Source: Methylocella silvestris (lineage in GTDB: Bacteria; Pseudomonadota; Alphaproteobacteria; Rhizobiales; Beijerinckiaceae). From it: DNA of 64,000 bases. The notes beneath the pieces were generated by a model. It was not told where the DNA came from. It saw nothing but the letters and a program-made list of their open reading frames with translations, and ran no database searches. Position numbers and translations under genes: made by a program. Location of the stretch: contig NZ_PDZR01000001.1 in assembly GCF_002891535.1 (NCBI RefSeq), positions 496,001 through 560,000 on the forward strand, in the 5' to 3' direction. Below, one piece after another: positions 1-64,000 of this stretch (positions are counted from its first letter, which is position 1; each line of letters begins with the position of its first letter).

Positions 1-471
1 ATGATGATGGATTGTCTTGGGCTGCTTCTGCGCCGGATCGCGCCAGGCCTTCAGCACTTCGAGAATGAAGAGATTGTATTGGCGCATGAGCCGCGTATCG
101 ACCACCTTGCATTCGAGATTGGCGAAACACTCGGCAATCAGAGGCGCCGCCACGCGCTTGGCGGGCGTCGGCGTCAGGCCGAACCTCTCGAACTTGTTCA
201 CATCGCGGCCCGAGCAATTGCCGACTTCCGCGACCTTGGACGCCAGCTCCAGCGCCGGAACAGGGATCACGCATTCTTTCGTCGCCTTCAACGCGGCAAA
301 GCTGTGATTGGCGCTGCCGACGACGCAGGCGACGTAAGGGGGCTCGAATTCGACCATCATATGCCAGGACATCGTCATGACGTTGGCGCAGCCCTTGGCG
401 GCGGTCGTCAGCAGGACCACAGGGCCAGGTTCGAGCAACTGGTAGACCTTCGACAGCGGCAGATCTTTCAT
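1..471 (-). CDS. flavin reductase-like domain protein (partial, C-terminus off window)
   Basis: This minus-strand reading frame starts at ATG 471-469 and is still open at base 1, so only the first 157 residues are present. The N-terminus (MKDLPLSKVYQLLEPGPVVL, then LTT and VMTMSWHMMVEFEPP) has the pattern of the FMN-binding split-barrel flavin reductase or flavoredoxin family. The following ACVVGSANHSF and the Asn/Ser-rich segments are also usual there. Members bind FMN and either reduce free flavin or transfer electrons; the substrate cannot be told from sequence. The start is chosen because family similarity begins right at this Met. The upstream neighbour ends at 662 on the same strand, leaving about 190 bases with no recognisable gene. 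Confidence 0.8.
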   Translation of the reverse strand, partial: MKDLPLSKVYQLLEPGPVVLLTTAAKGCANVMTMSWHMMVEFEPPYVACVVGSANHSFAALKATKECVIPVPALELASKVAEVGNCSGRDVNKFERFGLTPTPAKRVAAPLIAECFANLECKVVDTRLMRQYNLFILEVLKAWRDPAQKQPKTIHHH

Positions 472-661
472 CGCGCGCGTCTCCAATCATCGCTTTGGCG
501 CTGAGCCGCGAGCTTCTATGCGTTCCGATGAACGAACGCGTCGGTCGATTTCCGGCCGCGCGTCCCACCCGGTCCATGCTCGGGCGGGGCCGTCGGTTTG
601 CCGCGTGCATAACTGCAAGGCGCGGGACCGCGACATGCGTCGCGGTCTGTTGAATTTCGCA

Positions 662-3316
662 TCAGAGGCCGAAGGGATAGGTCTCATCCTCGCCGGCGGT
701 TACCTTCGTCGGCAAAGGTATCACCGCATGAGTCTCGTCGAACCATACAAAAGCGTCGTACTGGTCGGGAAGCGTCGCGTAGCTGTAGTGGCTCCAGCGC
801 TCCGTCTCGGGCCGATAGATGACGCCGATGTAGCGTTCAAGTCGTGGTTCGGCCATGACGCGGCGAAGATCGTCATGCTGCCCGGCTCGTAAGTCCAGCA
901 AGAAGCGTTCGGCGCCTACCTCGTGGCACAAGGCCTCGTAACTGCCCGGACGCGACGGCCTGACAGCCTTGACCTCCATCGGCGCGTCCCATTCGGACGC
1001 AGCCGCGACGGTGCCGGTATGCGTGCCAAAACCGATCAAGGCAGCGCCGCGCCCATACGTCTGACGGCACAACTGGCCAATGTTCAGCTCGCCGCGCTCG
1101 GCGCCCATGTCGGTGAATCGTGCGTCCCCGATGTGGGAGTTATGCGCCCAGACGACGGCCTTCTTGTCCGGACCGGCCTGTGCGAGAATATTCTGCAGTG
1201 TATCGAACATGTGCTGGTCGCGCTGATTCCAGGATTCGTGGGCGCCGTAATACATGGCCCGGTAATAGCGCTCCGCGTCGGCCACCAGACGGGCGTTCTG
1301 CGTGGCGTCGAAAAAATACCCGCCATCGAGGCGCGCGTATTGGAGTTCCTTCTCCAAAAGATCAACGAGAATGCGCGTCACCGGCTGTTCGCACAGCGCG
1401 TAGCCTTCGGTGAGCGAGGCCCGCCCATAGGCCGCCGGCTCCCGCGACCAGGGCGACAGGCAGGCGTAGCGCGCCCGCGCCGCTTCCGCAGCCTTGGGAT
1501 CGACGCGATCGAGATAGGCGAGCACGGCGGCTATCAAGGCCGTCATGTTGTAGAGGTCGAGGCCATAGAACCCCACCTTGTCGCCGGGCAACGTCGTGGC
1601 GTTGTGGCCGCGCAGAAAGCCGACGAAGGCGTCGACATCCTTGTTGCGCCACATCCAGGTTGGGAAGCGGGCGAATGGCGTTGAGCTCATCGGCTGATGC
1701 GGGCTGCGCCGCACATAGCGGTCGATTGCGGCGGCGTCCGGCCAATCAGCCTCGACAGCCACGATCGTGAATCCGTGCCGCTCGATCAGCCGACGCGTGA
1801 TGGCGGCGCGGGCGCGGTAGAATTCCGAGGCGCCGTGCGAGGCCTCGCCAAGCAACACGACGCGGGACTGGGCAAAGCGGTCAAAGGCGGCAGCGAAGGT
1901 AGGGTCATCCAACGAAAGCAACGGTTCGGCGGCGGCGCGCAGCACGGCCGCCGTCGATATCTGTGGCGCCGGCCGCGCTGCCGGGGGCGCCGGCGCACGG
2001 CTGGGCTCCAATGGCGTCAGATAATGCTGAAACCAGGCGCTCGCCATATCGGTCGCCAGCTCCAGCGCGCCAGCCTCTTCAAACAGATGGGTGGCGTTGG
2101 GAACGATCTTCAGCAGCTTTTCACATTTCAGCGCAGCCAGCGCCTGCCGGTTCAACGCGAGGACCTGCCGATCCTCGCCGCCGACGATCAGCAGGCTCGG
2201 CGCGCGGACCTCCGCCAGCCGGGGGCCGGCCAGATCGGGGCGTCCGCCGCGGGAGACCACCGCCGCCACGCCGCCCTGAAGTTCAGCCGCCGCCAGCATG
2301 GCCGCCCCCGCGCCGGTGCTCGCGCCAAACAGGCCAAGCGGCAGGTCGGCGATGTCGGGCTCGGCGCGGATCCAAATCGCCGCTTCCAGCAGGCGCTCCG
2401 CGAGCAGTGGAATATCGAAAACGTTACGGCGGTCCTTCGCTTCTTTCTCTGTCAACAGATCCAGCAGAAGCGTGGCGAAGCCCTGTGCGTTCAAAGTGTT
2501 GGCGACGGCGGCGTTGTGCGGACTGAGGCGGCTCGACCCGCTTCCATGGGCGAACAGAATGACGCCGCGCGGGTCCGGCGGCACGTAGAAATCGCCGACC
2601 AAACCGAGCGGCGGGACAGCGATCTGACGCCTGGCTGAACCCGACTCGGCTTCCCCGGTCTCCGCCCAGCGCTGACGCAGCAACCCGATTGTCTCTTCAT
2701 CGGTGAGTTGATGGAAATCGTCGTAGAAGGCGCCGACCCCCTGGAAATGCCTGGCGGGATGCAGGCACAGGACAAGGTCGGCGTGCTGGCGCATTTCAGC
2801 CAGCGTTTCTTCCGGCGCCGCGGGAATGGCGAGGACAATTTTGGCGGCGCCCTGCCGTTTGATCGCGATGAGCGCGGCTTTTGCCGTGGCCCCCGTGGCA
2901 AGACCATCGTCGACGATGATGGCGGTGCGTCCGGTTGGCTCCAGTCGCGCACGGTCGTCAAGGTATCGGACGCGCCGGCGTTCGAGCTCCGCGAGTTCAC
3001 GCTGGCGCGCGCGCTCAAGATAAGCGTCGTCCGCGCCGGAAGCCCGCCGAACATCTTCGTTGATCACGGTCTGCGGGCTTTCGCCTTCGACGACGGCGCC
3101 AAGCGCCAATTCCGGCGCGCCGGGCGCGCCGATCTTGCGCACCAGAATGAGATCGAGAGGGCAGCGCAGGGCGCGCGCGATTTCCAGAGCCACCGGCACG
3201 CCGCCACGCGGCAACGCATAGACTGCCGGGCGATCAAGCTGCATCGTGACCAATTTGGCTGCCAACTGGCGGCCGGCATCGGCCCGGTCGCGAAACTTGA
3301 AATGCAAGCCAGCCAT
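662..3316 (-). CDS. three-domain fusion: phosphoribosyltransferase / alpha-beta hydrolase / erythromycin esterase-like
   Basis: The protein has 884 residues. Residues ~5-220 are a type I phosphoribosyltransferase with the PRPP-binding loop VDDGLATGATA and an upstream ALPRGGVPVA segment. Residues ~230-440 are a dienelactone-hydrolase-like alpha/beta hydrolase. It shows a nucleophile elbow (GLFGASTGAG), a likely acid in GGEDRQ and a likely His in NATHLFEE. A Pro/Ala-rich linker (APAPPAARPAP) leads to residues ~460-884, an erythromycin-esterase-like domain with GEASHGASEFYRAR and VAVEADWPDA. Each domain looks intact, so this is a genuine fusion. EreA-like proteins hydrolyse macrolide lactones in a few resistance enzymes, but most homologues in soil bacteria have unknown substrates. 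The physiological role is unknown; an antibiotic-resistance role is not implied. Confidence 0.9.
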   Translation of the reverse strand: MAGLHFKFRDRADAGRQLAAKLVTMQLDRPAVYALPRGGVPVALEIARALRCPLDLILVRKIGAPGAPELALGAVVEGESPQTVINEDVRRASGADDAYLERARQRELAELERRRVRYLDDRARLEPTGRTAIIVDDGLATGATAKAALIAIKRQGAAKIVLAIPAAPEETLAEMRQHADLVLCLHPARHFQGVGAFYDDFHQLTDEETIGLLRQRWAETGEAESGSARRQIAVPPLGLVGDFYVPPDPRGVILFAHGSGSSRLSPHNAAVANTLNAQGFATLLLDLLTEKEAKDRRNVFDIPLLAERLLEAAIWIRAEPDIADLPLGLFGASTGAGAAMLAAAELQGGVAAVVSRGGRPDLAGPRLAEVRAPSLLIVGGEDRQVLALNRQALAALKCEKLLKIVPNATHLFEEAGALELATDMASAWFQHYLTPLEPSRAPAPPAARPAPQISTAAVLRAAAEPLLSLDDPTFAAAFDRFAQSRVVLLGEASHGASEFYRARAAITRRLIERHGFTIVAVEADWPDAAAIDRYVRRSPHQPMSSTPFARFPTWMWRNKDVDAFVGFLRGHNATTLPGDKVGFYGLDLYNMTALIAAVLAYLDRVDPKAAEAARARYACLSPWSREPAAYGRASLTEGYALCEQPVTRILVDLLEKELQYARLDGGYFFDATQNARLVADAERYYRAMYYGAHESWNQRDQHMFDTLQNILAQAGPDKKAVVWAHNSHIGDARFTDMGAERGELNIGQLCRQTYGRGAALIGFGTHTGTVAAASEWDAPMEVKAVRPSRPGSYEALCHEVGAERFLLDLRAGQHDDLRRVMAEPRLERYIGVIYRPETERWSHYSYATLPDQYDAFVWFDETHAVIPLPTKVTAGEDETYPFGL

Positions 3317-3355
3317 CCAATTACTACCAATTATCGGTCTGGGCGCCGCATTGAT

Positions 3356-3601
3356 TCAGGTCAAAGCGATCCTGCCGAGCATCGGCGCGCCGGCTTCACT
3401 CGCCGCGATGGCGACGATTTCCGCCTTGCATAATGATCGCGCGCCGTGGTCATCGGTGCGGCGCAAAAGCGCTTTCTGCAAATCTTGGCGGCTGGCCTTC
3501 GGTGCGCCGCCGGGTCGCCCATTCGCCCGCCACGCTCGCGAGCCCGGGAAGCCGAGCGACTTGAGACGCCGCCAGAGTTCAGCTGCGTTGCGGCGGCCCA
3601 C
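3356..3601 (-). pseudogene. ISL3-type transposase remnant
   Basis: This short minus-strand frame (81 codons from a GTG) contains NAAELWRRLKSLGFPGS, then KASRQDLQKA and SLCKAEIVAIAASEAGAPML. These pieces follow, in order, the middle part of ISL3-family transposases (AELWRRL..GF.GS, followed later by a KA..V..A.EAGVP.L segment). The stretch between them looks frame-shifted, and both ends of the transposase and its terminal inverted repeats are missing. It is therefore read as a decayed insertion-sequence fragment lying between the fusion gene and glutaminase. The alternative is an unrelated short ORF that resembles the family by chance. Confidence 0.5.
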
Positions 3602-3696
3602 GGCTAATCAGGCATCGAGTTTGGCCCGCAGCATATGATGGATAAGTTTTCGGCTATAGTCAGGCGAAGGCCCAATCCGATCCGGGAGAAGCTTAT

Positions 3697-4626
3697 TTGC
3701 CTGACATCGAATCCGTCGTCGCGGAGATCGCGGAGAGCCTGTCGCGCCGCACCGAGCGCGGCAAGGTCGCGACCTATATTCCCGAACTCGCGCGGGTGCC
3801 CATCGACCAGTTTGGCATGGCTGTGTTCATGGCGGATGGCAAGATGATCGTCGCCGGCGACGCCGAGACGCCCTTTTCCATCCAGAGCGTCTCGAAGGCC
3901 TTCACCCTGACGCTGGCGCTCGGGAAAGTAGGCGACCGGCTGTGGAGCCGGGTCGGCCGCGAACCCTCGGGCGATCCGTTCAATTCCATCGTCCAGCTGG
4001 AATATGAGAAAGGCAAGCCGCGCAATCCCTTCATCAATGCGGGCGCCATCGCGGTCACGGATACGCTGCTCGCCGGACACGCGCCAAAGGAAGCGCTGGG
4101 GGAGATCCTCGACTTCGTCCGCTTTATCGCCGACGACGAAACAATTTCGATCGACGAACATGTCGCCCGTTCTGAAAAGCAGACCGGCTTCCTCAACACG
4201 GCGCTCGCCAATTACATGCGCGCCTTCAAAGTGCTGGAACATCCGGTCGACCATGTGCTTGGCGTCTATTTTCACCATTGCTCGATTGCGATGACCTGCC
4301 GCCAGCTGGCTATGGCGGGGCGCTATCTTGCCTTTTCCGGGCGGCTGCCGGGCCAGAATGTTTCGGTCGTCTCCAGCGAACGGGCCCGGCGCATCAGCGC
4401 GCTGATGCTGACCTGCGGACATTACGACGGCTCAGGGGATTTCGCGTTCCGGGTTGGCCTGCCGGGCAAGAGCGGGGTCGGCGGCGCCATCCTCGCCGTC
4501 GCGCCGGGCAAGGCCTCCATCGCGGTCTGGTCGCCCGGTCTCGATCAGAACGGCAATTCGGTGCTGGGATCGCTCGCGCTGGAGCAGCTGGCCAAAGCCA
4601 TGCGCTGGTCGGTGTTTGGGGATTGA
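3697..4626 (+). CDS. glsA: glutaminase
   Basis: The 309-residue protein belongs to the serine-dependent glutaminase family, which hydrolyses L-glutamine to glutamate and ammonia in the cytoplasm. The catalytic SxxK motif is present (SIQSVSKAF, residues ~62-70). [10 protein letters not shown] (~107-116) and the C-terminal [11 protein letters not shown] stretch are also present. The length matches the usual ~305-310 residues. The start is TTG at 3697: a GGGAGAA ribosome-binding site lies 6 bases upstream, and no in-frame ATG occurs before the conserved part. It stands alone, with no partner in an operon. Confidence 0.93.
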
Positions 4627-5045
4627 CGGAAGCGGCGCTTGGCGTCCGCCTTGCGCGGCGCTCGCCCCGCCTTCAAGGCGCTGCACCCGGGCGGTCAGGG
4701 TGAATCGCCTGCCGCACTTGATCTATTGATTTATGCATGCGCCTTGCTGGAAAGGCTGCGCCTTTTCCGATCATGCTCGAGATGCAGCTCCCGAGATCGA
4801 GAATCAAATGAACGAAAGTGAATCTTTCGATGAAAACGGAGCGACTGCAAGGCCAACTACGACTTAGATAGCAATAGACCTGTCCCAAGATTATGGGCGT
4901 CTCGCGTTTTCAATGCGGCCAAAGACGAAAATCATCGAAATCTTTGTCGCTGTGCAAGTGCTGTCATTTACGCTTGAACATTTACGCAAACGCTTTTACT
5001 TCTTGGCAAAAATAAGAACCAGCATTCTTTGCCGGGAGGAAGCCC
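4627..5045. other. intergenic region between glsA and acoR
   Basis: These 419 bases hold no credible gene. The distal half is noticeably AT-richer than its surroundings, as expected for a promoter region of acoR. A Shine-Dalgarno sequence GGGAGGA (5034-5040) precedes the acoR TTG start. No sigma-54 element and no clear intrinsic terminator for glsA was recognised. Confidence 0.5.
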
Positions 5046-7007
<1,962 letters not shown>

Positions 7008-7159
7008 CGGGCGGCTCGATGGCCTTGTGTCGTTGTTCGGCCGCATGAATTCGCCGGCGGCAGTGAATTAGAAAATGCGCCCATCCAGGAATTCAGCGCG
7101 TTTTGACGGAAGGCGCTCTGTATTGCGCCGCAACAAGGCGGCGCCCAGGGGCGCATCGA

Positions 7160-7199
7160 CGTTGCGGCAGGCGCCACACCTGTTGCGCGGCACGCCACA
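7160..7199 (+). promoter_or_regulatory. tandem candidate upstream activator sites for AcoR
   Basis: Two near-identical imperfect dyads sit at 7160-7178 and 7181-7199, both matching GTTGCG-N5-CGCCACA. The spacing is 21 bp centre to centre, about two helical turns. A further half-site CGCAACA lies at 7129-7135. The dyads are about 97 and 118 bp upstream of the -24 element at 7287, a normal distance for an enhancer-binding protein. Assignment to AcoR is inferred from position. Confidence 0.65.
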
Positions 7200-7286
7200 G
7201 GCGGGGCGGCCCACAACGCCTTCGCACAATGGATCATAAATTTATAACTATCTGTTTTAATTACAATTTTATAAACTAAATCGCCT

Positions 7287-7301
7287 TGGCATCGCCCTTG
7301 C
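7287..7301 (+). promoter_or_regulatory. sigma-54 (-24/-12) promoter of acoXABC
   Basis: The sequence TGGCAT-N5-TTGC matches the sigma-54 consensus TGGCAC-N5-TTGC at nine of ten fixed positions, with the invariant GG and GC at the required spacing. Transcription would begin near 7313, giving a leader of about 37 bases before acoX. The preceding AT-rich stretch (about 7229-7281) would suit DNA bending. Confidence 0.85.
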
Positions 7302-7349
7302 TGTTCTCTCTGCGCCCGACAACAAGCAAGCGGGATCAGGGGACCGGAT

Positions 7350-8426
7350 TTGACGCCCAGCGTTGGTATCATCGCCAATCCATTTTCGGCGCGCGACATT
7401 CGCCGCGTTGTCGCCGATGCGTCCGGCGTGCAAATCGCCGAGCGGGCCAACGCCGTGCTGCGCGTGCTTGCCGGGCTTTATGCATGTGGCGTCCGCCATG
7501 CGGTCATGATGCCGGATCGCGCCGGGCTGATGCATCATGTGCTGCGCGGAATAGCCCGCGCGGGAAATCAGGGGCTTCAACGCTATCCGGAGGTTGCCCC
7601 GCTCGACATGCCGCTCTTTGGAACCGTCGAGGATACGCGCACGGCAGCGGCCCTGATGCGCGCCGGAGGCGCCGGCGCAATTGTCGCTCTTGGCGGCGAC
7701 GGCACCCATCGCGCGGTCATATCCGCCTGCGCCGCAACGCCGATCGCTGCGATCTCGACCGGAACAAACAACGCCTTCGCCGAACAGAATGAGCCGACCG
7801 TCGTCGGCCTGGCCGTCGGCCTCGCCGTAACGGGCCAGCTCCCCGCCGCGCTCGCCTTTCGCGCCAACAAGCGCCTTGACGCCGTCATTGGCGGACAAAC
7901 CCATATCGCCCTTGTCGATATTGCGCTCGTCAGCGACCGCCACGTCGGCGCGAAAGCCCTGTGGAAACCTGAAACCTTCCGCGAATTATATGTCGCCTTT
8001 GCCGACCCGACGCTGATCGGAATGTCCGCCATCGCCGGTCTGATCGAACCTTTGTCCCGGCGAGATGCTTTCGGCCTGCAGGTCATCTTCGCCGGCGAGG
8101 GCAGGGCGGCGCGCGCGCGGCTGCGCGCCCCGATCGCTCCGGGATTGATTGCGCCGATCGGCGTCGCCGACTGGCGCAGGATCGCGCCCGGCGAGGCGAT
8201 CGTTCCCCGTCTCGAGGCCGGATCGCTCGCCTTTGACGGAGAGCGCGAAATCGCATTTTCACGCAAGGACAAGGTTTCGATCACGCTGCGCGAGGGAGCA
8301 TTTCGCAGCGTCGATATCGCGGCGTGCATGCGCGCCGCCGCGACGCAGGGCCTGTTGCGCGAAGACACGCCGAACGAGGACGCCGGCGACGGACCGCTGC
8401 TGATGGCGGCGTCCGCGTCGTCATAA
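7350..8426 (+). CDS. acoX: acetoin catabolism protein X (NAD-kinase-like)
   Basis: The 358-residue protein is the first gene behind the sigma-54 promoter. It carries the NAD-kinase/diacylglycerol-kinase nucleotide motif GGDGTHR (~residues 112-118) preceded by AGGAGAIVAL. It also has the N-terminal VGIIANPFSARDIRR segment typical of AcoX. AcoX is regularly encoded with the acetoin dehydrogenase complex, but its exact biochemical role is not established. The start is TTG 7350, preceded by AGGGGAC. The acoA start follows 17 bases after its stop. Confidence 0.88.
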   Translation: MTPSVGIIANPFSARDIRRVVADASGVQIAERANAVLRVLAGLYACGVRHAVMMPDRAGLMHHVLRGIARAGNQGLQRYPEVAPLDMPLFGTVEDTRTAAALMRAGGAGAIVALGGDGTHRAVISACAATPIAAISTGTNNAFAEQNEPTVVGLAVGLAVTGQLPAALAFRANKRLDAVIGGQTHIALVDIALVSDRHVGAKALWKPETFRELYVAFADPTLIGMSAIAGLIEPLSRRDAFGLQVIFAGEGRAARARLRAPIAPGLIAPIGVADWRRIAPGEAIVPRLEAGSLAFDGEREIAFSRKDKVSITLREGAFRSVDIAACMRAAATQGLLREDTPNEDAGDGPLLMAASASS

Positions 8427-8443
8427 GGATCACGGAGAAAAAA

Positions 8444-9427
8444 ATGAGCGACAATCCCTTTCCAGTCGACAAGGCCGGGCTTCTCGAAGCCTACCGCATG
8501 ATGAAGACCATCCGCGAGTTCGAGGAGCGGCTGCATATCGATTTCGCGAAAGGCGACATACCGGGCTTTGTCCATCTCTACGCCGGCGAAGAGGCGGTCG
8601 CGACCGGCATCATGATGCATCTCAATGATCGCGACCGGATCGCCTCGACCCATCGCGGCCACGGCCATTGCATTTCCAAGGGCGTCGACGTCCATGGAAT
8701 GATGGCCGAAATCTACGGCAAGGAAACCGGTTCGTGCCTCGGGCGTGGCGGCTCGATGCATATCGCCGACCTGTCCAAGGGGATGATGGGCGCAAATGGC
8801 ATCCTGGGCGCCGGCGCGCCGCTGATCTGCGGCGCTGGGCTCGCGGCGAAGTTTCGCGGCGACGGCGGCGTCGGAATCACCTTCTTCGGCGACGGCGCCG
8901 CCAACCAGGGCATGGTCCTCGAAAGCATGAACCTCGCGGCGGTGTGGAATCTGCCGGTGATCTTCGTTTGCGAGAACAATGGCTACGCGGAAGCGACCTC
9001 GCGCGACTATGGAACGGCCGTGAAATCCTACGTCGATCGCGGCGCGGGTTTCGGCATTCCCGGCGTCCACGCAGACGGAACCGATTTTTTCGCGGTTTAC
9101 GAGGTGGTCGGCGAACTCATCAAGCGCGCGCGCGAGGGCGGCGGCCCGGCGCTGCTCGAGTGCGAGGTCATCCGCTTCTTCGGTCATTTTGAAGGCGACG
9201 CGCAAACCTACAAGGCCAAGGGCGAAAACGAATACAACCGCGCCAACCGCGACTGTCTGAAAATCTTCCGCGCCAAAGTGACGGAGGCCGGAGTCATCAG
9301 CGATGCGGAACTCGATGCCATCGACGGCGAGGTTGCGGAGCTGATCGAGGATTCGGTCGCCAGCGCGAAAGCCGCGCCGCTGCCTTCGCCGAAGGATCTG
9401 ATGTCCAACGTCTACGTCTCGTATTGA
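8444..9427 (+). CDS. acoA: acetoin dehydrogenase E1 component, alpha subunit (TPP-dependent)
   Basis: The 327-residue protein is the alpha subunit of the thiamine-diphosphate-dependent E1 enzyme, which cleaves acetoin to acetaldehyde and a lipoyl-bound acetyl group. The TPP/Mg motif runs from GDGAANQG to CENNGYAE about 30 residues later. STHRGHGHCISKG and GSMHIADLS segments are typical of E1-alpha. The ATG at 8444 is chosen because GGAGAAAAAA precedes it and the protein then starts like its relatives. The frame stays open upstream into acoX but without family similarity. It pairs with acoB to form the alpha2beta2 E1. Confidence 0.94.
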   Translation: MSDNPFPVDKAGLLEAYRMMKTIREFEERLHIDFAKGDIPGFVHLYAGEEAVATGIMMHLNDRDRIASTHRGHGHCISKGVDVHGMMAEIYGKETGSCLGRGGSMHIADLSKGMMGANGILGAGAPLICGAGLAAKFRGDGGVGITFFGDGAANQGMVLESMNLAAVWNLPVIFVCENNGYAEATSRDYGTAVKSYVDRGAGFGIPGVHADGTDFFAVYEVVGELIKRAREGGGPALLECEVIRFFGHFEGDAQTYKAKGENEYNRANRDCLKIFRAKVTEAGVISDAELDAIDGEVAELIEDSVASAKAAPLPSPKDLMSNVYVSY

Positions 9428-9448
9428 TTAGAAGGATGTAACGAAGTC

Positions 9449-10471
9449 ATGGCTCGCAAGCTTAGCTATAAAATGGCCGTCAACGAGGCGCTCGACCTTG
9501 AAATGACGCGCGACCCGACCGTTATTTTGATGGGCGAGGACATCGTCGGGGGCGCCGGTTCGCCCGGCGAAGACGACGCTTGGGGCGGCGTGCTCGGAGT
9601 CACCAAAGGGCTTTTCGCCAAGCATGGCGCGCGCGTCATGGATACGCCGCTTTCGGAGTCTGCCTATATCGGCGCCGCCATCGGCGCGGCCGCCTGCGGC
9701 ATGCGGCCGGTCGCCGAATTGATGTTCATCGACTTCATCGGCTGCTGCTTCGACGAGATCTTCAATCAGGCGGCGAAGTTCCGCTATATGTTCGGCGGCA
9801 AGGCCGAAACGCCGGTCGTGATCCGCGCCATGATCGGCGCCGGCTATCGCGCCGCCGCGCAACATTCGCAGATGTTGACGCCTATCGTCACCCACATCCC
9901 GGGCCTCAAGGTCGTCTGCCCTTCGAACGCCTATGACGTCAAGGGGCTGCTCATCCAGTCGATCCGCGACAATGATCCGGTGATCTTCTGCGAGCATAAA
10001 AATCTCTACGCGCACGAGGTCGATGTGCCGCTGGAATCCTACGCCATTCCTTTCGGGGAGGCCGCGATCCCCCGCGAAGGCAGGGATGCGACGATCGTGA
10101 CTTACGGGTTGATGGTGCATCGCTCGCTCGAGGCCGCCGAGAAGCTCGCCAGGGAAGGCGTCGACGTCGAGGTGATCGACCTGCGCACCCTGTCGCCGAT
10201 GGACTGGGACACCGTGATCGAAAGTGTCGAAAAGACGGGCCGGCTGATTGCCGTCGATGAGGCCCATCCACGCTGCTCGATCGCCTCCGATATCACGGCC
10301 TTCGTCGCGCAACACGCCTTCAGGGCGCTGAAGTCGGCGCCGCAAATGGTGACCGCGCCGCATTCGCCGGTGCCGTTCTCGCCGACGCTCGAGGACATCT
10401 ACATCCCGTCCGCAGAAACCATTGCGGGCGCGGTCAAAAAAACGATCATCCAGAAGATGGTCGCAGCCTGA
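9449..10471 (+). CDS. acoB: acetoin dehydrogenase E1 component, beta subunit
   Basis: The 340-residue protein is the E1 beta partner of acoA. It begins with RKLSYKMAVNEALDLEM and GEDIVGGAGS. The transketolase pyrimidine-binding domain occupies ~residues 5-180, and the C-terminal domain carries VTYGLMVHRSLEAA and VIDLRTLSPMDWDT. Both features are usual for 2-oxoacid and acetoin dehydrogenase beta chains. Its length is normal. It lies 21 bases after acoA and 13 bases before acoC, so co-transcription is expected. Confidence 0.94.
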   Translation: MARKLSYKMAVNEALDLEMTRDPTVILMGEDIVGGAGSPGEDDAWGGVLGVTKGLFAKHGARVMDTPLSESAYIGAAIGAAACGMRPVAELMFIDFIGCCFDEIFNQAAKFRYMFGGKAETPVVIRAMIGAGYRAAAQHSQMLTPIVTHIPGLKVVCPSNAYDVKGLLIQSIRDNDPVIFCEHKNLYAHEVDVPLESYAIPFGEAAIPREGRDATIVTYGLMVHRSLEAAEKLAREGVDVEVIDLRTLSPMDWDTVIESVEKTGRLIAVDEAHPRCSIASDITAFVAQHAFRALKSAPQMVTAPHSPVPFSPTLEDIYIPSAETIAGAVKKTIIQKMVAA

Positions 10472-10484
10472 GGATAAAGCGCAA

Positions 10485-11603
10485 ATGACGGACGAACGCA
10501 TAAAGCCATTGGTGATGCCGAAATGGGGTCTCTCGATGGCCGAAGGCAAGGTCACGGGCTGGCTCAAGAAGCCCGGATCCGCCATCAAGGTCGGCGACGA
10601 ACTCCTCGAGGTTGAAACGGACAAAATCACCAATGTGGTCGAAGCTGGCGAGGCCGGCGTGCTGCGCCGCATTCTCGGGGAGCCGGACACTGTCTATCCG
10701 ATCAAGGCTCTGATCGGAGTGCTGGCCGATTCGGATGTCCCCGACGCAGAGATCGACGCCTTCGTCGCGGGCTATGTCATGCCCGCAGCCGAGGAAGGTT
10801 CGGAGGAGGACGCTGCCGCGCAATATGAGTTCGCGGAGACGCCCGCCGGAACGCTTCGCTACGCCAAGCGAGGAACCGGACCGGAGCAGATCGTTCTCGT
10901 TCACGGCTTTGGCGGCGATCTCGACAACTGGCTGTTCAACATCGACGCGCTTGCCGAACACGCGACAGTCTATGCCCTCGATCTGCCTGGCCACGGTCAA
11001 TCGATCAAGTCGCTCGCTGACGCCTCATTGAGCGGGATGTCGAAAGCATTGGCCGGTTTTCTCGACAAACTCGGCGTTTCGGCAGCCCATCTTGTCGGCC
11101 ACTCCATGGGCGGCGCGATCTGTCTGCGGACAGCGATCGATCGCCCCGACCTTGTCAAATCCCTGACGCTGATCAGCTCCGCGGGTCTCGGCGATGAAAT
11201 CAACATCGACTATATCGAGAGCTTCGCCGCCGCGTCCTCGCGGCGCGAGCTGAAGCCTGCGCTTGAACAGTTGTTTGAAGATCCAAATCTTGTCAGCCGC
11301 CAGTTGATCGACGATCTGCTCAAATACAAGCGGCTCGACGGAGTGACCGAGGCCCTGAAGGCCTTGGCTAAAAACATGTTTCCTGGCGGCAAACAGAGCT
11401 CTGTGCTTGCCGATGAAGCCGCCGGGACGAAACGCCCCGTCACGGTCATTTGGGGAGCGTCCGACAAGATCATCCCCGCTTCCCACACGGCGGCGCTGCC
11501 GGCGGGTTGGCGCGCGGAAGTGATCGATGGAGCAGGTCACATGGTTCAGATGGAGAAAGCGGCTGCTGTGAATGCGTTGATTCGTCAGGGAGTTGGCGTG
11601 TAG
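10485..11603 (+). CDS. acoC: acetoin dehydrogenase E2 component (lipoyl domain + alpha/beta hydrolase)
   Basis: The 372-residue protein has an N-terminal biotinyl/lipoyl domain (~residues 8-82) whose lipoyl lysine lies in ETDKITN. A C-terminal alpha/beta-hydrolase fold (~120-370) has the nucleophile elbow GHSMGGA and a His near the end in GAGHMVQME. This lipoyl-hydrolase layout is the known AcoC form of dihydrolipoamide acetyltransferase and differs from the classic E2 fold. It accepts the acetyl group from E1 and passes it to CoA. The ATG 10485 start places the protein end where family members begin. No dihydrolipoamide dehydrogenase (E3) gene follows, so E3 must come from elsewhere. Confidence 0.93.
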   Translation: MTDERIKPLVMPKWGLSMAEGKVTGWLKKPGSAIKVGDELLEVETDKITNVVEAGEAGVLRRILGEPDTVYPIKALIGVLADSDVPDAEIDAFVAGYVMPAAEEGSEEDAAAQYEFAETPAGTLRYAKRGTGPEQIVLVHGFGGDLDNWLFNIDALAEHATVYALDLPGHGQSIKSLADASLSGMSKALAGFLDKLGVSAAHLVGHSMGGAICLRTAIDRPDLVKSLTLISSAGLGDEINIDYIESFAAASSRRELKPALEQLFEDPNLVSRQLIDDLLKYKRLDGVTEALKALAKNMFPGGKQSSVLADEAAGTKRPVTVIWGASDKIIPASHTAALPAGWRAEVIDGAGHMVQMEKAAAVNALIRQGVGV

Positions 11604-11993
11604 CAGGAAAGTGCGGGCGGTTTTCAAGTGAATATGATGCATAACAGACTGCTAATGTGGCGGCTGCGGCCGAGATAGCTCGAGACATCCGCTGCGCGTC
11701 CTCGAAGGCGCGCGGCGAAGCTTCTGTAAAGCAACAGCAAGTAAGCAAGATCAAGGGATCCCGCGCGGGCGTAACGCCAGCGTGGCCGACCGGGCGTGGG
11801 CTCGATACAAGATGATAAAGCTTGTGGTATTTCAGACACTTACGTGGAGATTCAAGAATGTTTTCGCCTTTACTGCTTTCGCGACGCGGATCTTCATGGA
11901 AAGCTTGGTCAGCGCTTCAAAAATAGCGGCGGCGCTCGCTGTCGAGGCACGACCGATCTTACATGTTGAAAGCGTCAAAGAGGGAGAGGGGAA
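11604..11993 (+). other. intergenic region upstream of the outer-membrane protein gene
   Basis: These 390 bases contain no convincing gene. Open frames here have no recognisable similarity and overlap the next gene. A good ribosome-binding site (GAGAGGGGAA) ends the region. No sigma-54 element was seen, so the promoter of the outer-membrane protein/PQQ-dehydrogenase unit is probably of another type. Confidence 0.4.
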
Positions 11994-12917
11994 ATGTCGG
12001 AAAAATCATACCAGGGTCTGGGTGATGACGGAGCTCATAACAAGGTGTCAAGCGGGACCTCGGCGCTGCTCGCTGCGGCCTTCGCGGTAGGGCTCGGCGC
12101 ATCGCCGGCGCTCGCCGACAACATCACGTTTGCGGTCATCGGGCCGCATGAATATGATCTGCCGGTCAACTTCAAGCCGTTCAACGTGTTTGTCCAATAT
12201 GGCGAGAACAACACAGGAAACCGCGCCTTTGACAAATCCGGCAACTCGGTTCCGGGAAGTGGACAGAATCAGTTCGTCGGCCTCTCAAAATATGTCTACT
12301 TCTGGTGCTTCCCGAACATCAATGACATCGGCTTCGCTTATGAAGTGATCACGCCGGAGGTCGGCGTGACCGGCCCGGGCACCGGCAGCGGCGTCCGAGG
12401 CATTGGCGATACGTTGACCGGACCCGCCATGTGGTTCAAGCCGACCCCTAACTCGACGCTCGGCGTGCAGAACTTTTTGCAGGTGCCGGTCGGCATGAAG
12501 GACGTCACAAACGGCTATTGGGCCAATTACGCGAGCATCTTTTTTGACGCGCAATGGCCGATCGCCAGCCTCACCGGAAACCTCGGCGTCGTCACGCGCT
12601 CGAATCAGTATCTGCCGAACGGGTCCCCGGAGGCCGTGCCAGGGACGACGTACCATTTCAACGTGCGCCTCGGCTGGGTCAACGCCACAATTTTCGAGCC
12701 GTTTCTCGCCCTCGACTGGCAGACGCAGAGCAGCGCCTATCAGGTTGAGAGCGGGCTGATCACCGCGCCGCACAGCAACGAGACTGCCCTCGGCGCCGGC
12801 GTGATGTTCAAATTCTCGCCGACGATGTCGCTGACGGTGCGCTACTCGCATTCGGTCCAGGGGACAAGCGTCACCATGACTAACGCCGGCTACTTTAAAC
12901 TCGCTTACGTGTGGTGA
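11994..12917 (+). CDS. MetA/phenol-degradation-type outer membrane protein
   Basis: The 307-residue protein starts with a ~20-residue polar leader, then a signal sequence (LLAAAFAVGLGASPALA, predicted cleavage before DN). The mature part has alternating amphipathic strands and a C-terminal aromatic end (YFKLAYVW), as in outer-membrane beta-barrels. Segments such as VTPEVGV..GIGDTLTGPAMWFKP and a final VRYSHSVQGTSVT match the Phenol_MetA_deg family. These proteins are often encoded beside catabolic genes and may admit hydrophobic or alcohol substrates. It is followed after 69 bases by a periplasmic PQQ dehydrogenase, so it may be that enzyme's substrate porin. Confidence 0.72.
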   Translation: MSEKSYQGLGDDGAHNKVSSGTSALLAAAFAVGLGASPALADNITFAVIGPHEYDLPVNFKPFNVFVQYGENNTGNRAFDKSGNSVPGSGQNQFVGLSKYVYFWCFPNINDIGFAYEVITPEVGVTGPGTGSGVRGIGDTLTGPAMWFKPTPNSTLGVQNFLQVPVGMKDVTNGYWANYASIFFDAQWPIASLTGNLGVVTRSNQYLPNGSPEAVPGTTYHFNVRLGWVNATIFEPFLALDWQTQSSAYQVESGLITAPHSNETALGAGVMFKFSPTMSLTVRYSHSVQGTSVTMTNAGYFKLAYVW

Positions 12918-12986
12918 CAGCCGTCGTCGAGCACCGAGCCGCCCGCGTCTTTTAAGAAACGATCAATCCGAAAAGGGGAAACGTCG

Positions 12987-15035
12987 ATGACAAAACTATC
13001 GAAATCGAAAGGGGCGCGGAAGGTCTTCGGCCGTCAAAAGCCGCAGAGATTTATTGCGGCGGGCGCTGGCCTGCTGGCCGGCCTTGGCATGGCGACGGCG
13101 GCGCGCGCCGGGTCAGGGGACTGGCCGGAATATATGTCCGACAAGGCGGCGTCGAATTACGCGCCGGCCAAAAGCGTCACGCTTGAAGCGCTCAAAAAGC
13201 TGAAGGTCGCCTGGACCATCGACCTTCCCGGCAATGAAATTCCCGAGGCGAACCCGGAACTGCGCACCTGGGTCAATGAATCGACCCCGATCGCCATTGA
13301 CGGGATTCTTTACGCCTCATCGCCGCTCAGCATCGTCTCGGCGATCGACGGCGCCAGCGGGAAAACGCTTTGGACCTATGATCCGAAAGCTTATGTCGAC
13401 GGAACGGCGCCAAATCTCGGTTTCATCAACAGGGGCGTTGCTTATTGGGCGAATGGCGACGACAAGCGCATTTTTGTCGGAACCGCAGATGCGTTTCTGA
13501 TCGCGCTGGACGCAAAGACCGGCAAGCCGATCGAGAGCTGGGGCGATCACGGCCGCGTCGATTTGACGAAAGGACTGCGCCGCCCCATCGACCGGTCGCT
13601 GGTGACGGTGACCTCCGCGCCGATGATCTGCGCCGGGCAGGTGATCCCGCCCTTCGCGGTGCTGGATTCCTTCGCGGTTGGCCGTCCTCCGATGAAGTTT
13701 CATCCGCCGGGCGACGTGCGCGGCTTCGACGCCAAGACGGGCAAGCAGTCCTGGGATTTCCATGCCCCGCCGCAGGAGGGCGAGCCCGGCAACGAGACGT
13801 GGGAGAACGACTCATGGAAGATCGCGGGAAGCATGAATATGTGGGCCCGCCCAAGCTGCGACGAGGAGCTCGGCCTCGTGTATCTGCCGCTCTCGACGCC
13901 GGACAATGATTTCTTCGGCGGCTGGCGCAAGGGCGACGGGCTCTACGGCGATTCTCTCGTTGCGCTCAACGCCAAGACGGGGGCGAAGGCCTGGCATTTC
14001 CAGATCGTTCATCACGGCCTCTGGGACTATGATTTGCCGACCGCGCCAAATCTGATGAACCTCACGGTCGACGGAAAGAAGATCAAGGCCGCCGTTCAGA
14101 CGACCAAGCAGGGTTTCATCTATGCGTTCGACCGCACGAACGGGAAGCCGATCTGGCCGATCGAGGAGCGCCCCGTCCCGCAGTCTCAGGTTCCCGGCGA
14201 ACACTCATCGCCGACGCAACCCTTCCCGACCTGGCCGCTGCCCTACGTGCAACAGGGTTCGACCGAAGACGATCTTCTCGATCTGACGCCTATCCTGAAA
14301 GAGCAGGCCAAGAAGATTTTCTCGCGCTATAATACGGGGCCTCTCTTCACGCCGCCGTCGATCGATATATCGGGCACTCTCGAAACGCCCGGCGTTCTCG
14401 GCGGCGCGAGCTGGGTCGGCTCGGCGCATAATCCAGACAGCAACATCCTCTATGTGCCCTCCTTCACAATCCCCTTCGGCATCAAGCTGAAGAAGGAAGT
14501 CGCCGGCGTTTACGAGTACACTGGCACGTGGTCGGGCGTCGGCGGCCCGCAGGGGTTGCCGCTCTTCAAACCTCCCTTCTCGACGATCACGGCCTATGAC
14601 ATGAACACCGGCAAGCAGCTTTGGAAGATCCCGGCGGGCCGAGGCCCGGTCGACAATCCGGCGATCAAGGATTTGAACCTCGGCCGCGTCGGCGTGCCGC
14701 GCCAGAGCCATATCCTCCTGACCGATCAGGCCTTGTTTGTTGCGCCTGAAGGGACGAACAGCGTTATCGGCCTGTCGTCGCGTGGCAACGCGCTGGTGAC
14801 CCAGGCGACGGTCGATGAGGCGGAGCCCTATCTTTACGCCCATGACCCGAAGACCGGTGAGTTGCTCGGCGAGCTCAAGCTGCCGGGCGCGGCGTTCGGC
14901 AACATCATGACCTATGCGGCGGGCGGAAAGCAGTTTCTCGTCGTGCCGATCGGCGGCGCTGGTCTTCCTGCGCGTCTGGTCGGAGTGGAAATTGGCAGCG
15001 ATTCGGCCACGCCGAAAAAGGGCGCGAGCCTCTGA
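12987..15035 (+). CDS. soluble periplasmic PQQ-dependent dehydrogenase
   Basis: The 682-residue protein has an N-terminal export signal (basic region, then AAGAGLLAGLGMATAARA). An eight-bladed quinoprotein propeller follows, with repeated blade signatures such as GKTLWTYDP, GKQSWDFHA, GAKAWHFQIVHHGLWDYD, GKPIWPIEE and GKQLWKIPAG. The HHGLWDYDLP segment is typical of the glucose/quinate/shikimate branch of PQQ enzymes. Unlike membrane glucose dehydrogenase, it lacks the five N-terminal membrane helices, so it should be free in the periplasm. The substrate is not determinable. A polyol or hydroxyketone is plausible given the acetoin operon next door (inference). Electrons likely go to the cytochrome c encoded 18 bases downstream. 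Confidence 0.88.
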   Translation: MTKLSKSKGARKVFGRQKPQRFIAAGAGLLAGLGMATAARAGSGDWPEYMSDKAASNYAPAKSVTLEALKKLKVAWTIDLPGNEIPEANPELRTWVNESTPIAIDGILYASSPLSIVSAIDGASGKTLWTYDPKAYVDGTAPNLGFINRGVAYWANGDDKRIFVGTADAFLIALDAKTGKPIESWGDHGRVDLTKGLRRPIDRSLVTVTSAPMICAGQVIPPFAVLDSFAVGRPPMKFHPPGDVRGFDAKTGKQSWDFHAPPQEGEPGNETWENDSWKIAGSMNMWARPSCDEELGLVYLPLSTPDNDFFGGWRKGDGLYGDSLVALNAKTGAKAWHFQIVHHGLWDYDLPTAPNLMNLTVDGKKIKAAVQTTKQGFIYAFDRTNGKPIWPIEERPVPQSQVPGEHSSPTQPFPTWPLPYVQQGSTEDDLLDLTPILKEQAKKIFSRYNTGPLFTPPSIDISGTLETPGVLGGASWVGSAHNPDSNILYVPSFTIPFGIKLKKEVAGVYEYTGTWSGVGGPQGLPLFKPPFSTITAYDMNTGKQLWKIPAGRGPVDNPAIKDLNLGRVGVPRQSHILLTDQALFVAPEGTNSVIGLSSRGNALVTQATVDEAEPYLYAHDPKTGELLGELKLPGAAFGNIMTYAAGGKQFLVVPIGGAGLPARLVGVEIGSDSATPKKGASL

Positions 15036-15053
15036 TGAAAATGGATACGCGGA

Positions 15054-15470
15054 ATGAATGAACGTTTAATCGGGGCGGTCTTCCTGCTGATGCTTGGCGC
15101 CGCTCCGCTCTCGGCCGGAGGCAGTCCTCCGCCTGGAGCACTGGCTCCACAGACGGCGGAGGATATAGACTTCGCCGATCCTGCCAGAATTGCGCGCGGA
15201 AAAGAGTCTTTCGAGGCAAGCTGCGCGTCCTTCTGCCATGGTCAGGAGCCGCCGCTGTTTATCGGCCGAAAGGGACTTGAGCCCGATTATGTGTTCGCCA
15301 CCATCACCGAGGGAGGCCGCGGCGCGACGCCGATGCCCCCCTGGGGCGGCGTGTTCACGCCGGACGAGATCTGGGATCTCGTCGCTTACATCAAATATAT
15401 GGGCACGCTGAAGCCGCTTCCGATGAAGACGGACGGCGCCCCGGCGCAACAGGCCGACGGCCGCAAATAA
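15054..15470 (+). CDS. c-type cytochrome with CX3CH haem motif, partner of the PQQ dehydrogenase
   Basis: The 138-residue protein has a short signal peptide (FLLMLGAAPLSAGG) and one class I cytochrome c domain. The haem attachment site reads C-A-S-F-C-H at about residues 56-61, three residues between the cysteines instead of two. The axial Met is probably in TPMPPWGGVFTPDEIWDLVAYIKYMG, which has the standard C-terminal helix. The DNA at this point (tgc gcg tcc ttc tgc cat) is unambiguous. It should take electrons from the PQQ enzyme immediately upstream, with which it forms a tight operon. A Pro/Gln-rich tail ends the protein. Confidence 0.87.
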   Translation: MNERLIGAVFLLMLGAAPLSAGGSPPPGALAPQTAEDIDFADPARIARGKESFEASCASFCHGQEPPLFIGRKGLEPDYVFATITEGGRGATPMPPWGGVFTPDEIWDLVAYIKYMGTLKPLPMKTDGAPAQQADGRK

Positions 15471-15917
15471 AGAAACGCAACAGGCCTGAGACAATCGAAA
15501 GCTGGGGCAGTAGGTCAACCGCCTCAGTCTTTTATCGGCGCGGGATCTTGGACTCTTCGGATGCATTCCGAGGGAGAGACCCGCATTCGCCTTCCTCCGT
15601 TGGTCGGACCGCATGCCCGATCAGCCCCAACTGGAGCATGCCGCTCTTCCCCGAGCGTCATGCTCCTTTTTTTATTCTGGCAAGGCCGCGCGCGGCGATA
15701 CTATTTGGACAAGCGTCGGGACGGTGCGCCCTTCCTTCTCTTGCGGCTGATGCCGGCCGGCGATGGTCCGGCCGCGCAACCTCAGCCTGCAGGCGCGCCA
15801 AACCATCCAGTGGCCTGCCGCCATGCGTCAGGGCGCGAAGTCTTGCGCATCTGTTGCCATTTGCCTTTTCGCAAGCCATAGCATGCAGGAAAGAGGCTTT
15901 TCCCCAGGGCAGCCGAA
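15471..15917. other. intergenic region with terminator
   Basis: These 447 bases between the cytochrome gene and the CYTH-like gene contain no convincing coding sequence. Their only clear element is the strong hairpin and T-tract annotated at 15633-15673. The part after the terminator (about 240 bases) must hold the promoter of the next gene, but no motif was recognised. Confidence 0.5.
15633..15673 (+). terminator. intrinsic terminator
   Basis: An eight-base stem GGAGCATG/CATGCTCC is extended inward by CGCTC/GAGCG across a c/t mismatch, closes on a TTCCCC loop, and is followed directly by seven Ts. It ends the outer-membrane protein, PQQ dehydrogenase and cytochrome unit. Confidence 0.9.
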
Positions 15918-16757
15918 ATGGACGACATTCACTATCGCGAATACAAGATTCTCCTGCGGCCGGAGCGCTTCTTCAATCCGACCCAGTTCGAAATTTATTG
16001 GCAGAAGCTTTGCGCGGTCGCCGACCTCCACAAAGTCGGCGTCGCCACGAACAAGGACGCCTTCCATCGCCATGTGCGCGAAGTGCTGTTCTACGATACC
16101 GAGACTTGCGACCTCTATCGGAACGCGTTCATCCTGCGAAAGCGCACTTTCTACACCGACGGCTGGCCCGATCCCGATCATGAACTCACGTTCAAGTTCC
16201 GCCACGCTGACATGAAGACAGCCGCGGAGGTCGACGTGACCCCGTATATGGAAGCCAATGCCGTCATCAAATTCAAGGAAGAGGTCCTGCCGCTGAAGGA
16301 TCAGATCGGCGGCATGCGCAGCCTCTATTCGCATAATTGCGTGCTGATGACTCCCGCACTCGAGATGAATCAGGGGCTGGAGCACATCGCGGCGGTGTTC
16401 CCCTGCATCGGCCGCCTGACCGCCGCCTCCGGAAGCGCGAAGGTTTCCCTCGTCAACAACCTTCCCGTGCAGGAGGTGCAGGTCAATGTCGGATCCTTCG
16501 ACTTTGGCCATGGCCTCGAAGCCAAGGCCACGATCGCGATCTGGCGTAACCGCGCCACGGAAACATCGCTGATCGGCGAGTTCGCGTTTCAGGTGAAGTT
16601 CGACAGTTATGACGCCCTCCATATAAAAGCGAAGGCCCGTTCGGAAGATTTCTTCAAGGATGCGCAGCTTCGGGCCCCGGACTGGGTCGCGCTTGGCGCG
16701 ACCAAGACTGCTGTCGTCTATGGCCTTGGCCATAAAGAAGCATGCGGGCGCGAATGA
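15918..16757 (+). CDS. CYTH-like (triphosphate tunnel) domain protein
   Basis: The 279-residue protein has an N-terminal EYKILL strand, a central LFYDTETCDLYRNAFILRKRTF segment and ELTFKFRH. Later come AEVDV, KFKEEVLP and GEFAFQVKF. Alternating charged beta-strands of this kind (Y-D-T..L......LR.R followed by ELT.K.R) are the hallmark of CYTH/triphosphate tunnel metalloenzymes. These bind triphosphates, nucleotides or polyphosphate. The exact reaction cannot be assigned. Its stop overlaps the chromate-transporter start (ATGA), so the two may be co-expressed. Confidence 0.5.
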   Translation: MDDIHYREYKILLRPERFFNPTQFEIYWQKLCAVADLHKVGVATNKDAFHRHVREVLFYDTETCDLYRNAFILRKRTFYTDGWPDPDHELTFKFRHADMKTAAEVDVTPYMEANAVIKFKEEVLPLKDQIGGMRSLYSHNCVLMTPALEMNQGLEHIAAVFPCIGRLTAASGSAKVSLVNNLPVQEVQVNVGSFDFGHGLEAKATIAIWRNRATETSLIGEFAFQVKFDSYDALHIKAKARSEDFFKDAQLRAPDWVALGATKTAVVYGLGHKEACGRE

Positions 16758-17350
16758 CGAAAGTGCGCGAGGCTGACCGCTCCGGCGCGGCGCCGCGGGC
16801 TTCCCTGCCCGAGATATTTTGGGCCTTTCTCGTCATTGGCGCCACGAGCTTTGGCGGCGGCGTCGTCGCCTATCTGCGCAATGTGCTGGTGATCGGGCGC
16901 GGCTGGCTCGATGAGGAGCAGTTTCTGTCGGCGCTGGAGATCGCGCAGGCTCTGCCGGGGCTCAACGCCACCAATATGAGCGTCATCGTCGGCGACCGGC
17001 TGCGCGGTCCGCCCGGCGCCGCGCTCGCCTTTATTGGCATGACGGCGCCTGGCGCCGCGCTGGTGATGGCGCTCGGCGTGCTCTATGCGTCGAACGCCGA
17101 AAATCCCTACGTCAATGCGGGGCTGATCGGCGTCGGCGCCGCTGCGGTCGGCATGCTGAGCGCGGTGACCTTTCAGATCGGGCGCAAGCAGCTGGCGGCG
17201 CCGATCGACCTCGCCATCATCCTTGTCACCGTCACCATGGTGAGCTTCTTCCACATCTCGCTCGTGATCGTCCTGTTGACGGTCGGCCCGCTCGCCGTTC
17301 TGATCTACCGGCCGCGACCTGGCGGCGTCGGCGCGCAGCCGCCGGAGTAG
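16754..17350 (+). CDS. chromate transporter, N-terminal half (ChrA family)
   Basis: This is a single CHR domain protein of about 198 residues. It has the motif FLVIGATSFGGGVVAYLRN near the N-terminus, GWLDEEQFLSALEIAQALPGLNATN, and several membrane helices. It matches the N-terminal half of the two-domain ChrA chromate/sulfate-type transporter. The ATG at 16754 overlaps the preceding stop as ATGA; an in-frame ATG at 16742 is an alternative. The other half is encoded by the next gene 7 bases downstream, so the functional transporter is probably a heterodimer. Confidence 0.85.
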   Translation: MTKVREADRSGAAPRASLPEIFWAFLVIGATSFGGGVVAYLRNVLVIGRGWLDEEQFLSALEIAQALPGLNATNMSVIVGDRLRGPPGAALAFIGMTAPGAALVMALGVLYASNAENPYVNAGLIGVGAAAVGMLSAVTFQIGRKQLAAPIDLAIILVTVTMVSFFHISLVIVLLTVGPLAVLIYRPRPGGVGAQPPE

Positions 17351-17357
17351 CAGCCGC

Positions 17358-17885
17358 ATGCAGGATCAAAATCTCGGCGTATTCGGCGTTTTCGCGCTGT
17401 TGTCCGTGCTGGCGGTCGGCGGCGGCTCGGCCGTGCTGCCGGAAATGAAGACGCTGGTGGTCGAGACCCATCATTGGCTGAACGACGATCAGTTCCGCGA
17501 TATTTATGGCCTTGGCCAGATGGCGCCGGGGCCGAATATGCTCATGGTCATCGTCATCGGCTATCACGTCACCGGCTTTCTGGGCGCCTTCCTCGCTTTT
17601 TTTGGCTTCTTCGTGCCGGCGGGCCTCATCTCCTTCATTGGATCCCGGCTCTGGGACCATTTCGAGGGCTCCCCGTGGCGGCGCGCGCTTCAGGACGGCA
17701 TGGCGCCGCTGGTGGTGGGGCTGATGATCGCCGGCGTCATCGCCATCGCGCGCACGGCGATTAATGACTGGGCGACGCTCGCGCTCGCTGTCGGCGTTTT
17801 CCTGGGCGTCGCCTTTGCCAAGCGGGTCAATCCATCGCTGTTCATTCTTGCCGGCGGTCTTATCGGCCTCGCCGCCCTGCGTTGA
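17358..17885 (+). CDS. chromate transporter, C-terminal half (ChrA family)
   Basis: The 175-residue membrane protein has the second CHR domain: FALLSVLAVGGGSAVLPEMKTLVVE, then QFRDIYGLGQMAPGPNMLMV, and a hydrophobic remainder ending in GLIGLAAL. The GQMAPGPN element corresponds to ALPGLN in the first half. Split pairs of short CHR proteins are a known variant of ChrA. The actual ion transported is not proven by sequence. It converges on folE with only six bases between the stops. Confidence 0.85.
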   Translation: MQDQNLGVFGVFALLSVLAVGGGSAVLPEMKTLVVETHHWLNDDQFRDIYGLGQMAPGPNMLMVIVIGYHVTGFLGAFLAFFGFFVPAGLISFIGSRLWDHFEGSPWRRALQDGMAPLVVGLMIAGVIAIARTAINDWATLALAVGVFLGVAFAKRVNPSLFILAGGLIGLAALR

Positions 17886-17891
17886 AGACCC

Positions 17892-18464
17892 TCATGTCCC
17901 CCGCGTAAGCCGCAGAAATTCTTCGCGCGTGCGGGGATCGTCGCGGATAACGCCGAGGAGACGGCTGGTGATCAGGCTCGCGCCGATCGTATTGACGCCC
18001 CGCAGCGACATGCAGCTGTGTTCGGCCTCGATGACGACGCCAACGCCCTGCGGCTCCAGAATATCCTGAATGGCGTCGGCGATCTCGGCGGTCAGCTTTT
18101 CCTGAATTTGCAAGCGCCGCGCAAAGCCATGAACGACGCGGGCCAGCTTGGAAATGCCGACGACCTTGTTGGTCGGCAGATAGCCGACATGCGCGCGGCC
18201 AAGCACCGGCAGCATGTGATGCTCGCAGAAGCTGACGACTCGAATATCGCGCAACACGACCAGTTCGTCATAGCCGCCAACCTCCTCGAATGTCCGTTCG
18301 AGATAGGCGCGCGGGTCGGCGACATAGCCTGAGAATAATTCGCGATAGGAGCGCGCGACCCGCCGCGGGGTGTCGAGCAGCCCCTCACGGTCCGGATCAT
18401 CGCCCGCCCATTCAATCAGCACTCTCACGGCGGCTTCGGCTTCGGCCTCGGTCGGTTTCGCCAT
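17892..18464 (-). CDS. folE: GTP cyclohydrolase I
   Basis: The 190-residue enzyme converts GTP to dihydroneopterin triphosphate, the first step of tetrahydrofolate (and pterin) synthesis. It has the zinc and active-site signatures [22 protein letters not shown] and [12 protein letters not shown], and the [10 protein letters not shown] segment. Length is normal for the type IA enzyme. It is transcribed alone, convergent with the chromate transporter genes. Confidence 0.95.
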
Positions 18465-18736
18465 TCCTGTTTCTCCGTTGCAGCCAGACCGGCGTCGGTC
18501 TTTATGCTGCGCCGCGCCCTGATGCGAAAGGGGAGATTGCCCGTATGAGCCGAAAGCGTCGACAAAAGAGCGGGCTCGGGACAGGGGCCCGCCGCGGGCG
18601 ACGGTTGCGACCGCCAGCAGCGGCTTGCAGAACGCGAGGCGTCAGTCCAGATTGCGCCCGCGCCGGAAGGTTTCGGAGATTGCGCGTCGGTCGCGCAAGG
18701 CTCGCCCCGCGCGAATCGAACGCGCAGGAGATTTGC

Positions 18737-19153
18737 ATGAAACGCCTGTCTGCAACGCTGGCTTTGGCGTTGCTCTCTTTATCTGCCGGCCACGCGATGG
18801 CCGAGGGGGCGCCGAAGCTCGATGTCGCGCGATCCTGCAAGGAAGCCGGTGATTTTGGCGGCGGCGGCGACGCCAAGCTTGCCTTCAAAGGATGCATGCA
18901 GGATGAAAACGACGCTTTTGCCCAGCTGCAACGCGATTGGTCGAAATATAAGCCGGAGACGCGCTCGACCTGCATCGCTCAGGGCATTTCGCCGATGCCG
19001 AGCTACGTCGAAATTTTGACCTGCATCGAAATGTACGACAACGTCGGGGCGCTGAATCGGCGGGGCGCGCCGACGCAACCGCTTGGCGCGTCTCCCGCCG
19101 GCGCGCCGGCCGCGCCGCCCGTCCAGCCCGATGCTACGGCGACGCCGAAATAA
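18737..19153 (+). CDS. small secreted protein of unknown function
   Basis: The 138-residue protein has a clear Sec signal peptide (MKRLSATLALALLSLSAGHAMA) and a mature domain with four or five cysteines (ARSCKEAGDF, FKGCMQDEND, STCIAQG, LTCIEMY). It ends in a low-complexity Ala/Pro-rich tail. The spaced cysteines suggest disulfide bonding in the periplasm. No named family was recognised. The ATG 18737 is preceded by CAGGAG. The 272-base region upstream, towards the divergent folE, shows no other gene. Confidence 0.7.
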   Translation: MKRLSATLALALLSLSAGHAMAEGAPKLDVARSCKEAGDFGGGGDAKLAFKGCMQDENDAFAQLQRDWSKYKPETRSTCIAQGISPMPSYVEILTCIEMYDNVGALNRRGAPTQPLGASPAGAPAAPPVQPDATATPK

Positions 19154-19189
19154 GAGCCGCGAAAGAAACGGAAAAGCCGCCACAGAAAA

Positions 19190-19216
19190 GGGCGAGAATG
19201 CATGGCATTCCCGCCC
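19190..19216 (+). terminator. hairpin downstream of the small secreted protein gene
   Basis: GGGCG/CGCCC plus GAATGC/GCATTC form a near-continuous 11-12 bp stem with an ATG loop and a single a-c mismatch, 36 bases after the stop. The plus-strand tract that follows is only moderately T-rich; the minus-strand side has TTTTCT. It may act in both directions. Confidence 0.5.
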
Positions 19217-19707
19217 TCGTCCGGCTTCTACCCTTAAATCCTCTTGCGCGCTTTGCCTGCATATCGCGCCGTCCGAAGACAGCCGCGTCATGAGAAGCGC
19301 CGCGGAGCGGCGCAAGCATGCAATCGGCGTCCTCCCAGGACTTGGACATTGCGCCGATAGACAGAACAGCGCGCGCGTTTAGCGTGAGGCTCATTAGCGG
19401 ATACGCGGCGCATTGTCACGCGTAATTCCATGACCCGGCATCACAATGTTAATGATTTGGAAAGATTGTGTGCAATTAAACTGGATCGTTTGATATTCGT
19501 CGCGCCAATTTCTGCGGATCGATCTTCCCGGCCTCCGACCGGCGGCGTGTCGATCGGCAGATCCGGTCGCAGAGGCATGGATTTTCATCGCGAGGCGATC
19601 TGTGCGGGCCGTTCTGAGGATCCTGCCGATCGGGGAGCCCTTGGTTCTTTCCCACGCGTGCAAATGCTGCAGATCGGCCCGCTCGCCGCGCGCCGGCTAC
19701 AAATAAT

Positions 19708-19727
19708 TGTGTCGGGTACCCGACACA
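19708..19727. repeat. perfect 20-bp palindrome
   Basis: TGTGTCGGGTACCCGACACA is perfectly self-complementary. It looks like a binding site for a dimeric regulator or a recombination site, but no promoter-proximal gene lies next to it. Confidence 0.8.
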
Positions 19728-19745
19728 GCACTATCGCAAGATGAA

Positions 19746-19759
19746 AAATACGCGTATTT
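19746..19759. repeat. perfect 14-bp palindrome
   Basis: AAATACGCGTATTT is fully palindromic and lies 18 bp after the 20-bp palindrome. It could be a second operator half of the same element; function unknown. Confidence 0.7.
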
Positions 19760-19860
19760 ATCAATCGACCAGAAGGGATATCTGGGGAGCGTAGCGTCCG
19801 AGGCAGATGCGCTCCGGGTGAGCGGGGGGCTCCCGACGTCGGCCCGCAATTGCACGGATG

Positions 19861-19884
19861 GAAGCCAGGCGAAAGCCTGGCTTC
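19861..19884 (-). terminator. terminator-like hairpin, probably for the Crp-family gene
   Basis: A perfect 10-bp stem GAAGCCAGGC/GCCTGGCTTC closes on GAAA. It lies about 87 bases downstream of the Crp-family gene stop on the minus strand. There is no strong T-tract on either side, so this is a likely transcript end structure without certainty. Confidence 0.45.
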
Positions 19885-19970
19885 TTCCGGTCCGGACGTC
19901 GACTCGCATGGCATCGGATCCGGGCGTCATGTATGGCGCGATGGAATACGCGCGGCAAATGGTTGCCCGC

Positions 19971-20702
19971 TTACGGCTTCCATCCGATCAGGCGATGGAA
20001 ATGCGCGTTGATCGCGCCATAGCATTCGCAGCCGTTTTCGCTCAGCGCGCCACCATCGACGATGTGAATTCGGCCACGGCGATAGGTGATAAAGCCGGCC
20101 TCCTGCAGCGAGCGGGCGATAAGCGTGACGCTGCTGCGTTGCACCGCGAGCACCTGGGACAGGAATTCCTGCGTCAAAGGCAGATCGTCGCTCTGGATCA
20201 GGTCACGCACTTGCAGGAGCCATCGGCTGAGGCGCTCCTCCAGCGTATGCGCGGCGTTGCAGGCCCCCACCTGCTGGATTTGCGCCACCGTGCTTTGCTC
20301 ATATTTGGCGATCAAAGGGCGCATCGTTTCGCTTGTCTCGACGAGGCGCTTCAACGCCGTCGTTTCGCCGACAATGCCGCGGCCCGAAACCTGCCCGATC
20401 GCCTGATTAATGGCGGTGGGGCCATTCGTTAACGCCCCGGCGCCGATCACGCTGTTTCTGCCAAACATGCCGGCTTCGATGAACTGGCCGGTGCTGAGCC
20501 CAACGACGATCGAAACGACGCCGCTCTCGGGGAAATAAATGCGGCTGATCTGATCCTCTGCGCTGAACAGGATGGCGCCTTGAGCCAATTCCATCGGCCG
20601 CAGATGCGGCGCCAAGAGCGCGCGGTCGCTCTCAGATAGCGACGACAGAAAGTGATTCGGCGAATCCGAAAATGCTGACAAAGAGCGCTCTCCGCAAAGC
20701 AT
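19971..20702 (-). CDS. Crp/Fnr-family transcriptional regulator
   Basis: From ATG 20702 the protein has 243 residues. An N-terminal cyclic-nucleotide-binding-like domain includes LRPMELAQGAILFSAEDQISRIYFPESGVVSIV. A C-terminal winged-helix HTH includes LPLTQEFLSQVLAVQRSSVTLIARSLQEAGFITYRRGRIHI. It lacks the N-terminal cysteine cluster of Fnr, so it is not an oxygen-sensing FeS regulator of that type. The frame is open up to 20858, but the extra 52 residues are not family-like. The ligand is unknown. It resembles the many rhizobial Crp-like proteins that control stress genes. Confidence 0.82.
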   Translation of the reverse strand: MLCGERSLSAFSDSPNHFLSSLSESDRALLAPHLRPMELAQGAILFSAEDQISRIYFPESGVVSIVVGLSTGQFIEAGMFGRNSVIGAGALTNGPTAINQAIGQVSGRGIVGETTALKRLVETSETMRPLIAKYEQSTVAQIQQVGACNAAHTLEERLSRWLLQVRDLIQSDDLPLTQEFLSQVLAVQRSSVTLIARSLQEAGFITYRRGRIHIVDGGALSENGCECYGAINAHFHRLIGWKP

Positions 20703-21199
20703 GGCGGGGAGCGCGAAAGTGTCTCTCAGCCGTCGGCTTCCTGTGTCCAGCTGCCGACGATCATTCGAAGATAGCACCAAAGGAGCATAAGCCCTATCTG
20801 ATGGTTTTTGGCCTGTCGGTCGGCTAGCCGACAGAGCGGCCCAGACCAAGCCTTGCATGCGGCAGATTGCCGAGCGGCTTTGGCTGAGAAGTCTCGCGAA
20901 GAGGCTTCAGCCCTGTTGACGGAGACTCTCGCCGGGGCGTCGCTGCGCTTGCGCTCAATGAGCAGAGGAAAAAACTCGAGCCGAGCGGCGCGCTCCCGTG
21001 ATCGCCAACGTGCTCAAAGCGGGCTGAAATGCATGAGGCTGGAATTATCCGGCGTCGACCGAGGAGACGATCGCGCGCCGGACAGGCTGTTCATTGCTTC
21101 CGCGCGCCAAGGCGCGCCGCGCGCTACCTCGCGGGGAAACCGGAAGCGTCGCGAATAGACCGCAGGACTAATCGTGGAAGGCCGATTAGGCGGCGCGAG
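20703..21199. other. gene-free region upstream of the Crp-family gene
   Basis: This ~500-base stretch lies between the Crp-family gene and the dispersed repeat. Short open frames on both strands are not recognisable and lack good ribosome-binding sites. Nothing specific can be assigned. Confidence 0.4.
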
Positions 21200-21308
21200 C
21201 ATGTCCCGTTCAGATGGAAACATCCAGACGATAAGGACATGCTCCAACTTATTGATATGGAGCGATTTCTTGTCGATCACATGTTTCCATGTGATCGGAA
21301 AGCGCTCT
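21200..21308 (+). repeat. dispersed ~108-bp intergenic repeat, copy 1
   Basis: This 109-bp block is nearly identical to the reverse complement of 53271-53378, with about ten substitutions and one indel. Its end contains a perfect hairpin GATCACATG-tttc-CATGTGATC followed by GGAAAGCGCTCT. The last bases supply the stop codon of the small gene at 21307-21498. It looks like a REP/RPE-type palindromic element scattered in intergenic regions. Confidence 0.85.
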
Positions 21309-21498
21309 AATGCGTCAGGGTTTCGCGATGTTTCAAGAGTTCGGCAAGCAGCGCCTCCTGCTCGGCGATTCTCTCCGCCGCACGATCCTCGTCGGCCGCG
21401 CCGGAAAACGCCGCCGCCTGCTCGGTGAGCACGCGGATATTCTCCCTTATGTCGGCGATGCGTTGGTCAATCTCAGCGAGGGTGGCGACGATTTCCAT
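21307..21498 (-). CDS. small coiled-coil hypothetical protein
   Basis: The 63-residue acidic protein (MEIVATLAEIDQRIADIREN, later GAADEDRAAERIAEQEALL) is one long predicted helix with heptad-like spacing. It resembles small conserved Rhizobiales proteins of unknown function. ATG 21498 is preferred over an upstream in-frame start at 21537 because AAGG lies 7 bases upstream. The stop codon falls inside the edge of the dispersed repeat, so the C-terminus may have been reset by insertion of that repeat. Confidence 0.62.
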   Translation of the reverse strand: MEIVATLAEIDQRIADIRENIRVLTEQAAAFSGAADEDRAAERIAEQEALLAELLKHRETLTH

Positions 21499-21645
21499 GG
21501 TTGTACCTTGCTCAATTTTTGAGGCGGCCGGCAACACGGCGCGCCCTCATATAGCGCGACGGACCATGAATGCCCACCGTCCCCCGCTCGCGCAAGCAGG
21601 GGAAGACCAATTTCAATCGTCTGATTCCATCGCCCGCGCCGTGGA

Positions 21646-21674
21646 ACATGGCGGAGCGTTCCGTTCCGCCATGT
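21646..21674 (-). terminator. hairpin downstream of hupE, end of the hydrogenase operon
   Basis: A 10-bp stem ACATGGCGGA/TCCGCCATGT with a 9-base loop begins 18 bases beyond the hupE stop on the minus strand. The following tract has few Ts. Its position makes it the likely transcript end for the long hydrogenase operon. Confidence 0.55.
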
Positions 21675-21691
21675 GGCGCAGTTTGCAGGGC

Positions 21692-22291
21692 TCAGAGATA
21701 GCCGGTCAGGAGGCCGACTCCGGCCAGCGCCATCAGGCCGCCGCTGGCCCGAAAGGCGAGGCGGGATGTTTGCGCGCCGATCCGGCCGACGCCGAGCCCG
21801 ATGCCGATGCCGGCGACATGAAGCAACGCCGTGGCCAGCATGAAGCCCAGCGCATAGTCGAGCCCGGATGCGTCAGCGGGCATTTCCGCGCCATGGGCGT
21901 GGCCGTGAAAAATTGCGAAAAAGCCGACAAGCGCCATCGCGGCGACGGTCGGCAAGCTCCATTGCAGGGCGACGGCAAGCCCCAGCACGATGACGGAGGC
22001 GGCGATGCCGATTTCGACGAAGGGCAACGCCACTCCGGCGAGGCCGAGCGCGCCGCCCACGCCCATCATCAGAACGAAGGCGGCAGGCGTCAGCCAAAGC
22101 GCGCGTCCGCCGAGATAGGCCGCGAACATGCCCACGGCGACCATCGCAAGGACATGGTCGAGGCCGCCGATCGGATGGGCGAACCCATGCATGAAGCCGT
22201 GCGTGTCGCCGATTCCGACATGGGCGTCTGCGCTGATTGGAAGTCCGGCGACGGCGAGCGCCAGAAGCGTCAATCTGAGAGTCGATTTCAT
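21692..22291 (-). CDS. hupE: HupE/UreJ-type nickel transporter
   Basis: The 199-residue integral membrane protein has a cleavable signal (MKSTLRLTLLALAVAGLPISADA). Immediately after it comes the HupE nickel motif HVGIGDTHGFMHGFAHPIGGLDH, then about six helices and a second His cluster, FAIFHGHAHGAEMP. HupE takes up nickel for the hydrogenase active site. The ATG at 22291 has GGAGGACAGGACAC in front; an open extension to 22351 is unlikely. It is the last gene of the hydrogenase island and follows hypB. Confidence 0.93.
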   Translation of the reverse strand: MKSTLRLTLLALAVAGLPISADAHVGIGDTHGFMHGFAHPIGGLDHVLAMVAVGMFAAYLGGRALWLTPAAFVLMMGVGGALGLAGVALPFVEIGIAASVIVLGLAVALQWSLPTVAAMALVGFFAIFHGHAHGAEMPADASGLDYALGFMLATALLHVAGIGIGLGVGRIGAQTSRLAFRASGGLMALAGVGLLTGYL

Positions 22292-22347
22292 GTGTCCTGT
22301 CCTCCAAAAATCCTGACGCCCGACCGGGAGCCGGGCTCCGCGAGCAT

Positions 22348-23307
22348 TCAAAGCCGAGACTGAAGCATGCGATGATCGAGCCAGTCGTACCAGTCGTCCA
22401 TTCCTTCGCCGGTCCTGGCCGAAACGCGCAGCGCCAGAATGGCCGGATTGACCTTCATCGCATTGCCGATCGCCGCGCCGACGTCGAAATCGACATGAGG
22501 CAGGAGATCGACCTTGTTGACGATCATGATCTCGGCAGCTTTGAACATATGCGGATATTTCAGCGGCTTGTCGTCGCCTTCGGTGACCGAGAGGATCACC
22601 ACCTTGGCGCTTTCGCCAAGATCGAACAGCGCCGGGCAGACAAGATTGCCGACATTCTCGATCATCACCATCGAGCCGAAGGGCGGCTTCAGTTCGGCGA
22701 GACCCTTTTCAACCATGTCGGCTTCGAGGTGGCAGCCGGCGCCGGTGTTAATCTGAACGGCGGCGGCGCCCGCCGCGCGGATGCGCTCGCCGTCTCTCGA
22801 GGTCGCCTGATCGCCCTCGATGACCGAGATCGGAATCTTGTTTTTGAGGTCGCGGATGGTGCGCTCCAAGAGCGTCGTCTTGCCCGCGCCCGGCGAGGAG
22901 ACAAGGTTTAGCGCCAGAATTTCGCGGCCCAGAAACCAGCCCCGATTTTTGGCGGCGAGCGCATCGTTCTTGGCGAGGATCTGTGCTTCGAGTTCGATCA
23001 CCGAAGAGCGGGCATGGCCGTCGTCATGGTCATGACGGTGATCATGTTGATGATCGTGGTCGCCATGCTCATGATCGTGCAGGTGATCGTGATCGTGCAG
23101 GTGATCATGATCGTGATGGCGCGCATGGACATGGTCGGCGCCATGGTCGTGTGGATGCGCATGAGGAGGGCTATGCTCATGCTGGCGCGCTGAGCCATCG
23201 TCTTGCGTGTGCGAACGGACATGGCCGTCCAATGTCGTTTCCGCCCCGGTCTCGAGATTGAGGATCGTCGCTTGCGTCTTCGCGCCGCAGCCGCAGGTTC
23301 CGCACAT
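22348..23307 (-). CDS. hypB: hydrogenase nickel-insertion GTPase HypB
   Basis: The 319-residue protein begins with the nickel-binding motif MCGTCGCG. A very His-rich stretch follows at residues ~43-98 (about 25 His, nickel storage type). The GTPase domain has SSPGAGKTTLLE (P-loop), VIEGDQATSRD, GNLVCPALFDLGE and NKVDLLPHV. HypB delivers nickel with HypA to the large subunit of [NiFe] hydrogenase. ATG 23307 overlaps the hypA stop (TGATG). The His-rich part is encoded by internal short DNA repeats near 23060-23120. Confidence 0.96.
   Translation of the reverse strand: MCGTCGCGAKTQATILNLETGAETTLDGHVRSHTQDDGSARQHEHSPPHAHPHDHGADHVHARHHDHDHLHDHDHLHDHEHGDHDHQHDHRHDHDDGHARSSVIELEAQILAKNDALAAKNRGWFLGREILALNLVSSPGAGKTTLLERTIRDLKNKIPISVIEGDQATSRDGERIRAAGAAAVQINTGAGCHLEADMVEKGLAELKPPFGSMVMIENVGNLVCPALFDLGESAKVVILSVTEGDDKPLKYPHMFKAAEIMIVNKVDLLPHVDFDVGAAIGNAMKVNPAILALRVSARTGEGMDDWYDWLDHRMLQSRL
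23060..23125 (-). repeat. internal DNA repeats coding the HypB His-rich stretch
   Basis: Units close to gtgatcatgatcgtgcagg recur head-to-tail and encode HDHDHL/HDHDHLHDHEH. Such degenerate histidine codon repeats can expand or contract by slippage, changing HypB nickel storage without breaking the frame. Confidence 0.6.
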
Positions 23308-23645
23308 CAGGCCGCCTCCTCGATTTCCATGTTTCTTATCTTCAACTCCTCGCCGGCAAGCCGCTCGATCGAGCGCGAGCCGCAGCCGCAGGCCTCGAAA
23401 AGCGTCCTTGTTTCGAAGGCTTCGCCGCACGATCGGCAGCGGCCGCGGCCTTCGATGCTGTTGATGTCGAGTTTCGCGCCGTCGAGCAGCGTTCCCCTCG
23501 CGACGATGTCGAAGCAGAACAGGATCGCCTCGGGCGTGACGCCAGAAAGGCGGCCGACGTCCAGCGTGACGCGCGTGACGCGGCGGCCCTTCGCCGCCTC
23601 TTCGACGATCGAGACGATGTTGCGGGTGATGCCGAGTTCATGCAT
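23307..23645 (-). CDS. hypA: hydrogenase nickel metallochaperone HypA
   Basis: The 112-residue protein starts with the nickel-binding MHELGITRNIV. Its zinc site is made of two Cys pairs, CRSCGEAFE and ACGCGS. It partners HypB in nickel insertion. It overlaps hypB by one base and lies 19 bases after hypE. The second Cys pair is C-x-C rather than C-x2-C, a minor variation. Confidence 0.94.
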   Translation of the reverse strand: MHELGITRNIVSIVEEAAKGRRVTRVTLDVGRLSGVTPEAILFCFDIVARGTLLDGAKLDINSIEGRGRCRSCGEAFETRTLFEACGCGSRSIERLAGEELKIRNMEIEEAA

Positions 23646-23664
23646 GGGCGTTTCCCTGAGCCCC

Positions 23665-24732
23665 TCAACAGATTCGCGGCAGCTGTTCGCCGACCAGCAT
23701 GTCGACGATGCGCCGCCCGCCGAACACGGTCTGCATGGTCACGCGCCCCGGCTCGCCGCAGCCGGCATAGCCGATCAGCGCGGAGCCCTCGCCGAGCGGA
23801 TGCGCGCCGAGCGCAGCCAGCGCCGCGGCGATCTCGTCTCGCGGCACGGCGATGACGATCTTGCCCTCATTGGCGAGATAGAGCGGGTCGAGGCCAAGGA
23901 TTTCGCAGAAACCGCGCACCTCCTCGCGCAGCGGCGTCAGCGCTTCCTCGATCTCGATCGAGACGCCGGAGGCGTCGGCGATTTCATTGAGCACCGTGGC
24001 GAGGCCGCCGCGCGTCGCGTCGCGGATGCAGCGCGCGCCCGGCGCGGCGCGCAGCAGCGCCGCGATCAAGCCGTGCAGCGCGGCGCAGTCGCTTTCGATC
24101 GCTGTCTCCAGCGCGAGGTCGCCGCGCGCGCAGAGGATGGCGGCGCCATGGTCGCCGAGCAGGCCATTGACCAATATTCCGTCGCCGGGCCTCACCCGAT
24201 CGACGCCAAGGTCGACGCCGGGCGCGATCACGCCAATGCCGGTCGTGGTGATGAAGATCTTGTCGCAGGCGCCGCGCTGCACCACCTTGGTGTCGCCGGT
24301 GACGATGGCGACGCCCGCCTCACGCGCCGCATACGCCATGGATTGCGCGATGCGACGCAGCAGCTCCACCTCAGTGCCTTCCTCGATGACCACGGCGCAG
24401 GAGAGATAGAGAGGCTTCGCGCCGCCGACGGCAAGATCGTTGATCGTGCCGCAGACCGCGAGCTTGCCGATGTCGCCGCCCGGGAAGAACAGCGGATCGA
24501 CGACAAAACTGTCGGTGGTGAAAGCCAGCCGGTCGCCATGCGCGGCGAGGCCCGCAAGGTCGAACCGCGCCTGATCTTCAAGAGTTTGCGGCGCCGCATT
24601 GGCGAAGGCGCTGATGAAGACGTCGTCGATCAGATCCTTCATCGCCTTGCCGCCGCCGCCGTGCGCGAGCGTCACCATCGGCACGAAAACGCGCCCCAGC
24701 GCGCGCGGCGGCGGGATGGGATGCATGTTCAT
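23665..24732 (-). CDS. hypE: carbamoyl-dehydratase HypE
   Basis: The 355-residue protein is the PurM/ThiL-like enzyme that dehydrates its own thiocarbamoylated C-terminal Cys to thiocyanate for the cyanide ligands of the [NiFe] site. It ends in PRIC, the required C-terminal Cys. It has LAHGGGGKAMKDLI, TDSFVVDPLFFPGGDIGKLA, VTGDTKVV and ATRGGLATVLNE motifs. Its ATG at 24732 overlaps the hypD stop as ATGA. Confidence 0.96.
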   Translation of the reverse strand: MNMHPIPPPRALGRVFVPMVTLAHGGGGKAMKDLIDDVFISAFANAAPQTLEDQARFDLAGLAAHGDRLAFTTDSFVVDPLFFPGGDIGKLAVCGTINDLAVGGAKPLYLSCAVVIEEGTEVELLRRIAQSMAYAAREAGVAIVTGDTKVVQRGACDKIFITTTGIGVIAPGVDLGVDRVRPGDGILVNGLLGDHGAAILCARGDLALETAIESDCAALHGLIAALLRAAPGARCIRDATRGGLATVLNEIADASGVSIEIEEALTPLREEVRGFCEILGLDPLYLANEGKIVIAVPRDEIAAALAALGAHPLGEGSALIGYAGCGEPGRVTMQTVFGGRRIVDMLVGEQLPRIC

Positions 24733-25886
24733 GATGCTGTGGCCAGTCGCTGCGTTGCCTCATTGGACGCATGGCGCCTGACGCCGCCATATTGGTAATA
24801 GGCGGCGCATGCGCCCTCGGACGACACCATCAGCGCGCCAAGCGGCGTCTCCGGCGTGCAGGCGGCGCCGAAGACCCTGCACTGCCATGGCTTGATGACG
24901 CCCTTCAGCACATCGCCGCATTGGCACGATTTGGGATCGGCGATCTTGACATTGGGAATGGCGAATTTCCGCTCGGCGTCGAAACGGGCATATTCGTCGC
25001 GCATTTTCACGCCGGAATGATCGATGGAGCCGAGGCCGCGCCATTCGAAGAATTCGCGCAGCTCGTAGACTTTGCCGACGGCGTTCAGCGCCGCCGCATT
25101 GCCCGCCGCGGGAGCGACGCGCGCATATTGATTCTCGATCTCGGCGCGGCCCTCCTTGATCTGCTTCAGCACCATCCAGATCGATTGCAGCACGTCGAGC
25201 GGCTCGAAGCCGGCGATCACCATCGGCCGCTTGTAGACGTCGGCGATGAATTGATAGGGCGCGGCGCCGATCACCATCGAGACGTGGCCGGGTCCGAGGA
25301 AGCCGTCGAGGTTGAGCTCGGGGCTATCGAGAATCGCCTTCATCGTCGGCACGATCGTGATGTGGTTGCAGAACACCGAAAAATTCTCGACGCCGTCGGC
25401 TTCCGCCTGCAACACCGTCAGCGCGGTGGACGGCATGGTGGTCTCGAAGCCGAGGCCGAAGAAGACCACTTCACGTCCAGGGTTTTTGCGGGCGAGGGCG
25501 AGCGCGTCCAGCGGCGAATACACCATGCGCACATCGGCGCCTCCCGCCTTGGCCTGTTGCAGGCTTTTCTTCGAGCCGGGCACGCGCATGGCGTCGCCGA
25601 AAGTGGCGAAGATGACCTCGGACCGCTCGGCGATGGACACGCAGTCGTCGACGCGGCCCATCGGCAGGACGCAGACGGGGCAGCCCGGCCCATGCACCAG
25701 TTCGATGGCGCCGGGCAGCATGCCTTCGAGCCCATAGCGGAAGATCGAATGAGTATGTCCGCCACAGACTTCCATAATGTTGATCGGCCGTGTTTTGGCG
25801 ATCTCTATCGTGGCGGCGAGCCTGTCGATTTCCAGGATTAAAGTCGCCGCTTTCTCGCGGTCGCGGAATTCGTCGGCGTATTTCAT
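24729..25886 (-). CDS. hypD: Fe(CN)2CO assembly scaffold HypD
   Basis: The 385-residue iron-sulfur protein holds the iron while cyanide and carbon monoxide are attached. It shows MEVCGGHTHSIFRYGLE, LVHGPGCPVCVLPMG and GFETTMP. The C-terminal FeS cysteines lie in DPKSCQCGDVLKG and CRVFGAACTPETPLGALMVSSEGACAAYYQYG. Length is usual. It sits between hypC and hypE, as in most hyp operons. Confidence 0.96.
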   Translation of the reverse strand: MKYADEFRDREKAATLILEIDRLAATIEIAKTRPINIMEVCGGHTHSIFRYGLEGMLPGAIELVHGPGCPVCVLPMGRVDDCVSIAERSEVIFATFGDAMRVPGSKKSLQQAKAGGADVRMVYSPLDALALARKNPGREVVFFGLGFETTMPSTALTVLQAEADGVENFSVFCNHITIVPTMKAILDSPELNLDGFLGPGHVSMVIGAAPYQFIADVYKRPMVIAGFEPLDVLQSIWMVLKQIKEGRAEIENQYARVAPAAGNAAALNAVGKVYELREFFEWRGLGSIDHSGVKMRDEYARFDAERKFAIPNVKIADPKSCQCGDVLKGVIKPWQCRVFGAACTPETPLGALMVSSEGACAAYYQYGGVRRHASNEATQRLATAS

Positions 25887-25951
25887 TGCGCTGGTCCCTT
25901 CTGCGCGGCGAAGCCGCGCGCGGCGGCGAGCAATGTGTTCGCGCGGCTTTG

Positions 25952-26233
25952 CTATTGCGCGGCTGAGAGCCGCATGGCCTCGATCTCGGATTGCGCCTCG
26001 CCAAGCTCGGCGAGGATTTTCAGCGTTTCCGCCGCTTCACGCTCGTCGATGCGGCTCATGGCGAAGCCGACATGCACGAGCACCCAATCGCCGACGCAAT
26101 CATCGATCGAATGGTTGTCGTCGACGATACAGGCGATGTTGATCTGGCGTCTGACGCCGCTGACGTCGACCGTCGCCAGTTTCTTCAAAGGATCGTCGAT
26201 CTTGACGATCCGTCCGGGAATGCCAAGGCACAT
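25952..26233 (-). CDS. hypC: hydrogenase maturation chaperone HypC
   Basis: The 93-residue protein begins MCLGIPGRIVKI, whose Cys2 becomes the N-terminus and binds the iron precursor with HypD. DWVLVHVGFAMSRIDEREA is the usual second motif. It chaperones the large subunit during metal insertion. It lies three bases after the hypF stop and 65 bases before hypD. Confidence 0.95.
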   Translation of the reverse strand: MCLGIPGRIVKIDDPLKKLATVDVSGVRRQINIACIVDDNHSIDDCVGDWVLVHVGFAMSRIDEREAAETLKILAELGEAQSEIEAMRLSAAQ

Positions 26234-26236
26234 GGG

Positions 26237-28666
26237 TCAGCTCGCTTTCCGCCGGCCAGCGCCGGCGTCGATGAGATGGGCGCAAGCGATGGCCGCCTGG
26301 CCGAGCGCGACGCCGCCGTCATTGGCGGGCGTGCGGGAGTGGGTCAGAACCTCGAAATCCAGCGCCTGAAGACGGCTAACAACCTGCTCGAACAGCACTT
26401 TGTTTTGGAAGCAGCCGCCCGACAGCGCGACGGTGTCGAAGCGCGACGGGCAGTCGTCAGCGTCGCCGCGGCGGGCCAGTTTCAGCGCCATTGCGGCGAT
26501 CGATCTGGCGAGGCCCTTGTGGAAGCGCGCCGCGATGACTGGCGCTGGCGTCCTCAAGATGAGGTCGCCAAGCAACGCGCTCCACATGGCGAGCGGCTCG
26601 ATATAGGCCAGGGCGGAGCTTTTGAGGGTGGGGATCGATAGCGGATAGGCGAGCTCTTCGCCTTCCTCAGCCAGCGTCTTCGACGACACGATTGCCTCGA
26701 GGCGCGCCGCCGCTTCGCCCTCATAGGCCTGGCGGTCGAAGCACAGGCCGACGCTGGCTGCGACCGCGTCGAACAGGCGCCCGCAAGATGACGCCTTGGG
26801 AGAATTGACCGAGGCCTTCAGCATCGCTTCGACCGTCGCCAGCGGCTTGGCCGACAGCGCCGCAAAGACGTCGAGCTTGGCAAAATTCATGGCGAACGCC
26901 GACCAGCCCATCTCCGCCATGAGATGGGCGTAGAGATTGCGCCATGGCTCGCGCGCCGCCTGCGCTCCTCCCGGCATGGCGACCGGCTTGAAGGTTCCCA
27001 CCCGTTCGAAGCCGCGGTAGTCGGCCAGCAAAAACTCGCCGCCCCAGATCGCCCCGTCCGCGCCATAGCCGAGGCCGTCGAGCACGATGGCGAGCACAGG
27101 CGCCGCGTCAAGCGGGCGGCCATTCTCCGCAAGGCAGGCGGCGGCGTGGGCGTGATGGTGCTGGATCTCGATCAGCGGAAGTCCGTCGCTTTTTGCTGTC
27201 GTCCGCGCGAGTTTGGACGAGAGATAGTCAGGATGCAGATCGGCGGCGAGACCCGTCGGCCGGTGGTCGAAAAGCTCCCGGTAGAGCGTGAGGTTTTTGC
27301 GGTAGTCGTCATAGGTCAAAGCGTCTTCGAGATCGCCCTGATGCTGTGAAAGAACGGCGCGTCCGTCCTTGACAAGGCAGAAGGTTGATTTCAATTCGCC
27401 GCCATAGGCGAGGATCTCGGGCGACCCCTCGAAACCGTCCGGCAAGGCGATCGAAGCTGGCGCATAGCCGCGGGCGCGACGCAGCACGCGGAGCTTGCCG
27501 CCCATGCGGCGCACGACGGAATCGTCGATGCGATTGGCAATCTCGCGGTTGTGGATCAGCGCATAGGAGGCGATGGTGGAAAGCTTCTGCACGGCCTCCG
27601 TATCGCCTGTGACCTGCGGCTCATCGGAGAGATTGCCGCTCGTCATGACGACCGGCCGCGTCATGCGGCGAAGCAACAGGAGATGCAGCGGCGTCGACGG
27701 CAGCATGAAGCCGAGCGTGGCAAGACCCGGCGCGATTTGATCGGGCAGTCTTTCCCTTCCGTCGGCGGCGAGCAGCACGATCGGCGCTTCTCGGCTCGCC
27801 AGCGCGGCTGCTTCATCATCGCCGACTGTCGCGTAGCGACGGATGACCTCAAGGTCGCGCGCCATCAGCGCAAAGGGCTTCCTGTCACGCCCCTTGCGTT
27901 GGCGCAGCGTTGCGATCGCCTGGGCGTTGGTTGCGTCGCAGGCGAGCTGGTAGCCGCCGAGCGCCTTGATCGCGACAATCTCGCCTTTCTGGATGAGGCT
28001 TAGCGCTGCGTCGACATCATCGAGCATCGAATGCTGCTCGAACGAAAAGGCGCGGCCATCGAAGCGGATCAGCTTCGCCCGCGGTCCGCAGACATGGCAG
28101 GCGGTCGCCTCGGCGTGGAAGCGCCGGTCGGAGGGATCGCGATATTCGGCGCCGCAGGCCTCGCACAAGGGGAAGGGCGCCATGGCAGTCGTGGCGCGAT
28201 CATAGGGAACGCTGCGGACGATGCTGAGGCGCGGCCCGCAATGCGTGCAATTGGTAAAGGGATAGCGGAAACGGCGGACGAAGGGATCGAAAATTTCCGC
28301 CGCGCAGGCCACGCAAATCGCGGCGTCAGGCGAGACCTCCGTGCGTGCGCCGCCGCACCCGCTTTGCAAGATTACGAACCCCGGCCTGACGTCGCCATGA
28401 TAGTCGCGTATGTCGATGGAGGCGATTTCGGCGAGCGGCGGCGGCGCGGCGCGCATATCATCGATCAGCGCGGAGATTTGCGCCGCCGCGCCCCGCGCCC
28501 GGATCAGCACGCCTTCCCCGTCGTTGAGCGTCTCGCCATCGAGACCGATGGCGTGCGCGATGCGCCAGATCGCCGGCCGCAAGCCGACGCCCTGCACGCG
28601 GCCGCGCACCCTGATCTCCACCGTCTGGATCGGCTCGGCGAAGGGCGTCCGCAGCGGCGTGTTCAT
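26237..28666 (-). CDS. hypF: carbamoyltransferase HypF
   Basis: The 809-residue protein makes the carbamoyl group for the cyanide ligands. Domains run in order: acylphosphatase (~residues 10-95, VRGRVQGVGLRPAIWR); two Cys4 zinc fingers (~110-205, CVACAAEIFDP, NCTHCGPR, CEACGAEY, CHVCGPR); YrdC-like (~210-400, VAIKALGGYQLACDA); and Kae1/HSP70-like (~420-809, EIQHHHAHAAACLAENG, VLDGLGYGADG). Its start overlaps the NHL gene stop (ATGA). Length is normal. Confidence 0.96.
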   Translation of the reverse strand: MNTPLRTPFAEPIQTVEIRVRGRVQGVGLRPAIWRIAHAIGLDGETLNDGEGVLIRARGAAAQISALIDDMRAAPPPLAEIASIDIRDYHGDVRPGFVILQSGCGGARTEVSPDAAICVACAAEIFDPFVRRFRYPFTNCTHCGPRLSIVRSVPYDRATTAMAPFPLCEACGAEYRDPSDRRFHAEATACHVCGPRAKLIRFDGRAFSFEQHSMLDDVDAALSLIQKGEIVAIKALGGYQLACDATNAQAIATLRQRKGRDRKPFALMARDLEVIRRYATVGDDEAAALASREAPIVLLAADGRERLPDQIAPGLATLGFMLPSTPLHLLLLRRMTRPVVMTSGNLSDEPQVTGDTEAVQKLSTIASYALIHNREIANRIDDSVVRRMGGKLRVLRRARGYAPASIALPDGFEGSPEILAYGGELKSTFCLVKDGRAVLSQHQGDLEDALTYDDYRKNLTLYRELFDHRPTGLAADLHPDYLSSKLARTTAKSDGLPLIEIQHHHAHAAACLAENGRPLDAAPVLAIVLDGLGYGADGAIWGGEFLLADYRGFERVGTFKPVAMPGGAQAAREPWRNLYAHLMAEMGWSAFAMNFAKLDVFAALSAKPLATVEAMLKASVNSPKASSCGRLFDAVAASVGLCFDRQAYEGEAAARLEAIVSSKTLAEEGEELAYPLSIPTLKSSALAYIEPLAMWSALLGDLILRTPAPVIAARFHKGLARSIAAMALKLARRGDADDCPSRFDTVALSGGCFQNKVLFEQVVSRLQALDFEVLTHSRTPANDGGVALGQAAIACAHLIDAGAGRRKAS

Positions 28667-29862
28667 GGCGCCGTCTCCCAGAGCAGCACGCGATTGTTGC
28701 CGGTGTCGGCGACGGCCAGCGTGCCCCCGCGCGCGGCGAGCGCGAAGGGCCAGCAGATGCTGTCGCGCGCGGCGAAGCGCCAGCGATTGTCGCCTTCGTC
28801 GGAAAAGCCGGGCTGCCCCGCTAATCCCGCGGCTGCGGCGTCCATCTTAAGGGCGCCAAGCGGATAGGCGAGGAGCCGCGAATTGGCGGTGTCGGCGCAA
28901 TAAAGGGCGCCATCGTTGACAACAAGCCCGTAGGGCATGTTGAGCGCGCGATCATTTGGAATATAGCCGGCGCGATTGCGATCTATGGTCTCGAATGTCT
29001 GCTGCCCGACCACGAAACTGCATGGCGCACCGTCGGCGTTGGGCATCGCATTCCAGACCATGATGCGGTTGTTGCCGGCGTCGGCGACGAGGATCTGGCC
29101 ATTCGCTGCGGCGATGCTGTGCGGCCAGCGCATGCCGACCGCCCCGCCGGCGCCGGACGCGTTGTCGTCGCGAGTCGTCGTATTTGTCTGGCCGAGCACA
29201 AGATCGGCCGGCTGGCCATTGCGTTCCGGCAGGGCGTTCCACACCAGCACCCGGCGATTGCCGGTGTCGGCGACGAACAGGCGGCCATCCGCCAGGGTGA
29301 CGCCATAGCACCAGTTCAGCGTGTCGGCGGCAGCGTCAGGCCGGCCGCGATTGGCGAGGCCGCCGGAGAAGTCGGCTTGACCCAGCACGAGATCGGCGGG
29401 CTGGTTCGAGCGCTCGGGCAGGGCGCGCCAGATCAGCACGCGATGATTCCAGGCGTCGGCAAGCACGAGCGTCTCTCCGTCGGTCGAAAGGCCGGTGGGC
29501 ATGTTCAGCGTTGCCGCGCCTACGTCCCCGCGCGCGTTGCGTCCCTCGCTGAAGAAATCGGATTGGCCGATCAGAAAATCGGCGGGCGCATTGTCGTCTT
29601 CCGGCGCATTGCGCCAGATCATCAATCGGTGGTGGCCGGTATCGGCGACGAACAATGGCCCATCAGCGGGCGTGAGGCAGAGGCCGCGCGGTCCGAACAG
29701 GGTGCTCGGCGTGGGCGCGACCTCGATCGGCAGGCCGTCGGGGCGCACGTAGTCGCCAAGGACCACGCGCGCGCCTGCCGGATCGAGCATGGGCGCCGGC
29801 CGGCCAGCAGGCGGCTGCTGCGGGTTGCGGCGATAGTCGGGCGCGAGCGAGAGGTGGGTCAT
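28663..29862 (-). CDS. NHL-repeat protein of the hydrogenase island
   Basis: The 399-residue protein contains at least five NHL/six-bladed propeller repeats with the signature LFVADTGHHRLMIW, LVLADAWNHRVLIW, LFVADTGNRRVLVW, ILVADAGNNRIMVW and LAVADTGNNRVLLW. No signal peptide was seen, so it is probably cytoplasmic. NHL proteins with this composition are often found in group 1h hydrogenase loci, where their job is unknown; propellers usually mediate protein contacts. ATG 29862 gives an ATGA overlap with the previous gene and is preferred over the longer open frame to 29943. Confidence 0.85.
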   Translation of the reverse strand: MTHLSLAPDYRRNPQQPPAGRPAPMLDPAGARVVLGDYVRPDGLPIEVAPTPSTLFGPRGLCLTPADGPLFVADTGHHRLMIWRNAPEDDNAPADFLIGQSDFFSEGRNARGDVGAATLNMPTGLSTDGETLVLADAWNHRVLIWRALPERSNQPADLVLGQADFSGGLANRGRPDAAADTLNWCYGVTLADGRLFVADTGNRRVLVWNALPERNGQPADLVLGQTNTTTRDDNASGAGGAVGMRWPHSIAAANGQILVADAGNNRIMVWNAMPNADGAPCSFVVGQQTFETIDRNRAGYIPNDRALNMPYGLVVNDGALYCADTANSRLLAYPLGALKMDAAAAGLAGQPGFSDEGDNRWRFAARDSICWPFALAARGGTLAVADTGNNRVLLWETAP

Positions 29863-30728
29863 GACGACAGCCTCACCTCGACGCAATGGCCGACGACGCG
29901 AACGGCGTGCGGCTGCAGCGCCACTTCCGGCGCGGTCAGGCATTCGCCGCTGGAGAGATCATATTGGAAGCCGTGGTAGGGGCAGGTGATGACGCCATGG
30001 GCGATTTCGCCGCCGTCCAACGGCAGGCCAAGATGGGCGCAGGCGTTCTCAAAGCAGGACAATGCCGCACCCTGACGCGAAAGGATCACATCCCGCCCAT
30101 CGATCGTGATGGCGCTGACGCCGCCTTGCGGGATCTCATCGATGCGACACACGAAGCGCCAGCCATCGGCTGCGCCATGCGCGAAGGGGCTGATGAAATG
30201 GACGTTTCCAGCGCCGGCATGGCTCACGCCCTTGACCTGAAGAATGTCGGTGATCTCGGGACAGGCCTCCGCGACGGCTTTTTTGACACCCGCGTGGAAA
30301 GTCATCGATGAGGCCGGACAGCCGTCGCAGGCGCCGACGAAACGCACCTCGATGGCAGGCGGGCGGACGCTCACCAGTTCGACGTCGCCGCCATGCGCGG
30401 CGAGCATTGGCCTGACGCCCTCAAGCGCCGCTTCGACCCGTTCGCTGAGGCTCGGCTTCAGGATGTTGTGGCGGCGCAGCACTGCGTAGACAATTTCGTC
30501 GGTCGCCGCCTGTTTCATCGCGGCGAGCGCGGCCGGCTCCTGTTTCAGGATGCGTACAAGGCGGCGCAGCGCCTCGCCGTTCAGATCTTCGACGGCGCGG
30601 CGATAAGCCTCTACCGCGCCACGTTGCGTCGCATCCCAGGTCGAAAAAATTGTTTCAAGCCGCTCGATATCGCCGGCAAAGCCAGCAAGATCGTCGCGCT
30701 TTGTTGCAATGATGTCGACCGCGTTCAT
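29859..30728 (-). CDS. NifU-like / Rieske [2Fe-2S] fusion protein of the hydrogenase island
   Basis: The 289-residue protein has a helical N-terminus (~1-90). A NifU C-terminal-like FeS domain (~90-165) carries CDGCPASSMTFHAGVKKAV. A Rieske ferredoxin domain (~185-289) has the ligands C-x-H in ACAHLGLPLDGG and C-x2-H in CPYHGFQYD. Two different FeS modules in one soluble protein suggest it relays electrons from the hydrogenase or loads its clusters. Proteins of this composition occur in group 1h loci. It precedes the NHL gene with an ATGA overlap. Confidence 0.86.
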   Translation of the reverse strand: MNAVDIIATKRDDLAGFAGDIERLETIFSTWDATQRGAVEAYRRAVEDLNGEALRRLVRILKQEPAALAAMKQAATDEIVYAVLRRHNILKPSLSERVEAALEGVRPMLAAHGGDVELVSVRPPAIEVRFVGACDGCPASSMTFHAGVKKAVAEACPEITDILQVKGVSHAGAGNVHFISPFAHGAADGWRFVCRIDEIPQGGVSAITIDGRDVILSRQGAALSCFENACAHLGLPLDGGEIAHGVITCPYHGFQYDLSSGECLTAPEVALQPHAVRVVGHCVEVRLSS

Positions 30729-30729
30729 C

Positions 30730-30954
30730 TCAGCGATACCGCAAATCTTTGAACAGATAGGGCTGCAGCGCCCCGCCGATGAGACCGGCGAAGCCGGCGG
30801 CGACCGCCACAGGCAGGCCGATCTTGGCGAGCGCTATGAGGATGATCGCCGTCGCCGCGGCCCCTTTCGCCATCTGGCGGTAGACTTTGGACGGCTCAGA
30901 AAAGAGCTTGCCGCGGAAGAACAGGACGATTGAGCTTTTGGCCATTTCCAGCAT
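30730..30954 (-). CDS. small membrane protein of the hydrogenase island (A)
   Basis: The 74-residue protein has a basic, amphipathic N-terminal half (MLEMAKSSIVLFFRGKLFSE) and one or two hydrophobic helices (GAAATAIILIALAKIGLPVAVAAGFAGLIGGALQPYLF), with a positive C-terminus. ATG 30954 is chosen because GAGG lies six bases upstream; TTG 30966 with an overlap is possible. No family was recognised. Its position in the operon makes it a candidate membrane anchor or accessory for the hydrogenase. Confidence 0.7.
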   Translation of the reverse strand: MLEMAKSSIVLFFRGKLFSEPSKVYRQMAKGAAATAIILIALAKIGLPVAVAAGFAGLIGGALQPYLFKDLRYR

Positions 30955-30962
30955 GTGGCGCC

Positions 30963-31175
30963 TCAACCGATGAGAGCGAGGACGACGAGGGCGACAACGA
31001 GGCCCGCGACGGCGCCGAGCGGCCCGTAGAAACTGCCCATCATGGCCGCCAGCTCATTGCCGAGCGCGGCCCCGCCGGTCGCAATCCCGCCAAGCGCGCC
31101 GCCGATGCAAGACGCAATCAGACCGACGACCAGCGCGAGCGTAAAGCTTCCCGCCGTCAGAACCACTGGCGTCAT
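30963..31175 (-). CDS. small membrane protein of the hydrogenase island (B)
   Basis: The 70-residue, strongly hydrophobic protein has two Gly/Ala-rich helices (TLALVVGLIASCIGGALGGIATGGAALG and GPLGAVAGLVVALVVLALIG). The glycine zippers suggest oligomer formation in the membrane. AAGGAGACC precedes ATG 31175. No family was recognised. Together with the neighbouring gene it could form a membrane docking point for the otherwise soluble hydrogenase. Confidence 0.75.
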   Translation of the reverse strand: MTPVVLTAGSFTLALVVGLIASCIGGALGGIATGGAALGNELAAMMGSFYGPLGAVAGLVVALVVLALIG

Positions 31176-31224
31176 ATGTTGGTCTCCTTGCCATGTCTGT
31201 AGTGATAAATCGAGGACGCAATCG

Positions 31225-32238
31225 TCACGATGCGGTCCTTTGCTGGCTGTCGGCGTCGCAGGTGGAGGCAAGCGACAGCAGCTCGCGGCCGATCTGATCG
31301 TAGGCCTCTCCGACGATGCGCGCCTTTTCCATTTCGCCGCCGCGGCTGAAAATTGCCCGGGCCTCGCGATAGCAATCCTGCGCCAGCATCATGTTGGCGC
31401 GGTTGCCGGCATCGGCTTTTTCGAGATCGTCAGGGAGGTTCCACAGGCAATTCGCCTTGTTGGCGATGGTGTTGGCGTATTCGAGCGGCATGGCATCGCG
31501 GGTGCGCACCTTCAGCGCTTCATCATAGGCGTCAAGCGCGCGCAGATTATTCTCAATCGTGTGGCTCGAAGACGCATATTGCAACGCATTGCCGAGATTG
31601 TTCTGCAGCATGGCGTATTCCGCCGGATGATCGATGATGTTGACGATCCGCAAGCCTTCCTCGAAGGCCTGCACGGCGAGCGCCTCGCGCATTTTGGCGC
31701 GGGAGTCGGTGAATGGCATCGACAGGAAGGCGGTCGCCAGATTGTTCTGCAGGATCGCGAACTCCTTGGGGAAGCGGATTTTGTCGAAGGTGCGGAGCGC
31801 GCGCTGATAAGCCGAAATCGCGTCGGTGATGCGCGCTTTGTGCAGGCTGGCGAGATTTTGGATGGCGACGCCGAGATTCATTTCGGCCTCGGCCAATTCC
31901 TCGGCGCGGCCCAAATCGATGAAATGAGGAATGGCCGTCTCGAAGGCCGCCCGGGCGGCGACGAGCGCCTCGGCGCCATCGCCCGGAGCGGCGAGCAGCG
32001 CGGTTCCTTTGCGCGCGGTGATGCGTGCGAAAAGCAGAGGCTCGCTCTTGGGAGCCAGCGCCAGCGCACGATCGTAAAGTTCAATCGCGGCGGCGATCTG
32101 TTGCGGTGTTTTGGGTCGCTGCTGGAGGCCCATCGCGATCTCCATCAGCATTTCGGCGCGTTCGGCCGGGCTTGCGGCGCCATCCTCGGCCGCAGCGAAA
32201 GCTGCTCGCAACTCATCGTCGATGCGATCGCCGTTCAA
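31225..32238 (-). CDS. TPR-repeat protein of the hydrogenase island
   Basis: The 337-residue, all-helical protein consists of tetratricopeptide-like repeats, for example AAIELYDRALALAPKSEP, DAISAYQRALRTFDKIRFP and ALQYASSSHTIENNLRALDAYDEALKV. The FAILQNNLATAFLSM and YAMLQNNLGNALQYA segments repeat. It has no signal peptide. TPR proteins act as assembly scaffolds, and one is regularly present in group 1h hydrogenase loci. Its precise role is unknown. Confidence 0.82.
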   Translation of the reverse strand: MNGDRIDDELRAAFAAAEDGAASPAERAEMLMEIAMGLQQRPKTPQQIAAAIELYDRALALAPKSEPLLFARITARKGTALLAAPGDGAEALVAARAAFETAIPHFIDLGRAEELAEAEMNLGVAIQNLASLHKARITDAISAYQRALRTFDKIRFPKEFAILQNNLATAFLSMPFTDSRAKMREALAVQAFEEGLRIVNIIDHPAEYAMLQNNLGNALQYASSSHTIENNLRALDAYDEALKVRTRDAMPLEYANTIANKANCLWNLPDDLEKADAGNRANMMLAQDCYREARAIFSRGGEMEKARIVGEAYDQIGRELLSLASTCDADSQQRTAS

Positions 32239-32339
32239 TTCGGCATCCTCCCGGCTGCGTTTTCGATGCAGCTAATTTGATTGGCTGGAATGCTAATCTG
32301 CTTTGGCACGCCCGTCTACATCTATTACAAACTAGAAAC

Positions 32340-32660
32340 TTAGTTTACAGCAAACGCGCCCCTGACGATCAAGCCCGCTAGCGCCGCGTCCCAGTCCGCC
32401 GCGAACTCGCCCGCAAGGTGATCCTCAAATCCGTGCTCTTGAAAGAAATCTGGCGCGAAAACCACGCGGTCGCCGGCGCTGTTACGAAGCTTCAACAGAT
32501 AGCCGCCCGCTGCCGCATGGCGCACAGGCAGAATGAGCAGATCGTGGTCGCGGCGAAGCAGGATCACCGTCTCAAGGCCGGGGTAAAATTCCGCGCACAT
32601 CGCCGATGACAGATAGAGGCCGCCGCGCCTCAACTGCACAACGCCGGGCGGGTCGCTCAT
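32340..32660 (-). CDS. hypothetical protein of the hydrogenase island
   Basis: The 106-residue protein reads MSDPPGVVQLRRGGLYLSSA, then LETVILLRRDHDLLILPV and GGYLLKLRNSAGDRVVFAPDFFQEHG, predicted as a small beta-rich domain. No metal motif and no membrane helix are evident. Its ATG overlaps the stop of the maturation protease gene (ATGA), so translation is probably coupled. No function can be assigned beyond association with the hydrogenase. Confidence 0.75.
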   Translation of the reverse strand: MSDPPGVVQLRRGGLYLSSAMCAEFYPGLETVILLRRDHDLLILPVRHAAAGGYLLKLRNSAGDRVVFAPDFFQEHGFEDHLAGEFAADWDAALAGLIVRGAFAVN

Positions 32661-33133
32661 GTCTGATATTTCTCCGCGCGCGCGCCGATCAACGTCTCAA
32701 TACGTTGCGAGACCTTGTTGGCCGCGGCCGCAACCGCAGGCGACAAGCCGATCCCGAAACCAAGCTCTTGCGCCTCGATCAGAAAGACCGCGACGTCGTG
32801 CGGAAACGCGTCGCGGAAGATTTGCCGGCCGGCGTGAAGCGCTGCGTCCCAGCGAAAATCATGCAGGTTGAGGCCAGGGCTATAGGGCCGTTCGAGTTCA
32901 TACCCCGGAACCTCGTAAAGCGCGCCGGGCTCGCCGCCAGAATTCGCAGCGTCGATGATGATCAGGGCGGCGCATCCGCGCGCAGCGAACATGACCGCCA
33001 TGCCGTCTGTGCCGGCATCGAACAGTTTTACCCCGGCGCTTTCCAATCCACGCGCGCGCAGCGCATGAATGACCTCGGGGCCGACGCCGTCATCGCGCCG
33101 GTTGGCGTTGCCGCAGCCAATGACGGCGATCAT
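32657..33133 (-). CDS. hupD: hydrogenase maturation protease (HupD/HyaD type)
   Basis: The 158-residue endopeptidase starts MIAVIGCGNANRRDDGVG. Family proteases have GxGN...DDGxG here, with the nickel-binding acid in the DD pair. It also has LFDAGTDGM and IDAANSGGEPG, which hold further metal-binding acids. It should cut the C-terminal extension of the large subunit after nickel insertion, and such a 16-residue extension is present in the large subunit gene of this cluster. The start at 33133 is chosen over 33193 because the family motif begins at once. Confidence 0.9.
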   Translation of the reverse strand: MIAVIGCGNANRRDDGVGPEVIHALRARGLESAGVKLFDAGTDGMAVMFAARGCAALIIIDAANSGGEPGALYEVPGYELERPYSPGLNLHDFRWDAALHAGRQIFRDAFPHDVAVFLIEAQELGFGIGLSPAVAAAANKVSQRIETLIGARAEKYQT

Positions 33134-33143
33134 CGCACGACCC

Positions 33144-33467
33144 TCAGATCCGCCAGAGCCGGCACGACCATTGCGGCTCGACGGGTACGGCAAGCTCGGG
33201 AAGCTCGCAGAAATGGCGGTGGACGAGATAATACATGCAGGTCTCGCAAGCCTGCTCGAGACCGCCGTATTCGATGGGCTGGAGCGTGAAGCCTGAGATC
33301 GTCAGCTTTGCTTCGAGATCGTCCCCGGCGGCCGCGAGCCTGTTGATGATGTCGCGCGTCATCTCCTGTGTGTCGGCGCGCGGAAAAACCTCGGTCTCGA
33401 GCCCGCCCGCCAGCAGGGAGCGAATGCGCTCCAGGACTTCGACGTCCAATGTCGCAGCTTGACTCAT
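33144..33467 (-). CDS. Cys-rich hydrogenase-associated protein, paralogue 2
   Basis: The 107-residue protein has a helical N-terminal half and a conserved C-terminal module, CETCMYYLVHRHFCELP, then ELAVPVEPQWSCRLWRI. The spacing is C-x2-C-x9-C-x14-C with one or two His between. This is clearly homologous to the product of the preceding gene (33507-33821). The four cysteines could bind zinc or an FeS cluster. No named family was recognised. Confidence 0.8.
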   Translation of the reverse strand: MSQAATLDVEVLERIRSLLAGGLETEVFPRADTQEMTRDIINRLAAAGDDLEAKLTISGFTLQPIEYGGLEQACETCMYYLVHRHFCELPELAVPVEPQWSCRLWRI

Positions 33468-33506
33468 GTCGCCTCCGTCAGCCGCCGCTTAAAGCCAATT
33501 TTCTTC

Positions 33507-33821
33507 TCAGATTCGCCACAACCGGCACCACCAGTCCGCGTCGACCGGCACCGCAAGTTCGGGGAGGTCGCACCATTCCCGATGCACGAGATAATACATG
33601 CACTCCATGCAGCGCTGCTTGTCGGGGCCGTAAGGGTGATCGACAAAGCCGCTGATCACCAGCTTGGCCTCGATATTTTCCGGATCGAGCGCGCGCAGCT
33701 GATCCAGAATTGCCGCGAACTCCCTTTCCGTCTCCGGAAAGGGCTCGGTCTGCGTCTTCAACCCGTTCCGCATCAGGCCAGCTATTTTCTTGAGCTGAGC
33801 GCGTTGCTGCTCGCTATTCAT
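33507..33821 (-). CDS. Cys-rich hydrogenase-associated protein, paralogue 1
   Basis: The 104-residue protein shares with its neighbour the C-terminal module CMECMYYLVHREWCDLP and VPVDADWWCRLWRI and the preceding KLVISGF strand. The tandem pair evidently arose by duplication. It lies directly after the hydrogenase large subunit, the usual place for proteins that bind to or load it. ATG 33821 is preferred because the longer frame to 33983 would overlap the large subunit gene. Confidence 0.8.
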   Translation of the reverse strand: MNSEQQRAQLKKIAGLMRNGLKTQTEPFPETEREFAAILDQLRALDPENIEAKLVISGFVDHPYGPDKQRCMECMYYLVHREWCDLPELAVPVDADWWCRLWRI

Positions 33822-33910
33822 TACGCCGCCTCGTCCGGGTTCGCGTCGGAGCGCGGCCCCAACCGCCCCTGGATATCTAGCTATGAATGTCCAACGACAA
33901 GCCTCTTCGA

Positions 33911-35509
33911 TCAAGCCGTTCTGAAACGCGCGAGCTCTTTTCCCGTTTTGGCGTCGTGGGCATGCACCGTGCAAACGAGGCACGAATCATAGGACCGGCA
34001 GACATGGCCGATCTCGACGGGATCGCTCGGATCGGCGATCGGCGCGCCGATCAGCGCCTCCTCCATCGGGCCGCGCCCGCCGTCGTCCGACCGTGGACCC
34101 ACGTTCCACGTCGTCGGGGCGATGATCTGATAATTCTTGATCTTGCCCCCTTCGATCTCGATCCAGTGGCAAAGCGCGCCGCGGATCGCTTCCGTCGCGC
34201 CCCAGCCGCGCCCGTCGCGCTCCGTCGGCTTGATATACCAGGGATCGTTCAGTCTGAATTCCTTCAGATAATATTCGGCGCGGCGGTACAGTTTCACGCA
34301 TTCATGCATGCGCGCGAAATGGCGAAGCATCACGCTCGCGCCGCCAAGTTTCTTGTACATATCGAGCACAAGCGGATCGTAATGCTGCCACGACTCGCCA
34401 TGCGGGCCGCCCGCGATCAATTGACGAGCGAGGGGGCCCGCCTCCAATCGGCCCGCCTGCTCATGGCGCACCGCCGTCGACCAGGAATATTTGCCTTCCA
34501 TGTCAACCGTATTCTTGCGGGTCGGGGTGGTTGTGCGGTCGAACGGATGTTTTCCGCTGGGTTCGTCGTACCAGGCGCGCATTGTGTCTTCGCGCGTGAA
34601 GGACTGATCCATCAATTGATGCGCGTCGGTCCTGGAGTCATAGACGCCGCTCTTCATGAACAAGGACGCGTTGCGGCCTTCGATGGTGGGCTTGTTGTAT
34701 TTGTCTTCGTGCGGCAGGTAGCCCCAGCTGACGAAGCGGCCGTGCCCCTGTCCGTATTTGTCGAGGCCAATATCCTCGCTCATGCGCCAGAACATGCCGA
34801 GATCGGAGTTGGCGTGTTCCGGACGCTCGTCGAGCCAAGCCTTGAAATCGTCAAGCGACTTGATCTCCTCGTAACGCTCCAGAGAACAGCCAAGCCATAT
34901 CGGCTCGATCCAATTGCGCCGGAAATGTTCGAGAATGCCCCAGGAGCGGGTCACGTCGGTAAGAGTCGGGGCGCACATCACGCCGCCGGGCACCATATAG
35001 CTCGAATGCGGCCATTGACCGCCAAGCAAGGCGTAGATTTCGACCGGACGACCGGAAATCGTCACGCCGATTTCGTAGTTGGTTCCGGTAAAGGGCGCCC
35101 AGCGCCGGACGGCTTCCTCATAAAATTTCGACTTCGCATAATTCTTGTTGGTGTAGTCGATCATGAAGAGCCCATAGTGGTGTCGCGGCAAGCTCTGTAT
35201 GCTTTCGACCACCTGGCCAAGGTTGCGCGCAAGGATGGCGTTGCGCGGCACGGTCGTTCCCCACGCCGTGTCAAGCGCCCAGGCCGCGCAGGTGAGATGC
35301 GAGGCGCCGCAAATGCCGCAGGCGCGCGGCGTGACGATCAGCCCGGCCTGCGGATCCTTGTTGCGCAGGATGACCTCAAAGCCGCGGAAGAGTTCGGCCT
35401 GGGTCCAGGCGTTGACGACGACGCCGTCCTGAACGTCGACGCGAACGTCGAGGTCGCCTTCGACGCGGCCAACCGGAGAGATATCGAGTGTCTGTACAGC
35501 GGCGGGCAT
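33911..35509 (-). CDS. hhyL: [NiFe] hydrogenase large subunit, group 1h type
   Basis: The 532-residue protein binds the NiFe(CN)2CO site and oxidises H2. The N-terminal cysteine motif is RACGICGASH (Cys64, Cys67, His71). The C-terminal motif is SYDSCLVCTVH (Cys510, Cys513, His516), followed by a 16-residue extension removed on maturation. DSC replaces the common DPC. The long YDSRTDAHQLMDQSF region and LAAGGP-like IAGGPHGESW are in place. Neighbours (NHL, TPR, NifU-Rieske) and the signal-less small subunit support group 1h, formerly group 5, the high-affinity type linked to use of atmospheric H2. ATG 35509 is chosen; TTG 35530 has no ribosome-binding site. Confidence 0.93.
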   Translation of the reverse strand: MPAAVQTLDISPVGRVEGDLDVRVDVQDGVVVNAWTQAELFRGFEVILRNKDPQAGLIVTPRACGICGASHLTCAAWALDTAWGTTVPRNAILARNLGQVVESIQSLPRHHYGLFMIDYTNKNYAKSKFYEEAVRRWAPFTGTNYEIGVTISGRPVEIYALLGGQWPHSSYMVPGGVMCAPTLTDVTRSWGILEHFRRNWIEPIWLGCSLERYEEIKSLDDFKAWLDERPEHANSDLGMFWRMSEDIGLDKYGQGHGRFVSWGYLPHEDKYNKPTIEGRNASLFMKSGVYDSRTDAHQLMDQSFTREDTMRAWYDEPSGKHPFDRTTTPTRKNTVDMEGKYSWSTAVRHEQAGRLEAGPLARQLIAGGPHGESWQHYDPLVLDMYKKLGGASVMLRHFARMHECVKLYRRAEYYLKEFRLNDPWYIKPTERDGRGWGATEAIRGALCHWIEIEGGKIKNYQIIAPTTWNVGPRSDDGGRGPMEEALIGAPIADPSDPVEIGHVCRSYDSCLVCTVHAHDAKTGKELARFRTA

Positions 35510-35569
35510 GGCCTCATGACCTTTCTGCAATGAGTTTGGTTCGCGACGGCGATGATCTTGGTGGCGGGC

Positions 35570-36532
35570 TCAGACGACGAAGATGTCTTCCTCGGCCCAA
35601 CGCGGCGAGGCGGCCTTGGCGGCTGCGGTCAGCTTGACATAGCCGGTCTTGTCGACGCCGCTCGGCATGTCCTTTGGCACGCCCATCACCGTCTGCGTCT
35701 TGAACACAGTGCCAGGCGCGAGTTCGAAGAAGGGGAACTCGGGCTCTGTGCAGCCAAGGCACGGCATGCCGGCGCGGGTTTTCGATGATTGCCGGTTCCA
35801 CAGGATGCGGTTGCACGGCGAATGAGTCATCGGCCCGCGGCAGCCGAGATCGTAGAAGAGGCAACCCTTGCGCTGGCCGAATTCGGTCGCCGACACCTTG
35901 TAGGCGAAATGCATGTTGCGCGTGCAGCCGGTCTGGGTGAACGAGGTAAAGAAGGTCTTGGGACGCTGAAATTCGTCGAGCGTCAGGTCGCCGCCGCGGC
36001 CGGTGGCGACCGCGACGACGATCTGCGTGATCCAGTCGGGATGCGCGGGGCAACCGGGGATGTTGATAACGGGCAGGCCGGCCTTGGACTTGTAGTCCTT
36101 GCCGAGAAAACCGCCATGGGCGCGCTTGAGAAACTGGAGTCCCTGGCTCTCCGACGGATTGGGCGCTGTCGCCGGAATGCCGCCCCATGTCGCGCAATCG
36201 CCGATCGCGACGGTAAAGCTCGCGACCTTGGCGAGGTCGGCGACCCAGTCCTTCATGGGCCGGCCGGCAAAACGGTTCCATTCGCCGGTCCCGTCCGGCG
36301 CGTTGACGACGGTCCCTTCAAATACAAAAATGTCGAGCGCTATTTCGCCCGACGTAAGCGCCCGCAGGAGTTTCTTCAGATTGTCGCCGAGCTCCATGCC
36401 GAGGGAAGGGTGCCACAGGACGTTGACGCCGAAATCCGTGACGAGGTCGCAGGCGCTTGGCTCCTCTGCGTTCAGGAACGACATCGTGTTGCCGGAACAG
36501 GCTCCGCCCTGGAGCCACAACAGATTGGCCAT
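35570..36532 (-). CDS. hhyS: [NiFe] hydrogenase small subunit, group 1h type
   Basis: The 320-residue FeS subunit has no Tat signal and no C-terminal membrane helix, unlike ordinary uptake hydrogenases. The N-terminus LLWLQGGACSGNTMSFLNA has one Cys where classical enzymes have C-x2-C. In group 1h enzymes an Asp completes the proximal 4Fe4S site. Other cluster ligands lie in IGDCATWGG, NIPGCPAHPDW, GCTRN, KGCLFYDLGCRGPMTHSPCN and MPCLGCTEPEFP. GGGAGGAGGA precedes the ATG. A sigma-54 promoter lies about 60 bp upstream. Confidence 0.94.
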   Translation of the reverse strand: MANLLWLQGGACSGNTMSFLNAEEPSACDLVTDFGVNVLWHPSLGMELGDNLKKLLRALTSGEIALDIFVFEGTVVNAPDGTGEWNRFAGRPMKDWVADLAKVASFTVAIGDCATWGGIPATAPNPSESQGLQFLKRAHGGFLGKDYKSKAGLPVINIPGCPAHPDWITQIVVAVATGRGGDLTLDEFQRPKTFFTSFTQTGCTRNMHFAYKVSATEFGQRKGCLFYDLGCRGPMTHSPCNRILWNRQSSKTRAGMPCLGCTEPEFPFFELAPGTVFKTQTVMGVPKDMPSGVDKTGYVKLTAAAKAASPRWAEEDIFVV

Positions 36533-36593
36533 GAAGTCCTCCTCCCGATGGGCGCCGCAATTCTTGTGTGCGGCGCGCTTTGGAAGCCAGGAC

Positions 36594-36608
36594 GCAATCG
36601 TGGCGCCA
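36594..36608 (-). promoter_or_regulatory. sigma-54 promoter of the hydrogenase structural operon
   Basis: On the minus strand TGGCGC-N5-TTGC matches the -24/-12 consensus with the correct GG-GC spacing. Transcription would start about 12 bases downstream (near 36582), leaving a ~50-base leader before hhyS. The activator encoded at 37012-38460 is the natural candidate. Confidence 0.78.
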
Positions 36609-36759
36609 TCTTCTGATGACAGGAAACTTCTATTGTTTTACAATGATTTGCTCAAATGTGGAGATGCTGCGCCGCAATATTACTGTCGCGTCTTTGCGTA
36701 TACTTTGTATGCAGGTGAAAAGAAAGTTTCGGGCTCGATTTGGCTGGCCTGTTGCGCGC

Positions 36760-37002
36760 CTAGCCGTGGCGATTTCCGCATGCCGGGCAAGTCACTTCGA
36801 GAAGATAGCCGTACCAGACGCCGCGGCAGCGGCTGCACCAATGGCCGGTCGCCTGTTGCTCCGGAACGCCGAGGATCTTCGCCATCGCGCCGAGGCCGAG
36901 AAATTTCGTCGGCTTGCCGGCGCCCGATGGCGATGTGCGCGACTGCGGGAAACGGAGCACGCTTGCGTCGGGGGTCGCCTTGGATTCGTCGCCGTCGCGC
37001 AT
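36760..37002 (-). CDS. small zinc-ribbon protein beside the hydrogenase regulator
   Basis: The 80-residue protein has a polar N-terminus and a C-terminal zinc-ribbon-like pair, HWCSRCRGVWYG and VTCPACGNRHG (two C-x2-C motifs about 14 residues apart). Its start lies nine bases after the regulator stop, suggesting coupled translation. Function is unknown; possibilities are a metal-responsive partner of the regulator or a rubredoxin-like protein. Confidence 0.68.
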   Translation of the reverse strand: MRDGDESKATPDASVLRFPQSRTSPSGAGKPTKFLGLGAMAKILGVPEQQATGHWCSRCRGVWYGYLLEVTCPACGNRHG

Positions 37003-37011
37003 CGCTTCAAC

Positions 37012-38460
37012 TCAACCGCTTGGAACAAGATTGTACCGCTTGATCTTATTGGCGAGGCCGACCCGAGACAAGCCGAGCTCGGTCGCGGCGCGGCTCTGGT
37101 TCCAGTGGTTGCGGGCGAGCGCGCGGCCGACGATCTGTTTCTCCAGGCTTTCGACCTGGTCCTTGAGCGTCACGCCCTCGGGCTGGAAGCCGCCGGCGGC
37201 GCCTGGCCGCTCACGCGGAGCCGCGGCCAGCAAGGCCGGCGACATGTTTCGGGTGGTGAGATATTCGCCGTCCCGGGCCAGCGCCACCATGCGCCGAATC
37301 TCGTTTTCCAGTTCGCGCACATTGCCGGGAAACTCGCCATTGCTTAATTTGTCGATGACGCTGGCGCTGACGCCGAGGATTTTCCGGCCGAGCGCGTCGG
37401 CGTGTTTGGCGGCGAAAAACTCGGCGAGCGGCGCAATGTCGATTGGCCTTGCGCGCAGAGGCGGAACTTCGAACTCGAAGCCCTTCAGCCGGAAATAAAG
37501 ATCCTGGCGGAATTCGCGGCGCTCGACCAGCGCCTTGAGCGGCCGGTTCGAGGCCGCAATGATGCGGACGTCGCAATGGAGCACCTTGTCGGAGCCGAGC
37601 GGCTTCACCTCTCCCTCCTGCAGGAACCGCAGCAGGCTGACCTGGAACGAGGGCGAGACCTCCGAAATCTCGTCGAGAAACACCGTGCCGCCATCGGCAG
37701 CCCGGAACAGGCCGAGCCGATCGGAAATAGCGCCGGTGAAAGCCCCGCGCTTATGCCCGAACAATTCCGATTGCAGCAGTTCATCCGGCATGCCGCCGCA
37801 ATTTTGCACCAGAAGCGGGCTCGCGCGGCGCAGTGAATTATAGTGGATTGCGCGCGCCAGCAATTCTTTTCCCGTGCCTGTCTCGCCCTGGATGAGGATG
37901 GGCAATTCGGTTCGCGCCGCTTGTCGCGCCAGATCACACATCTCGGCCATTTGTTCGCTGACATAGACGAGCTTCTCGAAGCGCTGGCTTTCCGGCCGGA
38001 ACAAAGCGGTCTTGCGCTCGGCGAACATCAATGCGCCGCCCGATATCTTGAACTCGCGCGACAGAATGCGGTGGCGGCGGGCGAGTTCGCGAGTCTCGAG
38101 CGCGCGCTCGACGACGAGGCCAAGCTGCGCGGCGTCGAGCGGCTTCAGCAGGAACTGAAAGATCGCCGCCTTCGCCAGCGCCTGCTCCGAAATCGATCCC
38201 GATTTCGGCGTTACGTAGACGCGGATGATGTCGGGGTGGGAGACGCGCAGGCCGGTGAGGAAATCGAGGCCGCCGCTTTCGTTGTCATTATCCTCGGCGA
38301 TGGCGAGATCGACGTGAATCGAGGACAGCGTCGTCAACGCTTCCGCGGGCGAGCCGGCGAGCACGACGCGATAGGCATAGCGCTCGCAGAGCACCTCGAG
38401 CGAGGACGCCCAGTCGCCGCCGGGCCGCGAAATGATGACGACTGTGCCGGGCTCATCCAT
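37012..38460 (-). CDS. HoxA-like sigma-54-dependent response regulator
   Basis: The 482-residue protein has a degenerate receiver domain (~1-120), a sigma-54 AAA+ domain (~160-390) and a C-terminal Fis-type HTH (HWNQSRAATELGLSRVGLANKIKRYN). The AAA+ part has Walker A GETGTGKE, an intact GAFTGA and Walker B GGTVFLDEIS. In the receiver, the position of the phosphorylated Asp reads AEDNDNES (Glu56 aligns with it) and the acidic pair of strand 1 is absent. It resembles HoxA/HupR regulators of uptake hydrogenases. It very likely activates the sigma-54 promoter at 36594-36608. GGAAGG lies nine bases before the ATG. Confidence 0.88.
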   Translation of the reverse strand: MDEPGTVVIISRPGGDWASSLEVLCERYAYRVVLAGSPAEALTTLSSIHVDLAIAEDNDNESGGLDFLTGLRVSHPDIIRVYVTPKSGSISEQALAKAAIFQFLLKPLDAAQLGLVVERALETRELARRHRILSREFKISGGALMFAERKTALFRPESQRFEKLVYVSEQMAEMCDLARQAARTELPILIQGETGTGKELLARAIHYNSLRRASPLLVQNCGGMPDELLQSELFGHKRGAFTGAISDRLGLFRAADGGTVFLDEISEVSPSFQVSLLRFLQEGEVKPLGSDKVLHCDVRIIAASNRPLKALVERREFRQDLYFRLKGFEFEVPPLRARPIDIAPLAEFFAAKHADALGRKILGVSASVIDKLSNGEFPGNVRELENEIRRMVALARDGEYLTTRNMSPALLAAAPRERPGAAGGFQPEGVTLKDQVESLEKQIVGRALARNHWNQSRAATELGLSRVGLANKIKRYNLVPSG

Positions 38461-38478
38461 GCAATGGCGCCTTCCAGT

Positions 38479-38497
38479 TTGCTTACTTGGTTAGCAA
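38479..38497. promoter_or_regulatory. candidate operator upstream of the hydrogenase regulator
   Basis: TTGCTTACTTGGTTAGCAA is an imperfect 19-bp dyad (TTGCT/AGCAA arms) about 20-40 bp before the regulator start. It could bind the regulator itself or a repressor. Assignment rests only on symmetry and position. Confidence 0.45.
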
Positions 38498-38528
38498 GAT
38501 GCGGGAGCCACTTCAATCGGGCAGGCGC

Positions 38529-40040
38529 CTATGCGTCGCGTTTCGCGCCATTTCCGGCCGCGCGCAGCGCGACGTCGGCGTCCCAATCGGCGACGACAAG
38601 GACGGCGTCAAGGTCAAGCGCCGCGCCGATCGTCTCGGCGGCATCCCTGCGGTCGCCTGTGAGCATGACGATCCGCCTGACGCCGCCGGCGCGAAGGGCG
38701 GCGATCGCCCGCGGCGCCTCCGGCCGCAACTCATCCGCCAGCAGCAAAGCTGCAACGACTTGCCCATCCACGGCGATAAAAACGCTGAGGGCGGAGCGCC
38801 AGGAGGCGCGCCGCAGCGCGCGCGCCGCCCAATCCCCCGGCCGGCCTCCGCCGGACACGAGCGAATAGGAGCCGGCGCAGATCGTTCGCCCCTCGATCAC
38901 GCCTTGAAGTCCCGATCCCATGGTCTCGCGGACGGATGTGGGGATTTGCAAGGCCAGGCCCTTTTCCAGCGCCGCCGCGACGATGGCGGCGGCGACGACA
39001 TGGTGCGAGGCCTGTTCGAGAGAGGCTGCAAGGCGTAGCGCTTCATCGGCGTTTGCGCCCGGAGCCGCTTCGATCGAAACCAGCCGCGCGCCGCCGACCG
39101 TCAAGGTGCCGGTCTTGTCGAACATGACGGTATGAGCGCGCGCCAGCGCCTCCAGCGGGCCGCCGCCCTTGATCAGAATGCCGCGGCGCGCCGCGCGAGA
39201 GGTTCCGGCGATGAAGGCGACGGGCGCGGCGAGAATCAAAGGGCAGGGCGTCGCCGCGACGAGGACGGCAAGCGCGCGGATGGGATCGTGCGAAAAGCCC
39301 CAGGCGGCGCCCGCCAGCGCGAGCGCAGCAGGCAAAAGAAGCAGGGCGAAGCGATCCGCGACCCGGATGAAGGGCGCTTTGGCGGTTTGCGCCGCCGTGA
39401 CGAGACCGATGATGGCGGCGTATGCGCTTGCGCCCGCCGTCGCCGAGGCCTCCATCTCAAAAGTCTCTCCGGCGTTGACCGTGCCGCTGCGCGCCGCTTC
39501 GCCGGCGTGGCGCAAAACGGGCATCGGCTCGCCCGTCAGCGCTGATTCGTCGATCGATACGCTTTCGCTCATGATCAAGCCGTCGACCGGGACGATCTCG
39601 CCGGCGCGCACAAGCAGCCGGTCTCCAATCGCGACCTCATCAATCGGCGCGTCCGCGACGGCGTCCGCCACGCGGCGATGGGCGATGCGCGGCGCGCGGT
39701 CGACCAGCGATTTCAACTCCCGCTCGGCGCGCCCGACCGCGAAATCCTCCAACACGCTGCCGCCGGCATACATGACCGCGACGACCGCCGCGGCCAGCGG
39801 CTCGCCGAGCGCGAGCGCCGCCGTCATGGAGATGAATGCAACCGAATCGACCCCGGCGCGGCCGGCGCGCAAGTCCCGAACAATCGAGACGGCGAGACTG
39901 GCCGCCACCGGAATTGCGCCGGCCGCCCAAATCCAGTGCGCGAGCCCGCCCCGGTCGAGGAAGGCGGCGGCAAGGCCTCCGGCCAATCCGAGCAAGGCGA
40001 CCCCGATCAGAGCGCGCCGGGCCAGCCGTTCATTGAACAT
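38529..40040 (-). pseudogene. heavy-metal P-type ATPase, 3'-truncated
   Basis: The 503-residue frame has the P1B-ATPase core: SALTGEPMPV (actuator-domain region), ATPCPLILAAPVA (CPx helix), DKTGTLTVGGARLV (phosphorylation site) and EQASHHVVAAAIV (HP locus). It stops soon after MLTGDRRDAA. The hinge motif GDGxND and the last two membrane helices are missing; comparable enzymes are roughly 120 residues longer. No continuation exists in other frames, because the hydrogenase regulator starts 68 bases further on. It is probably non-functional and marks the edge of the inserted hydrogenase island. ATG 40040 follows AAGGAG. Confidence 0.75.
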
Positions 40041-40242
40041 GCCAGACTCCTTGCCGCGCCGAAAAAACGGCAGCCTGTCCCAGCAAAACAACGCTATTTG
40101 AAACTTGTCGTTGAGCTTGCGCAATGCGGGCCGGTCCGGCGACGAAGATGAGCCGAGACTTCAACGGCAGCTTTTGTCGGCGGGCGCCGGAGCCTCAGGT
40201 CCCGCTTTGCAAAACACCGGCTTTTCGCGCAAAACTCGGATC

Positions 40243-40830
40243 ATGTCCTTGAAAATTCTGCTCATCGACACCGATTCCGAGCGGGCGGAGGCTTTGGAGC
40301 GGAAATTCTCCGAAGCGGGCTTCGTCGATGTCGCGCGGGCGCCGAGCGGGGGCGACTTGATTGCGGCGGTCGAGCGATTGTCGCCCGATCTCATCATTAT
40401 CGACATGGCCTTGCCGGACCGCGACGCCCTTGAGGATCTTCGCCATCTCTCCGCCAATGCACCGCGTCCGATCGTCATGTTTTCCGATGAGGACGATCCG
40501 GCGTTTGTCGGCGAGGCGATCGCGGCGGGGGTTTGCTCCTACAATCTGTCCGGCGTCGCAAACCGGGAGGTGAAGCCAATTGTCGCGTCGGCGATCGCCC
40601 TGTTCCAGCGCTACCGGCATGTCGAAAGCGAACTTGCCGCCGCCAAAGCGCAACTTGACGAGCGCCGGCTCATCGAACGGGCCAAGGCGGCGCTGATGCG
40701 AGATCGGAAGATGACCGAGCCCGAGGCCTATCGCTGGCTGCAACGCAAGGCGATGAACGAGAACAGCAAATTGTTTCTGGTCGCCGCCGCGTTCGTAAAG
40801 AAGGAAGAAGCCGATGCGCGCCGCAAATGA
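40243..40830 (+). CDS. nasT: ANTAR-domain antiterminator, nitrate-responsive NasT
   Basis: The 195-residue protein has a receiver domain (LLIDTDSERAEAL, DLIIIDMALPDRDAL) and a C-terminal ANTAR RNA-binding domain (IERAKAALMRDRKMTEPEAYRWLQRKAMNENSKL). NasT prevents early transcription termination in the leader of nitrate-assimilation operons when released from the sensor NasS. The gene is followed 27 bases later by that sensor, then by the nitrate-assimilation genes. ATG 40243 begins at the receiver fold. Confidence 0.92.
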   Translation: MSLKILLIDTDSERAEALERKFSEAGFVDVARAPSGGDLIAAVERLSPDLIIIDMALPDRDALEDLRHLSANAPRPIVMFSDEDDPAFVGEAIAAGVCSYNLSGVANREVKPIVASAIALFQRYRHVESELAAAKAQLDERRLIERAKAALMRDRKMTEPEAYRWLQRKAMNENSKLFLVAAAFVKKEEADARRK

Positions 40831-40857
40831 CCTGTCTGCGGCGTGGAGTTCCATTCA

Positions 40858-42054
40858 ATGAGCCGGAGCGCGACAGATGCTGCGCCGATGGCTGCGCGCG
40901 GCGCCGGCCCGGCGCGGATGCGGATCGGCTTTCTGCAACTGACCGACGCCGCGCCGCTGATCGTCGCGCAGGAGTTCGGCTATTTCGCCGAAGAGGGCAT
41001 TGACGCTGAACTCGCGCCCGAGCCGTCCTGGGCGAATATTGCCGACAAGCTGGCTTATGGATTTCTTGACGCCGCGGTGATCGTGCCGCCGCTGGCCTTC
41101 GCCGTCGAACTCGGGCTTCGGGGCGTCCCGCAGCCTCTGATCGTTCCCAACGCGATCAGCCTCGGCGGCAATACGATTACGCTCGCGGGGGATGTGGCCG
41201 CGGCGGTTCGCGCCATCATCAGGCGTGATCGCCGATCGACGGCTGATGCGCTTGCCGTCTGGCTGCGCGCGCAGAGCGCGCCGGCGCCGCCCTTCGGCGT
41301 GGTGCACGCCTATTCGACGCATAATCTCCTGATGCGCTATTGGCTGGCGACGGCCGGCGTTGATATCGGGCGCGAGGCGAGCCTCGCCGTCGTGCCGCCG
41401 GCGCTTGCCGTCGAGGCCTTGCGGTCGCGCCAGATTGTGGGCTTTTGCGCCGGCGCGCCGTGGGGCGAAATCGCGGCGCGCGCGGGGGTTGGCGTCACCA
41501 TCGCGACGTCACGGGATATTTGGCAAAACGCGCCGGAGAAGGCCTTCGCCATCCGCGAGCGCTGGATCGATCAGCGCCCCGATGCTTTGGGCGGAGCCAT
41601 CCGCGCGCTGGTCCGTGCGGCGCAATTCTGCGACGCGCCGGAAAACGCATCCTATACGGCCTCGCTTCTGTCCCGGCGGAAATATCTGAATGTCGACAGT
41701 CATGCGATTTTGCCCTCGCTGCCCGGCGGCGGCATCGCGCGGGACAATCTGTCGAGTTTCTATGGCAATGCCGCGACCTTTCCCTGGCGGTCGCATGCGT
41801 TGTGGTTTCTGCGCGAGATGACGCGCTGGGGATTGATCGAGACCGGCCTCGATCTTCCGGCGTTGGCCGCGCGGGTTTATCGCCCCGATCTTTACAGATC
41901 CGCCGTGAAGCCGCTTGAAATTCCGACGCCGCTTGTCGACGCCAAGGAGGAAGGCGCCCACGCCGCCCCTTGGTTGCTGGACGCTGCTCCCGCGCCGATT
42001 GCGATGAGCGCCGATCTTTTTTGCGATGGGGCCATATTCGATCCGGCGCCCTGA
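40858..42054 (+). CDS. nasS: nitrate sensor NasS (NrtA-like, cytoplasmic)
   Basis: The 398-residue protein resembles the periplasmic nitrate-binding proteins NrtA/CmpA: RIGFLQLTDAAPLIVAQEFGYFAEEGID, FLDAAVIVPPLAFAVELGLRG and AYSTHNLLMRYWLA. It has no signal peptide, as expected for the cytoplasmic sensor NasS that holds NasT inactive until nitrate binds. ATG 40858 is preceded by TGGAG. It directly follows nasT, the known arrangement. Confidence 0.91.
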   Translation: MSRSATDAAPMAARGAGPARMRIGFLQLTDAAPLIVAQEFGYFAEEGIDAELAPEPSWANIADKLAYGFLDAAVIVPPLAFAVELGLRGVPQPLIVPNAISLGGNTITLAGDVAAAVRAIIRRDRRSTADALAVWLRAQSAPAPPFGVVHAYSTHNLLMRYWLATAGVDIGREASLAVVPPALAVEALRSRQIVGFCAGAPWGEIAARAGVGVTIATSRDIWQNAPEKAFAIRERWIDQRPDALGGAIRALVRAAQFCDAPENASYTASLLSRRKYLNVDSHAILPSLPGGGIARDNLSSFYGNAATFPWRSHALWFLREMTRWGLIETGLDLPALAARVYRPDLYRSAVKPLEIPTPLVDAKEEGAHAAPWLLDAAPAPIAMSADLFCDGAIFDPAP

Positions 42055-42351
42055 TTGACGCTGTGCGCGCAATTTTTGACCAGATGGTGCGGCGCCATTA
42101 AGCAGTCACAGCGTCCGCGTCATGCCGCATATGGATTTATCACTCATCTGTAGCGGCTCCGCGCCGGTTGGCCTCCGAGTTGCATGGTATGTTAGCCACG
42201 CCTGTTCTGCGCGGTTGAGAATCGTCCAAAGAGGGGCGCGTTTTCATAGCGGGCGAAATTCTCGTCCTCGAATATTTTCGCGGGCCAACGGCGGTTCGTT
42301 CCGGATGATGTCCGGCAGCGCTTTGGCGCGGCAGCAACGAGCGAACTCCCA
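42055..42351 (+). other. leader/intergenic region before the siroheme methyltransferase gene
   Basis: These 297 bases hold no gene. A small stem CCGGA/TCCGG (42301-42315) and other weak dyads occur. This is the first possible place for a NasT-responsive leader, but the paired six-base-loop hairpins typical of ANTAR targets and a terminator with a T-tract were not clearly seen. Confidence 0.4.
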
Positions 42352-43254
42352 ATGAAGCTTCCGCGAGACTCGGCGCACGCCGACGTCAGCCCTACGCTGT
42401 TTTTTTCTCCGCCGATTCGTTCGGATGATGCGTCGCGCGAGCTTGTCTCTACGACCCTTGAGCCCGAAGGCGTCGGGCCCGAGGCCACAACGCCATCGGT
42501 TTTCTTCGTTGGCGCAGGCCCGGGCGATCCCGATCTTCTGACCGTACGGGCGCTGAAGCTGCTCGGCGGCGCCGACGTCGTGCTCTATGACGCGCTCGTC
42601 AGCGATGATGTGCTCGGTTTGATCAAACGCGGCGCAAAGCGCATCGCGGTCGGAAAACGCGCCGGCGCGCCCTGTATCGCCCAGAGCGATATCAACCGCA
42701 TGCTTGTGCGCCTCGCGCGTCCGGGGCGAAGGCTCATTCGGCTCAAGGGCGGCGATCCGCTGATCTTCGCGCGGCTCGGCGAGGAGATCGCCGCGCTCGA
42801 GGCGGCCGGCGTACCCTTTGAAATCATTCCTGGCGTAACCGCCGCCTCAGCCGCCGCGGCCGCCGCCGGCATCTCTTTGACGACACGCGGGCAGGCGCGC
42901 CGCGTGCAATTCGCCACGGCGCATGCGCGCGCCGGCGAGGAGCTCGCGCTCGATTGGCGGAGCCTTGCCGACGACAAGGCGACAACCGTCTTTTACATGG
43001 CGCGCGAGGCCGCCGCGCTGATCGCCGGAAGGCTCATGGCGCATGGGCTGGGCGCGCGCACGCCTGTCCTGCTGATGAGCGACGTCAGCCGTCCAACACA
43101 AATGCGGCTGCGCGCCTGCCTCTGCGAACTACAGCCCGCAGTCGATCGGTTTCCGCCAGGCGTCCCTCTCATCATTATCGTCGGCGACGCGACAGCTGCG
43201 GCGTCGATCGCCGCTCATCCGCATTCAGAGGCGCGCGCCGCGATACGTGGATAG
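42352..43254 (+). CDS. cobA: uroporphyrinogen-III C-methyltransferase (siroheme branch)
   Basis: The 300-residue protein has a ~45-residue non-conserved N-terminus and then the SUMT fold: VFFVGAGPGDPDLLTVRAL, DVVLYDALVSD, KRAGAPCIAQSDIN, LIRLKGGDPLIFARLGEE, GVTAASAAAAAAGISLTTRG and VFYMAREAA. It methylates uroporphyrinogen III with S-adenosylmethionine to precorrin-2, needed for the siroheme of nitrite reductase. It lacks the oxidase/chelatase domain of CysG, so those steps are encoded elsewhere. The start is uncertain because no strong ribosome-binding site precedes ATG 42352. Confidence 0.9.
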   Translation: MKLPRDSAHADVSPTLFFSPPIRSDDASRELVSTTLEPEGVGPEATTPSVFFVGAGPGDPDLLTVRALKLLGGADVVLYDALVSDDVLGLIKRGAKRIAVGKRAGAPCIAQSDINRMLVRLARPGRRLIRLKGGDPLIFARLGEEIAALEAAGVPFEIIPGVTAASAAAAAAGISLTTRGQARRVQFATAHARAGEELALDWRSLADDKATTVFYMAREAAALIAGRLMAHGLGARTPVLLMSDVSRPTQMRLRACLCELQPAVDRFPPGVPLIIIVGDATAAASIAAHPHSEARAAIRG

Positions 43255-43262
43255 AGGAAGAA

Positions 43263-43294
43263 GTCTCGCGGGCGACAATCCGGCTACGCGAGAC
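43263..43294 (+). promoter_or_regulatory. hairpin in the leader of the nitrate transporter gene
   Basis: GTCTCGCG and CGCGAGAC form a perfect 8-bp stem around a 16-base loop, about 75 bases before narK. It may be a leader element for NasT-type control or a transcript-stabilising structure. No T-tract follows, so it is not a classic terminator. Confidence 0.4.
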
Positions 43295-43368
43295 GCAACC
43301 TCAATCACGCGCGGGCAAGAGCCGTCAGCAACAGACAATGACTAATATCGCTCAATGGAGACAACGGC

Positions 43369-44583
43369 ATGATCGGTAAGGAATTCTTGAAGGCGGGACA
43401 CCCCCCGACGCTTTTCGCCGCCTTTTTCTATTTCGACATGGCGTTCATGGTGTGGGTGCTGCTGGGGCCGCTCGGGGTGCAGATCGCCGGTGATCTCGGG
43501 CTCAACGCCGGTCAGAAAGGGCTCATGGTCGCGATTCCGATCCTTGCCGGCGCGCTGCTGCGCGTCGTCATGGGCGTGCTGGTCGATCGCATCAAGCCAA
43601 AGCTCACTGGCCTGATAGGCCAGGTCATCGTCATCGTCGGATTGATCGTGGCCTGGTCGTTGGGGATTTCAAGCTTTGGCGGCATTCTGGCTCTTGGCGT
43701 CGTGCTCGGCGTCGCCGGCGCATCCTTCGCCGTCGCCCTGCCGCTCGCCTCGCGCTGGTACCCGCCGCAATATCAGGGCGTCGCGCTCGGCATCGCTGGG
43801 GCCGGTAATTCCGGCACGGTCCTCGCGGCCCTGTTTGCGCCGACGCTCGCCGCTCATTTTGGCTGGATCAACGTCATCGGCCTCGCCGCCATTCCGGTCG
43901 CTATCGCGCTCGTCGTTTATCTGTTTCTCGCCAAGGACGCCCCGAACCAGCCTGCGCCGAAGTCCTTCGCTGACTATGCGGCGGTGCTTAAACTGCCCGA
44001 CGCCTGGTGGTTCATGTTCTTCTATTTCGTGACCTTCGGCGGCTTCTCCGGTCTTGCGTCATCGCTGACGATCTACTTCAACAGCGAATATGGGCTGAGC
44101 CCCGTAGCGGCCGGCTACGCGACGGCGGCCTGCGTCTTCGCCGGATCGCTGGTGCGGCCGATCGGCGGCGCGCTTGCCGATCGCACCGGCGGTGTTCGCG
44201 CATTGACGATCATGTATTGCGTCGCGGCCGCGGCGCTGACGATCGTCAGCTTCCGGCTGCCGCAGATGGGCGCGGCGCTCGCCGTCTTCGTCGTCGCCAT
44301 GCTGGCGCTTGGCATGGGCAATGGCGCGGTGTTTCAGCTTGTGCCGCAACGTTTCCGGAATGAAATCGGCGTCATGACCGGGCTTGTCGGCATGACCGGC
44401 GGCGTGGGCGGATTCTATCTCGCCTCGAGTCTTGGCTATTCGAAGCAATTCACCGGAACCTATCAGCTTGGCCTGCTTGTCTTCGCCGTTCTCGCCGTCT
44501 CGGCGCTGATCGGACTTACCAGCATCAAGCGTCGCTGGCGCACCACATGGGGCGCGGCGGGCATGGGCGTTGCGCGGATTTGA
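43369..44583 (+). CDS. NarK-type nitrate/nitrite transporter (MFS)
   Basis: The 404-residue protein has twelve predicted membrane helices and the nitrate/nitrite porter signatures: FDMAFMVWVLLGPLGVQIAGDLGL; GIAGAGNSGTVLAALFAPTLA, containing a nitrate-signature-like glycine-rich helix; and a similar GLVGMTGGVGGFYLASSLG in the second half. It imports nitrate for the reductases that follow. GGAG lies eight bases before ATG. The catalytic nitrate reductase gene begins five bases after its stop, so they are co-transcribed. Confidence 0.92.
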   Translation: MIGKEFLKAGHPPTLFAAFFYFDMAFMVWVLLGPLGVQIAGDLGLNAGQKGLMVAIPILAGALLRVVMGVLVDRIKPKLTGLIGQVIVIVGLIVAWSLGISSFGGILALGVVLGVAGASFAVALPLASRWYPPQYQGVALGIAGAGNSGTVLAALFAPTLAAHFGWINVIGLAAIPVAIALVVYLFLAKDAPNQPAPKSFADYAAVLKLPDAWWFMFFYFVTFGGFSGLASSLTIYFNSEYGLSPVAAGYATAACVFAGSLVRPIGGALADRTGGVRALTIMYCVAAAALTIVSFRLPQMGAALAVFVVAMLALGMGNGAVFQLVPQRFRNEIGVMTGLVGMTGGVGGFYLASSLGYSKQFTGTYQLGLLVFAVLAVSALIGLTSIKRRWRTTWGAAGMGVARI

Positions 44584-44588
44584 CGCGA

Positions 44589-46715
44589 ATGTACGAGGCC
44601 ACGCCGAAGGCTACAACGGTGCTCACCCATTGCCCTTATTGCGCCATGCAATGCGGCATGGCGCTCGTCAATGACGGCGAGCATTGGGCTGTGGCCTCGC
44701 GCGACTTTCCAACCAACCGGGGCGGACTTTGCCGCAAGGGCTGGACCGCTGCGGCGCTGCTTGACGCCCCCGATCGTCTGCGCACGCCGCTCCTGCGCGA
44801 TCACAAGGGCGGCAAGCTTCGGCCGGTGTCGTGGGATGAAGCGCTGGATCATGTCGCCGCAAAACTCGGGGAGATTTCGGCGCGCTCCGGGCCGGACGCG
44901 ATCGGGGTTTTCGGCGGGGGCGGCCTCACCAATGAAAAAGCCTATATGCTCGGCAAGTTTGCCCGCATCGGGCTTGGGACGGCCAATATCGACTACAATG
45001 GTCGTTTCTGCATGGCTTCGGCCGCCGCGGCCGGCCAGAGGGCGTTTGGCCTCGATCGCGGCATGCCGTTTCCGATGGAGGATATCGGCAGGACGCAGGC
45101 GATCCTGGCGATTGGCGGCAATCCGGCCGAAACCCTGCCGGTGATGATGCAATATTTCGATGCGCAGCGCGAGGCGGGCGGGGCGCTGATCGTCGTCGAT
45201 CCGCGTCGTTCGGAAACGGCGAAACGCGCCAGCCTGCATTTGCAGCTGACGCCCGGAACCGACGCCGCGCTCGCCAATGGGTTGTTGCATGTGGCGATCC
45301 AGCACCGGCTGATCGATCGCGATTTTATCGAGACGCGCACGAGCGGATTTGAGGCGGCGCGGCGCATGGCCTCACGCTACTGGCCCGACCGGGTCGAGCG
45401 CATCACCGGCGTGCCGGCGCGGCAGATCGAGCAGGCGGCGCATATGATCGGCGAGGCGGAAACCGCCATGCTGTTGACCGGTCGCGGCCCCGAGCAGCAG
45501 AGCCAGGGCGTCAACAATGTGCTGGCTTTCATCAATTTTATGCTGGCGCTGGGAAAAGCCGGCAAGCCCCATTGCGGCTACGCCGCCCTGACCGGTCAGG
45601 GCAATGGGCAGGGCGGGCGGGAGCACGGCCAGAAGGCCGACCAGCTTCCAGGCTATCGCCGGATCGACAATCCGCAGCATCGCAACGAGATCGCCGCGGT
45701 CTGGGGCGTCGACGTAGCGGAGCTGCCAAAGGCCGGCCTTTCCGCCGTCGAGCTTTTGAACGCGGTTGGAGAGCCGGGCGGCCTTGAGGCGCTTTTGGTG
45801 ATGGGCTCCAATATTGTCGTCGCCGCGCCGGATTCGTCCCGACTCGTCGAGCGGCTTGAGCGGCTTGATCTTCTTGTCGTCGCCGACCTGTTTCTGTCGG
45901 AAACGGCGGCGCTCGCCGACGTCGTGCTTCCGGTCGCCCAATGGGCCGAAGAGGAAGGCACCATGACCAATCTCGAAGGGCGCATTCTGTTGCGCCGCCG
46001 GGTGAGGGCGCCGCCGGACGGCGTCAGAACCGACAACGAGATTCTGAAGGGGCTGGCCGACCGTCTTGGCAAAGGACGCCATTTTTCGCCCGATGCCCGT
46101 GCGACATTTGATGAATTGGGGCGCGCGAGCAGCGGCGGCGTCGCCGATTACGCCGGCGTCACCTATGAACGGATCGACGCCGAGGATGGCGTCTTCTGGC
46201 CCTGTCCTTCGCCCGGCCATCCCGGCACGCCACGGATGTTTCTTGAACGCTTCGCGACCGAGGACGGCAGGGCGCGGTTTCACGCTGTCGAGCACAGGCT
46301 GTCGGCCGAAAGTCCTGATGCGGGCTTTCCCTATCTGCTGACGACCGGCCGGGTGCTGCAGCATTATAATTCGGGCGCGCAAACGCGCCGCGTCGATGAA
46401 TTGCGTGACGCCTCACCCGAACCCTTCGTCGAGATTCACTCCGAGACAGCAAGAACGCTTGGCGTCGGCGACGGCGATCTCGTCGCGCTGACGACGCGCC
46501 GCGGCTGCGTCGTCTTCAAGGCGCGGCTCACGTCCGACACTCGCTTCGATACGCTGTTCGTTCCGTTTCACTGGGGGGCGAGCTCGGTCAACGCATTGAC
46601 CAACGCCGTCTTCGATCCTGTGTCGAAAATACCCGAATTCAAGATCTGCGCCGTCCGGATCGAGAAAGTCGGCGCCGATGCGGCCCGACCCCTCAACCCT
46701 GTATCCAACAACTGA
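44589..46715 (+). CDS. nasA: assimilatory nitrate reductase, molybdopterin catalytic subunit
   Basis: The 708-residue protein reduces nitrate to nitrite. Its N-terminus has the 4Fe4S motif CPYCAMQC plus GLCRKGW. Mo-bisMGD domains include SARSGPDAIGVFGGGGLTNEKAY, DYNGRFCMASAAAAG, GNPAETLPVMMQYF, TGRGPEQQSQGVNN and a C-terminal MGD-binding barrel (TTGRVLQHYNSG). It is of the short type, like cyanobacterial NarB, and lacks the extra C-terminal [2Fe-2S] domain of the longer NasA enzymes. Electrons may therefore come from a ferredoxin. ATG 44589 lies 5 bases after the narK stop. Confidence 0.93.
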   Translation: MYEATPKATTVLTHCPYCAMQCGMALVNDGEHWAVASRDFPTNRGGLCRKGWTAAALLDAPDRLRTPLLRDHKGGKLRPVSWDEALDHVAAKLGEISARSGPDAIGVFGGGGLTNEKAYMLGKFARIGLGTANIDYNGRFCMASAAAAGQRAFGLDRGMPFPMEDIGRTQAILAIGGNPAETLPVMMQYFDAQREAGGALIVVDPRRSETAKRASLHLQLTPGTDAALANGLLHVAIQHRLIDRDFIETRTSGFEAARRMASRYWPDRVERITGVPARQIEQAAHMIGEAETAMLLTGRGPEQQSQGVNNVLAFINFMLALGKAGKPHCGYAALTGQGNGQGGREHGQKADQLPGYRRIDNPQHRNEIAAVWGVDVAELPKAGLSAVELLNAVGEPGGLEALLVMGSNIVVAAPDSSRLVERLERLDLLVVADLFLSETAALADVVLPVAQWAEEEGTMTNLEGRILLRRRVRAPPDGVRTDNEILKGLADRLGKGRHFSPDARATFDELGRASSGGVADYAGVTYERIDAEDGVFWPCPSPGHPGTPRMFLERFATEDGRARFHAVEHRLSAESPDAGFPYLLTTGRVLQHYNSGAQTRRVDELRDASPEPFVEIHSETARTLGVGDGDLVALTTRRGCVVFKARLTSDTRFDTLFVPFHWGASSVNALTNAVFDPVSKIPEFKICAVRIEKVGADAARPLNPVSNN

Positions 46716-46726
46716 GAGGAAGCATT

Positions 46727-47077
46727 ATGCGCGAGTCGATTCCAAAGTTTCTCAACGGCGTCTATTCTTTTGAAGGCGCCGGTTATGAAAAACCTCTGCT
46801 GCTGAGCGACAAACTTTCCTATTGCGTGCCGCCAGACAGGCGAAGCCAGCTGACCTATTTTCGCGCCGGCAATTCATCCGATGACATGATCTATGTCATC
46901 ATCATGAAGGACGGCGCGCCGATGCGTTATTTTCCGGTTGGCGCCGCTTCCGGGATCCATGTTTCCCTCGCCGTCACCGAAGACCTCGAGCCTTCGACAA
47001 AGCTCGATGTGTTCGTCGGCGCGCCGGCCGACATCGCCGGATCGATCGTCCTTGACGTCGGCTTTGTCGAGATCTGA
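46727..47077 (+). CDS. unknown protein in the nitrate assimilation operon
   Basis: The 116-residue protein (MRESIPKFLNGVYSFEGAGY, then PDRRSQLTYFRAGNSSDDMI, YVIIMKDGAPMRYFPVGAAS and VFVGAPADIAGSIVLDVGFVEI) appears to be a small all-beta domain. It has no signal, no helix-turn-helix and only one Cys. GAGAGGAAGC precedes the ATG. It sits exactly between the nitrate reductase and nitrite reductase genes. A chaperone, small subunit or ligand-sensing role is possible but unproven. Confidence 0.75.
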   Translation: MRESIPKFLNGVYSFEGAGYEKPLLLSDKLSYCVPPDRRSQLTYFRAGNSSDDMIYVIIMKDGAPMRYFPVGAASGIHVSLAVTEDLEPSTKLDVFVGAPADIAGSIVLDVGFVEI

Positions 47078-47106
47078 CCGCGCCGCGCAAAAGAGAGGAT
47101 AACCCC

Positions 47107-49548
47107 ATGACAAAACGGAAGCTCGTAGTTGTCGGAAATGGCATGGCGGGCGCGAGAGCGGTCGAGGAAGTCTTGAGCCGCGGCGGCGCCGACCAGTTCG
47201 ACATCGTTATGTTCGGCGACGAGCCCTATGGCAATTACAACCGGATTTTGCTCTCGAATATCCTCAGCGGCGCGCAGGACGCGAGCGAGATTTTCATCAA
47301 TCCGCTCGATTGGTATGCCGAAAACAATATAACGCTGCATGCCGGCTCGCCCGTGGTCAAGATCGACCGCGCCGCGCGCATCGTTACTTCGGAGGCCGGG
47401 GTCGAGGAGCCTTACGATAAATTATTGATCGCGACGGGCAGCCGCGCCTTCATCCCGCCTATTCCGGGCGTCTTCGGGCCGGACCAGAAGCTGAAGTCGG
47501 GCGTGTTCGGCTTCCGCAACATCGACGATTGCAATGGCATTGTCGCGCAGGCGCAAAAAAGTACGCGCGCCGCGGTCATCGGCGGTGGTCTGCTTGGGCT
47601 CGAGGCCGCGCGCGGCCTCCTCAACCATGGCTGCGAAGTGCATGTCGTTCATCTCGCCAAACACCTCATGGAGATGCAGCTCGACACGCCAGGCGGCGCC
47701 TTGCTCAAGGCGAGCATGGAGAAGATGGGCGTCAACGTGCATCTTGAAAAAAGCACGACCGAAGTGCTCGGCGAAGAGCATGTGAGCGGGCTCGCCTTTA
47801 AGGATGGTTCGACGATCGAATGCGACATGCTGGTGGTCGCCGCCGGCATCCGTCCCAACGCGGAAATCGGCCGCAGCGCGGGCCTCACGGTGGAGCGCGC
47901 GATTGTCGTCGATAATCATATGCGCGCGATCGACGATCCCGACGTCTATGTCGTCGGCGAATGCGCGCAGCATCGCGGCAAGGTTTACGGCCTCGTCGCG
48001 CCGCTGTGGGATCAGGGAAAAGTCTTCGCCGACCATATCACGCAACGCAATCTCGACGCCGCCTATCATGGCTCGAAGCTCGCCACCAAGCTGAAGGTCA
48101 TGGGCGTCGAACTCGCCTCGATGGGCATCACCGAGCCGCTTGAGGGCGACGAGCTCATTCAATTTAGCGAGCCCAAAAAGGGCACCTATAAAAAACTGAT
48201 TGTGCGCGACGGACGGCTCGTCGGCGGCATATTGATGGGCGATATTTCGAAGGCCGCCTTTCTGATGCAGGCCTTCGATCGCGACTCGCCGTTGCCGGAG
48301 GAGCGCCTGTCTCTGCTGTTCGATTTCGGCGCGCCAAGTCAAAAGGTGACGATCGATGAAATGCCGGCCGACATGCAGGTGTGCAATTGCAACGGCGTCA
48401 CCAAATCGGCCATCGGCGCCTGCGTCGCCAGCGGCGCGAAAACCACCAAAGCGGTCATGGACGCAACGCGAGCAGGCAAGGGCTGCGGCTCCTGCAAAAG
48501 TCTCGTCGGCGAAGTGGTCGAATGGTTCTGCGGCGGCGAGGTCGAAGAAGATCCGTCCGTCCATTATTATGTTCCCTGCGTTCCGCTGACCAAGCCTCAG
48601 CTGATCGCGGCCGCGCGCGAACAAGGGCTGAAATCAGTGTCCTCCATTTTCCAGGCGCTGGCCGGCGGCGTCGAAGACGCCGCGAGCAAGCCGGCGCTCG
48701 CCTCGCTGCTGGCGACGATCTGGGCCGATGAATATGAAGACGAGCGCGACGCCCGCTTCATCAATGATCGCGTTCACGGCAACATCCAGAAGGACGGCAC
48801 CTTCTCTGTTGTGCCGGAAATGCCGGGCGGGGTCTGCACGCCGGACGAATTGATGCGGATCGCCTCAGTCGCCGTGAAATATAATGTTCCGCTGGTGAAG
48901 TTGACCGGCGGTCAGCGCATCGATCTTGTCGGCATTCCGAAGGACCAGCTGCCAGGCGTCTGGAGCGATCTTGGCATGCCGGCGGGCTCCGCCTGGGGCA
49001 AGAGCTACCGGACCTGCAAAAGCTGCATCGGCACGGAGTTCTGCCGCTTCGGTCTTGGCGACAGCATGGGGCTCGCGGCCAAGATCGAGAAGCGCTTTCG
49101 CGGCATCGACAGCCCGGCGAAGCTGAAACTCGCAACGACCGGATGCCCGCGCAACTGTTCCGAAGCCCTGATCAAGGACGTTGGATTTGTCGCCGTCGGC
49201 GATGGCAAATGGGAAATCTACATTGGCGGCGCCGGCGGCGCGCATGTGCGCAAGGGCGATCTCATGTGCACGGTCGATAGCGAGGAAGACGCCATCGCTC
49301 TCGGCGGCCGCTTCATGCAATATTATCGCGAGAACGCCAAATGGCGCGAGCGCACCTATGACTTCGTGCCGAGGATCGGGATCGAACGAATCCGCGCCGT
49401 CATCGTCGACGACAGCGACGGAATTGCCGACGCCCTCGACGTAGCGATGCAGGCCTCCGTCGACGCGGCCTATGATCCATGGAAAGAGGCGCTCGCGCCA
49501 AAAACCGCAAATCAATTTGCTTCGGTGATCGAAACGGCGGAGGTTTAA
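47107..49548 (+). CDS. nirB: assimilatory nitrite reductase, large subunit
   Basis: The 813-residue NADH-type nitrite reductase turns nitrite into ammonium. Domains: FAD/NAD oxidoreductase (~1-310, VVVGNGMAGARAVEE, LLIATGSRAF, VIGGGLLGLEAARG); BFD-like [2Fe-2S] (~415-470, VCNCNGVTKSAI and AGKGCGSCKSLV); and sulfite/nitrite reductase domains. The siroheme/4Fe4S cysteines are in TCKSCIGTEFCRFG and TTGCPRNCSEAL. Length and order are standard for NirB. nirD follows one base after the stop. Confidence 0.95.
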   Translation: MTKRKLVVVGNGMAGARAVEEVLSRGGADQFDIVMFGDEPYGNYNRILLSNILSGAQDASEIFINPLDWYAENNITLHAGSPVVKIDRAARIVTSEAGVEEPYDKLLIATGSRAFIPPIPGVFGPDQKLKSGVFGFRNIDDCNGIVAQAQKSTRAAVIGGGLLGLEAARGLLNHGCEVHVVHLAKHLMEMQLDTPGGALLKASMEKMGVNVHLEKSTTEVLGEEHVSGLAFKDGSTIECDMLVVAAGIRPNAEIGRSAGLTVERAIVVDNHMRAIDDPDVYVVGECAQHRGKVYGLVAPLWDQGKVFADHITQRNLDAAYHGSKLATKLKVMGVELASMGITEPLEGDELIQFSEPKKGTYKKLIVRDGRLVGGILMGDISKAAFLMQAFDRDSPLPEERLSLLFDFGAPSQKVTIDEMPADMQVCNCNGVTKSAIGACVASGAKTTKAVMDATRAGKGCGSCKSLVGEVVEWFCGGEVEEDPSVHYYVPCVPLTKPQLIAAAREQGLKSVSSIFQALAGGVEDAASKPALASLLATIWADEYEDERDARFINDRVHGNIQKDGTFSVVPEMPGGVCTPDELMRIASVAVKYNVPLVKLTGGQRIDLVGIPKDQLPGVWSDLGMPAGSAWGKSYRTCKSCIGTEFCRFGLGDSMGLAAKIEKRFRGIDSPAKLKLATTGCPRNCSEALIKDVGFVAVGDGKWEIYIGGAGGAHVRKGDLMCTVDSEEDAIALGGRFMQYYRENAKWRERTYDFVPRIGIERIRAVIVDDSDGIADALDVAMQASVDAAYDPWKEALAPKTANQFASVIETAEV

Positions 49549-49549
49549 C

Positions 49550-49873
49550 ATGACCACAAAAATCTTGATCGGCAGCCTCGATCAGATCCCCAAAGGCGAG
49601 GCGCGAAATTTCATGGTGCGCGACAGGGAGATCGCCGTCTATCACACCCATGCCGGCGAAGTGTATGCAACGCAACCCGGCTGTCCGCACAAGATGGGGC
49701 CGCTGGCTGACGGGCTCATCGGCGGCGCGACGATTCTATGTCCGCTGCATGATCGCCTGTTCGACCTTCGCACCGGACAGAATCTGAGCGGCGATTGTAC
49801 CGATATCCAAATCTATCCCGTCAGTTTGACGGAGGATGGACGCATCGCGATGGAGCTCGAACCGGCGACTTAG
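49550..49873 (+). CDS. nirD: nitrite reductase, small subunit (Rieske-like)
   Basis: The 107-residue protein is the NirD partner of nirB, with a Rieske fold: VYATQPGCPHKMGPLADGLIGG and CPLHDRLFDLRTGQ. Both Rieske ligand pairs (C-x-H and C-x2-H) are present, so it should carry a [2Fe-2S] cluster; some NirD proteins have lost them. It is the last gene of the nitrate operon and is convergent with the next gene. Confidence 0.93.
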   Translation: MTTKILIGSLDQIPKGEARNFMVRDREIAVYHTHAGEVYATQPGCPHKMGPLADGLIGGATILCPLHDRLFDLRTGQNLSGDCTDIQIYPVSLTEDGRIAMELEPAT

Positions 49874-49911
49874 CGGCTTTGAGGATCTCGGCGCCGGCAA
49901 CGGCCGAGCGT

Positions 49912-50655
49912 TCAGATAATTCCGCCATTGGCGCGCAATGTCTGGCCATTGATCCAGGCGCCGTCGGGCCCCGCGAGAAAGGCGACCGCCGCTGCGATGT
50001 CGGCCGGTTGGCCAAGCCTTTCGAGCGGCGCGAGCTTCGCCAGGCGTTCGACGAGTTCTTCCGGCTTGCCGTTCAGGAAAAGGTCGGTGGCGGTCGGACC
50101 AGGCGCCACGGCGTTGACGGTGATGGAGCGGCCGCGCAACTCCTTGGCGAGGACGCTCGTCATTGCTTCGACGGCCGCTTTCGTGGCCGCATAGACGCCA
50201 TAGGTGGGCTGCAGCAAGCCGACGACGCTCGACGATAAATTGATGATGCGGCCGCCGTCGCGCAGCCGCCGCGACGCCTCGCGCAGCGTATTGAACGTAC
50301 CTTTGAGATTGACGTTCATCTGGCGCTCGAAGCTGGCGTCATCCGTATCGGCGATGGCGGCGAGCGCCATGATTCCGGCGTTGTTGACGAGCACGTCGAC
50401 GCCGCCGAAGGCCGCCTCGGCGGCGTCGAACATGCCGCGCACGGCTTGCGCGTCGCTGACGTCGGCTCTGGCGCTTAGAGCCCGGCCGCCCCTGGCTTCG
50501 ATTTCGCGGGTTAGCGCTTCTGCTGGCGCGGAGTCGCTGGAATAGTTCACGACGACGGCGAAGCCGTCGGCGGCGAGCCGCGCCGCCACTGCTGCGCCAA
50601 TGCCGCGTGAGGCGCCCGTCACGATCGCGATTTTGTTGCTGCTGCTGTCGGTCAT
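49912..50655 (-). CDS. short-chain dehydrogenase/reductase
   Basis: The 247-residue SDR has the Rossmann signature VTGASRGIGAAVAARLAADG, NNAG in VLVNNAGIMALAAI, the catalytic Ser in NLSSSVVGL and YxxxK in YGVYAATKAA. NGQTLRANGGII ends it. NADP preference is likely from VNYSSDSAPAEAL. The substrate is not predictable; it resembles the FabG-like broad-specificity oxidoreductases often annotated as glucose or 3-ketoacyl reductases. It is transcribed alone. Confidence 0.88.
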   Translation of the reverse strand: MTDSSSNKIAIVTGASRGIGAAVAARLAADGFAVVVNYSSDSAPAEALTREIEARGGRALSARADVSDAQAVRGMFDAAEAAFGGVDVLVNNAGIMALAAIADTDDASFERQMNVNLKGTFNTLREASRRLRDGGRIINLSSSVVGLLQPTYGVYAATKAAVEAMTSVLAKELRGRSITVNAVAPGPTATDLFLNGKPEELVERLAKLAPLERLGQPADIAAAVAFLAGPDGAWINGQTLRANGGII

Positions 50656-50855
50656 ATCGGTTCTCTTCCATTTCGCGCGGGACGTCCACGCTGGCTAGCG
50701 TGCTGGGAGCACGATGTCCGCCGGGGACCCTCGGCGCGGCGCCAAGAGTATTCTTGTCGACCGGAATGCGCCAAACTAGCCGAATTATTCCCTCGAAAGG
50801 TGCGTCGTGCCGCCGGATCCTTGCCGCCTCACCCAGTTTGCAGGAGCCTGTCGCC

Positions 50856-51974
50856 GTGGAAACCGTTGACTGCGTCGTCATCGGCGCCGGAGTTGTCGGC
50901 CTTGCGATTGCGCGCGTTCTCGCGATGGGCGGGCGAGAGGTCATTGTCGTCGAAGCTGCCCGCGGGACCGGGACCGGCAACTCCTCGCGCAACAGCGAGG
51001 TCATTCACGCCGGAATCTATTATCCGCCGGGTAGCCTGAAGGCGAAACTCTGCGTCGCCGGCCGACAGGCGCTTTATGCCTATTGTCGCTCGCACGGCGT
51101 GGCGTTTGAGCCTTGCGGCAAACTGATCGTGGCGACCAATGAGGCGGAGGCCGGCGCGCTCGGCGCCATTCAGAAGCAGGCCGCGTTGAACGGCGTGGAA
51201 CTGACGCATTTGGCGCCTGAAGAAGCGCGGCGGCTTAACCCGGAACTCGCCTGCGTCGGCGCCCTGTTTTCGCCCTTGACCGGCATAGTCGACAGCCACG
51301 GGTTCATGCTCGCGCTTCAGGCGGAGTTGGAGGCGCATGGAGGCGTCCTCGCGCTGGAGAGTCCGGCCATGGGCGGTCGCCTGCGGGACGAGGGGATCGA
51401 ACTTGAGATCGGCGGCGCCGATCCGATGCGCCTCAATTCGCGCTGGGTGGTGAATTCGGCTGGCCTCGGCACGTCGGCGCTGGCGCGCCGCTTCGAGGGA
51501 TTGGACGCTGCCCATATTCCCGAAACCTATCTCGCCAAGGGCAATTATTTCGCTCTTTCGGGGCAGCGGCCGCAATTTGCCCAGCTGATTTATCCCGTGC
51601 CCGTTCCGGGAGGCCTTGGCGTGCATCTCACCTTCGATCTTGCGCATCAGATGCGCTTTGGCCCCGACGTCGAATGGATCGCTCAGGAGAGCTACACGGT
51701 CGATCCGGATCGCGCGGACGGCTTTTATGACGCGATCCGGCGCTATTGGCCTGGCTTGCAGGACGGGGCGCTGGAGCCCGCCTATTGCGGCGTCAGGCCC
51801 AAATTGGCGCCGAAAGGCGCGCCGGCGCGGGATTTTCTCATAAGCGGCCCGCGCGAGCACGGCGTTCGCGGGCTCGTCAATTTGTTTGGCGTGGAATCGC
51901 CTGGCCTCACCGCGGCGCTGGCGATCGCCGATCATGTCGCCCGGCTTCTGGACCCGGAGCGCGGCGCAGCTTGA
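50856..51974 (+). CDS. FAD-dependent L-2-hydroxyglutarate oxidase-like protein
   Basis: The 372-residue flavoprotein begins with a dinucleotide-binding motif (VIGAGVVGLAIARVLAMGGREVIVVE) and has SSRNSEVIHAGIYYPPGSLKAKLC, a hallmark of the LhgO/YgaF branch of the DAO family. The substrate loop DSHGFMLAL and the C-terminal GVESPGLTAALAIADHVARLL also fit. It probably oxidises L-2-hydroxyglutarate to 2-oxoglutarate. The GTG at 50856 is chosen because CAGGAG lies nine bases upstream and similarity begins there; the longer frame from 50607 overlaps the divergent SDR gene. Confidence 0.86.
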   Translation: METVDCVVIGAGVVGLAIARVLAMGGREVIVVEAARGTGTGNSSRNSEVIHAGIYYPPGSLKAKLCVAGRQALYAYCRSHGVAFEPCGKLIVATNEAEAGALGAIQKQAALNGVELTHLAPEEARRLNPELACVGALFSPLTGIVDSHGFMLALQAELEAHGGVLALESPAMGGRLRDEGIELEIGGADPMRLNSRWVVNSAGLGTSALARRFEGLDAAHIPETYLAKGNYFALSGQRPQFAQLIYPVPVPGGLGVHLTFDLAHQMRFGPDVEWIAQESYTVDPDRADGFYDAIRRYWPGLQDGALEPAYCGVRPKLAPKGAPARDFLISGPREHGVRGLVNLFGVESPGLTAALAIADHVARLLDPERGAA

Positions 51975-51991
51975 GCTGACGGGCGATGCTG

Positions 51992-52079
51992 CATTGTTCT
52001 TGTCCGAACTGGCGCCCTGAACGAATTTTTCAATCAACGACGCGATCGATTGCGCCAGAACAATGTCGCTCAGGGCGCC
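51992..52079. repeat. interleaved inverted repeats upstream of the ferredoxin gene
   Basis: Two inverted-repeat pairs are interwoven: CATTGTTCT (51992-52000) with AGAACAATG (52057-52065), and GGCGCCCTGAACGA (52011-52024) with TCGCTCAGGGCGCC (52066-52079; one mismatch). The order a-b-a'-b' could fold as a pseudoknot in RNA or reflect an inverted duplication in DNA. It lies just after the LhgO-like gene. Confidence 0.6.
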
Positions 52080-52142
52080 GCAGATTATTCGGGAATTCCT
52101 TATTAATTCCACGCATTGACTGCCGAGTTGAGGCAGATCAAA

Positions 52143-52157
52143 TGGCATACTGCTTGC
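52143..52157 (+). promoter_or_regulatory. sigma-54 promoter of the ferredoxin gene
   Basis: TGGCAT-N5-TTGC matches the -24/-12 consensus with correct GG/GC spacing. The predicted start, near 52169, leaves about 150 bases before the ferredoxin ATG. A TGT-N10-ACT near-match to a NifA site lies ~148 bp upstream, but it is imperfect. Confidence 0.78.
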
Positions 52158-52321
52158 TGAGTTGGCAACGCCGTCAAATCGGACAGGCTGCTTTGTTGTA
52201 AAACGGTCCGCAGACGGGTCATTTTTCCTGACAAAGCGGATGATGAAATGTTGGAAAACTGACAGACAAGCAGAAAACGCCGTTACAAATCAGGCGATGC
52301 TTGCAAGATGGGGATCAAATT

Positions 52322-52690
52322 ATGCCGGTTGTAACCTTTACTTCGGAAACGCTGCATCGGGACGTGCGGGCCTACGCGACTGCTGGCGACACCAGTACGG
52401 TGCTCAGCGTCGCACTCGCGCAGGGCGTCAAGATCCCGCATGATTGCCGGGATGGCGAATGCGGCTCCTGCCTGATTGAAGTCAAATATGTCGACGGCAA
52501 GCCGAAAATGGCGATCGCGCTGACGGAGAAGGAAAAGATCAAGCTTCGCGAGCTTGGCAAAATCACGGTGGAGCAGATCCGCGACGCCGAGACCAATGAT
52601 ATTGCGCCGCCCTATCGCCTCGCCTGTCAGTTTATCGTGCGGGAAGAAGAAATCGTCATCCATTTCACCGGCGAACCCGCCGGAGCCTGA
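52322..52690 (+). CDS. plant-type [2Fe-2S] ferredoxin
   Basis: The 122-residue protein has the [2Fe-2S] ligand pattern C-x4-C-x2-C in DCRDGECGSCLIEV with the fourth Cys in YRLACQFIV. An insertion carrying LTEKEKIKLRELGKITVEQI follows the first three Cys. Ferredoxins of this shape with sigma-54 promoters (for example FdxD of Rhodobacter) are tied to nitrogen fixation, and a comparable role is plausible here. ATG 52322 is chosen. It may also donate electrons to the short nitrate reductase (inference). Confidence 0.88.
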   Translation: MPVVTFTSETLHRDVRAYATAGDTSTVLSVALAQGVKIPHDCRDGECGSCLIEVKYVDGKPKMAIALTEKEKIKLRELGKITVEQIRDAETNDIAPPYRLACQFIVREEEIVIHFTGEPAGA

Positions 52691-52768
52691 AATTGCGGGG
52701 CGTCAAGTCGCCTCGCCACGCAGGATGAACACAAAACCGCGCGTCGCGTAACGCAAAGGGGCATTTAC

Positions 52769-53260
52769 ATGCACACCGTCGAAGAGTTTCTTGCTTATGC
52801 TGTCAAGCTGGAGGAAGAGGCGGCGATTCGATTTGGCGAGCTTGCGGATGTCATGCAAAGCTGTGGCAATGGCGATGTCGGCAAGCTGTTCCGGCGCCTC
52901 TCCGATTACTCAAGGCTGCACCTTGCCGACGCAAAGGCGCGGTCGGGCTTTCGCGACATCCCGGACATGAGGCCGAACGAATTCGCGTGGCCCGATTTCG
53001 AGAGTCCGGAATCGGCGGCGATCTGGGCCGCCGATCCCTTTATTGGCCGCGAGCAGGCGCTGGAGATCGCGCGTGACGCGGAACAGGCGAGCCTCGATTA
53101 TTACACCAAGATCTACCGAACAACGGACGATTCAGAGGTCCGCGTTCTCGCCAAGGAGTTTGTCGAGGAGGAAACCCTGCACGTCGCCGAGATCAACAAA
53201 TGGATCGCCGCGCACAAGGCTGGCGGACCCCTGCCTGTTGATCGTTTGCGCGTTTTCTGA
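52769..53260 (+). CDS. ferritin-like/rubrerythrin-type protein
   Basis: The 163-residue, four-helix protein has ferritin-like carboxylate and His motifs: LEEEAAIRFGELADVM, SDYSRLHLADAKAR, QASLDYYTKIY and FVEEETLHVAEIN. The E-x2-H pair in the last helix and E-E-E in the first match a di-iron site of rubrerythrin type, without the rubredoxin domain. It lies 78 bases after the ferredoxin gene and may share its sigma-54 transcript, hinting at peroxide or oxygen protection. Confidence 0.82.
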   Translation: MHTVEEFLAYAVKLEEEAAIRFGELADVMQSCGNGDVGKLFRRLSDYSRLHLADAKARSGFRDIPDMRPNEFAWPDFESPESAAIWAADPFIGREQALEIARDAEQASLDYYTKIYRTTDDSEVRVLAKEFVEEETLHVAEINKWIAAHKAGGPLPVDRLRVF

Positions 53261-53270
53261 AGCTGCCGCC

Positions 53271-53378
53271 AGAGCGCTTTCCGATCACATGGAAACATGT
53301 GATCGATAAGAAATCGCCCCATATCCATAAGTTGGAGCACGTCCTCATCGTCCAGATATTCCATCTGAACGGGACATG
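53271..53378 (-). repeat. dispersed ~108-bp intergenic repeat, copy 2
   Basis: This is the inverted counterpart of 21200-21308, with the same perfect hairpin GATCACATG-CATGTGATC and CGGAAAGCGCTCT edge, ten bases beyond the ferritin-like gene stop. Differences between the copies do not preserve any coding frame. Confidence 0.85.
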
Positions 53379-53398
53379 GGTCAAAACAGATGCTTAAT

Positions 53399-53434
53399 GA
53401 GCAGGATGCGATTCAGTATGAACGCATCCTGCTC
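53399..53434. terminator. bidirectional terminator between the ferritin-like gene and etfA
   Basis: GAGCAGGATGCG and CGCATCCTGCTC form a perfect 12-bp stem around a 12-base AT-rich loop. It lies between two convergent transcription units; neither side has a long T-tract, but the stem is strong. Confidence 0.7.
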
Positions 53435-53450
53435 TATAGGGCGCTCTTTA

Positions 53451-54389
53451 TCATCCAGATTTCAGGGCGGCTGCGAGCTCGGGCAGCGCCTGAAACAGAT
53501 CCGCGACGAGGCCATAATCGGCGACATCGAAGATCGGCGCGCTTTCGTCCTTGTTGATCGCGACGATGACTTTCGACTCTCCCATGCCGGCAAGGTGCTG
53601 TATGGCTCCTGATATGCCGACTGCAATATAAAGATCGGGCGCTACGATCTTGCCGGTCTGGCCAACCTGCAGATCGTTCGATACGAAGCCGGCGTCAACG
53701 GCGGCGCGGCTGGCGCCGATCGCCGCGCCAAGGGATTGCGCGATTGGCTCGATCAGCTTGAAATTATCGCCGTTTTGCATGCCCCTGCCGCCCGAAATAA
53801 CGACGCGCGCGGAGGTCAGTTCCGGACGCTCCGATTTGGTGAGCTCGTCGCGCAGGAAGCTCGCATCCGCCGCCGCAGGCATGGCGGGCGTCGTCACGAT
53901 CGGCGCGGCGCCGCCGGCGGACGCAGCGGGCTCGAAAGCGGTCGCCCTGACGGTGATGACCTTCAAGGCGTCTTTTGACTGGACCGTGGCGAGGGCGTTG
54001 CCGGCGTAGATCGGGCGCACGAACGTATCAGGCGAGACGACCGCAACGATCTCCGAAATTTGCTGCACGTCACATTTGGCGGCCACGCGCGGCAGGACAT
54101 TCTTTCCGAATGTTGTGGCGGCGGCGACGATCGCGGCATAGTCCGCGGAAAGTCCGATCACAAGAGGAGCCAGCGTCTCCGCCAGGGGATGAGCGTAGAG
54201 CGGATCGTCCGCGAGCAGCACTTTCGTGACGCCAGCGACGGCGGCGGCGTCTTCGGCGACGCCGCGCACATCCTGCCCGGCGACGAGAAGATGAGCCTCG
54301 CCGCCGAGGCGCAGGGCCGCCGCGACGGCGCTGCGCGTCGCGGCTTTGAGATGGCGGCCGTCATGTTCGGCGAGCACCAGTGCGGCCAT
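53451..54389 (-). CDS. etfA: electron transfer flavoprotein, alpha subunit
   Basis: The 312-residue protein has the ETF-alpha N-terminal domain ([10 protein letters not shown]) and the C-terminal FAD domain with [65 protein letters not shown] and [23 protein letters not shown]. It carries electrons from acyl-CoA and other dehydrogenases to the ETF-quinone oxidoreductase. It starts one base after the etfB stop. Confidence 0.96.
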
Positions 54390-54390
54390 A

Positions 54391-55140
54391 TCAGATCACC
54401 TTCGCTTCGGTCTTCAATTTGTCGACGAGTTCGGCGACGGTTTTCACCCTAATTCCGGCGCTGCGTTTCGGCGGCGCCTCAACCCGCAAGGTCGCAAGGC
54501 GCGGCGCAAGATCGAGGCCGAGCGTCGCCGCGGGAATGATGTCGAGCGGCTTTTTCTTTGCCTTCATGATGTTGGGAAGGCTGGCATAGCGCGGCTCGTT
54601 GAGGCGAAGGTCTGTCGTGACGACGGCCGGAAGCGTCAGCGACAGCGTCTCCAGCCCGCCGTCAATTTCCCGCGTCACCTCGGCGCGTCCGTTGGCGATC
54701 ACGAGCTTTGAGGCGAAGGTTCCCTGCGGCCAGCCCAGCAAGGCGGCGAGCGCCTGTCCGGTCTGGTTTGAATCATCGTCAATCGCCTGCTTGCCGAGAA
54801 TTGCGATCTGCGGCGCCTCCCGCTCGCACAGCGCCTTGAGGATCTTGGCGACAGCCAGCGGCTGAATTTCCTCGCCGGTCTCGATAAGGATCGCGCGGTC
54901 GGCGCCAATCGCGAGCGCGGACCGCAGTACGTCCTGCGCCGCCGCCGGGCCGATCGTGACCACAATGATCTCCGAGACGCTGCCGGACTCCTTCAGCCGC
55001 ACCGCTTCTTCGACGGCGATTTCGTCGAAGGGGTTCGCCGAGAATTTTACATTCGCCGTCTCGACGCCGGAATTGTCGGCTTTCACGCGGATCTTGACGT
55101 TGTAGTCGATGACCCGCTTCACCGCCACGAGGGCTTTCAT
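54391..55140 (-). CDS. etfB: electron transfer flavoprotein, beta subunit
   Basis: The 249-residue protein starts [20 protein letters not shown] and has [43 protein letters not shown] and the signature [28 protein letters not shown] (ETF-beta family). It binds AMP and forms the heterodimer with etfA. The gene order etfB-etfA is the usual one. Confidence 0.96.
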
Positions 55141-55331
55141 CGCGATGCGTAACCTTTCCTGGAATTTTGCGCGCAGCGGAACAAGGAGCGCAGCCGCCGC
55201 GGCATGTCAAACGACAACGTCGCTCCGGCGGCGCAATATATAGCTAGAGCCGGCGCGGCGTCGATCACGCTGGCGGCGGCGCGCGCGCGTCAAATCGCGC
55301 CAGGGGGCGGGGCGCGGATTGTAAAGACAGT

Positions 55332-56009
55332 TCAGGCGTCGTTGGCGACCGAAGGTCGGCGATCGGGCGACGCCGGTTGAGGCTCGGCCGGCCGCCAGGC
55401 GTTCAAGCCGCCAAGCATAAATCTCGTCAGAAACGCCCGCAGCGCTTCGATCCGGATTTCTGGCGGCTGGGTCGCGCGAAAGACGGCCTCGGCGCCAGCC
55501 GCGATAATCATGGCGGCGAATAAACCGGTTTCCTCGTCGGACATGGCGGACGGGGGGATGAAGCGCCGTAAATCTCGCTCCAGATCGGTCGAGAGGCTGT
55601 GGATCGCCGTTGACGGATAGACCTCCGAGCGAATGTAGTGCTGATTGCGTTGGATGAAATCCATTGCGCCGTCGATCGACTGGACGAAATCGAGGTAGGA
55701 ACTATAGGCGAGAAACAGCAACTCTTCCGGATTTGTCGCCCGTGCGCGAACTGCGCGAGTCTCGATCCGCAGCCGCTCAAATAGATCTTGCGCGATAACT
55801 TCGAAGATCGCTTCTTTGGTACGGAAATAGTTGTAAAATGTGCCCGGAGAGAGGCCGCTCAGCTTGACGATGTCGCGTACATTCGCCGCGTCCATTCCCA
55901 CATTGCAGAACACGCGCCAGGCCGCCGCCTGGATGTCGGCGCTGTTTTGCTGGCGCGTGCTCTCCCGCTTTTCCGAAGCGCGGTATTTCCGGGCCGGAGA
56001 TGTCATCAT
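55332..56009 (-). CDS. TetR-family transcriptional regulator
   Basis: The 225-residue protein has an N-terminal TetR DNA-binding domain (DIQAAAWRVFCNVGMDAANVRDIVKLSGLSPGTFYNYFRTKEAIFEVI) and a helical ligand-binding C-terminus. The FYNYFRTKE stretch is diagnostic. It lies beside etfB with about 190 bases between them. It may control fatty-acid or flavoprotein genes (inference). ATG 56009 or 56006 is likely the start; the frame is open to 56075. Confidence 0.86.
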   Translation of the reverse strand: MMTSPARKYRASEKRESTRQQNSADIQAAAWRVFCNVGMDAANVRDIVKLSGLSPGTFYNYFRTKEAIFEVIAQDLFERLRIETRAVRARATNPEELLFLAYSSYLDFVQSIDGAMDFIQRNQHYIRSEVYPSTAIHSLSTDLERDLRRFIPPSAMSDEETGLFAAMIIAAGAEAVFRATQPPEIRIEALRAFLTRFMLGGLNAWRPAEPQPASPDRRPSVANDA

Positions 56010-56251
56010 GGGGCTGCCACTACCTGCGTATTTCTGAACATCAAACCATATACCTCTCTGTAAAATCCAACTCAACCTTCAATGACGCCTTTGTGTGTCC
56101 CGATTGCGACTTAAAGGCCGGCAGATTAAGCTAAAGTTAGTCTTGCGCAGGCGACGGCGGAGCTTCCGCTTTGCGCCGGCCTGTTCATCCTGACCGGAGA
56201 ATCACCGCCAGGATCGCAGACCGCCACACATTGAAGGAGCGTGACCGACAT

Positions 56252-56647
56252 ATGACAAAAGCCATTCACATGATGATCCGCGTGTTGGAGGAGCAGCGCT
56301 CGGTCGACTTTTATGAGGCGGCGTTCGGACTGAAGATCGCCGATCGAATCCCCTTTGACGACTTCACGCTCATCTATCTGCGCAACGCCGACGCCGATTT
56401 CGAGCTCGAACTCACCATCAACCATGGCCGGACGGAGCCCTATGCGCTCGGCGACGGCTATGGCCATCTTGCTTTTGTTGTCGATGATCTTGAGCGCGAG
56501 CGAGACCTTATGGCGTCGCGCGGATTGGCGCCGAATCCGATCAAGGAAATGTTTCACGACGGCGCCCTTATGGCGCGGTTCTTCTTTATTCAGGATCCGG
56601 ATGGCTATAAAATCGAGGTGTTGCAAAGCCACGGGCGCTACCGTTAG
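56252..56647 (+). CDS. gloA: lactoylglutathione lyase (glyoxalase I)
   Basis: The 131-residue VOC-fold protein matches glyoxalase I: MIRVLEEQRSVDFYEAAFGLKI, FELELTINHG, GDGYGHLAFVVDDLE and IQDPDGYKIEVLQ. The His and Glu metal ligands of the two halves are present (His near the start, Glu in LELT, His in YGHLA, Glu in KIEVL). It isomerises the methylglyoxal-glutathione adduct. ATG 56252 follows GAAGGAG. Confidence 0.88.
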   Translation: MTKAIHMMIRVLEEQRSVDFYEAAFGLKIADRIPFDDFTLIYLRNADADFELELTINHGRTEPYALGDGYGHLAFVVDDLERERDLMASRGLAPNPIKEMFHDGALMARFFFIQDPDGYKIEVLQSHGRYR

Positions 56648-56800
56648 CGACGACGGGAGGGCAATAGTGTTGGCGGACGCCATCCTTGTCAGCACTGGCC
56701 GGTAAACCCGTGTTGCTCGACCCTCGAAAGCCCCGCCAATTTCGCAGCGCCCATCCGCCGTTGCGCGCGATCAGGCGGGAGGCGGAGCTCTGACGCGGGT

Positions 56801-59010
<2,210 letters not shown>

Positions 59011-59014
<4 letters not shown>

Positions 59015-60875
59015 GCCCTCGGTTTTTTGTTCCAGATCCGGCGCAGGAAAGAAACGGCGTCGCTTCCGGCGAAGATGAAATCCTCGACGCCGGCGCGGCG
59101 CAGCGCGCCCTCGAACTCGCCGGGCCAACTCGCGACCACCACCCTTACGCCGATCGCGGAAAGTTCGCGCGCGGCGGCCTCAAGACGACTGCCCGAGACG
59201 TGTTCATGACCGTTGCCGCTCGCGGTGTGAGCCGCCTCGCTCGCGCAGAGGCATGCGGCGAGGGCGCCGGAAGCAAAGCAGGCGTCGGTCAGCGCTTTGA
59301 GGTCGGCGAAAGTCTCAAGCCCGGCCGTCTCGAAGCCGGCGGCCTCGAACACGCTCCGCGCAAGGTCGCGGCGCGCGCCGGATTCGGCGTTGGCGTCGAG
59401 TCTTGCCAGAAAAATACGTGGACGTGCGCCATGAGCGGCGAGCCATGCGTCGGATTTGTCGCGCAGACGTTCGAACGGCTCGGCGTCGCGCTGGCATGGG
59501 AGCGCGCCGCGCGCCGATCGCGCCGCGGCCGCCGCCGCGCGCCGGCTTGGCGACAGCACGGGCGGAACGATTTCGGCAAGATCAGGAAAGATGCTGACGC
59601 CGGTGAGGGCGCGCGCGCGCGAGGCGAAATCCTGCCGGCGCCGGGCGCGCGACAAAGCAATGGCGTCCTGCCAGAAGCCCGAGGCGAGCGCCTTCGGGAA
59701 GCCGCCCGCCGTCTCGATCCTCTGAAACAGATCCCAGGCTTTTTCGCATAGTGCGAGGGTCAGCGCCTCGATCGCGCCGGATCCCGCGATCGGATCGGCG
59801 ACGCGTGTCAAATAGCTTTCATCCGAAAGGATCGCGCCGGTGTTGCGGGCGAGCCGCCGCGCGAATTCATCCGGAAGGCCCAGCGCCGCCGTAAAGGGCG
59901 ACACGCTCACGCTGTCGGCCCCGCCGATCATCGCCGCTGCGCAGCCGAGCGCGCCGCGCAACAGATTGCCGTAGACGTCGCGGCGCGTCAGCATGCGCCA
60001 TGACGTTTCGGCGTGAAGCCGGAGCGGCGCGCTCGGAATGTCACAGGATTTTTCGACAAGCGCCCAAAGCCGCCGCAGGGCGCGCAATTTGGCGATCCCC
60101 GTCAACACGTCGGCTTCCGTGACGAGCACGAAACTGAGCGCGGTCGATGCCTTGGCCAGCTGGCCGGCGCTGGCGAGGGCGCGCAGATAGGCGACGCCAG
60201 TCGCCAGCACGGAGGCGAGTTCCTCGGCCTCGGTTGCGCCCGCCTCGTGGTAGGGCCGCGCGTCCGCGCGCATGAGAGGCGAGGCGAAGCCATGTTCGCG
60301 CAGCGTTGCGCAGGCGCTGGCGACGGCGGCTTCCTGATCCTTCCAATTGGTCGGGGGACCGCCCCGCGCCGCGAAAACGCCAATCGGATCAAAGCCGAAA
60401 TCGACGTCGATCGAGGCCGGATCGTGGTTGCGCCGCTCGATGAGCTCGGCGAATTGCAGCGCGCCCCCGACGCCGCCTGGGGTGGGTTCGAGGCGAAGCG
60501 AGATCAGATCGAGACGAACGCCGCCAAGCGCCTGATTGAGATCCTCGGCGCTTTGCGCGCGAAGGCCGAAACCGCGCGCGGCGGCGGCGCCCTCGAAGCT
60601 GATCGTCAATCCGTTGGCGCCGCCTTCGAGATCGGCGGTTGCGAGCGCCTTCGCCGCGAAGGGATCAGGATGATCGAGGCGAGCGATGATGCGGCAGTCG
60701 TTTGCGGCGCGCCAGGGCTGCGGCGCGGGGTCGGCTTTCGGGTAGAGCGGCGCGATCGGAATAGCGTCATCGGTCTGGAAGGCCGGAAGCGCGCCGGATG
60801 AGGATTTCGCCATGATGCGCGCGACCGCGGCGCGCCAGGCGGCCTCGCCCGCGGCGTCGGCAAAGGCGAGCGCGC

Positions 60876-60879
<4 letters not shown>
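59011..60879 (-). CDS. mutA: methylmalonyl-CoA mutase, small subunit
   Basis: The 622-residue protein is homologous to MutB over its length but lacks the B12-binding DxHxxG motif, as is usual for the non-catalytic chain. Examples are [44 protein letters not shown] and [42 protein letters not shown]. It starts by overlapping the pccA stop and its stop overlaps mutB. Confidence 0.94.
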
Positions 60880-62882
<2,003 letters not shown>

Positions 62883-62889
62883 TGCGTCC

Positions 62890-64000
62890 TCACAGCGGAA
62901 TGTTGTCGTGCTTGCGCCATGGCTTTTCGGCTGTCTTGCCGCGCAGCATGGCGAGCGCCCGCGCAATCCGCAGCCGCGTCTCCCGCGGCTTGATCACCTC
63001 GTCGATATAGCCGCGCTCGGCGGCGACGAAGGGCGACAGAAAGCGGTCCTCATAGCTTTTGGTCAGCGCCGCAATCTTATCCTTATCGGCCATGTCCTGA
63101 CGGAAAATGATCTCGACGGCGCCTTTCGCGCCCATCACCGCGATCTGCGCCGAGGGCCAGGCGTAGTTGACGTCGGCGCCGATGTGCTTTGAGGCCATGA
63201 CGTCATAGGCGCCGCCGAAGGCCTTGCGCGTAATTACCGTGATCAAGGGCGTGGTGCATTGCGAGTAGGCGAACAGCAATTTCGCGCCATGCTTGATCAG
63301 ACCGCCATATTCCTGCGCGACGCCGGGCAGGAAGCCCGGAACGTCGACGAAAGTGACGATCGGAATGTCGAAGCAATCGCAAAAGCGCACGAAGCGCGCC
63401 GCCTTGCGCGAGGCGTCGGAGTCGAGCACGCCGGCGAGCACCATCGGCTGATTGGCGACAAAGCCGACCGTGCGCCCGTCGATGCGGCCAAAGCCGGTCA
63501 CGATATTGCCGGCGAAAGCGCCCTGAATCTCGAAAAAGTCCCGCTCGTCGACCGTTTTCTCGATCAGCTCCTTGATGTCATAGGGCTTGTTGGCGTTGTC
63601 GGGAACCAGCGTATCAAGGCTCGGCTCGACGCGATCGACGTCGTCAAAACTCGGCCAATGCGGCGCGCCGCCGGTATTGTTGGCGGGAAGAAAATCAATC
63701 AGCCGGCGCAACTGCAGCAACGCCTCAACGTCATTGTCGAAGGCGATGTCGGCGATCGAGGATTTCGTCGTATGAATACGCGCGCCGCCGAGTTCCTCGG
63801 CGGTGACGGATTCATTGGTGACGGTTTTGACGACCTCGGGCCCGGTCACGAACATATAACTGGTGTCGCGCACCATGACGATGAAATCGGTCATAGCCGG
63901 CGAATAGACGTCGCCGCCGGCGCAGGGCCCCATGATCACCGAGATCTGTGGAATAACGCCCGAGGCCTCGACGTTGCGGCGAAAGATCTCGGCATAGCCG
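62890..64000 (-). CDS. pccB: propionyl-CoA carboxylase, beta subunit (partial, N-terminus off window)
   Basis: The visible 370 codons, running to the window edge, are the C-terminal two-thirds of the carboxyltransferase. They include [84 protein letters not shown] and the final WRKHDNIPL. The frame is still open at base 64000 ([19 protein letters not shown]). It transfers CO2 from biotin to propionyl-CoA and is the first gene of the pccB-pccA-mutA-mutB operon seen here. Confidence 0.95.

Follow-up and report, generated by a model that had tools for sequence, protein, structure and literature searches.

A probable group 2a (Huc-type) [NiFe] hydrogenase operon of Methylocella silvestris with a tandem pair of HiPIP-like proteins

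The window analysed here, a stretch of 64,000 nucleotides from Methylocella silvestris, contains a series of hydrogenase genes, all of which are on the minus strand. Every gene class that had been named in a first-pass annotation of this DNA was recovered, viz. HupE, HypB, A, E, D, C, and F, an NHL protein, a NifU-Rieske protein, a maturation protease, both subunits and a sigma-54 activator, and the small subunit starts, as described there, without a signal peptide. A TPR gene (31225-32238) was also named; its homologues are annotated as TPR proteins, but searches with Pfam and NCBIfam gave it no match at E <= 0.001. Additionally, five small conserved genes that had not been listed are present (30963-31175, 32340-32660, 33144-33467, 33507-33821, and 36760-37002). 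The Pfam matches, which greatly exceed chance, include HypD (2e-155), HypF_C_2 (7.2e-75), and NiFeSe_Hases (1.4e-75). Judged from these genes, the locus holds the full gene set of an uptake hydrogenase that lacks a signal peptide and is associated with sigma-54; its features are as follows:

21692-22351, minus strand: hupE, nickel-permease family (HupE_UreJ, 1.2e-56)
22348-23307, minus strand: hypB with a His-rich N-terminus, start inferred, ORF reaching 23430 (TIGR00073, 280 bits)
23307-23645, minus strand: hypA (PF01155, 1.2e-31)
23665-24732, minus strand: hypE (TIGR02124, 445 bits)
24729-25886, minus strand: hypD (TIGR00075, 510 bits)
25952-26233, minus strand: hypC (TIGR00074, 84 bits)
26237-28666, minus strand: hypF (TIGR00143, 748 bits)
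28663-29943, minus strand: NHL-repeat protein (NHL, 5.4e-30)
29859-30728, minus strand: hucE, NifU + Rieske protein (NifU, 1.7e-22; Rieske, 3.1e-18)
30963-31175, minus strand: asr0689-like protein of 70 aa that may serve as a membrane anchor via its two hydrophobic segments (NCBIfam asr0689_fam, 3.7e-10, under the cutoff of the model)
31225-32238, minus strand: TPR-type accessory protein (homologues annotated tetratricopeptide in Thermus and Sulfobacillus)
32340-32660, minus strand: 106-aa Huc-locus protein (no Pfam or NCBIfam match)
32657-33193, minus strand: maturation protease (HycI, 9.5e-16; TIGR00072, 127.4 bits against a cutoff of 47.45)
33144-33467, minus strand: second HiPIP-like small protein (B), a paralogue in tandem with A, same family
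33507-33821, minus strand: HiPIP-like small protein A, CX2CX9CX14C (spacing in 49/49 rows)
33911-35509, minus strand: hucL, large subunit with a C-terminal extension after CLVCTVH (HucL relationship and tree position, see below)
35570-36532, minus strand: hucS, small subunit without signal peptide (HucS relationship, see below)
36594-36608, minus strand: putative sigma-54 promoter, -24/-12 type, for the structural operon (one mismatch to TGGCACN5TTGC)
36760-37002, minus strand: 80-aa CxxC...CxxC protein just upstream of hucS, C-terminus possibly zinc-ribbon-like
37012-38460, minus strand: HoxA-like activator, sigma-54-dependent, whose receiver domain is degenerate (Sigma54_activat, 1.2e-62)

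Among solved structures, both subunits are closest to those of the Huc enzyme of Mycobacterium smegmatis (group 2a). The large subunit scored 626 bits against its HucL (7UUS), the best solved relative, but only 124 bits against the group 1h enzyme of Cupriavidus necator (5AA5), and the corresponding values for the small subunit were 528 bits against HucS (7UUR) and 119 bits against 5AA5. A tree was built from 36 large subunits, with 28 references taken from the 86 loci of group 2a; its reference groups were labelled via identity to named enzymes and not by HydDB. The sequence from the window grouped in it with these 28 references and apart from HoxC of group 2b, whereas the four 1h references formed a separate clade with a support of 100/100. 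Similarly, a 1h large-subunit query gave no match in the genome at E <= 1e-100, and a genome search with PF00374, which is able to detect a 1h large subunit, found this enzyme as the sole [NiFe] large subunit. The first-pass annotation had placed the locus in group 1h and had named a large-subunit phylogeny as the means of checking this; the large subunit falls outside 1h, and membership in that group is ruled out by the bit scores of both subunits, the tree and the null genome query. On this evidence the locus is very probably an operon for a Huc-type (group 2a) uptake [NiFe] hydrogenase, of the branch comprising the proteobacterial and cyanobacterial enzymes. The correction alters the expected physiology, because the relevant passages of two papers connect growth with group 2a and starvation with group 1h (PMC10305171; PMC7784904).

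The residues by which Huc carries electrons toward a quinone, with roles assigned as in sections of PMC10017518, are well conserved. In a count over all 86 small subunits, made with no motif filter, the Cys ligands of HucS and N15 of the proximal motif were kept in every sequence covering them, and the quinone-site residues K212, Y227, and Y298 were conserved in 85/85, 85/85, and 86/86 of the small subunits covering each; a CNGN variant was seen in two HucM-bearing loci. The ligand pattern of HucS suggests three [3Fe-4S]-type clusters in this subunit.

The solved Huc enzyme couples to menaquinone via the stalk subunit HucM, which characterizes the mycobacterial type of Huc. No DUF1641/HucM protein was found in the genome from which the window derives, nor in any of the 17 other genomes of the order with this enzyme (0/18 with its own genome), and iterated searches detected HucM in 3 of 87 sequences, none of them proteobacterial. 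As no HucM was found in the proteobacterial loci that were examined, these must have another route to their quinone. Several other small proteins accompany the enzyme. The asr0689-like family has matches in 68 of the 87 sequences, and the exclusion between it and HucM is drawn from only three HucM-bearing loci. A homologue with the motif of the 80-aa protein is present in 52 of the 87 sequences, the window included, and its four Cys are invariant across 40 rows; for both of these families curated counts are given, as the iterated searches drifted onto wrong-frame ORFs. The 80-aa protein occupies the position that HucM has in the M. intracellulare locus. We considered it as a HucM homologue and rejected this, as it did not match the stalk chain of Huc; its AF2 model has a pLDDT of 82.8 and its structure matches were weak (Z <= 2.7). 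Uncurated iterated searches gave matches to the TPR-type protein in 76 of 87 sequences and to the 106-aa protein in 69 of 87, some of the latter on the protease ORF. The 80 loci compared are the best of at least 433 relatives and favour the branch to which the window belongs.

The accessory Fe-S protein is, by its sequence, HucE-like and not HhyE-like. It carries a CxH...CxxH Rieske motif in its C-terminus, as in the definition of the group 2a associate HucE given in a portion of PMC6883350, and it scored 145 bits against HucE and 95 bits against HhyE of M. intracellulare. HhyE has two C-terminal CxxC motifs; a single CxxC was found here, located in the NifU part.

The tandem pair of small proteins upstream of the protease belongs to a family, with two copies in this genome, that was detected in 18 of 397 genomes of the order, precisely those that carry HucL, with up to 12 candidates scored per genome. 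A possible likeness of this family to HiPIPs comes from structure comparison. The AF2 model of protein A has a pLDDT of 96.2, and all 14 rows listed by VIA-align, from 31 chains preselected by Foldseek, were HiPIPs (Z 4.5-5.5); Foldseek itself listed no HiPIP at E <= 10, and its searches with both AF2 models gave nothing informative. In sequence comparisons, the Pfam HIPIP model (PF01355) did not match protein A at E <= 10 and gave weak matches to 5 of the 53 family members, the best at 0.039, the family profile retrieved no HiPIP chain from the PDB sequences at E <= 10, and a PDB sequence search with protein A was likewise uninformative. In the sampled order this family and the enzyme are inherited together without exception, and the family is the obvious candidate for the quinone link, which extends a proposal made for Acidithiobacillus ferrooxidans. 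For the group 2a Hup enzyme of that species, a putative HiPIP gene near hupLS has been noted and a Rieske NifU protein proposed as the link to ubiquinone, in the part of PMC7735108 concerned with it; one HiPIP candidate is named there, in contrast to the two tandem copies in the window.

The activator is 39% identical to HoxA of C. necator over 454 aa, and no conserved Asp is present in its receiver part in an alignment of 54 relatives. Of 81 loci (of the 86), 49 have sigma-54-like sites upstream of hucS, against 7.4 expected under a first-order Markov null, the loci being related and thus not 81 independent trials; in 43 of the 49 such a site lies between -50 and -145 of hucS and in 6 further upstream. 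As a scan of the whole window for this motif gave a chance-level result (6 vs. 4.48), the case for the putative site is based upon its position and conservation.

Comparison with known systems shows which parts of this arrangement are shared. The group 2a locus of Sphingopyxis alaskensis RB2256 (HucL 81% identical) has largely the same gene order from the sigma-54 activator to hypB and also contains the HiPIP-like pair and the 80-aa protein; this species takes up H2 below atmospheric levels, as stated in a section of PMC10305171. Unlike in the window, its hydrogenase is plasmid-borne, with a SIS-domain gene between hypC and hypD, where the window has a 65-bp gap; hypE and hypA are separated there by an additional gene, and hypB is not followed by an annotated hupE. 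The M. smegmatis enzyme (7UTD/7UUS) shares the HucSL class, the HucS ligands and the quinone-site residues. The plasmid locus of M. intracellulare, compared as a mycobacterial Huc (HucL 54.6% identical), shares HucE, the NHL and TPR-like proteins and the hyp genes, whereas it encodes HucM (DUF1641) and neither a HiPIP-like pair nor an 80-aa protein was found in it. Cyanobacterial HupSL (HucL 74-77% identical) is accompanied by the extended hyp operon asr0689-alr0693, which, according to an excerpt of PMC2408588, has an asr0689-type protein and TPR, NifU, and NHL genes as in the window; however, none of 14 cyanobacterial loci, several of which end at contig ends, matched the HiPIP-like family or the activator. 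Of three further loci from MAGs titled Cyanobacteria/Melainabacteria, one (L085) has a single HiPIP-like gene. Lastly, the AH enzyme of C. necator (5AA5, group 1h) is likewise an uptake enzyme, with NifU-family and hyp genes on pHG1, but its two subunits are distant from those described here.

The likely function of the locus is the oxidation of H2 into the ubiquinone pool. The operon would be turned on by the activator, with no H2 sensor of the HoxBC type involved, and the NiFe site would be built by HypA-F, HupE, and the protease. H2 would then be split by HucL, and the electrons would pass the three clusters of HucS to a quinone site with conserved binding residues. Ubiquinone is the most likely acceptor, as the searches detected no HucM and, in the genome, UbiG but not MenD scored above cutoff. 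The HiPIP-like pair, HucE, and the membrane protein resembling asr0689 would probably assist the electrons in reaching the quinone, and the respiratory electrons may come from trace or internally made H2, alongside growth on methane or organic compounds. We suggest more tentatively, as a possibility that we do not hold to be probable, that proteobacterial Huc is a distinct coupling variant which has no HucM menaquinone stalk, in which cytosolic HiPIP-like proteins (usually a tandem pair), HucE, and a two-helix membrane protein of the asr0689 type carry the electrons of HucS to ubiquinone, and which is under sigma-54 control without a hydrogenase H2 sensor.

The guess that the host is a methylotroph is supported by diiron monooxygenase genes, including one for an MmoY-like subunit, and the genome also encodes nifH (above cutoff) and RuBisCO. 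High-affinity H2 oxidation had been expected by way of a 1h enzyme; that route falls away, but the use of trace H2 is plausible because group 2a relatives do so. The same enzyme could instead serve mainly to recycle the H2 of nitrogenase, like HupSL of N2-fixing cyanobacteria, with the sigma-54 activator linking it to nitrogen or redox status, and we give this role a substantial chance that nevertheless stays below even. It is favoured by the presence of nifH, by the lack of any other hydrogenase among those found in the genome, by the relationship to cyanobacterial HupL, whose known role is recycling (in the portion of PMC7784904 that treats it), and by a review, a part of which suggests this role for M. 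silvestris. On the other hand, nifH is about 100 kb away and is found in just 2 of the 18 genomes of the order with the enzyme, and therefore recycling cannot be the general role in this lineage; S. alaskensis, moreover, consumes ambient H2 with its enzyme (PMC10305171, same section). As a group 2a enzyme has already been reported from M. silvestris in that part of the review, and the closely similar Sphingopyxis relative consumes sub-atmospheric H2, the enzyme itself is ordinary. What is less ordinary is that no HucM was found and that tandem HiPIP-like proteins, a membrane protein with two helices, and a CxxC protein are present instead.

It is very improbable that the locus encodes a group 2b-like enzyme of sensory or otherwise non-respiratory function, or that it is a silent relic: the activator resembles HoxA, which adjoins the regulatory hydrogenase in C. 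necator, but the large subunit belongs to the 2a clade and retains a C-terminal extension and its own protease, no histidine kinase was found among the profiled ORFs, and the named genes have no visible frame breaks. The reading as a high-affinity hydrogenase of group 1h (formerly group 5, Hhy/AH), to which the lack of a signal peptide, the NifU-domain protein, and the hyp set would point if they were not common to both classes, is almost certainly wrong given the subunit scores, the separate 1h clade, the HucE-type Fe-S protein, and the absence from the profile matches of the window's ORFs of DUF5947 and DUF6084, genes for which are present in 4/4 of the group 1h loci seen.

The description of the locus as an island finds no support in its composition (GC 63.8%, against 62.95% for the rest of the window). 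A recent foreign island was rejected, as both GC and GC3 resemble the surroundings, ARAGORN found no tRNA within the 64-kb window, and Rfam gave no matches. In the HucL tree the sequence branched with those of Mesorhizobium and Bradyrhizobium and not with the two Beijerinckiaceae references, and an older transfer of the locus is possible.

The region from 21692 to 38460 consists of a single long gene set, all of it on the minus strand, and its gene inventory as given in the first-pass annotation was confirmed by profile searches for the HupE, HypB, HypA, HypE, HypD, HypC, HypF, NHL-repeat and NifU-Rieske proteins, as well as for the hydrogenase protease, the large and small [NiFe] subunits and the sigma-54 activator. 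The small subunit had been described as signal-less, and its N-terminus does start straight at MANLLWLQGGACSGN, without a signal peptide. The genes that are central to this analysis are as follows:

37012-38460, minus strand, sigma-54 activator
35570-36532, minus strand, hucS, small subunit
33911-35509, minus strand, hucL, large subunit
33507-33821, minus strand, protein A, HiPIP-like small protein
33144-33467, minus strand, protein B, HiPIP-like small protein in tandem with A

HypB (22348-23307) contains a long N-terminal His-rich stretch, which suggests nickel storage. In the loci of Bradyrhizobium and Sphingopyxis, a SIS-domain gene separates hypC from hypD; it is absent from the window, where this interval (25887-25951) is only a 65-bp gap.

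The same annotation had assigned the enzyme to group 1h, and this assignment is refuted by the scores against solved structures, the tree position and the type of accessory protein, all of which indicate group 2a. The large subunit matched M. smegmatis Huc (group 2a) with 626 bits and the C. necator enzyme (5AA5) with 124 bits, and the corresponding scores for the small subunit were 528 and 119 bits; the naming of Huc as group 2a and of the O2-insensitive C. necator enzyme as 1h follows PMC10017518. Among plasmid records, HucL showed 77.6-85.5% identity to homologs from Bradyrhizobium, Mesorhizobium, Sphingopyxis, Novosphingobium, Octadecabacter and Roseovarius, 54.6-57.1% to those from Thermus, Sulfobacillus, Runella, Hymenobacter and Mycobacterium, and 36.9% or lower to the remaining large subunits. 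In a tree built by maximum likelihood from 36 large subunits, including 28 group 2a and four 1h references, the window sequence was placed with the group 2a references, outside the clade formed by the 1h references (C. necator, Methylocystis parvus, M. intracellulare and Streptomyces; support 100/100). The NifU-Rieske protein contains the Rieske motif CxH...CxxH, and a C-terminal motif of this kind is reported to distinguish HucE from HhyE (PMC6883350); against M. intracellulare, it matched HucE over its full length (145 bits) and HhyE in its N-terminal part (95 bits). The enzyme is an ordinary group 2a hydrogenase that was misclassified, and its presence in M. silvestris is already in print in a review; a group 2a hydrogenase of M. 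aurea is also reported (PMC12319191). Within the tree, the window HucL groups with Mesorhizobium and Bradyrhizobium and not with Methylocapsa acidiphila or the MAG MO3_YZ.1, hinting at a separate acquisition within the family.

The textbook Huc of M. smegmatis has the stalk subunit HucM (DUF1641), which is held to bring menaquinone to the enzyme (PMC10017518), whereas most proteobacterial loci have instead a common package of small proteins. By iterated search, DUF1641 was absent from 84 of the 87 sequences (86 comparison loci and the window), the exceptions being Thermus, Sulfobacillus and M. intracellulare, in the last of which the protein adjoining hucS matches the HucM chain. DUF1641 was likewise not detected in the window's genome or in the 17 other genomes of its order that carry the enzyme. 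Judged from its sequence, the window operon is a proteobacterial version of the Huc operon, and the electron-transfer partners of this version are a testable question. No published description of the HucM absence from proteobacterial Huc loci was found, nor of a conserved HiPIP-like pair in them beyond the proposal that a HiPIP near hupLS of A. ferrooxidans is a ubiquinone link (PMC7735108); most subscription journals were outside this search.

The HiPIP-like proteins are about 105 residues long, and the spacing CX2CX9CX14C is present in all 49 aligned rows. The predicted model of protein A is confident (pLDDT 96.2), and all 14 rows listed for it by VIA-align are HiPIPs (Z 4.5-5.5). On the other side, a Foldseek search with the model had no match at E <= 0.001 and no HiPIP even at E <= 10, the Pfam HIPIP model matched just five of 53 family members, weakly, and a profile search of PDB sequences with the family found no HiPIP chain; hence we call these proteins HiPIP-like. 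The family occurs in 66 of the 87 sequences (two matches in 56, one in 10). Among 397 genomes of the order it was detected in 18, with two or more matches apiece; these are exactly the genomes with a group 2a HucL, and the other 379 gave no match. Some loci (Methylocapsa acidiphila, MO3_YZ.1) carry a single copy, and a Nitrospirales locus carries two. No match was found in 14 cyanobacterial uptake-hydrogenase loci, several of which end early; a single copy is present in one of another three loci, from MAGs titled Cyanobacteria or Melainabacteria.

Two other small proteins accompany this pair. An asr0689-like protein of 70 residues with two hydrophobic segments is present in 68 of the 87 sequences, cyanobacteria included, and all three HucM loci lack it; a contig end accounts for some of the 19 loci without it. 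In Nostoc, asr0689 and asr0690 are described as two-TM proteins of the hyp operon (PMC2408588). In 52 of the 87 sequences, the activator and hucS flank a gene for an 80-residue CxxC protein, which is at most zinc-ribbon-like. In MO3_YZ.1 (8958-11593 of its locus) hucS and hucL are intact and surrounded by accessory genes; the corresponding paper (PMC9145241) states that a [NiFe] hydrogenase was not identified.

In other bacteria, growing cells use their group 2a enzymes to oxidise H2 down to sub-atmospheric levels (PMC7784904). S. alaskensis does likewise (PMC10305171); its enzyme is 81% identical to that of the window, and most of the gene order is the same. The recycling of H2 from nitrogenase is a live rival for the role of the enzyme in this organism: nifH scored above the cutoff in this genome, but it is present in only two of the 18 order genomes carrying the enzyme. 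The HucS Cys residues that align with Huc are conserved, and the three menaquinone-contacting residues of Huc are retained as K212, Y227 and Y298, identical in 85 of 85, 85 of 85 and 86 of 86 small subunits covering each position. In a comparison covering UbiG for ubiquinone and MenD for menaquinone, UbiG was above the cutoff in the genome and MenD was not, so ubiquinone is the likely electron acceptor. A stretch that is GGACSGN in the window and most other small subunits is GGACNGN in those of Thermus and Sulfobacillus, whose loci bear HucM.

The activator shows 39% identity to HoxA, and receiver Asp residues of the kind needed to work are not conserved in its family. A PF00374 search of the 4.28-Mb genome found no second [NiFe] large subunit that could serve as a sensor. 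A putative -24/-12-like site starts 76 bases upstream of hucS; such sites (at most two mismatches, at most 350 bases upstream of hucS) were found in 49 of 81 loci, versus 7.4 expected, whereas all 12 cyanobacterial uptake-hydrogenase loci in the analysis lacked one. Immediately upstream of the activator and on the same strand, 38529-40124 encodes a P-type ATPase of the heavy-metal type (TIGR01525, with a score above the cutoff), for which a link to metal handling is possible.

Elsewhere in the window, a nitrate assimilation cluster (40105-49548) gave profile matches to NirB above the cutoff and to a NasC-like nitrate reductase below it, its regulator, nitrate-binding-like, SUMT-like and MFS-like ORFs being named by eye. 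Also named by eye from translations were propionate-type ORFs for methylmalonyl-CoA mutase and carboxylase, close to ORFs resembling electron-transfer flavoproteins (53451-63939), and an operon of the acetoin-dehydrogenase type that includes a sigma-54 activator-like ORF of its own (5046-11603). The genome encodes RuBisCO and has four diiron-monooxygenase matches in two clusters, one of them MmoY-like. BchL and BchX were above curated cutoffs on contig C16 of the genome, and the organism may synthesize bacteriochlorophyll.
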